NCBI GenBank assembly: GCA_017307865.1
Contig: JAFKGE010000043.1
Location: forward strand, 1 to 43,954
Direction of reading: 5' to 3'
Origin: Burkholderiales bacterium
Lineage (GTDB): Bacteria > Pseudomonadota > Gammaproteobacteria > Burkholderiales > Burkholderiaceae_C
Length of the DNA: 43,954 nucleotides
The notes below the pieces were generated by a model that saw only the letters and a list, made by a program, of their open reading frames with translations, did not search any database and was not told the DNA's origin. This document shows positions 1 to 43,954 of the stretch, piece by piece (the first letter of the stretch is position 1; the number at the start of each line of letters is the position of its first letter). The position numbers and the translations under genes were made by a program.

Positions 1-147
1 CGAGCAGCCACCCGTTCCATGCTGATGGCGGACACTTCGGCTACGATTTGCTCGTCACTCAGGACACTCGCGCAGCGTGTCCGCCATCGCATGGAACGCT
101 GTCCGCGATGGGAATGGAATCACTGTCCGCCATCAGTGGAATGCGCA
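1..147. mobile_element. Probable terminus of an IS21-type insertion sequence
   Basis: Three copies of a roughly 20-bp unit that begins TGTCCGC and ends TGGAA lie at 78-96, 100-119 and 124-147. A fourth, in the opposite orientation, lies at 15-34. The outermost copy ends in CA at 147, as expected of a 5'-TG...CA-3' transposon end. IS21-family elements are known to carry such multiple subterminal repeats. No transposase coding can be recognised in these 147 bases, so istA/istB would lie to the left of the window. The end is 15 bp from the dmpO stop codon. The family assignment is from pattern only. Confidence 0.45.
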
Positions 148-162
148 GTCTGTTGCGACACC

Positions 163-519
163 TCAGGAACAGGACCCGGCAATACCGGTCAGGCCGGGGG
201 TGCGAAAGCGAATCGCGTCCTTGTGCCCCAGGCCGTTGTCGGCCAGTGACTTCGCCGGGTCCGGCGTCCAGGCCTGCCCCGACTTGAACCACTGCACCTG
301 GCTCCAGTCGATCTTGGCGAAATCGGGGTGGAAGCCATAGACACCGGGCAGAACCGCCTCGGCCAGTGCACCGAACGGCATGTCGGGCGGCAGCGGCAGG
401 CACACCGGCGAGCAGATCAGGTGATGTTCTTCCCAGCCGATGTACAGCAGCGGCGCGGGGAAGTTGCCACGCACGTCCCTGGCAGGGAAATCGTAGGTTT
501 CGACGGCGGTCACGCTCAT
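163..519 (-). CDS. dmpO: Phenol hydroxylase P4 component
   Basis: A 118-residue protein of the DmpO/P4 family, a small subunit of the multicomponent phenol hydroxylase. In the best-studied systems the oxygenase is P1-P3-P4 (DmpL, N, O). The sequence shows the family's conserved hydrophobic stretch LLYIGWEEHHLICSPVCLPL near the N terminus and the block SLADNGLGHKD near the C terminus. Length matches the family (about 118-120 residues). The start is set by a 4-base ATGA overlap with the end of dmpN. The open frame extends further upstream, but that part is only a shadow of dmpN. The gene appears intact, but the reductase gene dmpP that normally follows is not seen. A putative IS end begins 15 bp past the stop codon. 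Confidence 0.93.
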   Translation of the reverse strand: MSVTAVETYDFPARDVRGNFPAPLLYIGWEEHHLICSPVCLPLPPDMPFGALAEAVLPGVYGFHPDFAKIDWSQVQWFKSGQAWTPDPAKSLADNGLGHKDAIRFRTPGLTGIAGSCS

Positions 520-2075
520 GCCTGTTCTCCCGTGGCGGCTCGGCCGTTCCAGGCGGCAAAGTTCTTCTGGTCTTCCGAGCCTTCGAAGTCGAAGTTGTCG
601 CGGCCGACGTTCATCTCGTAGTAGTCGAGCACGGCCAGCAGCGGGTCGAAGCCTTCCTTCGTCGGGTCGGTGCCCGGCTTGAAGCAATGGCCCTGGTAGA
701 TCTGGTGCACCGGCAGCCAGGACTGCACGTATTTCTCGGGCTCATGGTCGAAGCATTCCTTGCAGCCGTCGCTGCAGAAGTGGTATTTGTCGCCGAGGTA
801 CTCGCTGTCGCGGTAGCTGATCCGGGTCGGATCGCCATGCTCGGTGAAGAACATCGGAATCTGGCAGGTGGTGCAGAGCATGGGCAGCGTCTTGTTGTAG
901 AAGCGGTTGCCGGCTTGCTGCTGCTCGCGGTAATACTCCAGGCGCGGGCGGTAGTATTTGTCGAAGGTGTCCGGGTACTTCTCGCTGAGCCAGGCCATTT
1001 CCTCGTCGCTGGGCACCCAGGTGTGGAAGGGCGCGGCGGCGCAGTAGTTGTAGAACACGTTCCAGGCTTGGTGGCTGATGTGGTCCTTGCCGTCGCAGGC
1101 TTCCTTCCAGCCCTTGGGCTCGCGGATGCCGTAGCGCGCCAGGTCGCGGAACAGCGCGCCGCCGTTCTGCTCGGCGTACATCTCCCAGGCCTCCTTCCAG
1201 CTCATCACGCGCTTGGGCAGCATGTAGTCCTGCATCATGGCCACGAGCGTGAGCACGCGGTAGCCGCGCCAGAACCACTTGTCGATCCACTTCTGCACGA
1301 TCGGCACGTTGGCCGGGTCCTGCTCCAGCAGGAACTTGATGCACTCGATGCCCAGCGTCATGTGGCGCGATTCGTCGGACTGCGCCGAGAAGCCGAAGGT
1401 GACGGTGGACATGTCGCCGTTGTGGGCCGCGCCCGACATGAAGGGCACGAACAGCAGGTTGGTCAGCACGTATTCGAACGAAAAACTGACGGCCACCAGA
1501 AACTCGAACGGCCCGCCGGTCATCGCGTCCTCGAAGAAGGACTTGGGCACCGACAGGAACCAGACGCGGTCGAACCAGTGCGCCGACTGGTGCATGCCGT
1601 TGAAGTACTTGTTGTAGTGGCTCAGCGCATGCGTCTCGGTCTGAAAGTGCCGCAGCTCGTCGATCGACTGCATCTGCGCGGCCACGCGCGCGCCGGCACC
1701 GGTGAAGTGCCGCCCCACCTGGGCAAAGCCGCGGTGTGCGTAGTACTCCAGCGGCGTGACGCCCTGGATGAAGAGCTTGAGCGCATTCACGTAGCGCGCA
1801 TCGCTGATCGAGAGCTGGCCGTTGTTCTGCGCGAAGGCCTCGATCACGGCATAGAGCTTCTTTTCCTTCTCGCCCTGGTACTTCCAGTAGGCGTCCATGG
1901 TCAGGCGGAACGGGTCTTCCCACTTGTCCCAGTCGTGGATCTTGATGCCCTCGTACTTGTCGTAGGGAAACACCTTGTCCATCGGCTGGTAGGTGGTGTC
2001 CCAGTGCAGGTCGCGCGTCATCGCGCGATAGCGGTCCTTGAGGCTGAGCTTCTTCTTGACAACGGGTGCGTCCAT
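516..2075 (-). CDS. dmpN: Phenol hydroxylase large oxygenase subunit P3
   Basis: This 519-residue protein is the catalytic alpha subunit of a soluble diiron monooxygenase that converts phenol, and often methylphenols, to catechols using O2 and electrons from the P5 reductase. Carboxylate and histidine ligands of the diiron site can be placed at Glu110, Glu140/His143 (in DELRH), Glu201 and Glu235/His238 (in DESRH). The C-terminal part carries a Cys-rich region (CTTC near residue 403 and CSDGCKEC further on) and then a YHS-like segment, as in the DmpN family. A clear AAGGAG Shine-Dalgarno precedes the ATG. The gene lies 46 bp after dmpM and overlaps dmpO by 4 bp, so it is part of the dmpKLMNO operon. 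Confidence 0.96.
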   Translation of the reverse strand: MDAPVVKKKLSLKDRYRAMTRDLHWDTTYQPMDKVFPYDKYEGIKIHDWDKWEDPFRLTMDAYWKYQGEKEKKLYAVIEAFAQNNGQLSISDARYVNALKLFIQGVTPLEYYAHRGFAQVGRHFTGAGARVAAQMQSIDELRHFQTETHALSHYNKYFNGMHQSAHWFDRVWFLSVPKSFFEDAMTGGPFEFLVAVSFSFEYVLTNLLFVPFMSGAAHNGDMSTVTFGFSAQSDESRHMTLGIECIKFLLEQDPANVPIVQKWIDKWFWRGYRVLTLVAMMQDYMLPKRVMSWKEAWEMYAEQNGGALFRDLARYGIREPKGWKEACDGKDHISHQAWNVFYNYCAAAPFHTWVPSDEEMAWLSEKYPDTFDKYYRPRLEYYREQQQAGNRFYNKTLPMLCTTCQIPMFFTEHGDPTRISYRDSEYLGDKYHFCSDGCKECFDHEPEKYVQSWLPVHQIYQGHCFKPGTDPTKEGFDPLLAVLDYYEMNVGRDNFDFEGSEDQKNFAAWNGRAATGEQA

Positions 2076-2121
2076 GGTGGTGTCTCCTTCGATGGGGTGG
2101 GTGGGCAGTGGGCGCGGCGAC

Positions 2122-2406
2122 TCAGTCGCGCCAGCTCAGCGAGAGCTCGTCGTCGTCTTCGTCGATGTGGCCCGACAGCGTCACCAGGTTGATGTGAATC
2201 TGCTGCAGGTCGAACCGGCGGCCGGTCTGCTCCTCGATGGTCTCCCGGCGAATCACGAGGCGCCTGGGCGCGTCGATCTTGACCAGGCCGGGCGAGCGCC
2301 GGGCGCTGGCGCTGGGGTTGTCGTGCAGGATGGCATCGACCACCGGGCGGGCTTCCTCGTTGTCCTGGAAGGCGATGAAGACGTTGGATACGACCGGGGC
2401 GTTCAT
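2122..2406 (-). CDS. dmpM: Phenol hydroxylase regulatory (effector) protein P2
   Basis: A 94-residue protein of the MmoB/DmpM family. These cofactor-free effector proteins bind the oxygenase and are needed for efficient coupling of electron transfer to hydroxylation. The protein begins MNAPVVSNVFIAFQDNEEAR and ends with an acidic stretch (DEDDDELSLSW), both typical of the family. Its length is normal. AGGAG precedes the start. Its ATG overlaps the dmpL stop as ATGA, which implies translational coupling. Confidence 0.95.
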   Translation of the reverse strand: MNAPVVSNVFIAFQDNEEARPVVDAILHDNPSASARRSPGLVKIDAPRRLVIRRETIEEQTGRRFDLQQIHINLVTLSGHIDEDDDELSLSWRD

Positions 2407-3404
2407 GCGACGCTCCTGGCAAGGCCGGCCTTGCGGGCACGGGCATCGAGGGTGGCACGCACGTCATCGAGCAAGGCCTCGCCGTCGTTGCCCAGCGCCA
2501 GTCTGGCCACGGGCGCCAGCGCGGCCTGCGCCAGGTCGGCGTAGTGCCGGTACCAGCCGCTGATCAGCGCCAGGTTGTCGGCGTTGTCCGCCGCCGCGAC
2601 CTTGACCACGGCATCGACCCAGCGCGCACCCTCGTCATGCCACTCGGGCATGAAGGCACACAGCATGGCGACGGCGGTACCGCCCTGCACCGCGATGCGG
2701 TCGTCCACGAAATGGCCGTAGATCAACGGGTAGAGCAAGCCGTCCAGCGCGAGGTTCTGCGCCACGAACAGCTCGAACGGGTCCTTGAGCACCAGCGTGT
2801 CCTCGACGTAGCGGCGCAGCACCTGCCAGCGCGGATCCTGCAGCCAGTCGTTCTTGCCCGCCTCCAGCGCACCGGGCTCGCCCAGCGCCAGGCCCAGGCG
2901 CGTGAGGTATTGCGCCACGCCCAGCTGGTCCATCGCGTGGAACATCGCCGGCGCGGTAAAGGCCGTGCCCCAGCCGCGCGCGCAAATGTTGCAGTTGTTC
3001 ATGTTGCCGGCCCAGGCCACGTGGCGCAGCGGCATCAGCACTTCGCAGGCCTGGGCGCGCACGCCGTCGGCGATCTTGGCGACGAGCTGGCGCGACTCGA
3101 CGAAGTCGTAGTTGGCCTCCATCGCGTCCTGCTGCCGGGCGCGTGCCATGGTCCAGCTTGCGTAGTAGTACTGACGCGGATCGCGCAACGCATACCAGTC
3201 CGCCATCCGGACCGCCGTGCGGCCGACGTCGAACAACTCGAAGCTGGGCTCCCAGGTGGGCCGGTAGTGGAAGTTGGCCGAGGGCTGCGCGCCCAGCATG
3301 GCCTCTTCGTAGCGCGATGCCGGCTTGTCGCCGACGTACGCCGCCACGCGCTGGAAGGTCTGGCGCAGCGGCTTGATTTCGCGCGCCTGCAGATCGATGT
3401 TCAT
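2403..3404 (-). CDS. dmpL: Phenol hydroxylase beta (P1) subunit
   Basis: The P1 subunit (333 residues) is the non-catalytic partner of P3 in the diiron oxygenase, with the ferritin-like fold of the alpha subunit but without its metal site. The sequence starts MNIDLQAREIKPLRQTFQRV and is closely similar to DmpL/PhL proteins, whose usual length is about 325-335 residues. The frame is open further upstream to 3656, but that segment overlaps dmpK and does not resemble the family. The start chosen at 3404 forms an ATGA overlap with the dmpK stop and has GGAG-like bases upstream. The 3' end overlaps the start of dmpM by 4 bp. Confidence 0.95.
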   Translation of the reverse strand: MNIDLQAREIKPLRQTFQRVAAYVGDKPASRYEEAMLGAQPSANFHYRPTWEPSFELFDVGRTAVRMADWYALRDPRQYYYASWTMARARQQDAMEANYDFVESRQLVAKIADGVRAQACEVLMPLRHVAWAGNMNNCNICARGWGTAFTAPAMFHAMDQLGVAQYLTRLGLALGEPGALEAGKNDWLQDPRWQVLRRYVEDTLVLKDPFELFVAQNLALDGLLYPLIYGHFVDDRIAVQGGTAVAMLCAFMPEWHDEGARWVDAVVKVAAADNADNLALISGWYRHYADLAQAALAPVARLALGNDGEALLDDVRATLDARARKAGLARSVA

Positions 3405-3640
3405 TCGCGGGTCTCCTGAGGGTTTTGATTCGGGGAAGGCGCGTCGAGCTGCTGCACCCGGTTGGCGGCACAGAACTCGGCAAAGGCCGGACGGGGCAAC
3501 AGCAGTTCCACCGCCAATTCGGGCCAGCCGATCGAGAATTCGAACGCCACCAACCCGTCGGCACGCGGGGCAAGCGGCCTCACGTATCTGCGCGACGGAT
3601 CGCAGGCGGGCAGTTCCAGGGACAGGTCGATCGGGGTCAT
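3401..3640 (-). CDS. dmpK: Phenol hydroxylase assembly protein P0
   Basis: A 79-residue protein that matches the P0 (DmpK/PhlA) family. P0 is reported to help assemble active oxygenase, perhaps by assisting iron insertion, and is not part of the final catalytic cycle. Family features seen are the opening (Y/F)VRPLAPRADGLVAFEF, the GWPELAVELLLP block and the tight length. It is the first gene of the operon, 34 bp from the putative sigma-54 promoter, and its stop overlaps the dmpL start as ATGA. Confidence 0.9.
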   Translation of the reverse strand: MTPIDLSLELPACDPSRRYVRPLAPRADGLVAFEFSIGWPELAVELLLPRPAFAEFCAANRVQQLDAPSPNQNPQETRE

Positions 3641-3673
3641 GGGTCAGGCTCGGCACAATGCACCGACAATGAA

Positions 3674-3689
3674 TGCATGAGCCATGCCA
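3674..3689 (-). promoter_or_regulatory. Sigma-54 (-24/-12) promoter of the phenol hydroxylase operon
   Basis: On the minus strand the sequence reads TGGCATGGCTCATGCA. Compared with the consensus TGGCAYR-N4-TTGCW it differs only in the first T of the -12 box. The GG and GC dinucleotides are correctly spaced. Transcription would start near 3663-3665, about 24 bp ahead of the dmpK ATG. This fits the known dependence of Dmp/Phl/Phc operons on RpoN and a DmpR-type activator. Confidence 0.8.
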
Positions 3690-3820
3690 CGACCAGGGGA
3701 ATCCTCAAAAATATCGATAATTTCAGGGAAAACCCCGAAATAAACCCAGGTCAAAAATAAATAATGCGAGATTTCATATCGGGTTTTCTCTGATTTTCTG
3801 GTGATATTGACTCTCGTTTT

Positions 3821-3836
3821 TTCATCAAATCATGAA
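3821..3836. promoter_or_regulatory. Inner upstream activating site (UAS2) for DmpR
   Basis: TTCATCAAATCATGAA is an inverted repeat with arms TTCAT/ATGAA and the 16-bp size of XylR/DmpR sites. Its centre is 32 bp, about three helical turns, from that of the outer site, so the two would lie on the same DNA face. It lies roughly 130 bp upstream of the -24 box. The match to the consensus is weaker than that of the outer site. Confidence 0.6.
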
Positions 3837-3852
3837 ATCCAAAAATATCGGC

Positions 3853-3868
3853 TTGATGAATTGATCAA
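3853..3868. promoter_or_regulatory. Outer upstream activating site (UAS1) for DmpR
   Basis: TTGATGAATTGATCAA matches the XylR/DmpR consensus TTGANCAATTGATCAA at 15 of 16 positions. It lies about 165 bp upstream of the -24 box of the dmpK promoter and 17 bp before the dmpR start. Activator bound here could therefore drive the catabolic operon and also repress its own gene. Confidence 0.75.
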
Positions 3869-3885
3869 TACTCGATTCGCGCGGC

Positions 3886-5607
3886 ATGGACAGGGTTGAA
3901 TTCATTATCGATAATCGATTCATGATCGAGGATGCCCTCCCTCCCTTGCCCTCAGACGCGGATCTGCGTCGGTTGGTGCACTTTTCGGCCGGCGACGGGC
4001 GCATCTGGCTCGCCGGCCAGCGCATGGTGCTGATCCATGCCGCGGCCCTGGGATCGCTGCGACGCGAGTTGATGCAGACCATCGGCCGCGAGACGACGCG
4101 CCGCGTGCTGATGCGTTCCGGCTACGCCGCCGGCGAGCGCGATGCGGCATTGGCGCGCCAGGTGCGCAGCGAGGCGTCCTTGTTCGAAATGTTCGCCGTC
4201 GGCCCGCAGCTGCACATGCTCGAGGGCGCCGTGCAGGTCACGGCGGAGCGCTTCGAGGCCGACGTCGACCAGGGCCGCTACCACGGCATCTTCCGCTGGG
4301 ACCATTCCTGGGAGGTGGAAACCCATGTGCGCGACTTCGGTCCCCAGGCAGAACCGGTGTGCTGGATGCTGCTCGGCTATGCCTCGGGCTACACCAGCGC
4401 GTTCTTCGGCCGCCCCGTGCTGTACAAGGAGGTCGCCTGCTGCGCCTGCGGCGATGCGCACTGCCGCATCGAGGGCCGCCCGCTCGCCGACTGGCCCGAC
4501 GGCGAGGCCATGGCCCGCGACTACGACGCCGACTCGCTGCTGGTGCGCCTGGAGGACCTCCATTCCCAGGTCGAGACGCTGCGCTCCTCGCTCGAACCCG
4601 CCGACGATCTGGGCCCGTTGGTGGGCCGCTCCAAGGCGTTCACGGGCGCGGTGGACCTGCTGCGCAAGGCCGCCGTGACCCAGGTGACGGTGCTGCTGAC
4701 CGGCGAGACCGGCGTCGGCAAGGAGCGCTTCGCGCGCGCACTGCATGCGATGAGCGCGCGCGCGGACAAGCCGTTCGTCGCGGTCAACTGCGCGGCGCTG
4801 CCGGGCGAGCTGATCGAAAGCGAACTGTTCGGCGCCGAGAAAGGTGCCTACACCGGTGCCGGTGCTGCGCGACCCGGCCGCTTCGAGCGCGCCAACGGCG
4901 GCACGCTGATGCTCGACGAGCTGGGCGAGCTGCCGCTGCCCGCGCAGGCCAAGCTGCTGCGCGTGCTGCAGCAGGGCGAGATCGAACGCCTGGGCGCCAC
5001 GCAGGTGCGCAAGGTGGACGTTCGGGTGATCGCCGCGACCAACGTCGATCTGGAGGCCGCGGTCGCCGCCGGTCGCTTCCGGCGCGATCTTCTGTACCGG
5101 CTCGACGTCTATCCGATCCGCATTCCAGCGCTGCGCGAGCGCGCCGACGACATCGAGCCGTTGGCGCTGCACCTGCTGCAACGTTTCTGCGCGCTGCACG
5201 ACAAGCGCGTCACCGGGTTCACCGACCGCGCGCTCGACGCCATGCGCCACCATCCCTGGCCCGGCAACGTGCGCGAACTGGAAAACCTGATCGAGCGCGG
5301 CGTCATCCTCGCCAGTGCCGGCGAGCCGATCGACGTGGACGCACTGTTTGCTGCTGCTCCGACGTCGACGCCGGTCACCGTCAACGCCTCGGGCGAGCTC
5401 GAGCGCCGGCCGACCGACGATTCGGGAGCGCTGTATGACGAACTGCAGCGCCGGCAGCTCAGCCTGGAAGCGCTCAAGGACGCGCTGATCAACGAAGCGG
5501 TCGACCGCGCTGCCGGCAACCTGTCGGCGGCCGCGCGCGCCCTGGGCCTCACCCGGCCGCAACTGAGCTACCGGCTGCAGCGCCTGCGCGAGCGCGCACG
5601 TCGATAG
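3886..5607 (+). CDS. dmpR: Sigma-54-dependent phenol-responsive activator DmpR/PhlR
   Basis: This 573-residue regulator has the XylR/DmpR layout. The N-terminal XylR_N and V4R sensor spans roughly residues 20-215 and binds phenols. A linker follows, then a sigma-54 AAA+ domain (about 240-470) and a C-terminal Fis-type helix-turn-helix. Walker A is GETGVGKE at 273-280. The sigma-54 contact loop is GAYTGA (320-325), where most family members have GAFTGA. The Cys cluster of the V4R zinc site (CCACGDAHC) is present. The gene is divergent from dmpKLMNO and its two binding sites lie between them. The start is uncertain: ATG 3886 has no clear ribosome site, and ATG 3922 would remove 12 residues that are not obviously family-like. 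Confidence 0.93.
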   Translation: MDRVEFIIDNRFMIEDALPPLPSDADLRRLVHFSAGDGRIWLAGQRMVLIHAAALGSLRRELMQTIGRETTRRVLMRSGYAAGERDAALARQVRSEASLFEMFAVGPQLHMLEGAVQVTAERFEADVDQGRYHGIFRWDHSWEVETHVRDFGPQAEPVCWMLLGYASGYTSAFFGRPVLYKEVACCACGDAHCRIEGRPLADWPDGEAMARDYDADSLLVRLEDLHSQVETLRSSLEPADDLGPLVGRSKAFTGAVDLLRKAAVTQVTVLLTGETGVGKERFARALHAMSARADKPFVAVNCAALPGELIESELFGAEKGAYTGAGAARPGRFERANGGTLMLDELGELPLPAQAKLLRVLQQGEIERLGATQVRKVDVRVIAATNVDLEAAVAAGRFRRDLLYRLDVYPIRIPALRERADDIEPLALHLLQRFCALHDKRVTGFTDRALDAMRHHPWPGNVRELENLIERGVILASAGEPIDVDALFAAAPTSTPVTVNASGELERRPTDDSGALYDELQRRQLSLEALKDALINEAVDRAAGNLSAAARALGLTRPQLSYRLQRLRERARR

Positions 5608-5700
5608 CCCCCTTGCGAGCAGGAGCGACTGCGCGACGACGAGGTCGAAGGCCGGCTCGCTTCGGACGAGCGGTTTCGGCAACGGGCTGCGCGTCGTGGC

Positions 5701-6204
5701 TCAGGCGTTGGACAGGCTCAGTCCCCAGCGCGCCAGCGCCGCGTCGTCGCTCACGCGCGCGTCCACCCAGCGCGCGCCTTCGGGCGTGGCCTCCTTCTTC
5801 CAGAACGGCGCCTGGGTCTTGAGGTAGTCCATCAGGAACTCGCAGGCCTGAAAGCTCTCGCGCCGATTCATCGAGGTGACGGCCACCAGCACGATCTGAT
5901 CGAGCGGCTGCAGCAGGCCGACCCGATGCACCACCCGCGCGCCCAGGATGGCAAAGCGCTGCTGCGCGGCATCGATCATGGCCTCGATGGCCTTCTCGGT
6001 CATGCCGGGATAGTGCTCCAGCTCGATCGCGCTCACGCTGCCCGCCTCGGCGCCGGCGTGGCGGTCGCGCACCGTGCCGACAAAGGCACACACGGCGCCG
6101 ATGCGCGCGTCGCCGGCGCGCAAGTGCGCCACCTCCTGCGTCAGGTCGAAGTCGTGCGACTGAATGCTCACCCGGGGACCGCGTCCCGCCTTGATCGCTT
6201 GCAT
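5701..6204 (-). CDS. moaE: Molybdopterin synthase catalytic (large) subunit MoaE
   Basis: MoaE (167 residues) binds precursor Z/cPMP and, with sulfur delivered by thiocarboxylated MoaD, makes molybdopterin. The family core is clear: AFVGTVRD near residue 43, LEHYPGM, the RVG-L--L-QIVLVAVTS block, NRRESFQACEFLMDYLK, and the APFWKKE motif with its catalytic lysines. It reads in the same direction as moaD, moeA and mobB but is separated from moaD by about 8.2 kb of unrelated genes. In most relatives moaD and moaE are adjacent. A GTG 36 bp inside the frame is an alternative start. No clear ribosome site decides between them. It converges on dmpR, leaving a 93-bp gap with nothing recognisable. Confidence 0.93.
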   Translation of the reverse strand: MQAIKAGRGPRVSIQSHDFDLTQEVAHLRAGDARIGAVCAFVGTVRDRHAGAEAGSVSAIELEHYPGMTEKAIEAMIDAAQQRFAILGARVVHRVGLLQPLDQIVLVAVTSMNRRESFQACEFLMDYLKTQAPFWKKEATPEGARWVDARVSDDAALARWGLSLSNA

Positions 6205-6389
6205 GAGGCCGATTGTGGCACCCGGCGGACAGCCAGCGGAGCGCCCTTTTCCAGCGTCTGAATCAGCGCGGCGCGCTCAAGGCCATCGACGACAAGTGGC
6301 TGAAGTGAAACGGCCGGACACAGGTGACGACGGTTCCCGATTCGGCTAAATTGACGCTCAACCCATAAAAACACCTCAAGGAGACCGGG
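6205..6389. other. Intergenic region between moaE and the PHA genes
   Basis: No complete gene. In one plus-strand frame the bases 6240-6308 read as a short C-terminus-like peptide ending ALKAIDDKWLK and a TGA stop. This could be the remnant of a gene lost at this junction, but it is too short to identify. AAGGAG lies just before the downstream start. No promoter box was convincing. Confidence 0.4.
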
Positions 6390-6854
6390 ATGGCGATCGA
6401 GGCTTACAGCTTGCGGACACTGCCCGATTTTGTCGGCAAGGAACTGGGGGTATCGGGCTGGGTGCGGGTGGATCAGCCGCGCATCGACCAGTTCGCCGAG
6501 TGCACGGGCGATCACCAGTGGATTCACGTCGACCCCAAGCGGGCCAGGGCCGAAAGCCCGTACGGCGGCACCATCGCGCACGGCTTTCTGACGCTCTCGA
6601 TGGTGGCGACGATGGCGATGGAGGTGGGCATCGTGCCGGCCGACGCGCGCGCCGGACTCAACTACGGCATGGACAAGCTGCGCTTCATGGCGCCCGTCAA
6701 GGCCGGCACGCGCGTGCGCTGCCGCGTCGAGCTGATGTCGGCCGAGGACAAGGGCGGCGGCAACACCCTCATCAAGACGCGCAACACGCTGGAAATCGAA
6801 GGGGAAGGCAAACCCGCCCTGGTGGCCGAAATGTTGGCCATGCTGATCCAGTGA
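6390..6854 (+). CDS. MaoC-family (R)-enoyl-CoA hydratase, PhaJ-like
   Basis: A 154-residue single hot-dog protein of the MaoC dehydratase family. The hydratase motif is intact: Asp and His in FAECTGDHQWIHVD and the following GGTIAHGFLTLS. Such enzymes hydrate trans-2-enoyl-CoA to (R)-3-hydroxyacyl-CoA, which is the substrate of PHA synthase. Position supports this, since a PHA synthase and a PHA depolymerase follow directly on the same strand. AAGGAG sits 6 bp before the ATG. It also resembles NodN-type MaoC proteins, so the exact substrate is inferred. The phaJ role rests on the neighbours. Confidence 0.85.
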   Translation: MAIEAYSLRTLPDFVGKELGVSGWVRVDQPRIDQFAECTGDHQWIHVDPKRARAESPYGGTIAHGFLTLSMVATMAMEVGIVPADARAGLNYGMDKLRFMAPVKAGTRVRCRVELMSAEDKGGGNTLIKTRNTLEIEGEGKPALVAEMLAMLIQ

Positions 6855-6896
6855 TGGGCGCAGAAAGCACTTGTTCGCACCACGAGGAGACAGGCC

Positions 6897-8630
6897 ATGG
6901 CCAGAAAAAAGGCAAGCGCGACGGCGACCGCTGAAGCCCATACCGACACCGATACCGACGCCACGCAATCGGTCGGCGGACTGAATGCCCTGGGCGACCT
7001 GCGGCTGGACGACCTGCGCGACAGCGCCGTCGAGCTGTGGCTGCAGGCACTGCGGCAACCCGAAGTCTTCGCGCGGGAAAGCGCGGCGTTCTATGCCAAG
7101 CTGGCCAAGATCATCGTGCGCGGCGATGGCGACGAGTCGGCGCCCAGCCCCGATCCGCGCTTTGGCGACTCCGCCTGGCGCAACAACGGCCTGTACCGCC
7201 GGTGGCTGCCGGCGTACCAGGCGTGGGCGCAGTCCCTGCAGAATTTCGTCGACCAGGCGGGGCTGGAGCCCAAGCAGACGGGCCGCGCCAAGTTCCTGGT
7301 GTCGCAAGTGACCGAGGCGCTGGCGCCCACCAACTTCCTGCTGGGCAATCCGGCCGCGCTCAAGCGCGCTTATGAGAGCGGCGGCAAGAGCCTGCTCAGC
7401 GGCTATCAGAACTGGCTGAGCGACGTGACGGCGCGCCGCCCCGTGCCCTCGCAGGTGGACACGCGGCCGTTCAAGGTCGGCGACAACCTGGCGGCCACGC
7501 CCGGCGACGTGGTGCTGCGCACCGAACTGTTCGAGCTGCTGCAATTCGCGCCGCAGACCGAGCAGGTGCACGAGCGGCCGATCCTGGTGATTCCCTCGAT
7601 CATCAACAAATACTACGCGTTCGACTTGGCGCCCGGACGCAGCCTGCTCGAATACCTGGTGCAAAACGGCTTCACGCTGTTCGTCATGGTGTTTCGAAAC
7701 CCCGGCAAGGAGCACGATTCATGGGGCATGGACACCTACATGAACGGCATGGACGAAGCGCTGCAGGCGGTCAAGAGCATCTCGGGCTGCGCCGATCCGA
7801 ACGTGCTGGCCGTCTGTGGCGCGGCGCCGCTGGCCGTCACGGTGGCCGGCTATCACGAGGCCATGCATTCGAAAAGCATCGGCTCGATGACGCTGTTCGT
7901 GGCGCCGCTGGACTGCGCCGCCATGAACGACACACCCGTGCTGGGTGACTTCAACGACCCCAAGCTGAGCAAGTGGACCAAGGTGTTGCCAAAAAAGAGC
8001 GACCGCATCAGCGCCGACGAATTCACCCTGCTGTTTGCCATGTTGCGGCCCAACGACCTGATCTGGAACTACTGGGTCAACAACTACCTGATGGGCGAAG
8101 GGCCGCCGGCCTTCGACATCCTGGCCTGGAACTCGGATGCCACCGGCATGACCGCCCAGTACAACCGCGACTTCCAGGCCTTCTGCGCGCGCAATCCGCT
8201 GGCCACGCCCGGCGCCATGCAGTATCGCGACACGCCCATCGCCGACATTTCCAAGTTCGGCTTCGACAGCCTGGTCATCGCCGCCCGCACCGACCACATC
8301 TGCCCCTGGCCGTCGGTGTACCGCTCGGCCCAGATGCTGGGCAAGCGCTGCGACTTCCTGCTGGGCGGGCGCGGCCACATCCAGACCATCGTGGCGCCGC
8401 CGGGCGGCAAGAAGGACTTTTATTTCCTCAACCCTGACAACTCCAAGGACAGCGACGGCTGGCTGGCCGACGCCCAGCGCGTCGACGGCAGCTGGTGGCC
8501 GTACTACGTCGAATGGTGCGCCAAGCGCTCGGGCAAAATGGTCGCCGCACCCAAAAAGCCCGGCAACAAGACCCACCCGTCCCTGGGCAAGGCACCGGGC
8601 ACCTACGTGCATGAAAAGGCATCGTCTTGA
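6897..8630 (+). CDS. phaC: Class II-like poly(3-hydroxyalkanoate) synthase
   Basis: This 577-residue protein resembles Pseudomonas PhaC1/PhaC2, which polymerise medium-chain (R)-3-hydroxyacyl-CoA. Shared stretches include RPNDLIWNYWVNNYL, the ERPILVIPSIINKYY region and the C-terminal GTYVHEK. The catalytic triad can be placed at Cys307, Asp466 and His494, with spacing close to the class II enzymes. The lipase-like box around the nucleophile is unusual: class II enzymes read GACSGG, here the equivalent is AVCGAA, so three glycines are replaced. The gene follows the MaoC gene by 42 bp with a GAGGAG ribosome site, and its stop overlaps a possible TTG start of phaZ. Activity cannot be assumed with this box. 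Confidence 0.92.
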   Translation: MARKKASATATAEAHTDTDTDATQSVGGLNALGDLRLDDLRDSAVELWLQALRQPEVFARESAAFYAKLAKIIVRGDGDESAPSPDPRFGDSAWRNNGLYRRWLPAYQAWAQSLQNFVDQAGLEPKQTGRAKFLVSQVTEALAPTNFLLGNPAALKRAYESGGKSLLSGYQNWLSDVTARRPVPSQVDTRPFKVGDNLAATPGDVVLRTELFELLQFAPQTEQVHERPILVIPSIINKYYAFDLAPGRSLLEYLVQNGFTLFVMVFRNPGKEHDSWGMDTYMNGMDEALQAVKSISGCADPNVLAVCGAAPLAVTVAGYHEAMHSKSIGSMTLFVAPLDCAAMNDTPVLGDFNDPKLSKWTKVLPKKSDRISADEFTLLFAMLRPNDLIWNYWVNNYLMGEGPPAFDILAWNSDATGMTAQYNRDFQAFCARNPLATPGAMQYRDTPIADISKFGFDSLVIAARTDHICPWPSVYRSAQMLGKRCDFLLGGRGHIQTIVAPPGGKKDFYFLNPDNSKDSDGWLADAQRVDGSWWPYYVEWCAKRSGKMVAAPKKPGNKTHPSLGKAPGTYVHEKASS

Positions 8631-9484
8631 TCGACACCATGGACTCCCCCGACACCGCGACCGCCAACCGGGCCGAACCGCGATTCGAACGCCGGACCGT
8701 CGACGGCCACGAGCTGCGCATCGCGGTGTGGGCGGGTACGTCGGCGGACAAGCCACCCTTGCTGCTGTTCAACGGCATCGGCTCGCGCATCGAGCTGATG
8801 GCGCCGTTTGTCGACCACCTGGACCCCGAGCGCGAGATCATCGCGCTGGACGTTCCGGGCACCGGCGAATCGCCGGCCACCCCGTTCCCGTACCGGCTGT
8901 GGATGATGGCCCGCCTGGTAGGGCACCTGCTCGAGCAGTTGAAGGTCGAGCGCGTGGACGCATTGGGCGTCTCCTGGGGCGGCACCCTGGCCCAGCAGTT
9001 TGCCCTGCAAAACCCGCGCCGCTGCCGCCGGCTGGTGCTGGCGGCCACCGCCGCGGGCGGGCTGCTGATTCCGGGCGACCTGCGCGTCCTGGCCAAGATG
9101 ACCACGCCGCGCCGGTTCAAGGACCCCAACTTCATGCGCGACAACCTGGGCGCGCTCTACGGCGGCGTGGCCCGCACCGACCCCGAGGCGCTGACCGATT
9201 TCGCACGCCTGTCGCGCTCGCCCAGCCGGCGTGGCTACCTCTACCAGCAGATGGCCCTGGCCGGCTGGATCAGCGCGCCCCTGCTGCCCCTGCTGCGACA
9301 GCCCACCTTGATCATGGCGGGCAACGACGACCCGATCGTCCCCCTGGTCAATGCCCGCATCATGGCGCGGCTGATTCCGCACAGCACGCTGGTCGAGTTG
9401 GACGACGGGCACCTGTTCCTGTTCACCAAGGCGACCGAGTCGGCCGCAGCGGTCGATCGGTTTCTCGATTCAGGCGAGAAATAG
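8627..9484 (+). CDS. phaZ: Intracellular medium-chain-length PHA depolymerase
   Basis: An alpha/beta hydrolase of 285 residues, closely similar to PhaZ of Pseudomonas, which mobilises stored mcl-PHA. Recognisable are FNGIGSRIELMAPF near the N terminus, the nucleophile elbow GVSWGG, VLAATAAGG after it, the acid region GNDDPIVPL and the histidine in DDGHLFL. Two starts are possible. TTG at 8627 overlaps the phaC stop and has AAAAGG upstream. ATG at 8639 would trim four residues. With the MaoC protein and PhaC it forms a synthesis and mobilisation operon that mirrors the Pseudomonas phaC-phaZ order. Confidence 0.9.
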   Translation: MIDTMDSPDTATANRAEPRFERRTVDGHELRIAVWAGTSADKPPLLLFNGIGSRIELMAPFVDHLDPEREIIALDVPGTGESPATPFPYRLWMMARLVGHLLEQLKVERVDALGVSWGGTLAQQFALQNPRRCRRLVLAATAAGGLLIPGDLRVLAKMTTPRRFKDPNFMRDNLGALYGGVARTDPEALTDFARLSRSPSRRGYLYQQMALAGWISAPLLPLLRQPTLIMAGNDDPIVPLVNARIMARLIPHSTLVELDDGHLFLFTKATESAAAVDRFLDSGEK

Positions 9485-9575
9485 CTGCACGAATCGCCTT
9501 CGCCCGGGCACGGCTCGCTCGCTGCTCGTGCGTGGCGATTGACAGTCGCGCGACGAACGGGGGCCCGCCGCCAGA

Positions 9576-10427
9576 TCAGATCGCCAGCCCGCCGTTCGGG
9601 CTGATCACCTGACCGACCAGGTAATGCTCGTCCGACGCGAGGTAGACCGCGAGCGAGGCGTATTCCTCGGGCCGGCCGATGCGCCCGAGCGGCACCATCT
9701 GGAAGAAGCGGTTCTTCTGCTCGTCGCTGATCCGGTCGAGATAGTCCTGGAACGGCGCCGTCAGCACGCCGCCGCAGGCGATCGCGTTCACGTAGATGTT
9801 GGCGCCCGCCACGTCCAGCGCCGTGGTCTTGGTCAGGCTGATCACGCCGGCCTTGGTCGCCGAATAACCGGGACTGTGCGTGCTGACGGTGCCCAGGCCG
9901 GCGATCGACGCGATATTGATGATCTTGCCCGCGCGTCGCGGCGTCATCAGCCGCAACGCGGCGCGCGTGCAGTAGAACACGCCGTGCATGTTGACGCCCC
10001 ACCACTTGAGCCAGTCCTCGTCCGACAGCGACGCGACGATACCCAGCGCCTGGCGCGGCATCGGCGTGGTCATCTACTGGTAGTGCAGGTTGCGCCGGGC
10101 CTCCTCGGCGGGCGAGGTCGGCACCCGCGCCGCGTTGTTCACCAGGATGTCGACCGTGCCGAAGCGCTCAAAGGCGGTGGCAAACATCGCGTCGACCGCG
10201 GCGCTGTCCGAGACGTCGCAGCGCACGCAGAGCGATTCGGCGCCGATCGCCGCGAGCCGGGCCTGCGTCGCTTCCAGCGCTCCCTGTGCAATGTCGCAGA
10301 TCACCAGCTTCGCGCCCTCGGCGGCCATCGCGGTGGCGATTGCGCCGCCCAGCCCCGGCCCGGCGCCGGTGACGAGAGCAACCTTGCCCTGAAGGCGCCC
10401 GCGCCCAGCATTGTTTTGGTCTGCCAT
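9576..10427 (-). pseudogene. SDR-family dehydrogenase interrupted by an in-frame TAG
   Basis: The reading frame encodes one short-chain dehydrogenase of about 283 residues, but codon 118 (10074-10076) is TAG. Before it lies the Rossmann N terminus with TGAGPGLGGA and VNNAA. Immediately after it, in the same frame and with no gap, is ATG and the rest of the enzyme, including NIASIAG, the YSATK active site and the C-terminal VGQVISPNGG. Neither half could work alone: one lacks the catalytic Tyr/Lys and the other the cofactor site. TAC-to-TAG or CAG-to-TAG would be a single-base change. It is the last gene of the CMD-BKACE-MFS operon, with a good GGAG site. Alternatives are a base error or amber suppression. 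Confidence 0.85.
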
Positions 10428-10441
10428 GGTTCGACTCCGGT

Positions 10442-11707
10442 TCAGCGGGCGACCACGCCCTTGGGCGCTGCGGCGATGCGCGGCCCGCGTGCGGCCATCG
10501 CGTAGAACAGCGCGCCGATGATCACGAGCACGTCGGTGGCGATCAGCACCCCGGTCAGCGCGTGGCGCGTACCGCCCGCGGCCAGATGGTCGCTCACCAC
10601 ACCCGCCACCAGGTTGCCGATCGCGATCGCGAACACGTTGATCAGCAGCATCGTGATGCCGGTGATGGTCGAGCGCATCGCGTCCGGCGTCGATCCCTGG
10701 ATCAGCGCGATGGAAGGACCGTAGGCCGCCAGCGGCAGGAAGAAGCTTGCGCACAGGCCGACATAAAGCAGCGCGGAACCGGTGCCCGCAAAGCGCGAGG
10801 CCAGCATCAGCGGACCGCAGACCCCGATCAACAGCACGACGAAGCCGGCATGGCCGCCGGGCAGGCGCCGCGCCAGCCGGTCGCTCAGCACGCCGCCGAT
10901 CAAGGTGCCGAGCACGCCGAACACGATGCCCAGCAGGCCGACGGTGCGCGCCGTCGTTGCCGCGTCCATGCCGCGCTCGCGCACCAGCCACAGCTGCGCG
11001 AACGTGATGCCGACAAAGGCCAGGTGCAGGAACACGAAGCCGATCACCGTGCTGGCCACCGCCCGATTGCCGCGCAGCAGGCGCATGACGTTGCGAAGTT
11101 GCTGCGGGAAGGGCGCGCCGCGCTCGGTGCTGCCGGTCCCGCCGCGGCGGTCCTTCAACAGCAACGCCGCCAGGCCGACCACGACGCCGATCACGCCGAG
11201 CGCGTGAAAGCTGCCGCGCCAACCGAACGCGCTGTTCAACATGCCGGCCAGCGCGAATGCGAGGCCCAGGCCGAGCGGAATGCCCATGAAGAAGATGCCC
11301 ATCGCGCCGCCGCGCCGCCGCTCGCTGAACAGATCGGTCAGCAGCGACACGGCGGCCGGCACCAGCGCCGCCTCGCCGCTGGCGACGAAGAAGCGCGCCG
11401 CGGCCATCTGCTCGAAGTCGTGTGCCCAGCCCGAAGCGGCGGTGCACGCGCTCCAGATCAGGATGCCGGCGGCCATCACCCGGGTGCGGCTGAAGCGGTC
11501 GGCGATCGAGCCCAGCAGCACGGCCATCACGCCGAAGCTGAGCACCCACACCGCGCCGGTCAAAAAGCCGTACTGCGCGTTGCTCAATGCAAGATCGCGG
11601 GTGATCTGCGGCGCGAAGCCGAGCAGCATGTTGCGGTCGATGTGCGCCAGCGTATGCGCGGCCAGCAAGGCCAGCAGCACGGTGCGCGGGTGGTTCTTCC
11701 AGCCCAT
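10442..11707 (-). CDS. Major facilitator superfamily transporter
   Basis: A hydrophobic 421-residue protein with the 12-helix MFS layout. The loop motif between helices 2 and 3 is GSIADRFSRTRVM, and a related one (GGVLSDRLARRLPGG) occurs in the second half. It belongs with the aromatic-acid or organic-anion type of MFS carriers by general appearance. The substrate is not readable. Its place between a beta-keto acid cleavage enzyme and a dehydrogenase suggests that it imports the substrate of that pathway. ATG at 11707 was chosen because GGAG lies 6 bp before it. The upstream ATG at 11719 has no ribosome site. Confidence 0.88.
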   Translation of the reverse strand: MGWKNHPRTVLLALLAAHTLAHIDRNMLLGFAPQITRDLALSNAQYGFLTGAVWVLSFGVMAVLLGSIADRFSRTRVMAAGILIWSACTAASGWAHDFEQMAAARFFVASGEAALVPAAVSLLTDLFSERRRGGAMGIFFMGIPLGLGLAFALAGMLNSAFGWRGSFHALGVIGVVVGLAALLLKDRRGGTGSTERGAPFPQQLRNVMRLLRGNRAVASTVIGFVFLHLAFVGITFAQLWLVRERGMDAATTARTVGLLGIVFGVLGTLIGGVLSDRLARRLPGGHAGFVVLLIGVCGPLMLASRFAGTGSALLYVGLCASFFLPLAAYGPSIALIQGSTPDAMRSTITGITMLLINVFAIAIGNLVAGVVSDHLAAGGTRHALTGVLIATDVLVIIGALFYAMAARGPRIAAAPKGVVAR

Positions 11708-11742
11708 CGATGTCTCCATTTTTGTCGTGCTGCCTGCGGCGC

Positions 11743-12798
11743 TCAGGCCACCCGGCGCAGGGGAACGCCGCGCTGTGCAGGTTGGCGGTTGGGCACCATG
11801 CCCAGGCGCGCCAGCGTCTCATCGGCGCCATTCCAGAACGTGCCCGTCTGATAAATGCGGTGCGCGTCCTCGCCGCTGGCGACCTCCCGGTTGAGTTCGC
11901 GGGCGATGCGCACCATCTTCTCGATCTGCTGCACCGAGGTCGCGCGCTGGCCATCGGGGCCAAATAGTGTGTCCTCGATGCCGACGCGAACGTGCAGGCC
12001 CAGCGCGATCGCCATCGTGTTCATCGGCACCACGTTGCGGTTCAGCGTCTCGAGAGCCAGCACAGCGCCGTCCGGCGTGCGGCGCACGAATTCAAGCATA
12101 TCGGCCGGGTGCAGGCCCGACGCGCCACCGCCGATCGCCACGTAGTTCAGAATCAGCGGCCCCGCGTAAACGCCGCGCCGGATCAGGCGCTCCACCGTCT
12201 CCAGCCCCGTGAGGCTCCCGAGCATGAAATGCGGCTGGATACCTGCGGCCACCAGGCGGCGGATGTGCTCCTCGTGCCACGACGGATTGGACGGCACGAT
12301 CATGTCGCGGTAGGCCGCCTGCATCAGCGGATTGGTGAGCGAGGTTCCCGCAATGTCGGCCTCGGTCATCAACTCCATCACGTTCATCTGGCTGGTGTTG
12401 ATCGCCACCGTCACCTGGTCGGGCTTGGGGTCGAGCTCGGCCAGCATGTGGCGCGTGTCGTCGTTCAGCCATTTCGCCTCGGCGCCTTCGCCTTCGGGCG
12501 CGAACGAGATCGAGCCGCCGACCTGCAGCACCATCTTGGGCACCGCCTCGCGCAGGCGGGCCAGCATCTCGTTGAACATCGACAGGCGCTTGCTGCCCTT
12601 GCCGTCGGCCTCGCGCACATGCACATGCAGCACGGTTGCGCCGGCGTTCCAGCAGTCCACCGCTTTTTGCACCTGTTCGTCCATCGTCAGCGGAATGTCG
12701 TCCGAGTCGCCGGGCAGCCACTGCGGGCCGTAGGGCGCGACCTGGATCACCAGCGGCGGCTGGTTTTCGGGCAAGAGGGAATCGTCGAGGAATTGCAT
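11743..12798 (-). CDS. Beta-keto acid cleavage enzyme (BKACE, DUF849)
   Basis: A 351-residue member of the DUF849/BKACE family, Zn-dependent TIM-barrel enzymes that condense a beta-keto acid with acetyl-CoA to give acetoacetyl-CoA and a shortened product. The zinc-binding HVHVR motif lies around residue 60. Also present are QVGGSISF, the GxxPHFMLGSLTG strand, LNYVAIGGG and the late RVGIEDTLFGPDG. Known substrates in the family include 3-keto-5-aminohexanoate and dehydrocarnitine. Nothing here fixes the substrate: no carnitine or lysine genes are nearby. AAGGAAA precedes the start, 12 bp after the CMD gene. It overlaps nothing and leads the enzymatic part of the operon. Confidence 0.9.
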   Translation of the reverse strand: MQFLDDSLLPENQPPLVIQVAPYGPQWLPGDSDDIPLTMDEQVQKAVDCWNAGATVLHVHVREADGKGSKRLSMFNEMLARLREAVPKMVLQVGGSISFAPEGEGAEAKWLNDDTRHMLAELDPKPDQVTVAINTSQMNVMELMTEADIAGTSLTNPLMQAAYRDMIVPSNPSWHEEHIRRLVAAGIQPHFMLGSLTGLETVERLIRRGVYAGPLILNYVAIGGGASGLHPADMLEFVRRTPDGAVLALETLNRNVVPMNTMAIALGLHVRVGIEDTLFGPDGQRATSVQQIEKMVRIARELNREVASGEDAHRIYQTGTFWNGADETLARLGMVPNRQPAQRGVPLRRVA

Positions 12799-12810
12799 GA
12801 TGGTTTCCTT

Positions 12811-13221
12811 TTAGCGGTTGGTGGTGGTGGCAGGGTCACGGCGCTCATGCGCCGCCAGTTCTTCGAGCAGGATCGGCGCGCCCAGGCTCATCGTGTGGAT
12901 GCCGAGCACCGACACACACTGCAGCACGGCGGTGATTTCTTCCTTCGTCGCGCCGACTGCGAGTGCCTGGCGGATGTGGCGCCGCACGCCGGGGCCGTAC
13001 ATATGGGTGCAGGACGCATCGACCGCGATCGCGATGAATTCGATGGTCTTCGCGTCGAGCACGCCGCTTTGCATCGGCGCTAGGCCCATCACCATGAATT
13101 TCTCGGTCCAGGCCGGGTCCAGTTCGTAGAACGGATCCCAGTTGGGATTCCATTGGCCTGCCGCGCGGAGCTGGTCGCAGAGCGGGGTGGTGGACATTGT
13201 TCCGGTCGTCGTTTCGGTCAT
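12811..13221 (-). CDS. Carboxymuconolactone decarboxylase (CMD)-family protein
   Basis: A 136-residue all-helical protein of the CMD/AhpD superfamily. The core DAKTIEFIAIAVDASCTHMY followed by VRRHIRQALAVGATKEEI is typical. The region that in AhpD holds CxxC has a single Cys (SCTH), so a peroxidase role through a disulfide is unlikely. Members of this family decarboxylate lactones or have unknown roles. It is the first gene of the minus-strand operon and faces the AraC-type regulator across 113 bp. A second ATG lies 24 bp inside. Confidence 0.8.
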   Translation of the reverse strand: MTETTTGTMSTTPLCDQLRAAGQWNPNWDPFYELDPAWTEKFMVMGLAPMQSGVLDAKTIEFIAIAVDASCTHMYGPGVRRHIRQALAVGATKEEITAVLQCVSVLGIHTMSLGAPILLEELAAHERRDPATTTNR

Positions 13222-13289
13222 GGCGGTGTTCCGTGGCTGCCGTTGCTAGGGTTCGAATTGTTGGGCTGCGGCGGCGTTGGCGCTTGACG

Positions 13290-13320
13290 TTTCGGGGCAG
13301 CGAATTACCATTTCGGGACA
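13290..13320. promoter_or_regulatory. Direct repeat with 21-bp period, candidate AraC-type operator
   Basis: TTTCGGGGCA at 13290-13299 and TTTCGGGACA at 13311-13320 match at 9 of 10 positions and start 21 bp apart, two helical turns. Direct half-sites at that spacing are the usual binding arrangement of AraC-family regulators. The site lies between the divergent CMD-operon and araC-type genes, 15 bp ahead of the latter's start, so it could control both. Confidence 0.55.
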
Positions 13321-13334
13321 TCCGAGCGATTGCC

Positions 13335-14342
13335 ATGTCCGCCCTCGTCCGCAGCGCCAGCCTCACCGGCTTTGCCGCCTTGGCCGCCGAATGTGGGCTC
13401 GATGCGCACGCGCTCGCATCGGAAGCCGCACTGCCGCGCGCCAGCCTGGACGAGCCGGATCTGATGGTGCCTGCGCACGCGGTTGGGCGCCTGCTGGAAC
13501 TCGCGGCAGCCAAGGGGCGCGAGCCGGCGTTCGGGCTGCGGATGGCCGAGGCGCGCCGGCTGTCCAACCTCGGGCCACTCGGTCTGCTGGTGCGCGATGC
13601 GCCGACACTGCGCCACGCACTGGAAACGCTGGTGACCCACATCCACGCGCACAACGAGGCGCTGTCGGTGCGCATCGAGCAGGTCGGCAACCTGGTCTCG
13701 ATCCGCGCCAAGCTGGACGCCACGAACGGCCCGTACCGTCAGGCGACCGAGCTGGTGATCGGCGTGACGTTCAGGGTACTCAGCGTGTTCCTGGGCGCCG
13801 GGTGGCGGCCCCGGCTGGTGTGCTTTGCGCACCGCGCGCCGCAGAGTCTCGCGGTGCACCGGCGCGTGTTCGGCCGCGCGGTCGAGTTCGGCCACGAGTT
13901 CGACGGCATCGTCTGCAACGCGGCCGATCTCGATGTGCCGAACCCCGGTGCGGATCCGGTGATGGAGCGCTACACGCGGCGTTTGCTCGACCAGGCGCCG
14001 GGCGCGCGGCCCACGGTCTCCGCCCGCGTACGCGAATTCGTTGCCGTGCTGCTGCCGCGCAGGCATTGCCGCGCCGACACCGTGGCGCAGCATCTGGGGG
14101 TCGATCGCCGCACGCTGGCCCGGCATCTGGCGGCCGAGGGCACGAGCTTCAGCGCGCTGGTGGACGGCGTGCGCGGCGAACTGCTGGCAGCTTATCTGGG
14201 CGATGGGGCGCGGCCGCTGTCCGAGGTGTCGGACCTGCTGGGCTTCGCCGCGCCGAGCGCATTCTCACGTTGGCACCGCAGCCAATTCGGCACTGCCGCG
14301 CGCAGCCGGACGAAGACGCCCACACCGAAGTGGCTGCGCTGA
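13335..14342 (+). CDS. AraC-family transcriptional regulator
   Basis: A 335-residue regulator with an N-terminal Arabinose_bd-type domain of the OruR/ArgR-like group (roughly residues 20-200) and a C-terminal double helix-turn-helix (about 235-330). Visible there are DTVAQHLGVDRRTLARHLAAEG for the first helix-turn-helix and EVSDLLGFAAPSAFSRWHRSQFG for the second. ATG 13335 is preferred over in-frame starts further upstream because residues before it are not family-like and would span the putative operator. It is divergent from the CMD-BKACE-MFS-SDR operon and is most likely its regulator. The ligand is unknown. It converges on moaD with 26 bp between stops. Confidence 0.88.
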   Translation: MSALVRSASLTGFAALAAECGLDAHALASEAALPRASLDEPDLMVPAHAVGRLLELAAAKGREPAFGLRMAEARRLSNLGPLGLLVRDAPTLRHALETLVTHIHAHNEALSVRIEQVGNLVSIRAKLDATNGPYRQATELVIGVTFRVLSVFLGAGWRPRLVCFAHRAPQSLAVHRRVFGRAVEFGHEFDGIVCNAADLDVPNPGADPVMERYTRRLLDQAPGARPTVSARVREFVAVLLPRRHCRADTVAQHLGVDRRTLARHLAAEGTSFSALVDGVRGELLAAYLGDGARPLSEVSDLLGFAAPSAFSRWHRSQFGTAARSRTKTPTPKWLR

Positions 14343-14368
14343 CCAGGCCACCCTCCGCCGCGCGCCGC

Positions 14369-14626
14369 TTATCCCCCCGTGACGGGCGGGAAAAACGCCA
14401 CCTCGGCACCGGCGCGCAGGGGCTCGCTGTCGGCCGCCATCACTTGGTCCAGCGCCATGCGCACGGCGCGGCCCGGGGCCAGCACCTCGGCGTAGGCGCC
14501 GCCGCGCGCGGCCAGTTCGCGGCGCAGCGCGCCCAGCGTGGCGGCATCGGTGTCGAGTGCTTCCGAACCCTTTCCCAGCGCCTCGCGCAACGACGCGAAG
14601 TAGCGCACCGTGACCTGCACCGTCAT
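14369..14626 (-). CDS. moaD: Molybdopterin synthase sulfur-carrier (small) subunit MoaD
   Basis: An 85-residue ubiquitin-like protein that ends in the diagnostic Gly-Gly (PPVTGG), where MoeB adenylates it and sulfur is attached. The core VTVRYFASLREALG and the late EVAFFPPVTGG are typical. Its ATG overlaps the moeA stop (ATGA). In most relatives moaE follows directly. Here the regulator gene converges 26 bp downstream and moaE is found only at 6204. Confidence 0.93.
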   Translation of the reverse strand: MTVQVTVRYFASLREALGKGSEALDTDAATLGALRRELAARGGAYAEVLAPGRAVRMALDQVMAADSEPLRAGAEVAFFPPVTGG

Positions 14627-15897
14627 GCCAGCAGCTCCGCCAGCGGGATGAAGCGAACCATGTCGCCCTGGGCGATCGTCGTGCCCGCCGGGCGGTCGAC
14701 CAGACCGTCGGCCCAGTGCATCGACGTCAGCACGCCCGAGCTTTGGTTGGCGAACAGATCCAGCCCGCCCTGCGCGTTGCGCCGCACGCGCAGGAACTCG
14801 CGGCGCTTGTCGGCCTTGGTGATGGCGAAGTCGGCGCGCAGGGCAAAGGCCGGCGCGTCCAGCCGCGTGGCGCCCTGCAGCGCGCGCACGAAGGGCCGCA
14901 CCAGCAGCAGGAAGGTGACGAAGCTGGACACCGGATTGCCGGGCAGGCCGATGAAGTGCGCCGCGCCGCCATCGGCCCGCCCGACGTGGCCGTAGGCAAA
15001 GGGTTTGCCGGGCTTGATGGCGATCTGCCACAGGTCCAGTGCGCCCAGACGCGTGACGGCGGGCTTGACGTGGTCTTCCTCGCCCACCGACACGCCGCCG
15101 CTGGTCAGGATCAGATCGTGCCCGGCCGCCGCGCCGCGCAGCGCATCCACCGTGGCGTCCAGGCTGTCGGGCACGATGCCCAGGTCGGTCACCTCGCAGC
15201 CCAGGCGCTGCAGCAGCGCGCGCAAGAAATAGCGGTTGCTGTTGTAGATGGCGCCGGGCGGCAGGGCCTCAGGGGCCACCGTGCCGGGCGTGACCAGTTC
15301 GTCGCCGGTCGAGAACATGGCCACCCGCGGGCGGCGCGCCACGCTCAGACGATCCAGGCCGATTCCGGCCGCCAGCCCGGTGCTGGCGGGCGTGAGCAGC
15401 TCTCCTTTCGAGAGCACCACGGCACCGCGCATGACATCCTCGCCGGCGCGGCGAATCGACTGGCCGGCCCTGGGCACGACGCGGATGCGCACGCGCGCGC
15501 CGCCCTGCAGCGCCTCGGTGTCTTCCTGCATCACCACCGCGTCGGCACCGGGCGGGATGGGCGCGCCGGTGAAGATGCGCGCCGCGCTGCCCGGCGCCAG
15601 CGGCCGGCCCACGCTGCCGGCCGGGATGCGCTGGCTGACCGGCAACTCGACGCCGGCCGTGGCGCAGTCGGCGCTGCGCACGGCGTAGCCGTCCATGGCG
15701 CTGTTGTCGGCCGGCGGCACCGTCAGGCCGGAGATCACGTCCTGCGCCAGCACGCGGCCGTCGGCGTCGAAGGTGGACACCGACTCGGCCCCCAGCACGG
15801 GCTGGGCGCGGGCCAGCAGGCGCCGGATGGCGTCGTCCAGCGGCATCAGGGGCGCGCGGGCGGCGGGCTTGGCGGATGGTTCGGCAACTGGGGGCAT
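14623..15897 (-). CDS. moeA: Molybdopterin molybdenumtransferase MoeA
   Basis: MoeA (424 residues) inserts molybdate into adenylylated molybdopterin. Domain signatures seen are PPADNSAMDGYAV near residue 65, RIFTGAPIPPGADAVVMQED, then the MoCF-like domain with STGDELV, IYNSN and the TSGGVSVGEEDH motif, KPGKPFAYG, and FIGLPGNPVSSFVTF. The frame is open 57 bp further upstream, but ATG 15897 gives the usual N terminus. It follows mobB by 78 bp and is coupled to moaD. The formate dehydrogenase encoded at 30-34 kb would be one consumer of this cofactor. Confidence 0.95.
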   Translation of the reverse strand: MPPVAEPSAKPAARAPLMPLDDAIRRLLARAQPVLGAESVSTFDADGRVLAQDVISGLTVPPADNSAMDGYAVRSADCATAGVELPVSQRIPAGSVGRPLAPGSAARIFTGAPIPPGADAVVMQEDTEALQGGARVRIRVVPRAGQSIRRAGEDVMRGAVVLSKGELLTPASTGLAAGIGLDRLSVARRPRVAMFSTGDELVTPGTVAPEALPPGAIYNSNRYFLRALLQRLGCEVTDLGIVPDSLDATVDALRGAAAGHDLILTSGGVSVGEEDHVKPAVTRLGALDLWQIAIKPGKPFAYGHVGRADGGAAHFIGLPGNPVSSFVTFLLLVRPFVRALQGATRLDAPAFALRADFAITKADKRREFLRVRRNAQGGLDLFANQSSGVLTSMHWADGLVDRPAGTTIAQGDMVRFIPLAELLA

Positions 15898-15975
15898 GAA
15901 GGCGCTGCGATGAGGGATGCGATGACGGTCGATCTTATCGACCCGCGACGGCACCCGCTCACGAGCAGGCGAAAG

Positions 15976-16506
15976 TCACTGCGCCGGCGCCGCGTAAGCC
16001 AGGCGCTCGCCCTGGGCAATCAGCCAGTCCGCCACGGCGGCGCCCCGGTTCAGGTCCAGCACCGGCCGCCCGGCGGGCTGGGGCAGGCGCGCAGCATCGT
16101 CGGTGGCGACGGCGATCACGTGCTCGTCGTGCGGATACAGCACCGCGTGGCCGGTGGGGGCGCGCCAGACCTCGATCTTGCTCAGGTCGCTGCCGCGAAA
16201 GCCTTCGACCAGCACCCAGTCCACCCCGGCATCCAGGCGCGCGATGAGTTGGTGCACGCTGAGCTCGGTCTCGCGCTCGAACTCGCGCATCAGCGCCAGC
16301 CGATGGCGCGAGGCGATCAGCACCTCGACGGCGCCGGCCTCGCGATGGCGAAAGCTGTCCTTGCCGGGGCGGTCGATGTCGAAGCGGTGGTGCGCGTGCT
16401 TGATCACCGACACGCGCAGGCCCCGCGCGCGCAAGGCGGCGATGACCTGCTCGATCAGCGTTGTCTTGCCGGCGCCGGAATAGCCGGCAAAGCCCACCAC
16501 CTTCAT
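15976..16506 (-). CDS. mobB: Molybdopterin-guanine dinucleotide biosynthesis adapter MobB
   Basis: A 176-residue P-loop GTPase of the MobB family, which assists formation of the bis-MGD form of the cofactor. Walker A is GYSGAGKTT at residues 8-16. IKHAHHRFDIDRPGKDSFRH and the LVEGFRGSDLSKIEV block follow as expected. It lies between thrC and moeA on the same strand. A dispersed repeat fills the gap to thrC. Confidence 0.93.
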   Translation of the reverse strand: MKVVGFAGYSGAGKTTLIEQVIAALRARGLRVSVIKHAHHRFDIDRPGKDSFRHREAGAVEVLIASRHRLALMREFERETELSVHQLIARLDAGVDWVLVEGFRGSDLSKIEVWRAPTGHAVLYPHDEHVIAVATDDAARLPQPAGRPVLDLNRGAAVADWLIAQGERLAYAAPAQ

Positions 16507-16520
16507 CCGTTCGATCCGAT

Positions 16521-16579
16521 CACTATCAACTCAATAGCTGGTTGCGCTTGTCTGGCGGGCGCCAGAGCCCCATTTCATT
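16521..16579 (+). repeat. Dispersed repeat copy A (mobB-thrC gap)
   Basis: Contains the core AGCTGGTTGCGCTTG and the tail GCGCCAGAGCCCCATTTC, shared with the other copies in this window (B-G, listed below). It fills the gap between thrC and mobB. The thrC stop codon (TGA, complement of 16575-16577) lies in its tail. The family resembles short dispersed repeats I know from Comamonadaceae genomes. Confidence 0.75.
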
Positions 16580-18002
16580 CACATTCTTGCTCGATCAGCC
16601 GCTTGACCTGCCCCGCGTCGGCCGGCAGCACGCGCACGCGGCGCGGCAGTTGCTCGATGCCCTCGAAGGCCGGCGGGCGCTCGGGCGGGTGGCCCAGCGC
16701 CTCTTCGATGGTGACGGCGAACTTGATGGGCAAGGCCGTCTCCAGCGCGATCATGGACACGCCGGGCCGCACCTGCTCGCGCGCGACCTTCACGGCGTCG
16801 GCGGTGTGCGGATCGATCGTCAGGCCCTGCTGCGCATGCACGGCGCGGATGGTAGCCAGGCGGTCGGCATGCGTGCTTTTCCCGCTCACGAAACCATAGC
16901 GCTCATGGGCCTGCTTGAAAGCAGGATCGCCGCTCAGATCAAAGCGGCCGACGTGGCGCAGCGCATCGTCGAACAGCGCCTTCACGCGCGCGCCGTCGCG
17001 CCCCAGCAGGTCGAACACGAAGCGCTCGAAGTTGCTGGCCTTGCTGATGTCCATGCTGGGGCTGCTGGTCTCGTGCGTGTCGGCGCTGCCGCGCACGCGG
17101 TACACGCCGGTGCGGAAGAACTCGTCGAGCACGTCGTTCTCGTTGGTGGCCACCACCAACTGCCCGATCGGCAGGCCCATCTGCCGCGCCACGTGGCCGG
17201 CGCAGACGTTGCCGAAGTTGCCGCTGGGCACGGTGAAGTCGACGTGCTCGTCATTCCTCCGCGTCGCCTGGAAGTAGCCCGCGAAGTAGTACACCACCTG
17301 CGCCAGCAGCCGCGCCCAGTTGATCGAGTTGACGGTGCCGATGCGATATTTGCGCTTGAACTCCAGATCGTTGCTGACGGCCTTGACGATGTCCTGGCAG
17401 TCGTCGAACACGCCCTCGATGGCGATGTTGTGGATGTTGGGGTCTTGCAGACTGAACATCTGCGCCTGCTGAAACGCGCTCATGCGCCCGTCGGGGCTGA
17501 GCATGAACACGCGGATGCCCTTCTTGCCGCGCATGGCGTATTCGGCCGCGCTGCCGGTGTCGCCGCTGGTGGCGCCCAAGATGTTGAGTGTTTCGCCCCG
17601 GCGCGCCAGTTCGTACTCGAACAGGTTGCCCAGCAGCTGCATCGCCATGTCCTTGAAGGCCAGCGTGGGGCCGTTGGACAGGGCCTGCAGCCAAAAGCCT
17701 TCACCCAGGGGCTTCAGCGGCGTGATCTGGGGCGTGCCGAACACCTGGGCGGTGTAGGTCTTGTCGCAAATGGCCTTCAGGTCGGCAGCCGGAATGTCGT
17801 CGATGTAGAGCGACAGGATTTCAAAGGCCAGCGCGGCATAGCCGTGGCTTGCATGCACCTGGCGCAGGCGCTGCAGCTCGGCGGCGTCGATGCGTGGGTA
17901 GCGCTCGGGCAGATACAACCCGCCGTCGGGCGCCAGGCCTTCCAGCAGGATGTCGCAAAAACGGCGTGATGCGCCTTCACCGCGCGTGGACAGGTATCTC
18001 AT
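16575..18002 (-). CDS. thrC: Threonine synthase
   Basis: A PLP enzyme of 475 residues that converts O-phosphohomoserine to threonine. It begins MRYLSTRGEGASRRFCDILL. The PLP lysine sits in NGPTLAFKDMAMQLLG, followed by ILGATSGDTGSAAEYA (phosphate loop) and VPSGNFGNVCAGHVA. Length and order match the proteobacterial ThrC1 type. It follows hom by 43 bp, the usual hom-thrC pair. The extreme C terminus and stop fall at the edge of a dispersed repeat. Confidence 0.96.
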   Translation of the reverse strand: MRYLSTRGEGASRRFCDILLEGLAPDGGLYLPERYPRIDAAELQRLRQVHASHGYAALAFEILSLYIDDIPAADLKAICDKTYTAQVFGTPQITPLKPLGEGFWLQALSNGPTLAFKDMAMQLLGNLFEYELARRGETLNILGATSGDTGSAAEYAMRGKKGIRVFMLSPDGRMSAFQQAQMFSLQDPNIHNIAIEGVFDDCQDIVKAVSNDLEFKRKYRIGTVNSINWARLLAQVVYYFAGYFQATRRNDEHVDFTVPSGNFGNVCAGHVARQMGLPIGQLVVATNENDVLDEFFRTGVYRVRGSADTHETSSPSMDISKASNFERFVFDLLGRDGARVKALFDDALRHVGRFDLSGDPAFKQAHERYGFVSGKSTHADRLATIRAVHAQQGLTIDPHTADAVKVAREQVRPGVSMIALETALPIKFAVTIEEALGHPPERPPAFEGIEQLPRRVRVLPADAGQVKRLIEQECE

Positions 18003-18045
18003 GGGGTCGGTCGAACCAGCGGCGCCCGCGGCGCCGCCCGTCAAT

Positions 18046-19398
18046 TCAATTCAGTTCTTCCTTGCGGATGCGCACGATCGGCGCCAGCACGGTGGGCAGG
18101 GCCTGCAGCTGCGCCAGCGCGCCGTTCATGGCGCCTTCGCGCGCGTCGTGGGTGAGGATGATCAGGTCGGTTTGCGTGCTGCCCTCGCCGCCCACCTCGT
18201 CGGCCTCGCGCTGCAGCAGTGCGTCGACGCTGATGCCGGCGTCGGCCAGGATGGTGGCCACGCGCGCCAGCACGCCGGCCTCGTCGGCCACGGTGAGGCG
18301 CAGGTAGTAGCTGGTGACGATCTCGTCCATGGGCAGCACGCTCACGTCGCGCATCGCGCCGGGCTGGAAGGCCAGGTGCGGCACGCGGTGCTGCGGGTCG
18401 CTGGTGGCCAGGCGCGCCACGTCCACCAGGTCGGCGATCACCGCGCTGGCCGTGGGCTCTGCGCCGGCGCCCTTGCCGTAGTACAGCGTGGTGCCCACCG
18501 CATCGCCGTTGACCACCACCGCGTTCATGGCGCCCTCGACGTTGGCGATCAGGCGCTTGGCCGGCACCAGCGTGGGGTGCACGCGCAGCTCGACCCCCCT
18601 GACGGCCGGTGAGGACGTCAGTTCGTTTCCCTCGCGCCGCTTGGTAAAGCCCAGCAGCTTGATGCGGTAGCCCAGCTGCTCGGCATATTTGATGTCGGTG
18701 GCCGCCAGCTGGGTGATGCCCTCGACGTGGGCCTTGTCGAACTGCACCGGAATGCCGAAGGCAATGGCGCTCATCAGCGTGGCCTTGTGCGCGGCGTCCA
18801 CGCCCTCGATGTCGAAGGTGGGGTCGGCCTCGGCGTAGCCCAGGCGTTGCGCGTCCTTCAGGGCGGCGTCGAAGTCCAGGCCCTTGTCGCGCATCTCGGA
18901 CAGGATGAAGTTGGTGGTGCCGTTGATGATGCCGGCGATCCACTGGATGCGGTTGGCCGTCAGGCCCTCGCGCAGCGCCTTGATGATGGGGATGCCGCCG
19001 GCCACCGCGGCCTCGAAGGCGACCATCACGCCCTTGTCGGCGGCGGCCTGGAAGATCTCGGTGCCGTGCACGGCCAGCAGCGCCTTGTTGGCCGTCACCA
19101 CGTGCTTGCCGGCGGCAATGGCCTCCAGCACCAGGGTCTTGGCAATGCCATAGCCGCCGATCAGCTCGATCACGACCTCGATGTCCGGGTTGGCGATGAC
19201 GGCGCGCGCGTCGCCCACCACCTGCACGTGCTCACCCACCAGCGCCTTGGCGCGCGCGGTGTCCAGGTCGGCCACCATGGTGATCTCGATGCCGCGGCCG
19301 GCGCGGCGGCGGATTTCCTCCTGGTTGCGCTGCAGCACGGCAAAGGTGCCGCTGCCCACGGTGCCGATGCCCAGCAGGCCGACTTGAATGGCTTTCAT
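18046..19398 (-). CDS. hom: Homoserine dehydrogenase
   Basis: This 450-residue enzyme reduces aspartate semialdehyde to homoserine. It has the NAD(P) loop GLLGIGTVGSG at the N terminus, the catalytic domain with VTANKALLAVHG and the GIINGTTNFILSEM signature, and a C-terminal ACT domain (from about residue 360) for feedback by threonine. ATG 19398 is chosen by family start MKAIQVGL. There is no Shine-Dalgarno ahead of it, since the leader is repeat copy B. It forms a pair with thrC. Confidence 0.96.
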   Translation of the reverse strand: MKAIQVGLLGIGTVGSGTFAVLQRNQEEIRRRAGRGIEITMVADLDTARAKALVGEHVQVVGDARAVIANPDIEVVIELIGGYGIAKTLVLEAIAAGKHVVTANKALLAVHGTEIFQAAADKGVMVAFEAAVAGGIPIIKALREGLTANRIQWIAGIINGTTNFILSEMRDKGLDFDAALKDAQRLGYAEADPTFDIEGVDAAHKATLMSAIAFGIPVQFDKAHVEGITQLAATDIKYAEQLGYRIKLLGFTKRREGNELTSSPAVRGVELRVHPTLVPAKRLIANVEGAMNAVVVNGDAVGTTLYYGKGAGAEPTASAVIADLVDVARLATSDPQHRVPHLAFQPGAMRDVSVLPMDEIVTSYYLRLTVADEAGVLARVATILADAGISVDALLQREADEVGGEGSTQTDLIILTHDAREGAMNGALAQLQALPTVLAPIVRIRKEELN

Positions 19399-19411
19399 GA
19401 TTCGGTTGTTA

Positions 19412-19474
19412 TGAATGAAATTGGCCTCTTGCGCCCGCCAATCAAGCGCGAGCAGCTTCTTTTTTTGTAGCAAT
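19412..19474 (-). repeat. Dispersed repeat copy B (alaA end and hom leader)
   Basis: Read on the minus strand it contains AGCTGCTCGCGCTTG and then GCGCAAGAGGCCAATTTC. The last ten residues of AlaA and its stop codon are encoded by its first half. The second half is the leader of hom. It is the best match to copy C at 37.1 kb. Confidence 0.75.
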
Positions 19475-20716
19475 CGGGAGCACGTTGGCGGGTTTGGCGC
19501 GGCGCTGGCGGTACTGCTCCAGGAACTTCGCCAGGCGCTCGACGGCCTCGCGCAGGTCGCCCTCGTGCGGCAGAAAGACGATGCGAAAGTGCTGGTTGTC
19601 CGGGTAGTTGAAGCCCGAACCCTGCACCAGCATCACGCGCGTGGCGCGCAGCACCTCCATGAAGAACTGGCGGTCGTCCTCGATCGGGTACAAGGCCGGG
19701 TCCAGGCGCGGAAACATGTACAGCGCCGCCTGCGGCTTGACGCAGCTGACGCCGGGGATCTGCGTGATCAGCTCGTAGGCCAGGTCGCGCTGGCGGCGCA
19801 GGCGCCCGCCTTCCTTGACCAGGTCGTTGATGCTCTGGTAGCCGCCCAGCGCCGTCTGGATGGCCCACTGCCCCGGCACGTTGGAGCCGAGCTTGAGGTT
19901 GGCCAGCATGTTCAGGCCCTCGACGTAGTCGCGCGCCGCCGCCTTGTCGCCCGACACCACCATCCAGCCGGCGCGGTAGCCGCAGGAGCGGTAGGCCTTG
20001 GACAGCGAGTTGAAGGTGAGCGTCAGCACGTCGGTCGACAGCGAGGCCATCGCGGTGTGCCGCACGCCGTCGTACAGCACCTTGTCGTACACCTCGTCGA
20101 CCAGCAGCACCAGGCCGTGCTCGCGCGCCAGTTGCACGATGCCCAGCAGCAGCTCGTCGCTGTACAGCGCGCCGGTCGGGTTGTTGGGGTTGATGACCAC
20201 GATGCCGCGCGTGCGCGGCGTGATCTTGGCTCGCATGTCGGCCAGGTCGGGCATCCAGCCGTCCTCCTCGCGGCACATGTAGTGCACGGGGTGGCCGCCG
20301 GCCAGGCTGGTGACGGCCGTCCACAGCGGGTAATCGGGCGACGGCACCAGCAGTTCGTCGCCCTCGTTCAGCAGCGCGTTGGTGGCCATCTGGATCAACT
20401 CGCTGGCGCCGTTGCCCAGGTAGATGTCGTCCAGCGTGACGCCGGCGATGCCCTGCTGCTGCGTGTAGTGCATCACCGCCTTGCGCGCCGCGAACATGCC
20501 CTTGCTGTCCGAGTACCCGGCCGAGTCGGGCAGGTTGCGGATCATGTCCTGCATCACCTCCTCGGGCGGATCGAAGCCGAACGGCGCCATGTTGCCGATG
20601 TTCAGCTTGATGATCTTCTGGCCCTCGTCCTCCATCTGCCGCGCGGCGTCGACGATAGGGCCGCGCACGTCGTACAGCACGTTGGCCAGCTTGCTGGATT
20701 TGGCGATGGTCTTCAT
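19442..20716 (-). CDS. alaA: Alanine-synthesising aminotransferase (AlaA type)
   Basis: A class I/II PLP aminotransferase of 424 residues. The N terminus MKTIAKSSKLANVLYDVRGP and KLNIGNMAPFGFDPPEE are close to AlaA (YfbQ), which makes alanine from pyruvate and glutamate. Family motifs seen are NPNNPTGALYS and the PLP lysine region in SLSKAYRSCGYRAGW. The frame is open upstream of 20716, but that part is not conserved. The C-terminal tail PIATKKEAARA is encoded by a dispersed repeat. It precedes hom and thrC, so aspartate-family and alanine synthesis are grouped. AlaC-type function is an alternative. Confidence 0.9.
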   Translation of the reverse strand: MKTIAKSSKLANVLYDVRGPIVDAARQMEDEGQKIIKLNIGNMAPFGFDPPEEVMQDMIRNLPDSAGYSDSKGMFAARKAVMHYTQQQGIAGVTLDDIYLGNGASELIQMATNALLNEGDELLVPSPDYPLWTAVTSLAGGHPVHYMCREEDGWMPDLADMRAKITPRTRGIVVINPNNPTGALYSDELLLGIVQLAREHGLVLLVDEVYDKVLYDGVRHTAMASLSTDVLTLTFNSLSKAYRSCGYRAGWMVVSGDKAAARDYVEGLNMLANLKLGSNVPGQWAIQTALGGYQSINDLVKEGGRLRRQRDLAYELITQIPGVSCVKPQAALYMFPRLDPALYPIEDDRQFFMEVLRATRVMLVQGSGFNYPDNQHFRIVFLPHEGDLREAVERLAKFLEQYRQRRAKPANVLPIATKKEAARA

Positions 20717-20795
20717 GGGCAAAACCTCGAGCGCGCGGCAGGGATCGCGCGCGAAACATAGAATTGGAACACATTTGGTGCACTGCACAAACGCC

Positions 20796-21191
20796 ATGAA
20801 GTTCCAGTCCGACCTTTTCGAGACGGCCATCACCGGCTACGGCCCGGGCTGGATCACCGTGCGCGGCGAGCGCATCGCGCACAGCGTGCTGCTGAGCAGC
20901 AGCGGCGAGCGGGTCGTTTGGCCCTGTGCGCATTTCGAGGACCTGGGCAGCCAGCATTTCGAGCCGCTGGCACTGCAGCGCCCCGAGCTGGTGCTGTTTG
21001 GCAGCGGCGCGCGGCTGCGCTTTCCGCCGCCGGCCTGGATCCGCCCGCTGATCGAGGCCGGCATCGGCGTCGAAACCATGGACACGGCCGCCGCCTGCCG
21101 CACCTACAACATCCTGGCCGGCGAAGGCCGGCGCGTGATTGCCGCGCTGCTGCTGGACGCGGGCGAAGAAGCCCCGGATCGGTTAAAATAG
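20796..21191 (+). CDS. Mth938-like domain protein (NDUFAF3-like)
   Basis: A 131-residue protein of the Mth938/NDUFAF3 domain family. Features seen are the early GYGPGWITVRGERIAHSVLL, PELVLFGSGARLRFPPP in the middle and the later IGVETMDTAAACRTYNILAGEGRRVIAALLL. Bacterial members have no settled function; the mitochondrial relative takes part in complex I assembly. It is divergent from alaA across 79 bp and 150 bp upstream of the peroxiredoxin gene. Confidence 0.85.
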   Translation: MKFQSDLFETAITGYGPGWITVRGERIAHSVLLSSSGERVVWPCAHFEDLGSQHFEPLALQRPELVLFGSGARLRFPPPAWIRPLIEAGIGVETMDTAAACRTYNILAGEGRRVIAALLLDAGEEAPDRLK

Positions 21192-21341
21192 CAGCCTTGC
21201 AGCTGTTGCGGGCAGCCTCATCGCCAGCCACTCTTGCAACTGCCGGCAGGCCCTGCCCGTCGGCACGGCGTTGCGGGTGAGTGTGCGAGCACGTCGCCCC
21301 GCCGCTTTCTGTCCAAAACACGTCCGGAGATCAGCGTTCCT

Positions 21342-21818
21342 ATGGCGATTGTTGTCAACAAACCCCTGCCCGAATTCGAAGCCAACGCCACCGGCGGCGT
21401 GAAGGTTACCAACACCACCCATCTCGGGCAAGCACTCATCCTGTATTTTTATCCCAAGGACAACACGCCGGGCTGCACCACCGAGGCGATGCAGTTTCGG
21501 GACAAGTACAAGGATTTCGTCAAGGCCGGTGCCATCGTGTTCGGCGTCAGCCGCGACAACATGAAGTCGCACGACGACTTCAAGGCCAAGCTGGAGCTGC
21601 CCTTCGAGCTGATCGCCGACACCGAAGAAAAGATGTGCCACATGTTCGGCGTGGTCAAGAACAAGATCATGTACGGCAAGAAGGTCAAGGGCATCGAGCG
21701 CAGCACCTTCCTCGTCAACGCCGAAGGCATCCTGGTGCAGGAGTGGCGCGGCCTGAAGGTTCCGGGCCACGTCGAAGAGGTCTTGAAGGCCGTCAAGATC
21801 CTCAGGAAGGCTGCCTGA
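21342..21818 (+). CDS. bcp: Thiol peroxiredoxin (Bcp/PrxQ)
   Basis: A 158-residue AhpC/TSA-fold peroxidase. The peroxidatic Cys is in FYPKDNTPGCTTEAMQFR. The usual second Cys five residues later in two-Cys PrxQ is absent (Ala/Met there), so it looks one-Cys or uses a distant Cys such as the one in EKMCHMFG. RSTFLVNAEGIL is the conserved C-terminal motif. ATG 21342 has GGAGA upstream and gives the normal length. A terminator follows at 21903. Confidence 0.92.
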   Translation: MAIVVNKPLPEFEANATGGVKVTNTTHLGQALILYFYPKDNTPGCTTEAMQFRDKYKDFVKAGAIVFGVSRDNMKSHDDFKAKLELPFELIADTEEKMCHMFGVVKNKIMYGKKVKGIERSTFLVNAEGILVQEWRGLKVPGHVEEVLKAVKILRKAA

Positions 21819-21902
21819 TCGACGCACGGGCGGCGCCGCCGGCTCATGCATAATGAGCCGCAATGTGCAAGCACACCGCTGTACCCGACTCCGCGTCAAG
21901 CC

Positions 21903-21934
21903 AAGCCGCCCGGCCCAGCCCGGCGGCTTTTTCT
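21903..21934 (+). terminator. Rho-independent terminator after bcp
   Basis: AAGCCGCC (21903-21910) pairs perfectly with GGCGGCTT (21922-21929), and further T residues follow. It lies 85 bp past the bcp stop and ahead of the phoH start, so it separates the two units. A weaker hairpin (GGCTCA/TGAGCC, 21841-21859) lies just before it. Confidence 0.75.
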
Positions 21935-21965
21935 TTGCCCCGTTCCTGGTATTGAGCCCGTCCCC

Positions 21966-23642
21966 ATGCCCCTGCCGCCCCCACCCGCCAAGCGTGGCGC
22001 CCGCCTGTCTTCCGACGTCATCGACCTGTCCGCCCGCCGCGCGCCGGCCGGCGGCGGTGCCGCAGCGGTCGCGGCGCCCAAGCCCAGCGTGCAAAAGCCT
22101 GCCCTGACCAGCCCCGCCGTCGCCCTCGCCCCCAGCCCGGCCGTGGCGCGTGCGCCGCTGGCACCGCCGATCGCCCCGGCCCCTGCGGCGGCGCCGCGCA
22201 CACGCGCGCCCAAGGCCGGCGCGGCGCGCCAGCCCAAGGCGCGCAGCAACGGCACGCCGCGCCTGTTCGTGCTGGACACCAACGTCCTGCTGCACGACCC
22301 GACGGCGCTGTTCCGCTTCGAGGAGCACGACATCTTCCTGCCGATGATCGTGCTGGAAGAGCTCGACGCCCACAAGAAGGGCATGACCGAGGTGGCGCGC
22401 AACGGCCGCCAGACCAGCCGCCTGCTGGACGCGCTGGCGGGCGTCAAGGGCGCCGACATCGCGCAAGGCCTGCTGCTGAGCGCCACCGGCCACGCCGAGG
22501 CCACCGGCAAGCTGCACCTGCAGACCACCCCGCTCGAGTCCAATCTGCTGGCCGCCCTGCCCCAGGGCAAGGCCGACAACCAGATCCTGGGCGTGGTGGC
22601 CGCGCTCAAGCAGCAGCAGGCCGGCGTGGACGTGGTGCTGGTGTCCAAGGACATCAACATGCGCGTCAAGGCGCGCGCCCTGGGCCTGATTGCCGAGGAC
22701 TACCAAAACGACAAGACGCTGGACGACGGCGATCTGCTGTACTCGGGCACCCTGCAGTTGCCGCCCGACTTCTGGACCCGCCAGAGCAAGACCATCGAAA
22801 GCTGGCAAAGCGGCAGCGCCACCTACTACCGCATCGGCGGGCCCATCGTGGCCAGCCTGCAAATCAACCAGTTCGCCTTTTTCGAGGCGCCGGGTGAGCC
22901 CAGCCTGTACGCCCGCGTGACCGAGATCCAGGGCAAGACGGCGGTGCTGCGCACGCTCAAGGATTACACCCACCTGAAAAACGGCGTCTGGGGCGTGACG
23001 GCGCGCAACCGCGAACAAAACTTCGCCTTCAACCTGCTGATGGACCCGGAGATCGACTTCGTCACCCTGGCCGGCACGGCCGGCACCGGCAAGACCCTGC
23101 TGGCGCTGGCCTCGGGCCTGACGCAGGTGCTGGACGACCGCCGCTACACCGAGATCATCATGACCCGCGCCACCGTCAGCGTGGGCGAGGACATCGGTTT
23201 TCTGCCCGGCACCGAGGAAGAAAAGATGGGCCCCTGGATGGGCGCGCTGGACGACAACCTGGAGTTCCTAGCCAAGGGCGACGGCGGCAATGCCGGCGAG
23301 TGGGGGCGCGCCGCCACCAACGAGCTGATCCGCAGCCGCATCAAGATCAAGAGCATGAACTTCATGCGCGGGCGCACCTTCATGAACAAGTGGATCATCA
23401 TCGACGAGGCGCAGAACCTGACGCCCAAGCAGATGAAGACGCTGATCACGCGCGCCGGCCCCGGCACCAAGATCATCTGCATGGGCAACCTGGCGCAGAT
23501 CGACACGCCCTACCTGACCGAGGGCTCATCTGGCATGACCTTCGCCGTCGACCGCTTCAAGGGCTGGTCCCACGGCGGCCACGTCACGCTGGCGCGCGGC
23601 GAGCGCTCGCGGCTGGCGGATTTCGCCAGCGAGGTGCTGTGA
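21966..23642 (+). CDS. PIN-domain PhoH-family ATPase
   Basis: This 558-residue protein joins a PIN nuclease-like domain (about residues 98-235, starting RLFVLDTNVLLHDP) to a PhoH ATPase domain (about 330-558). Walker A is AGTAGTGKT and Walker B is WIIIDEAQN. The N-terminal 95 residues are an Ala/Pro-rich, probably disordered segment. PhoH2-type fusions are linked to RNA unwinding and cleavage. The precise substrate is not known. ATG 21966 was chosen because the frame upstream runs through the terminator. It converges on livF with 42 bp between stops. Confidence 0.9.
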   Translation: MPLPPPPAKRGARLSSDVIDLSARRAPAGGGAAAVAAPKPSVQKPALTSPAVALAPSPAVARAPLAPPIAPAPAAAPRTRAPKAGAARQPKARSNGTPRLFVLDTNVLLHDPTALFRFEEHDIFLPMIVLEELDAHKKGMTEVARNGRQTSRLLDALAGVKGADIAQGLLLSATGHAEATGKLHLQTTPLESNLLAALPQGKADNQILGVVAALKQQQAGVDVVLVSKDINMRVKARALGLIAEDYQNDKTLDDGDLLYSGTLQLPPDFWTRQSKTIESWQSGSATYYRIGGPIVASLQINQFAFFEAPGEPSLYARVTEIQGKTAVLRTLKDYTHLKNGVWGVTARNREQNFAFNLLMDPEIDFVTLAGTAGTGKTLLALASGLTQVLDDRRYTEIIMTRATVSVGEDIGFLPGTEEEKMGPWMGALDDNLEFLAKGDGGNAGEWGRAATNELIRSRIKIKSMNFMRGRTFMNKWIIIDEAQNLTPKQMKTLITRAGPGTKIICMGNLAQIDTPYLTEGSSGMTFAVDRFKGWSHGGHVTLARGERSRLADFASEVL

Positions 23643-23648
23643 GGCGGC

Positions 23649-23669
23649 GGGCGCGGCGCTGCCGCGCCC
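23649..23669. terminator. Perfect GC hairpin between convergent phoH-type gene and livF
   Basis: GGGCGCGGC (23649-23657) and GCCGCGCCC (23661-23669) form a 9-bp perfect stem with a 3-base loop, 6 bp past the phoH-type stop and 15 bp from the livF stop. There is no T tract in either direction, so it may block or stabilise transcript ends from both sides without being a classic terminator. Confidence 0.45.
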
Positions 23670-23684
23670 AGTTCGCCCGAGCCC

Positions 23685-24382
<698 letters not shown>

Positions 24383-24383
<1 letters not shown>

Positions 24384-26209
24384 CACACTTCCTCCATCAC
24401 GCCGCCGAGATAGGCTTCCTGGACCTGGGGATTGCTCTTGATTTCATCGGGCGTGCCTTCGACCAGCAGGCGCCCTTCCTGCAGCACCGTCACCTTGCTG
24501 ACCAGCTCGAACAGCGAGTCCATGTCGTGGTCGATGATGACCAGCGTGCGGCCCTGCGCGATGGACCGGAGCAGCGCCACGGTCTCGACGCGCTCCTCCG
24601 CGCTCATGCCGGCCAGGGGCTCGTCGAGCAGCAGCAGGCTGGGGGTGGTGGCCAGCGCCAGACCGATTTCCAGCCGACGCTTTTCGCCGTAGGCCAGTTC
24701 GGAGACATGCGTGTCCAGGCGCTCGGTCAGGTGCACCAGCGCCGCGGTGCCGGCCACGTGCGCATCCAGCTTGGGTACCTTGTGCAGGTCCTTGAACAGG
24801 TCGAGCTTGAACTTGCCGCGCAGTTCGCCGAGCGCGGCGATTTCCAGGTTCTGGCGCACCGTCAGCTTCTCAAACAACTGGTTGATCTGGTAGCTCTTGG
24901 TCAGGCCCAGCTGGCAGGCGTCGATCACGCCCATGCCGGTGATGTCGCGCCCGTCGAACACGATCTTGCCGCTGGTGGGCTGCACCTCGCAGGTGAGCAT
25001 CTTGAAGAAGGTGCTTTTGCCGGCGCCGTTCGGGCCGATGATGCCGCGAATCTCGCCGTGATCAACGCTGAAGTTGATGTCGCTGTTGGCCAGCAGGCCG
25101 CCGTAGCGCTTGGTCAGGCCGGTCGCCTGCAGGATCGGTCCCTCGTGCGTCCGCGTGTCCTTGCGCGCCGCCTGCATGTCAGCCGTGTCGGCGCTGCTCG
25201 CCTGGGTGGGCTGAGGAGTCGCTGCCACCTTGGCCGACTTGGGCCACACCAGATGCCACAGGTCGATGATCGCTCCCGCCAGGCCGCGGCGCAGGAACAC
25301 CACCAGCAGCACGAACACCACGCCCAGGATCAACCGCCAGGCAGCGCCCAGCTTCAGGGTGACCTGGAAGAAGTCGCTCAGATAAAGCCACACGGCAGCG
25401 CCCAACAGGGGGCCGAACAGCGTGCCGGCACCGCCGATGGCCGTCTGCATGACGATCTCGCCCGAGGTGGCGAACATGAAGGCGTCGGGCGGCATGAAGC
25501 CCTGCATCATGCCCAGCAAGCCACCGGCGAAACCGGCGTACATCGCGGCGACGACGAACACCGCCAGCTTGTATTTGCGGATGTCATGCCCCAGCGCCTC
25601 CGCCCGCAGCGGGTTCTCGCGAATCGCGCGCAGCACCAGCCCGAAGGGCGAACGCACGATGCGCAAGGCCAGCGCCAGCGCCACGAAATACCAGAAGGCG
25701 AAGAACACGTACATCGACAGGTTGCTGTCGAACTCGAGCGTGGTGAAACCCAGGCTCACGCTGGGCGTGGGCACCCCGGCCAAGCCGTTCTCGCCGCCGG
25801 TGAAGTCGGACAGCGGATTGAACTCGAGGTAGAAGAACACCTCGGCAATGGCCACGGTGATCATGGCAAAGTAGATGCCGGTGCGCCGCAGCGCCACCAA
25901 GCCCACCAGGTAGCCCAGCACGCCGGCGGCGATGGTGCCGATCAGCAGCGCGAACAGGGTGTTCTGCATCGACGTCTGCGTCAGCAGGTAGGCGGCGAAC
26001 ATGCCGCCCGAACCGAAGAAGGCCGACTGGCCGAACGACAGCAGCCCGGTGTAGCCGAACAACAGGTCGAAGCCGATGCCGACCATGCCCCAGATGAGGA
26101 TCCGGTTGATGGTCGTCGGCGTGAAACCCAGGTGCGGCAGCACGAACGGCGCCGCGATCAGGGCGAGAATCGTCAGTACCTCGGCACGGTATGGAAATGG
26201 TCTGCGCAT
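24383..26209 (-). CDS. Fused LivM permease - LivG ATPase
   Basis: A single 608-residue protein. About residues 1-330 are a LivM-type inner-membrane permease with many hydrophobic helices and the RAIRENPLRAEALGHD loop that docks the ATPase. A short Ala/Thr-rich linker (around 330-350) follows, then a LivG-type ATPase with Walker A GPNGAGKST, signature YGEKRRLE and Walker B LLLLDEP. Such fusions occur in Burkholderiales. ATG 26209 is preferred because AGGGTGG lies 8 bp before it. A GTG at 26236 overlaps the livH end but has no better site. Confidence 0.92.
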
Positions 26210-26228
26210 CGAAAAATCCACCCTGTTC

Positions 26229-27104
26229 TTATTCACGGCCCACCGCGCCCAGCAGACCGCGGGGACGGAACATCAGCACCAGCGTCATCACCACGAAGAG
26301 CACGACGTAGGAATACGCGGGGTTGATCATCGAGGTCAGGCTGATCAACTCGCCGGCGATCAGGCCACCCAGCACGGCGCCCGGGAACGAACCGACGCCT
26401 CCGATCACCACCACGACAAAGGTTTGCACCAGGATCGCTTCGCCCACGTCCGGCGCCAGCGACACCACCGGCGCGTTCACGATACCGGCAAAGCCCGCGG
26501 CCATGGCGCCGATGCCGAACACCAGCATGAACACGCGATAGACGTTGATGCCCAGCGAATCGACCATCACCGCGTCCTCGATGCCGGCGCGCACGATCAT
26601 GCCGATGCGCGTTCGATAGAGCACGAAATAAAGCGCCAGCAAGGCGACCGTGACGATGGCCAGCAGGCCGATGCGGTAGGTCGGATAAACCATGAAACCC
26701 AGGTTGGTGATGCCCATCAGCGGCCCCGGTGGCGGCACTGCCTTGGACAGGCTGCCAAAGGCAAAGCGCACCAGTTCCACCATCACGATGCTCAGGCCGA
26801 AGGTCACCAGCAGCTGGTCTTCGGGTGGACGCGAGTAGAAGTGGCGGATGATGACCCGCTCGATCACGATGCCGACCAGCATCACGAACAGCGCGCCGCA
26901 GATCACGGCGACGACGAAGGAGTTGGTGTAGGTGAACGCCACCCAACCGGCGTAACCACCCAGCATGAACATCGCGCCATGCGCGAGGTTGAGCACGCCC
27001 AGCGTGCCGTAGATGATCGTCAGGCCAGAGGAAATCAGCGCCAACAGGGCGCCGAGCACCAGCCCGTTGAACAGTTGTGAAATGAAGTTGGCCCAGTTAA
27101 GCAC
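26229..27104 (-). CDS. livH: Branched-chain amino acid type ABC permease LivH
   Basis: A 291-residue membrane protein of the LivH family. It begins (GTG start) LNWANFISQLFNGLVLGALL and contains GLTIIYGTLGVLNLAHGAMF and the C-terminal GGVGSFPGAVLGGLIAGELI. Length is normal. GGACGG lies about 8 bp before the GTG. The gene is separated from the binding-protein gene by 172 bp holding three hairpins, and is followed by livMG. Confidence 0.92.
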   Translation of the reverse strand: MLNWANFISQLFNGLVLGALLALISSGLTIIYGTLGVLNLAHGAMFMLGGYAGWVAFTYTNSFVVAVICGALFVMLVGIVIERVIIRHFYSRPPEDQLLVTFGLSIVMVELVRFAFGSLSKAVPPPGPLMGITNLGFMVYPTYRIGLLAIVTVALLALYFVLYRTRIGMIVRAGIEDAVMVDSLGINVYRVFMLVFGIGAMAAGFAGIVNAPVVSLAPDVGEAILVQTFVVVVIGGVGSFPGAVLGGLIAGELISLTSMINPAYSYVVLFVVMTLVLMFRPRGLLGAVGRE

Positions 27105-27164
27105 GCGCGACCGTCCTGATGCTGGTTGGTGAAATGTGAGTCAGGCAGGCGCGAATGTGGCGCT

Positions 27165-27263
27165 GCGATCGGCCCGACGGCAACCGATCGCACGCGGCTT
27201 CGCCGCCCGACATGACGGCAAGAGACAACCGGACCCATCGCCCGCACAGAAGCGGGCGATGGG
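27165..27263 (-). promoter_or_regulatory. Three stem-loops between the binding-protein gene and livH
   Basis: In transcript order: CCCATCGCCCGC/GCGGGCGATGGG (27234-27245 with 27252-27263, 12 bp perfect, loop of 6), GCGGC/GCCGC (27194-27206, loop TTC), and GCGATCGG/CCGATCGC (27165-27172 with 27184-27191). The first starts 13 bp past the binding-protein stop and has no T tract. Such hairpins usually protect the upstream mRNA or reduce read-through, so that binding protein exceeds permease. Confidence 0.65.
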
Positions 27264-27276
27264 ATCCGGATGGTGG

Positions 27277-28641
27277 TCAGGTGTAGCTGCCGAGCTTGCA
27301 GCCGAAGGCCGTGGGCGACTGGATCACATCTTCGCCCTTCTGCGTGTCGACCACCGTCCAGAAGTCCTCGGGGTTCTTCATGTCCTTCTTGGCCTTGCCG
27401 CGAACGACGAACACCGGGCGCACGCACTGGTGATCCTCGGGCCGGTAGTAGACGTCGCCAAACAGCGACGGCATCTTCTCGCCCTTCTCCCACTGCTTGA
27501 TCACGTCGGGCGGATAGAAGCTGCCGGCCTCGGTGACCATGCGTGCCCAGTGGGCAAAACTGACGTAGGCATTTTCAGCCCCCCACTCCGGGGCGTAGCC
27601 ATACTTCTTGCGGAAGGCGTCGACGAACTCCTTGGCCATCGGATACTTGTCCTCCAGCTCCCACCAGAATTCGGTGGCGGCAAACACGCCTTCGCTGATG
27701 TCCACCCCGGCTTCCTTGGCGAAGAACGGGATCTGGTAGGGCAGCACCAGGGTCATCTTGGGCAGCAGGCCGAACTGCTTGGCCTGCTGGCTCGACAGCA
27801 CGGCGTCGCGGCCCCAGTTGACGTTCATCAGGAACTCGGCGCCCGAGTTGGCGATGTTGGTCAGGTACTGGCTGAAATCCTGCGTGCCCAGCGGCGAAAC
27901 CTGGTTGGTCACCGTCGTCCAGCCGCCCTTTTCCTTCAGGTATTTCTCGGTCGACGCCGTCGTCGTGTGACCGTAGGTGTAGTCGGGCGTCATGAACGCC
28001 ATCTTGCGGTTCTTGCCGAAGGTCTTGACCAGGATCGGGCCGATGGAATTGGCCGCCATCTCGCCGAAATACCCCTGGCGGAAGCCGTAGCGCACGCAGT
28101 CCTTGCCGGTGGTGTCGTTGGAGCCCGAGATGCCGGGCATGTACATGAGCTTTTCGCGATCGCAGAACTTGTTCAGCGCCACGGCTACGGCCGACGAGGT
28201 CGAACCCGTTGCCAGGATGATCTTGTTCTGGTTGATGAAGGTCTGGATCGACTGCACCGCCTGGTTGGGCTTGGCCGCCGAGTCGGCCGAGACCAGCGCA
28301 ACCTTCTTGCCGAGCACGCCCTTGCTGATCTTGGGCGCGATTTTCTTCATCAACGGATGGTCCGTGTTCATGTGCTCCACGGCCAGTTCCCAGCCCTTGA
28401 GCTCGTCGGCGCCCTGCACCGCGTAGGTGCCGGTCAGCGGCACCGCCGCACCGATGTACACCGTGTCGCCTTGCGAGCCGGCCGGCCAGGTGCCCATGGC
28501 GGGCTTGTCGGCGGCAAACGCCCACTGCACGCCACCCACGCTGGCCAGCACGCCGGCGCCAGCCGCCTGCGCGCCGCGCTTCAGCGCACCGCGGCGCGAC
28601 AGGGCAAAAGCGCCCTCGTGTTCAGCTTCAAACTTCGACAT
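27277..28641 (-). CDS. ABC transporter substrate-binding protein (branched-chain amino acid type)
   Basis: A 454-residue periplasmic binding protein of the LivJ-like family. The N terminus has SRRGALKRGAQAAGAGVLAS, a twin-arginine-type signal with cleavage probably after a nearby AFA. IGAAVPLTGTYAVQGADELKG is the start of the mature fold. The ligand cannot be read; such systems carry amino acids, amides or short-chain acids. AAGGAG lies well placed before ATG 28641. The open frame upstream of it is not signal-like. First gene of the operon, and its own 3' hairpins may raise its level. Confidence 0.9.
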   Translation of the reverse strand: MSKFEAEHEGAFALSRRGALKRGAQAAGAGVLASVGGVQWAFAADKPAMGTWPAGSQGDTVYIGAAVPLTGTYAVQGADELKGWELAVEHMNTDHPLMKKIAPKISKGVLGKKVALVSADSAAKPNQAVQSIQTFINQNKIILATGSTSSAVAVALNKFCDREKLMYMPGISGSNDTTGKDCVRYGFRQGYFGEMAANSIGPILVKTFGKNRKMAFMTPDYTYGHTTTASTEKYLKEKGGWTTVTNQVSPLGTQDFSQYLTNIANSGAEFLMNVNWGRDAVLSSQQAKQFGLLPKMTLVLPYQIPFFAKEAGVDISEGVFAATEFWWELEDKYPMAKEFVDAFRKKYGYAPEWGAENAYVSFAHWARMVTEAGSFYPPDVIKQWEKGEKMPSLFGDVYYRPEDHQCVRPVFVVRGKAKKDMKNPEDFWTVVDTQKGEDVIQSPTAFGCKLGSYT

Positions 28642-28949
28642 ATCGACAGTCTCCTTTCGTGACTTCTTGAACCGGTTGCGGGGCAGCGCCCACCGCCGCC
28701 CCGAACGCCTGGCATGCCGAACGCGGCCGCCAAGCCCACCGGAACCGCACCATTGCAGCAACCCATTGAAGGCGGATCGAACACCCGCCCTTCAGGTCAA
28801 GTCATGATGTATTGCCAAATGTAGGTCTGTGCAAGACCACAGCAAAAGCTCGAAAACCCTGAACAAAATCAGCTGTTTGCCCCATGATTTGTCAGGCACC
28901 TGTAAGACTTGGCGCGACGGGAGTCATCGAGGCCGAGCCGATTTCAGGC
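28642..28949. other. Gene-free region upstream of the transporter operon
   Basis: 308 bp with no supported gene. The part from about 28800 to 28880 is AT-rich compared with its surroundings and probably holds the transporter promoter on the minus strand. A -35-like TTGCAC can be seen there, but no good -10 box, so no promoter is called. No terminator for the SDR gene was clear. Confidence 0.4.
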
Positions 28950-29708
28950 TCACTTGGGTGCCAGACGGATGGCGCCGTCCAGGCGAATCACCTCGCCGTT
29001 GAGCATGTCGTTTTCCAGGATGTGGCGCACCAGCTTGGCGTAGTCCTCGGGCGTGCCCAGGCGGCTCGGGAAGGGCACGCCGGCGGCCAGCGCGTCCTGC
29101 ACCTCCTTGGGCATGCCGAACAGCATGGGCGTGCCGAAGATGCCGGGCGCGATGGTCATGTTGCGGATGCCGCTGCGCGCCAGGTCGCGCGCGATCGGCA
29201 GCGTCATGCCCACCACCCCGCCCTTGCTGGCCGCGTAGGCCGCTTGGCCGATCTGGCCGTCGTAGGCGGCGACGCTGGCGGTCGAAATCAGCACGCCGCG
29301 CTCGCCGGTGGCCTCGGGCTCGTTGCGGCTCATCGCGTCGGCGGCCAGGCGGATCATGTTGAAGCTGCCCACCAGGTTGACCATGATGGTGCGGGTGTAG
29401 ACGTCGAGCCGGTGCGGCCCGTTCTTGCCCACGGTCTTTTCGGCCGGGGCGATGCCGGCGCAGTTGACCAGGCCGGCCAGCTTGCCCAGCGACGTGGCCT
29501 TGGCCACCACGGCCTGGCCGTCGGCCTCGCTGCTGACGTCGCACCTCATGAAGGCGCCGCCGATCTCGCGCGCCACGGCCTCGCCCTTGTCGGCCTGCAT
29601 GTCGGCGATGACCACCTTGGCCCCCTCGCCTGCCAGCATGCGCGCCGTGCCTTCGCCCAGGCCCGATGCGCCGCCCGTGACGATGAAAACCTTGCCCTTG
29701 ATCTGCAT
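28950..29708 (-). CDS. Type II 3-hydroxyacyl-CoA dehydrogenase (SDR)
   Basis: A 252-residue classical SDR. The cofactor loop is [16 protein letters not shown] takes the place of NNAG, and the active site is Ser in [11 protein letters not shown] and YAASK. It resembles HSD10/HADH2-type enzymes, which oxidise (S)-3-hydroxyacyl-CoA with NAD, by the PGIFGTPML block and the [14 protein letters not shown] terminus. A fatty- or branched-acid role fits the family; the direct partner here is not seen. It is divergent from fdoG. Its ATG is preceded by GGAGCATTCC, a fair ribosome site. Confidence 0.9.
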
Positions 29709-29939
29709 GGAATGCTCCTGTCTGTTGGTGCGATGAAATCCGCATTATTGGCGCGGCCGGGATGGGTCGAGCCGCGCGCGGCAACCCCGCCGCAGCCTTC
29801 GGCATTCGCACGAACGTTCGATTGAGGGTTAACCTTAGGTAGTGGAAATCCCGACCCGCGCCTAGACTGTCGCTCAATGCATCCAAAAAGGGCGCATCTC
29901 GAGCTCTGGGCGGTGCATGGCAATGAGGAGAAAACGTCC
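29709..29939. promoter_or_regulatory. Divergent region between the SDR gene and fdoG, with palindromes
   Basis: CGAACGTTCG (29811-29820) is a perfect 10-bp palindrome and GGTTAACC (29827-29834) another perfect 8-bp one just after it. They may be operator sites for a regulator of either gene. No sigma-70 pair was convincing. GAGGAG 9-10 bp before 29940 is the fdoG ribosome site. Confidence 0.4.
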
Positions 29940-32900
29940 ATGGACATGAACCGGCGCCAGTTTTTCCGCGTGAGCGGGGCTGGCTTGGCGGCGTCCAGCC
30001 TGGTGGCCCTGGGGTTCTCACCCACGGCGGCGCTGGCTGAAACACGCGCCTTCAAGCTGACCCACGCCACCCTCTCGCGCAGCATCTGCCCCTACTGCTC
30101 CGTCAGCTGCGGCATGATGATCTACAAGCTGGGCGACGAGGCCAAGAACGTGCACGAGCGCGTGATCCACATCGAGGGCGACCCCGACAACCCCGTCAGC
30201 CGCGGCTCGCTGTGCCCCAAGGGCTCGGGCGTGCTGGACATGATCAACTCGCCCGGCCGCGTCAAGTACCCGTCCGTGCGCGAGCCTGGCGGCAAGGAGT
30301 GGAAACGCATCAGTTGGGACGAGGCGCTCACGCGCATCGCCAAGCTGATGAAGGACGACCGCGACGCCAACTTCCAGGCCAAGAACGCGGCCGGCACCAC
30401 GGTCAACCGCTGGACCACCACCGGTTTCCTGATGTGCAGTTCATCCTCCAACGAGTCCAGCTACATCACGGTGAAGGTGGCGCGCGGCTTGGGGATGGTG
30501 GGGATCGATACACAAGCACGCGTCTGACACGCGCCGACGGTGTCCAGTCTGGGCCCGACTTTCGGTCGCGGAGCGATGACCAACTCGTGGACCGACATCC
30601 GCAACACGGATCTCGTTCTTGTCATGGGCGGCAACGCCGCCGAAGCCCACCCCGTCGGCTTCAAGTGGGTGGTGGAGGCCATGGAAAAGCGCAAGGCCAA
30701 GCTGATCTCGGTCGATCCGCGCTTCAACCGCACCTCGGCGGTGGCCGATTTCTATGCGCCGCTGCGAAACGGCACCGACATCGCCTTCCTGGGCGGCGTC
30801 ATCAACTGGCTTTTGAGCAACGACAAGATTCACCACGAATACGTCAAGTTCAACACCGACGCCACCTTCCTGACCAAGCCCGGCTTCAATCTTGAAAACG
30901 GCCTGTTCAGCGGCTACGACGAGGCCAAGCGCAAGTACGACAAGTCCACCTGGGGCTACCAGCTGGACGAGAACGGCTACGTGAAGGTCGATGACACCAT
31001 GCAGGATCCGGCCTGCGTGCTGCAGCAGCTCAAGAAGCACTACAGCCGCTACACGCCCGAGATGGTCAGCAAGATCTGCGGCACGCCCAAGGACAAGTTC
31101 CTCAAGGTATGCGAGATGCTGGGCGAGATGTCGGCGCCCGACAAGACCAGCACCATCCTGTATGCGCTGGGCTGGACGCAGCACACCGTGGGCAGCCAGA
31201 ACATCCGCACCATGGCCATGATCCAGCTGCTGCTGGGCAACATCGGCCGGCCGGGCGGCGGCGTCAACGCGCTGCGCGGGCACTCCAACGTGCAGGGCGT
31301 GACCGACATGAACGCCTATGCCGAGGTGTTCTCGGGCTACCTGAGCGCGCCCACCGACAGCGACGACACGTACGAAAAGTACATGAAGCGCTGCACGCCC
31401 AAGCCCATGCGGCCCAACCAGTTCAACTACTGGAGCAACTTCCCGCGCTTCTTCAACAGCCTGATGAAGTCCTACTTCGGCAAGGCCGCCACGCCGGAGA
31501 ACAACTTCTGCTACGACTGGGTGCCCAAGCTGGAGGGCGGCTTCGACGCCATGCACCTGTTCGAGCTGATGCACCAGGGCAAGATGAACGGCTTCCTGTC
31601 GCAAGGCTTCAACCCCCTGGCCACGGTGCCCAACAAGAACAAGCTGTCGGCGGCGCTGGCCAAGCTCAAGTACCTGGTCATCATCGACCCGTTGGAGACC
31701 GAAACCTCCGAGTTCTGGCAAAACCACGGCGCGTTCAACGACGCCAAGCCCGAGAACATCCAGACCGAGGTGTTTCGCCTGCCCAGCAACTGCTTTGCCG
31801 AGGAAGAAGGCAGCCTGACCAACTCCAGCCGCGTGGCGATCTGGAAAGAGGCCTCCATCGGCCTGCCCGGCGAGGCCAAGGTCGACTCGGAGATCATGGC
31901 CCTGCTGTTCGTCAAGCTGCGCGAGATGTACGCCAAGGACGGCGGCGCCTTCCCCGACCCGATCGCAGGCCTGGCCTGGGACTACGTGCGGCCCACCGAG
32001 CCATCGTCGGCCGAGCTGCTGCGCGAGATCAACGGCAAGGCGCTGGCCGACGTGCTGGCGCCCGCCGATCCCAACAACCCGACCGCCCCGCGCGCGGTGC
32101 TGGTCAAGGCCGGGCAGCAGTTGCCGGGCTTCGCCATGCTGCGCGACGACGGCTCCACGGCCTGCGGCAACTGGCTGTACTCGGGCGCCTGGACCGAGGC
32201 CGGCAACATGACGGCGCGGCGCAGCCTGGACGACCCGACGGGCCTGGGCGTTTACCAGAACTTCGGCTTTGCCTGGCCGGCCAACCGGCGCATCCTGTAC
32301 AACCGCGCCAGCGCCGACCCCAACGGCAAGCCCTGGGCACCCAACAAGAGGTACGAGTACTGGAACGGCAAGTCCTGGGGCGGCGCCGACGTGCCGGACA
32401 TGATGCCCACGGCCGCGCCCGACATGGGCATGGGCTCGTTCATCATGAACCCCGAGGGCGTGGCGCGCCTGCACGCCATGGGCATGACCGAGGGGCCTTT
32501 CCCCGAGCACTACGAGCCGTTCGAAACGCCCATCGGCGTCAACCCCCTGCACCCCGACAACCCCAAGGCGCTGAGCAATCCCTGCGCCCGCGTGTTCAAG
32601 GGCGACATGGACGCCTTCGGCAAGAAGGAGGAGTTCCCCTACTCGGCCACCACCTACCGGCTGACCGAGCACTTCCACCTCTGGACCAAGCACGCCAGGC
32701 TCAACGCCATCATTCAGCCCGAGGCCTTTGTCGAGATCAGCGAGGAGCTGGCCAAGGAAAAGGGCATCAAGCTGGGCGACAGCGTCAAGGTCAGCAGCAA
32801 CCGCGGGCACATCGTGGCCAAGGCGGTGGTCACCAAGCGCATCAAACCCTGGGACGTGAACGACCAGAAGGTGCACCTGGTGGGCATTCCCTTCCACTGG

Positions 32901-33020
32901 GGCTTCAAGGGGCAGACCAAGAACGGCTACATCGCCAACACGCTGACGCCCTTCGTGGGCGATGCCAACTCGCAGACGCCGGAGTTCAAGGCGTTCCTCG
33001 TGAACATTGAAAAGGTGTAG
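29940..33020 (+). CDS. fdoG: Formate dehydrogenase (FDH-O/N type) catalytic subunit, selenoprotein
   Basis: The gene reads as one 1026-residue protein when the in-frame TGA at 30525-30527 (codon 196) is decoded as selenocysteine. E. coli FdnG/FdoG also carry Sec at 196. Residues around it (QARV-Sec-HAPTV, then [13 protein letters not shown]) match that family. The N terminus has a twin-arginine signal ([12 protein letters not shown]). The [4Fe-4S] ligands are in [11 protein letters not shown] and SLCPKG. Bis-MGD and molybdenum or tungsten complete the site. Formate is oxidised on the periplasmic side and electrons pass to FdoH. GAGGAG lies 9 bp before ATG 29940. The TGA is not a frameshift: the frame is the same on both sides and a SECIS follows. 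Confidence 0.95.
30528..30569 (+). promoter_or_regulatory. Bacterial SECIS element in fdoG
   Basis: After the UGA come 11 bases and then the apical hairpin: GG (30539-30540) pairs with CC (30555-30556), U30541 is bulged, GUCC (30542-30545) pairs with GGGC (30551-30554), and the loop is AGUCU. Below it CCGA (30534-30537) pairs with UCGG (30562-30565) and GCG with CGC. The bulged U, the GU in the loop and the 11-base spacing are the known requirements for SelB binding in E. coli. Confidence 0.92.
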
Positions 33021-33022
33021 CC

Positions 33023-33937
33023 ATGTCAAGCCTGCAAACCCAGGACGTGGTTGCCCGCTCGGCCACCACAACCCCATCGCCGCAGGCACGTTCGCACGTG
33101 CCCGAGGTCGCCAAGCTCATCGACGTCTCCAAGTGCATCGGCTGCAAGGCCTGCCAGGTGGCGTGCATGGAATGGAACGACCTGCGCGACGACGTCGGCA
33201 CCAACCTCGGCGTCTACACCAACCCGATGGACCTGACGGCCCAGTCGTGGACCCTGATGCGCTTCTACGAGGTCGAGCCCGAGCCCAATCACCTCGAATG
33301 GCTGATCCGCAAGGACGGCTGCATGCACTGCGACGACCCGGGCTGCCTGAAGGCCTGCCCCTCGCCCGGCGCCATCGTCAAGTACGCCAACGGCATCGTC
33401 GACTTCATCAGCGAGCACTGCATCGGCTGCGGCTACTGCATCAAGGGCTGCCCGTTCGACATCCCGCGCATGAACCCGGTGGACAACAAGGTCTACAAGT
33501 GCACCCTGTGCTCCGACCGCGTGGGCGTGGGCCTGGAGCCGTCCTGCGTCAAGGCCTGCCCCACCGGCGCCATCACCTTCGGCCCCAAGGACGACATGGT
33601 GAGCTACGCCGAGCAACGCGCGGCCGACCTGAAGGAGCGCGGCTTCCAGAACGCCGGCCTGTACAACCCGGCCGGCGTGGGCGGCACGCACGTCATGTAC
33701 GTGCTCAAGCACGCCGACCAGCCGGCGCTGACGGGCCTGCCCGCCAACCCCAGTGTCAGCCCCTGGGTGTCGCTGTGGAAGGGCGTGTCCAAGCCGGTCG
33801 GCCTGGCCGTCATGGCCGGCGCCGCCTTTGCCGGCTGGTTCCACTACCTGCGCAAGGGCCCGCTGGAAGTGTCGGAAGAAGACGAAGCCGCCGCCGCCGC
33901 CGAGGCGCAGGACAGCACCCAAGGAGAGCCGCGATGA
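33023..33937 (+). CDS. fdoH: Formate dehydrogenase iron-sulfur (beta) subunit
   Basis: A 304-residue electron-transfer subunit with four [4Fe-4S] cluster motifs: [11 protein letters not shown] near residue 38, [26 protein letters not shown] and [22 protein letters not shown] single hydrophobic helix near residue 265 ([14 protein letters not shown]) anchors it to the membrane, as in FdnH. It lies 2 bp after fdoG and its stop overlaps the fdoI start as ATGA. It passes electrons from FdoG to the cytochrome subunit. Confidence 0.95.
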
Positions 33938-34581
33938 AAAAGCTCCAACTGCAGCGCTACAGCGCCGGCCAGCGCTCCAACCACTGGGCCGTCGTCACCT
34001 GCTTCGTGCTCGCGGCCGTCTCGGGCTTCGCGCTGTTTCATCCGGCGCTGTTCTGGCTGACGGCGCTGGTGGGCGGGCCGCAATGGGCGCGCATCCTGCA
34101 CCCGTACCTGGGCATCGCCATGTTCGTGCTGTTCCTGGGCCTGTTCTTCGCCTTTGCCGGCGCCAACATCTGGCGCAAGGAAGACTCGCAGTGGCTGGGC
34201 TCGGCCGGCAAGCTGATATCCGAGGGCAATGCGGCGCAGATGCCACCGATCGGCAAGTACAACGGCGGGCAAAAGCTGGTGTTCTGGCTGTTCGCCCTGT
34301 GCCTGATCGTGCTGCTGGTCACCGGCGCGCTGTTCTGGCAGGCCTGGTTCGCGCCCAGTGTGCCGATCTGGCTGCAGCGCATCGCCGTGGTGCTGCATGC
34401 GCTGGCGGCCTTCGGCCTGGTGCTCACGGTCATCGTGCACGCCTATGCGGCCATCTGGGTGAAGGGCACCGTGCAGGCCATGACGCGCGGCACCGTCAGC
34501 GCCGGCTGGGCGCGCCACCACCACCCGCTGTGGTACCGTGACCAGGTGCAGGGCCGCTCGGCCAAGGCCCCGTCCAAGTGA
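33934..34581 (+). CDS. fdoI: Formate dehydrogenase cytochrome b556 (gamma) subunit
   Basis: A 215-residue membrane protein with four hydrophobic helices, typical of FdnI/FdoI. Heme-ligand histidines can be placed in the first helix region (SNHWAVV), in HPYLG and in the last helices (VVLHALAAF and [10 protein letters not shown]). It hands electrons to quinone. The start is set by the ATGA overlap with fdoH, with AAGGAGAG just upstream. Confidence 0.94.
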
Positions 34582-34645
34582 GCTTGTATCAACCACCCCT
34601 CGACCCGGCCGGCCGGTGCCCGCATCGGCGGCCGTTTGCATTGCC

Positions 34646-35647
34646 TTGACCAACCCGATCACTCCACCCGAGCTGCCCTCGCCCGAGCAAATCGTCTTGC
34701 GCGCGGGACTCGCCGACATCCCGTCCTTCATCGCCCCCCAGCCCGCCACGCTGTTTGCCGAGCGTGCACTGCGCCTGCGCCAGCAGGCCGCCGGCCATGC
34801 GCTGCGCGAGTACCTGCTGTTGATGGCCGTGCTGTGCGAGGCCCTGCACGAGCGCGCACAAACCCCGCCCGCCTTCGACCTGCCGAGCGCCGACGACATC
34901 GCAGCGGCGCTGCAGCGTGGCGAGCCGCCGCTGCCCAGCCGGCACGGGCCGCGCCCCGCGTTGTGGCGCGCCGAACTGCGCGCCGCCCTGCAACAGGTGC
35001 TGGCCAGGCTGGCGCCCGACAACCCCGCGCGCAGCGCCGTGCAGACCGTCATCGCCTGGCCGGACGACACGCTGGAGCAGCAGGCCGACCGCCTGCTGGC
35101 CGGCATCACCCTGGGCCTGAACATGGCCACCGCGCCGCTGCTGGCCGCCGGCCTGCAGTTGCACTGGGCGCAGCGGGCCGCCGCGGCCGCCGCCGCCCAC
35201 CCGGAGGCGTTCGCGGCCCTGAGCGGACGCGCGCACTGCCCCTGCTGCGGCAGCCTGCCCACGGCCAGCAACACGCGCTCGGGCCAGGGCTTCAGGGGCC
35301 AGCGCTACCTGCACTGCTCGGTGTGCGGCTCGCAGTGGCGCATGGAGATGGTGCACTGCAGCCACTGCGGCGCGCACGAGGGCATTCAGTACCAGGCCCT
35401 GCAGCCGGCCGGCGAAACCGGCGCACCGGCCACGCGCGCGGCGGTCGAGGCCGAAACCTGCGAGGCCTGCCACCACTACCTCAAGATCGTGCATCAGGAG
35501 CGCGACGCCCACGTCGAGCCGGTGGCCGACGACCTGGCCACGCTCACGCTCGACCTGCTGGTGTCCGAGGCCGGCTATCAGCGCCACGGCACCAACCTGC
35601 TGCTGCTGTTCGGCGACAGCGAGAGCGTGCAAACGGAGCCGGCCTGA
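34646..35647 (+). CDS. fdhE: Formate dehydrogenase accessory protein FdhE
   Basis: FdhE (about 333 residues from this start) is needed for maturation of respiratory FDH and binds the catalytic subunit. Four Cys pairs of the zinc-ribbon-like core are seen: CPCCGSLP, CSVCGSQW, CSHCGAHE and CEACHHYLK, with FGDSES near the end. No ATG lies between the end of fdoI and the conserved region, so a TTG at 34646 is proposed; GTG at 34616 is equally possible. Neither has a good ribosome site. Its stop overlaps the selA start (TGATG). Confidence 0.88.
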   Translation: MTNPITPPELPSPEQIVLRAGLADIPSFIAPQPATLFAERALRLRQQAAGHALREYLLLMAVLCEALHERAQTPPAFDLPSADDIAAALQRGEPPLPSRHGPRPALWRAELRAALQQVLARLAPDNPARSAVQTVIAWPDDTLEQQADRLLAGITLGLNMATAPLLAAGLQLHWAQRAAAAAAAHPEAFAALSGRAHCPCCGSLPTASNTRSGQGFRGQRYLHCSVCGSQWRMEMVHCSHCGAHEGIQYQALQPAGETGAPATRAAVEAETCEACHHYLKIVHQERDAHVEPVADDLATLTLDLLVSEAGYQRHGTNLLLLFGDSESVQTEPA

Positions 35648-37131
35648 TGAAGCGGCCCGAAGAATCCGTGGTTCACGGTTCGCAGGCCCTCGCAGACCCC
35701 CGGCCCCTGGCGCAACCGCAAGACCTGCCCGCCCTCGACAAGCTGCTGCGCCAGCCCGAAGTCGCCACGCTCGCCGCCGAGCACGGCCACACCCTGGTTG
35801 CCGGGGCGGCACGCCAGTTGCTGGGCGGACTTCGCACGCAGGCACTGGCCGGCGCCTTGCCCTCGTCGAGCATCGAGCCCGACGCCCTGGTCACAGCGCT
35901 GAGCCGGCGCGTGCACGCGCGCCTGGCGCCGCGCCTGCGCCGTGTGCTCAACCTTACCGGCACCGTCATTCACACCAACCTGGGCCGCACGCGCCTGCCC
36001 CGCGCGGCGCTGGAGCAGATTCAGGCCCTGATGGGCGCATCCAGCAACCTCGAATACGACCTGGACAGCGGCGGGCGCGGCGACCGCGACAGCCTGATCG
36101 AAGGCCTGCTGTGCGAGTTGACCGGCGCCGAGGCCGCCACCGTGGTCAACAACAACGCGGCGGCCGTGCTGCTCACGCTGGCGGCGCTTGCCGCGCGCAA
36201 GGAGGTCGTCGTCTCGCGCGGCGAGCTGGTCGAGATCGGCGGCGCCTTTCGCATGCCCGACGTGATGAAGAGCGCCGGCGCGCGCCTCGTCGAGGTGGGC
36301 ACCACCAACCGCACCCATCCGGCCGACTACCAGCGCGCCATCGGGCCGCGCACCGCCCTCCTGATGAAGGTGCACACCAGCAACTACGCGGTGCAGGGCT
36401 TCACGGCCGCGGTCGATGAGGCCGCGCTCGCCCCCCTCGCCCGCGCCCACGGCCTGCCGCTGGTGACCGACCTGGGCAGCGGCGCGCTGATCGACATGGC
36501 CGCCTGGGGCCTGCCGGCCGAGCCGACGCCACGCCACATGATCGAAGCCGGCTGCGACCTCGTCACCTTCAGCGGCGACAAGCTGCTGGGCGGCCCGCAG
36601 GCCGGGCTGATCGTCGGCCGCAAGGACCTGGTGGCGCGCATCCGCAAGCACCCGCTCAAGCGCGCGCTGCGCCTGGGCAAGCTGCCGCTGGCCGCGCTGG
36701 AAGCCACGCTGCGCCTGTACCTGCGCCCCGAACGCCTGGCCGAGGAGTTGCCCACGCTGCGCCTGCTCACGCGCCCGCTGGCCGACATCGAGGCCATGGC
36801 CGGCGCCGTGCAGCCGGCGCTGCAGGCCGCGCTGGCGCCGCGCTACACGGTCGAATGCGTTCCGCTGCAAGGCCAGATCGGCTCCGGCTCGCTGCCCGTC
36901 GAGCGGCTCGCGTCCGCCGGCCTGGGCATCGCCCCGGTCGAGAAGAAAGGTGCCGGCCGCGCCCTGCAGCAGCTGGCCGAGGCGCTGCGCGCGCTGCCCA
37001 CGCCGGTCATCGGCCGCATCCAGGACGAGCGCCTGCTGCTGGACCTGCGCTGCCTCGAAGACGCCCAGCTGTTGACCGATCAAATCGGCCTCTTGCGCAG
37101 ATCAGACAAACGCCAGCAGCTCTCCGATTGA
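35647..37131 (+). CDS. selA: L-seryl-tRNA(Sec) selenium transferase
   Basis: A PLP enzyme of 494 residues that converts Ser-tRNA(Sec) to Sec-tRNA(Sec) with selenophosphate. Motifs seen are INLG-like [17 protein letters not shown] near residue 100, [37 protein letters not shown] and the PLP lysine in [14 protein letters not shown]. The E. coli protein is 463 residues. The last 17 residues ([17 protein letters not shown]) are encoded by a dispersed repeat and are probably not functional. The gene is coupled to fdhE and followed by selB. Confidence 0.96.
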
Positions 37132-37137
37132 TAGCAT
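37079..37137 (-). repeat. Dispersed repeat copy C (selA end)
   Basis: On the minus strand it contains AGCTGCTGGCGTTTG and GCGCAAGAGGCCGATTTG, very close to copy B. It supplies the C-terminal tail and stop of selA and ends just before selB. No Shine-Dalgarno is visible ahead of selB. Confidence 0.75.
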
Positions 37138-37152
37138 CGTGATCCTCGGCAC

Positions 37153-39066
37153 ATGATTGTTGGAACAGCGGGCCACATCGACCACGGCAAGACCACGCTG
37201 GTGCGCGCCCTCACCGGCGTCGACACCGACCGCCTGCCGGAGGAGAAAAAGCGCGGCATCAGCATCGAGCTGGGCTACGCCTTCATGGACACGCCCAGTG
37301 GCCAGCGCATCGGCTTCATCGACGCGCCCGGCCACGAGCGCCTGGTGCACACCATGGTGGCCGGCGCCAGCGGCATCGACTGCGCCCTGCTGTTGGTGGC
37401 GGCCGACGACGGCCCCATGCCGCAGACGCGCGAGCATTTGGCCGTGCTGTCGCTGCTGGGCATCCGGCGCGGCGCGGTCGTCGTCACCAAGATGGATCGC
37501 GTGGCGCCCCAGCGCGTGCAGGCGGTGCAGTCGGAGATGGCCGCGCTGCTGCAGGGCACGGCACTGGCCGGCGCCCCCATCCTCGCTGTGTCGGCCCAGA
37601 CCGGCGCCGGCATCGACGACTTGCGTGCTCTGCTTTTCGAAGCTGCTCGCGCAGACACTGAGCGGGCTGCAGCCCCGGATGATCCGCAAGCCTTCCGCCT
37701 GGCCATCGACCGCGCCTTCACCCTGGTGGGCATCGGCACGGTGGTGACCGGCACCATTCACGCCGGCACGGTGCGCGTGGGCGACGAGCTGGCGCTGCTG
37801 CCCGCCGCACGCGGCGCCGTGCAGCGCGCCCGCGTGCGCAGCCTGCACGCGCAAGACCAGGCCGTGGCCAGCGCCCAGGCCGGCCAGCGCTGCGCCCTCG
37901 CCCTGGCCGGCATCGAGCGCGACGCGGTCACGCGCGGCCAGTGGCTCACCCACCCGGCCGTGGCCCTGGCCACCGAGCGCATGGACGTGTCGCTGCGCCT
38001 GTGGCCGGGCGAGGCCAAGACCCTGCGCTCGGGCGCGCACGTGCAGGCCCACATCGGCGCGGCGCGCGTCAACGCCACCGTGGCGCTGCTGGATGCCGAC
38101 AGCCTGCCCCCCGGCGGCACGGCGCTGGCCCAGCTGGTGCTGGCCGCCCCCGTGGGCGCCTGGCACGGCGAGCGCGTGCTGCTGCGCGATGCTGCCGCCA
38201 GCCGCACCCTGGCCGGCGCCGTGGTGCTCGACCCCATGGCGCCCACGCGTTACCGGCGCACGCCGCAGCGCCTGAGTGAGTTGCAGGCGCTCCTGCACGC
38301 CAGCGCCGGCGAACGCTTGCAGGCCCTGCTGGCCGTGGCGCCGCACGGCATCGACCAGGCGCGCTTTGCCGCCACCCAGGGTCTGGTCGGGCCACCGCCT
38401 ATTCATATGCCCAACGAGGCGCTGTCCCATGAAGGACAAGCGCTGGGCGCTATTCAAACCGAAGCATTCGGCGCGGCCGTGCTGGGCGCGCTGCAGGCTT
38501 TTCACCAGCAGCAGCCCGACGAACTGGGGCCCGACGCCGCCCGCCTGCGCCGCCTGGCCGCGCCACGCCTGCCGGTGCCGCTGTGGCAGGCGCTGCTGGC
38601 CCGGCTGGCGACGCAAGGCCGCATCGCCCGCCACGGCCCGGTGGTGCACCTGCCCACGCACGGGGCCGAGCTGTCGGCCGTCGAGACGCGTATTGCCCAA
38701 AAGGTGGCGCCCACGCTGGCGGCGGCCGGCTTCGAGGGCGCCTGGGCGCGCGACATGGCCCGGGACGCGCGCGAGGCCGAGCCCCTGGTGCGCACCACGC
38801 TGGCGCGGCTGGCGCGGCGCGGCGAGCTGCACCAGGTGGTCAAGGACCTGTATTACCCCACCGGCACCATGCTGCGGCTGGCGACCCTGGCCCGCCAGGT
38901 CGCGGCCAGCCACACCGACGAGGTGCAGGCGGCCGAGTTTCGCGACGCCACCGGCCTGGGCCGCAAGCGGGCCATTCAGATTCTGGAATACTTCGACCGC
39001 ATCGGCCTGACCCGGCGCGTGGGCGACACCCACCGTCTGCGCGCCGACAGCGAACTGTTGCAATGA
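37153..39066 (+). CDS. selB: Selenocysteine-specific elongation factor SelB
   Basis: A 637-residue special elongation factor that carries Sec-tRNA(Sec) to SECIS-bearing mRNA. The EF-Tu-like part has G1 [10 protein letters not shown] (residues 6-15), G3 DAPGHE and G4 TKMD. C-terminal winged-helix domains that bind SECIS end in [18 protein letters not shown]. The E. coli protein is about 614 residues. Two stretches, about residues 161-177 and 416-439, are encoded by copies of the dispersed repeat read in frame and sit in linker regions. The selC tRNA gene starts 7 bp after the stop. Confidence 0.95.
37634..37684 (+). repeat. Dispersed repeat copy F inside selB (in frame)
   Basis: Contains AGCTGCTCGCGC followed by GAGCGGGCTG, the latter shared with copy E in era. 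It encodes [15 protein letters not shown] in the linker between the GTPase domain and domain II of SelB. Confidence 0.6.
38398..38470 (-). repeat. Dispersed repeat copy G inside selB (in frame)
   Basis: On the minus strand it contains TTTGAATAGCGCCCAGCGC and then TTGTCCTTCATGG, a diverged version of the same unit. It encodes [19 protein letters not shown], roughly residues 416-434 of SelB, an extra stretch before the winged-helix region. Confidence 0.5.
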
Positions 39067-39073
39067 TCAAAAC

Positions 39074-39169
39074 GGAAAGGCAACCATCCTGGTGGGTGGG
39101 CCGGGCTTCAAACCCGGTGGGTGGCGCCAAGCGTCGCCGGGTGGGTTCGACTCCCATGCCTTTCCGCCA
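39074..39169 (+). tRNA. selC: tRNA-Sec (anticodon TCA)
   Basis: A 96-nt tRNA with the hallmarks of tRNA(Sec): an 8-bp acceptor stem (GGAAAGGC at 39074-39081 with GCCTTTCC at 39158-39165), discriminator G and encoded CCA at 39167-39169. The anticodon stem CCGGG/CCCGG holds the loop CTTCAAA, giving anticodon TCA at 39108-39110. A long variable arm is present, and GGTTCGA forms the T loop. It lies directly after selB, so the Sec genes form one block. Confidence 0.97.
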
Positions 39170-39180
39170 GCATATGACCA

Positions 39181-39257
39181 CCCCCAGTCTCCACTCGCTG
39201 CGCGATGTTGCGCCTCCCCCCTCGGGGGGGCACGCCCTCTGTCCGGGGAGACCCCGG
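39181..39257. repeat. GC-rich palindromic repeat after selC
   Basis: CCCCCC-TC-GGGGGG (39216-39229) is followed by CCGGGG-AGA-CCCCGG (39243-39257), both perfect hairpins. The CCCCC-TC-GGGGGG core recurs at 42234-42248. The segment looks like a dispersed palindromic element and could also end transcription after selC. It has no coding role. The first 20 bases after the tRNA hold nothing recognisable, and neither does the stretch on to about 39320. Confidence 0.5.
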
Positions 39258-39348
39258 CCAGGGGCTCACTGGCATGGCCTGCTCCGCGGCCATTGGGCCC
39301 TTTGCGATCTGCGCGTTGCCGGCGATGGATGCGATGCGGATCCACGCC

Positions 39349-39828
39349 ATGCCTGACCCCGCTGCGTCGTCACTGGTCGCCCTGCCCGCCGATCTGCACG
39401 TGCTGATCGAGCACCAGGTGTGGGCGCGCGTGCACGACGACGGCACGGCCACGGTGGGCGTCACGCCACTGGGCATTGCGCTGTCGGGCGAGATCTACAT
39501 GTGCCGGCCCAAGCGGGTGGGCAGCGTGGTGGCGCAAGGCGGCACGGTGGCGGTGGTCGAGCTGTCCAAGTCCATCGTGGCGGTCAAGTCGCCCGTGAGC
39601 GGCACGGTTGTCGAAGTCAATCCTGCCCTGGACGAGCGGCCCGACTGGGTGCACCGCGAGCCCTATGGCGCGGGCTGGATCGCGCGCCTGCAACTGACCG
39701 ACTTCAAAGCCGATCAGGCGCTGCTGCTGCACGGCGCGGCGGCGGACGAGGCGATGGCCGAGCACGCGCGGCGCTTCGCGCCCGACTTGGTTCCCGCCAC
39801 CAGCGGGCCGGCGAGGGGCAGCCGATGA
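39349..39828 (+). CDS. Lipoyl-carrier protein of the GcvH-like family
   Basis: A protein of about 159 residues with the GcvH fold. The lipoyl lysine site is VELSKSIVAVKSPVSG, where K aligns with the lipoylated lysine of GcvH (AESVKAASD). EVNPALDERPDWVHREPYGAGWI follows the usual pattern. The line IYMCRPKRVGSVVAQGG differs from true GcvH (DMVFVDLPEVG) and is closer to the lipoate-binding LbpA proteins of sulfur oxidation; this is a judgement by eye. No gcvT or gcvP is in the window. The stop overlaps the next ATG as ATGA. ATG 39349 has weak CGGA upstream; 39325 and 39334 are alternatives. Confidence 0.8.
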   Translation: MPDPAASSLVALPADLHVLIEHQVWARVHDDGTATVGVTPLGIALSGEIYMCRPKRVGSVVAQGGTVAVVELSKSIVAVKSPVSGTVVEVNPALDERPDWVHREPYGAGWIARLQLTDFKADQALLLHGAAADEAMAEHARRFAPDLVPATSGPARGSR

Positions 39829-40217
39829 GCTTCGCCGAAAACAGCGTGGCCGGCGTTGCCATCCTGCTGTGGGCGGCCGACGCCAGCGCGCCCGAGCGCC
39901 TGGCCACGCCCTTCTTTCATGCCGCCGCCGCGGCCGCCATGGAGGTGCCGGTGGAGATTTACTTCACCGCCGCCAGCGTGCACCTGCTGCTGCCCGGCGT
40001 GGCCGCCGGCCTGCGCGCCAGCGAGCGCGTGGAAAAAACGATTGCCGACAACCTGCGCGAAGCCACCGATCTCGGCGCCCAGTTGTTTGCCTGCAGCGAT
40101 GCCTTGCACGCCCAGGGCATCGAGGCGGCCCAACTGATGCCCGGCGTGCAGCGCGGCGGGGCGGTGCAGTTCATGGCCCGCGCCATCGACCGCGACTGGC
40201 GCACGCTGGTCTTTTAG
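39825..40217 (+). CDS. DsrE-family protein
   Basis: A 130-residue protein with the DsrE/F-like fold. It has an N-terminal strand ([12 protein letters not shown]), [15 protein letters not shown] and [13 protein letters not shown], where the Cys matches the sulfur-carrying Cys of DsrE. It is translationally coupled to the lipoyl-carrier gene with GGGG just upstream. Together they resemble parts of sulfur-relay systems, but no heterodisulfide reductase or TusA gene is here. Its stop overlaps that of acpS on the other strand. Confidence 0.75.
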
Positions 40218-40606
40218 AGACGCTCGACCACGCAAAAACTCACCGCGTAGTCGCTCTCGTCGCTCAGGGTGATGTGCGCCCTGAGGCCCCGGGCCTCGAA
40301 CCAGGTCTTGAGATCGCCGTGCAGCACGATGCGCGGCGCGCCGCTGAGCGCGTTGCCGATCTCGCAGCGCCGCCAGTGCATGGGCAGGCGCATGCCCAGG
40401 CCGACGGCCTTGCTGAACGCCTCCTTGGCCGAAAAGCGCGTGGCCAGAAAGCGTACGCCGCGCTCGGGCCAGCGGGCGCTGCGCCGGCGCCAGGCCGCCA
40501 GCTCGGCCTCGCTCAGGATCTTTTGCGCGAAGCGCTCGCCATGGCGCTCGAAGCTGGCGCGGATGCGGCGGATGTCGCAGATGTCGGTGCCGATGCCGTA
40601 GATCAT
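40214..40606 (-). CDS. acpS: Holo-ACP synthase (phosphopantetheinyl transferase)
   Basis: AcpS (130 residues) moves 4'-phosphopantetheine from CoA to acyl carrier protein. It begins [15 protein letters not shown], with the Mg-binding Asp in GTD, and has the second motif [15 protein letters not shown]. The start follows the family, but there is no Shine-Dalgarno: the leader is repeat copy D. It is the last gene of rnc-era-recO-pdxJ-acpS. Confidence 0.95.
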
Positions 40607-40611
40607 GCAAG

Positions 40612-40665
40612 AAAAATGGCTCTGGCGACCGTGCAACAAGCGCGAGCAGCTATCAAATCAGGAAT
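40612..40665 (-). repeat. Dispersed repeat copy D (pdxJ-acpS junction)
   Basis: On the minus strand it contains ATAGCTGCTCGCGCTTG and then CGCCAGAGCCATTTTT; the latter is shared with copy A. It fills the junction between pdxJ and acpS and overlaps the pdxJ stop codon. Confidence 0.75.
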
Positions 40666-41398
40666 TGTCAAGCAGACAGCGCAGGTACGCCCGCGTCGTG
40701 GCCGCATAGCCCTGCTCCAGCGCGTCGGCAATGAAGGCGTGGCCGATGGAGACCTCGGCCAGGCCGGGCACGGCGCGCACGAAGGCGGGCAGGTTGTCCA
40801 GATTCAGGTCGTGCCCGGCGTTGACGCCCAGGCCCGCATCGAGCGCCGCCTGCGCCGCGGCGGCGTAGCGCTGCAACTGCACCGCCTGATCGGGCGTGCC
40901 CCAGGCGGCGGCGTAGGGTTCGGTGTAGAGCTCGACGCGATCGGCGCCGACGGCGCGCGCGGCGGCCATCTGCTGAGGGGCAGGGTCCATGAACAGGCTC
41001 ACGCGCACGCCCAACTGGCGGCATTCGGCAATCAGGGGCTGCAGGCGCTGGGCATCCGGCGGAAAGCTCCAGCCGTGGTCGCTGGTGAACTGGTCCTCGC
41101 TGTCGGGCACGAAGGTGGCTTGGTGAGGATGCACGCGGCGGATGAAGTCCAGCAGGTTCTGCGTCGGGTTGCCCTCGATGTTGAACTCGGCCCGCGGCCA
41201 GCGCCGCATCAGCTCGGCCAGCTCATCCACGTCCTGCGGGCGGATGTGGCGCTGATCGGGCCGCGGGTGCACGGTGATGCCGTTGGCGCCCGCCTGCAGG
41301 CACAGCTCGGCGGCGCGCGTGACGCTGGGGATGCCCAGGTGGCGCGTGTTGCGCACCAGGGCGACCTTGTTGACGTTGACGGACAGCTGGACGGTCAT
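40658..41398 (-). CDS. pdxJ: Pyridoxine 5'-phosphate synthase
   Basis: PdxJ (246 residues) closes the ring of vitamin B6 from aminoacetone phosphate and deoxyxylulose phosphate. Family motifs are [13 protein letters not shown] at the N terminus, [36 protein letters not shown] and [11 protein letters not shown], with [10 protein letters not shown] at the end. Its ATG overlaps the recO stop. The stop lies at the border of repeat copy D. Confidence 0.96.
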
Positions 41399-42174
41399 GA
41401 AAAAGCCACCGGGGATTTCAGGCGCTGCAGCTCCAGCATGAGCTGGCGCGTGCGCAAGGTGTTGCCGCCGCAATGGTAGTGCAGCAGCGCGCGCAACTGC
41501 TGGCGCAGGCGGCCCTGCTCGCCGGCAGGCCAGCCGGCCACGGCTTGCAGCGCGGCGGTGAAGGCGGCTTGCTCGTCCAGCGCGGCGGACAGCGCGAGCC
41601 AGGCCGCGCCGGCCAGCCAGGCCTCGTCGTCGCCGTGCGCGGCGCGCAGGCCACCTTCGACCACCAGGCGATAGGGCGCGTCGTCCTGCAACGGCGCCAG
41701 GGTCAGGGTCTGCACATCCAGTGCCGGCAGGTGCCCGGTGTGGCGCAGCAGCAGCAGCTCGAACGCACGCAAGGCCGCGGCGCCCAGCGCGTCGGCATCG
41801 GGCGAGGCCAGCACGTGCACCAGCGCGGCGTAGGCGTCGAACAGGCGCGGGTGCGCGTCCTCGCGCGCCAGCAGCTTCATCAAAAGCTCGTTGGCGTAGT
41901 AGCCCGACAGCAGCGCGTCGCCCGTGGGCATCACCAGGCCGCCGCCCCACTCCGCGCCCTTGAGGGTGCGGATCTCGCCCTCGCCGCCCCAGGACAGCAG
42001 CAGCGGCTGCAGCGGCAGCAGCACGGGGCGGAAGTTGGACGAGGGCCGCTTGGCCCCCTTGGCCACCAGCGCCATGCGCCCGTGCCCACGCGTGAAGGCC
42101 TCCACGATCAGGCTGGATTCGCTCCAGTCGTGGTGGTGCAGGACGTAGGCCGGCTCGTGGGTGACCCGCTTCAC
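41395..42174 (-). CDS. recO: DNA repair protein RecO
   Basis: RecO (259 residues) helps load RecA on gapped DNA. The N-terminal OB fold starts [20 protein letters not shown], then [20 protein letters not shown] and [13 protein letters not shown]; the rest is the helical part. No ATG fits. GTG at 42174 gives the conserved start; GTG at 42183 is an alternative. The frame is open further, but only through the GC-rich repeat before the gene. It is coupled to pdxJ. Confidence 0.92.
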
Positions 42175-42179
42175 GGCAG

Positions 42180-42282
42180 GCACGCGGTCCGAGACACTGC
42201 TCGCCGCCGCGGGGCCGCCCCAAGGCGGCGACGGCCCCCTCGGGGGGCAGCGCACCATGCGAAGCAGGGGAGCGTGGGGGCC
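42180..42282. repeat. GC-rich palindromic repeat between era and recO
   Basis: Contains GCCCCC-TC-GGGGGGC (42234-42248) and, before it, CCGCC/GGCGG, with a trailing CATGCGAAGCAGGGGAGCG. The CCCCC-TC-GGGGGG core matches that of the repeat at 39216. It occupies the entire gap between the era stop and the recO start. Confidence 0.5.
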
Positions 42283-43278
42283 CTATTCATATCCGAACGA
42301 GCGCACGCGCGCCTCGTCGTCGGCCCAGCCGCTGCGCACCTTCACCCACAGCTCGATGAAGACCTTGCAGTCCATCAGCTTTTCGAGCTCTTGCCGTGCC
42401 TCGGTGCCGATGCGCTTCAGACGCTCGCCCTTCTCGCCGATGATCATGGCCTTGTGGCCGTCGCGCTCGACCACGATGGTGGCAGCGATGCGCACCAGGC
42501 GACCGTGGGCGCGGCTTTTCTCTTCGGCAAACTGGTCGATCACCACGGTGGAGGTATACGGCAGCTCGTCGCCCGTCAGGCGAAACAGCTTCTCGCGCAC
42601 CACCTCGCTGGCCAGGAACTTCTCGCTGCGGTCGGTCAGCTCGTCTTCGCCGTACCACCAGGGCTGCTCGGGCAGGTAGCGCGCGCACACGTCCAGCAGG
42701 TGCGCCACGTCGCGCGGGTTCTTGGCCGACATGGGCACGAACTCGGCAAAGGCGTGGCGCTCGGCCATGCCCTTGAGCCAGGGCGCCAGCTCGGCGCGGC
42801 GGTGCACGGCGTCCAGCTTGTTGGCCACCAGCAGCGTGGGCGTGCCGGGCCTCAGCAGCGACAGCACCTTGGCGTCGCCCAGGGTGAAATTGCCGGCCTC
42901 GACCACGAACAGCACCAGGTCCACGCCGTCGATGGCGCCCAGCACGGTCTTGTTGAGCGACTTGTTGAGCGCGCTGCTGTGGCGCGTCTGAAAGCCGGGC
43001 GTGTCGACAAACACGTACTGCGTGCCGCCGCCGCCCTCATCCGCCCGCGTGCGAATGCCGGTGATGCGGTGGCGCGTGGTCTGCGCCTTGCGGCTGGTGA
43101 TGCTGATCTTTTGGCCCACCAGGGCGTTCAGCAGCGTCGACTTGCCCACGTTGGGACGGCCCACGATGGCGATCAGGCCGCAGCGCTGGGCCGCGCCGGT
43201 CTCCGCCGATTTCAAATCGAATGAGGCCTCAGCCCGCTCGGGGTGAGCGTCAGTAGCTATTTTTTCAGTAGCAATCAT
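42283..43278 (-). CDS. era: GTPase Era with extended N terminus
   Basis: Era (331 residues; E. coli 301) binds the 3' end of 16S rRNA during 30S assembly. G1 is [10 protein letters not shown]3 is DTPGF, G4 is NKLD, and the KH domain includes [14 protein letters not shown]. The start at 43278 overlaps the rnc stop (ATGA). The first 28 or so residues (from [13 protein letters not shown]) come from a dispersed repeat and precede the usual [11 protein letters not shown] beginning. No later ATG before the GTPase domain is available, so the extension is probably translated. Confidence 0.95.
43209..43275 (-). repeat. Dispersed repeat copy E in the 5' end of era (in frame)
   Basis: On the minus strand it begins GATTGCTACTGAAAAAATAG and continues with GAGCGGGCTGAGGCCTC. 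The opening matches copy B and GAGCGGGCTG matches copy F. It encodes the N-terminal extension of Era. Confidence 0.6.
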
Positions 43279-43954
43279 GATGACTTTGCTTCCAGCTGCC
43301 GCAGCATGGCCGCCGCGGCGTCCTGCTCGGCGGCGCGGCGCGAGGGGCCCTGGCCCTGGGCCTGCAGGTCGAGCTCGGCAATGCGGCACATCACCTCGAA
43401 GGTCTGCTGGTGCGCTGCCCCCAGCACCTGCGCCACCTCGTACTGCGGCACATGCATCTTGCGGCCTTGCAGCCATTCCTGCAAGCGGGTCTTGGCGTCC
43501 TTGGCGGCGGCCGACAGCGCCGGCGTGATCTCCACCCGCTCGAACAGGCGGCGGATCAGCGCGTCGGCGGCGGCGTGCCCGCCGTCCAGGTAGACGGCGC
43601 CGATGATGGCCTCCAGCGCGTCGGCCAGGATCGAAGGCCGGCGCTGGCCGCCCGAGCGCATCTCGCCCTCGCCCAGGCGCAGCAGCGCGGGCAGATCCAG
43701 CTCGAGTGCCAGGCGGTGCAGGCTGTCCTGGCGCACCAGCTGCGCGCGCAGGCGCGACAGGTCGCCCTCGGCGCCGTCGCCCAGGGCCTCGTACAGCATG
43801 TGGGCCACGCCCAAGCCCAGCACCGAGTCGCCCAGGAATTCGAGGCGCTCGTTGTGGTCGGCCGAAAAGCTGCGGTGCGTCAGCCCGCGCTGCAGCAGGG
43901 CCGGGTTGGCGAAGCGGTGATGCAGGCGCTGCTGCAGCGCCTGCCATTCGGGCG
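43275..43954 (-). CDS. rnc: Ribonuclease III (partial, 5' end outside the window)
   Basis: The C-terminal 226 or so residues of RNase III, which cleaves double-stranded RNA. The signature [14 protein letters not shown] lies in the edge segment, [15 protein letters not shown] holds the second set of acidic catalytic residues, and [10 protein letters not shown] to [10 protein letters not shown] is the dsRNA-binding domain. The N terminus continues beyond base 43954. It is coupled to era by an ATGA overlap. Confidence 0.96.

What the first reader, a model, noticed from the sequence alone, without database searches (positions are those of the whole stretch)
16521..43275. A dispersed repeat family that builds stops, leaders and protein segments of core genes
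Seven related units (A 16521, B 19412, F 37634, C 37079, G 38398, D 40612, E 43209) share a core close to AGCTGCTCGCGCTTG. Four fall at gene junctions: B encodes the last ten residues and stop of AlaA plus the leader of hom, C the last 17 residues and stop of SelA, D overlaps the pdxJ stop and forms the acpS leader, and A overlaps the thrC stop. In hom, selB and acpS no Shine-Dalgarno is visible next to the repeat. Three are read in frame inside SelB (two) and at the Era N terminus. Similar short repeats are known to me from Comamonadaceae genomes. Their in-frame use recalls Rickettsia palindromic elements. That comparison is mine.
Basis: partly seen in the sequence, partly recalled or inferred. 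Interest (0 to 1): 0.78.

Follow-up and report, generated by a model that had tools for sequence, protein, structure and literature searches.

The report
Genome-wide repeat rewritten in place
Hundreds of copies of one 70-base DNA motif sit between genes and inside core proteins of these bacteria, and at several protein sites relatives with and without the motif have the same length, which suggests a genome-wide signal that is rewritten in place rather than an ordinary inserted repeat.

Summary
The repeat is real. A matrix from 40 copies outside the window finds exactly the seven named units. The genome holds 450 core-like sites against 80 in the control.

Of 71 placed copies, 58 lie at gene junctions, direction-free (21 same, 22 opposite in tandem); 13 lie in frame inside genes. 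At SelB F, SelB G, RsmB and GlpK, some or all relatives without the motif have the same protein length. Of 24 orthologous pairs with the nearest relative, 9 lack a clear partner copy; none of these shows a gain of 55-75 bases, one shows +197. Against this, two copies found only in relative G125 sit in spacers 39 and 96 bases longer.

G125, apparently almost empty, carries another version of the motif, about one per 5 kb, partly at the same sites. This resembles DNA uptake sequences and their dialects more than Rickettsia palindromic elements or REPs, but uptake is untested and length and palindromy do not fit. No description was found in the paper library searched. Function is unproven.

The parts
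16517..16586 (+). unit A; overlaps the stop of the gene at 16575-18002(-) (reader: thrC)
   Evidence: matrix score 64.9; 45.4 bits; partner copy in G132 of equal length
19407..19476 (-). unit B; last residues and stop of AlaA, spacer before hom
   Evidence: score 73.7; 54.7 bits; 16 of 25 genomes, own included, score 25 or more at this site
37071..37140 (-). unit C; SelA C terminus and stop, spacer before selB
   Evidence: score 44.8; matches at the same junction in L049, L050, L052, L053, L054, L057, L058, some partial or weak
37622..37691 (+). unit F; in frame in SelB, linker after the G domain (domain naming mine)
   Evidence: score 16.9; 29-45 at the same place in G121, G134, G130, G124, G123, G015
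38401..38470 (-). unit G; in frame inside SelB, opposite strand
   Evidence: score 23.6; 37 in G130; 33 and 31 at the same offset in Comamonas L052 and L057
40601..40670 (-). unit D; pdxJ stop and acpS start
   Evidence: score 63.6; 49.4 bits; 5 of 16 genomes score 25 or more at the site
43208..43277 (-). unit E; stop of the upstream gene and first residues of Era
   Evidence: score 39.1; 7 of 24 genomes score 25 or more and 6 more 0-24 at the site
19443..19457 (-). exact 15-base core AGCTGCTCGCGCTTG in unit B
40637..40651 (-). exact 15-base core in unit D

Best explanation
The repeat is an old, genome-wide, double-strand DNA signal: about 70 bp, quasi-palindromic, with a strong 17-base core, AT-rich flanks and a central hairpin. 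It is kept, and to a large part rewritten, in place. Shown: reality, junction preference, indifference to gene direction, equal protein length with and without it at four coding sites in at least some relatives, retention of rare A/T-ending codons inside copies, and a second dialect in a congener, partly at the same sites. Inferred: a trans-acting recogniser favours matching DNA, and the set of sites drifts with it. My most likely mechanism is molecular drive through biased DNA exchange (natural transformation with homologous recombination), as for DNA uptake sequences. New copies arise where junctions or tolerant coding stretches accept the letters. Real insertion at some sites is not excluded.
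For: Protein length: RsmB region 52 aa in 27 of 27 genomes (own and 26 congeners), scores -46 to 50. SelB F 29 aa in own and six other carriers and in empty G138 and G126; SelB G 30 aa in 13 of 15 genomes, 7 of the 9 empty ones included. GlpK-like gene: 70 nt in own (score 36) and in empty G125. G132: of 9 pairs without a clear partner copy (score under 20) none differs by +55 to +75 and 4 are within 10 nt. Direction at tandem junctions 21 to 22. Four-fold codons ending in A or T in own: identical in 106 of 192 comparisons inside copies against 18 of 214 elsewhere in ParB, RsmB and SelB, congeners with 60 or more counted copies; 35 of 100 against 13 of 127 in the others. Dialect: G125 has 77 copies in 399,085 bp by a self-trained matrix (threshold 17.5, control maximum 13.5) and 21 in 100,000 held-out bp (control 0), where the own matrix finds 5 of 15 or more. 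At 8 same-site pairs with a copy on both sides, the G125 copy fits the G125 matrix better in 7 and the partner the own matrix better in 7. Passages of PMC1939737 and PMC7811141 say that uptake sequences evolve by point mutation, show no orientation bias, favour non-coding DNA and differ between lineages.
Against: Uptake was not measured. ComEC is in 17 of 17 good genomes whatever the copy number. Known uptake cores are about 9-11 bp and not palindromes. Scores in G132 form a hump at 32-64, with no excess over the control below 0, which also fits copying of a whole element. The 2 of 10 G125 pairs whose partner lacks a copy are both longer in G125, by 39 and 96 nt; one of the 9 informative G132 pairs is longer in own by 197 nt. 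Other SelB F carriers have 33-39 aa and G135 46. ParB and ProA are 19 and 14 residues longer than the best solved homologue. SelB sites in 66 distant orthologues are not pre-similar to the motif. Counts of changes toward and away from consensus are inconclusive. Six of the 8 dialect pairs were in the training set of the G125 matrix. Outside copies, A/T-ending codons may be recent changes in own, which inflates the codon contrast.
Confidence: 0.37

Rival explanations
1. An ordinary non-autonomous palindromic mobile element (MITE, REP or Rickettsia-palindromic-element type) inserted long ago by a lost or unrecognised transposase; later trimming hides the length gain at many sites.
For: Discrete score hump; 58 of 71 copies at junctions; ParB and ProA longer than solved homologues; two G125-only copies in spacers 39 and 96 nt longer, and one own copy at +197; central part more stable than shuffles, mean z -1.07 to -1.22.
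Against: No +55 to +75 nt case in 24 pairs, 9 of them informative; equal length in RsmB within a ferredoxin-like domain; Y1 transposase family PF01797 absent from G124 with 261 counted copies; different dialects at the same sites.
Confidence: 0.33
2. Binding sites of a chromosome-organising or global DNA-binding protein, kept by selection at each site and co-evolving with the protein.
For: Direction-free, rare codons retained; in the 150 best-scoring copies of G004, 7 gaps under 3 kb against 16.6 expected.
Against: Counted copies fall to none in two congeners, for this dialect; no replication-strand bias in G004; sites inside core coding sequence are costly.
Confidence: 0.15
3. RNA-level element (leader, terminator or processing hairpin) of the adjacent genes.
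For: Junction position; central part more stable than shuffles; within G125 one of 13 tested position pairs covaries (45 of 77 paired, 24.6 expected); in a subset of 73 copies that includes orthologues one pair has p 0.003.
Against: Direction-free at tandem junctions; no stem pair covaries in the 271 pooled copies; consensus folding of 40 copies gives 3 invariant pairs; 11 of 13 in-gene copies are antisense.
Confidence: 0.07
4. Template-directed overwriting: a single-stranded copy of the element converts targets without changing length.
For: Whole-element score hump together with equal length and dialects at the same sites.
Against: No source molecule or enzyme identified; distant SelB sites show no prior similarity.
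Confidence: 0.08

Closest known systems
DNA uptake sequences of Neisseriaceae and Pasteurellaceae (DUS, USS)
   Same: Many copies, no direction bias, favour non-coding DNA yet occur in genes, can arise in place, lineages use variants (published features from passages of PMC1939737 and PMC7811141).
   Different: About 70 bp with a 17-base core instead of 9-11 bp, quasi-palindromic, one per 5-9 kb where known ones are near one per kb (recalled), no uptake test.
Rickettsia palindromic elements
   Same: Quasi-palindromic repeat read in frame inside core proteins and present between genes.
   Different: Shorter; at RsmB, SelB G and GlpK the protein is not longer with the repeat. RPE features are recalled; only a search listing was seen.
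REP elements with RAYT transposases (REPINs)
   Same: High copy number, hairpin, mostly between genes, lineage-specific variants (REP features recalled; listing seen).
   Different: PF01797 not required; copies seen near Y1 genes in only 2 of 20 loci, not in own L171; in-gene copies common.
Pfam DUF1010 (PF06231)
   Same: On two plasmid stretches the annotated DUF1010 frame runs through or into copies of this repeat.
   Different: A protein-family label that extends beyond the repeat and says nothing about it as DNA.

Membership tests
DNA uptake sequence (DUS/USS) | evolves in place by substitution, not insertion | tested here: inconclusive
   Equal length with and without at RsmB, SelB G, GlpK and partly SelB F; but two G125-only copies at +39 and +96 nt, and substitution by single steps was not shown
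DNA uptake sequence (DUS/USS) | no orientation bias | tested here: met
   21 same, 22 opposite at tandem junctions; no replichore bias among 150 copies of G004, 17% of simulations as extreme
DNA uptake sequence (DUS/USS) | short core of about 9-11 bp, not a palindrome | tested here: not met
   17-base core within about 68 informative bp; quasi-palindromic
DNA uptake sequence (DUS/USS) | lineage variants (dialects) | tested here: met
   G125 dialect, 77 copies plus 21 held-out
DNA uptake sequence (DUS/USS) | preferential uptake in competent cells | not testable with these tools
   ComEC found in 26 of 29 genomes, unrelated to copy number
Rickettsia palindromic element | in-frame copies in protein genes | tested here: met
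   13 of 71 copies inside called genes
Rickettsia palindromic element | adds an extra peptide by insertion | tested here: not met
   Not at RsmB, SelB G, GlpK; open for ParB (+19) and ProA (+14 against one solved homologue)
REP/RAYT | cognate Y1 transposase (PF01797) in genomes with many copies | tested here: not met
   no match in G124 (261 counted copies, 99% complete) and G125; one match in zero-count G142
REP/RAYT | extragenic hairpin of 20-40 bp | tested here: not met
   65-68 bp and 13 of 71 in genes
MITE | empty sites one element shorter, with target duplication | tested here: inconclusive
   0 of 24 G132 pairs at +55 to +75, 9 informative; 2 of 2 G125-only copies at +39 and +96; target duplications not searched systematically

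The most novel reading that the evidence does not exclude
A long, hairpin-bearing DNA signal of Comamonadaceae that spreads by rewriting existing sequence, core-protein codons included, and whose genomic set changes dialect at the same sites: a third, independent kind of genome-wide self-recognition signal, or a replacing element with no insertion step.
Probability: 0.28. Interest if true: 0.85.

Novelty: new variant of a known kind. Interest (0 to 1): 0.6.

Why it matters
If the motif is a self-recognition signal, a large family of environmental bacteria has an unrecognised rule for which DNA it exchanges, with dialects that would shape gene flow. It would also show a repeat shaping core proteins without changing their length, a different route from insertion. 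As a signature it may point to Comamonadaceae as the source of some cassettes on resistance plasmids.

Tried and rejected
RAYT as mover: PF01797 in 34 of 43 family genomes (43 chosen by me from 120) and 21 of 29 genomes of the genus, without relation to copy number. ComEC as marker: no relation. Capture of pre-similar sites: 66 distant SelB orthologues, median rank 0.41 at F and 0.50 at G. Stem covariation: none in the 271 pooled copies; in the subset of 73, p 0.003, 0.04 and 0.04 at three pairs. Parsimony of changes: high-copy terminal branches toward/away 27/16.5 at F, 35/28 at G, 35/53 at RsmB, 9/30 at ParB. Rfam at gathering score: nothing at the copies. Literature: core letters in 0 papers; listings (0 papers) showed no description of this repeat. 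Six terms had no occurrence in PMC3733652; PMC2755013 gave CRISPR passages only; PMC1939737 and PMC7811141 were seen as passages.

Dropped rows and limits: four sets (parA/parB, ParB, RsmB, the junction after rsmB) had wrong coordinates and unit A had only the own genome, so five rows are discarded; the rest gave mean filled-minus-empty differences B -13.5 (16 v 5), C +19.5 (2 v 2), D -53.5 (5 v 4), E +12.8 (7 v 11), F -19.5 (6 v 2), G -0.4 (1 v 7). parA/parB rests and RsmB and ParB. Empty means low by the own-dialect matrix; some such junctions hold another dialect (unit D in G125). Counts cover one dialect. Six of 77 copies near locus edges were left out. Own copies were chosen mostly by exact core or top score, so their scores are biased upward. 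The own-genome model search scored only 150 candidates.

Odds changed after checking: best explanation 0.40 to 0.37, insertion rival 0.30 to 0.33, novel case 0.30 to 0.28, because only 9 of 24 G132 pairs are informative and both G125-only copies sit in longer spacers.

Full report
Observation. The window is contig G000:C61 of a 3.9-Mb genome in 91 contigs. Core matches with up to two mismatches number 450 against 80 for the reversed pattern, 56 exact. Forty exact copies outside the window align without gaps over about 65-68 bp. A matrix from these 40 finds the seven reported units and no eighth of 12 or more; reversed and shuffled controls are clean. A local profile model is weak for E and F and not significant for G, but relatives carry better copies at the places of F and G.

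Distribution. With one dialect pattern, 47 of 120 genomes of the family, own included, have at least one match: six have 195 to 624 and 73 have none. Within the genus counts run from 0 to 624. These counts miss other dialects. Eleven of 72,556 plasmid records match and 0 of 50,697 phage records.

Context. Of 77 own copies in hand 71 could be placed: 58 at gene junctions (43 tandem, 11 convergent, 4 divergent) and 13 inside called genes, in loci that are 91% coding. At tandem junctions 21 follow the gene direction and 22 oppose it (my count of that table). The in-gene copies lie in frame in ParB, ProA, RsmB, SelB and in genes I read as GlpK, MnmC, CobQ, an rRNA methylase and others; ParB, ProA, RsmB and an oxidase-like protein have solved relatives. 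Eleven of 13 are antisense, which I put down to stops on the other strand.

Insertion or replacement. Of 24 own copies with both flanks in G132, 15 have a partner copy scoring 23 or more and so say little. The 9 without one (under 20) differ in length by -3, 0, -54, +197, 0, -2310, -70, 0 and -37 nt: none by +55 to +75, one much longer in own (14 alignments viewed). RsmB has 52 residues across the site in own and all 26 congeners examined, scores -46 to 50, and aligns to solved homologues without gaps inside the copy. SelB F has 29 residues in own and six carriers and in empty G138 and G126, but 33-39 in five other genomes with scores of 9-45 and 46 in G135; SelB G has 30 in 13 of 15 genomes, 7 of 9 empty ones included. 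The GlpK-like gene has 70 nt in own and empty G125. At alaA-hom 16 carriers average 13.5 nt shorter than 5 empty genomes. Against this, ParB and ProA are 19 and 14 residues longer than the best solved homologue at the copy, the oxidase-like protein 5-7; ParB loops without the motif vary from much shorter to longer than own; and the two G125 copies whose partner site has none sit in spacers 39 and 96 nt longer.

DNA-level retention. In ParB, RsmB and SelB, four-fold codons ending in A or T in own are identical in 106 of 192 comparisons inside copies against 18 of 214 outside, for congeners with 60 or more counted copies, and 35 of 100 against 13 of 127 for the rest. Outside codons may be recent changes in own, so the contrast overstates the effect.

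Structure. Pooled copies show no covariation between the arms (271 copies); a subset of 73 that includes orthologues has three pairs with p 0.003 to 0.04. Consensus folding of 40 copies gives three invariant pairs. The central part is somewhat more stable than single-base shuffles in own, G132 and G125, mean z -1.07, -1.22 and -1.18.

Dialects. G125, counted as 11 copies, holds 77 in 399,085 bp by a self-trained matrix, with a different central hairpin but similar flanking halves; one of 13 tested pairs covaries there. In 100,000 further bp not used for training it finds 21, control 0, while the own matrix finds 5. Ten same-site pairs with own or G132 were found; 8 have a copy on both sides, and in 7 of 8 the G125 copy fits the G125 matrix better and in 7 of 8 the partner fits the own matrix better. 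The exceptions are unit B and one pair whose partner fits the G125 matrix better; two of the 8 pairs are held-out. At the Era N terminus G139 carries yet another hairpin in frame. Because of dialects some junctions called empty hold another version, such as unit D in G125; the empty coding sites named above are GC-rich and show none by eye.

Mechanism. A Y1 transposase is not needed: none was found in G124 with 261 counted copies; copies lie near Y1 genes in 2 of 20 loci, not at the own Y1 gene. Direction-free sites, junction preference, tolerance in genes, equal length and dialects are features of uptake sequences in the passages I read. Size and palindromy differ, ComEC does not discriminate, and no uptake was measured. 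I describe it as working like such a signal and do not file it as one. The separate hump of scores and the longer G125 spacers keep whole-copy replacement and old insertion alive as rivals.

Verdict. The seven units are confirmed; the family is large, old and dialect-forming; it is more likely a maintained DNA signal than an inserted element that builds protein segments, at modest confidence.

Noticed in passing
window 39171-39328: A second repeat of about 130 bp just after tRNA-Sec, with 84-87% identical copies elsewhere in the genome and in congeners.
   Followed up: no
window 30522-30580 and 39074-39165: SECIS_3 element and selenocysteine tRNA above gathering score, in a stretch with selA and selB.
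   Followed up: no
L622, L625, L623 (plasmids): Copies of the repeat among resistance genes on plasmids, probably in integron cassettes (my inference; intI1 annotated in L625). In L622 and L625 they lie in frames annotated DUF1010; L623 has six at about 319-bp spacing without that annotation.
   Followed up: partly
L201, L208 (G138): A stretch of about 1.1 kb lies between alaA and hom, with a repeat-like copy at each end by eye.
   Followed up: no
L363 (G138), parA/parB junction: A spacer with two inverted arms GGAGCTGCTTGCGTA and TACGCAAGCAGCTCC, unlike the usual element.
   Followed up: no
G003:C1:4607359-4607397 and 1999884-1999922: Inverted core pairs with 7 bases between the arms, in another genus.
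   Followed up: no
G120:C1:3619011-3619842: ComEC match in three separate pieces, a broken gene or assembly errors.
   Followed up: no
L229 (G139) Era N terminus: A different hairpin, CACGAC-CAA-GTCGTG, in frame at the place of unit E.
   Followed up: partly
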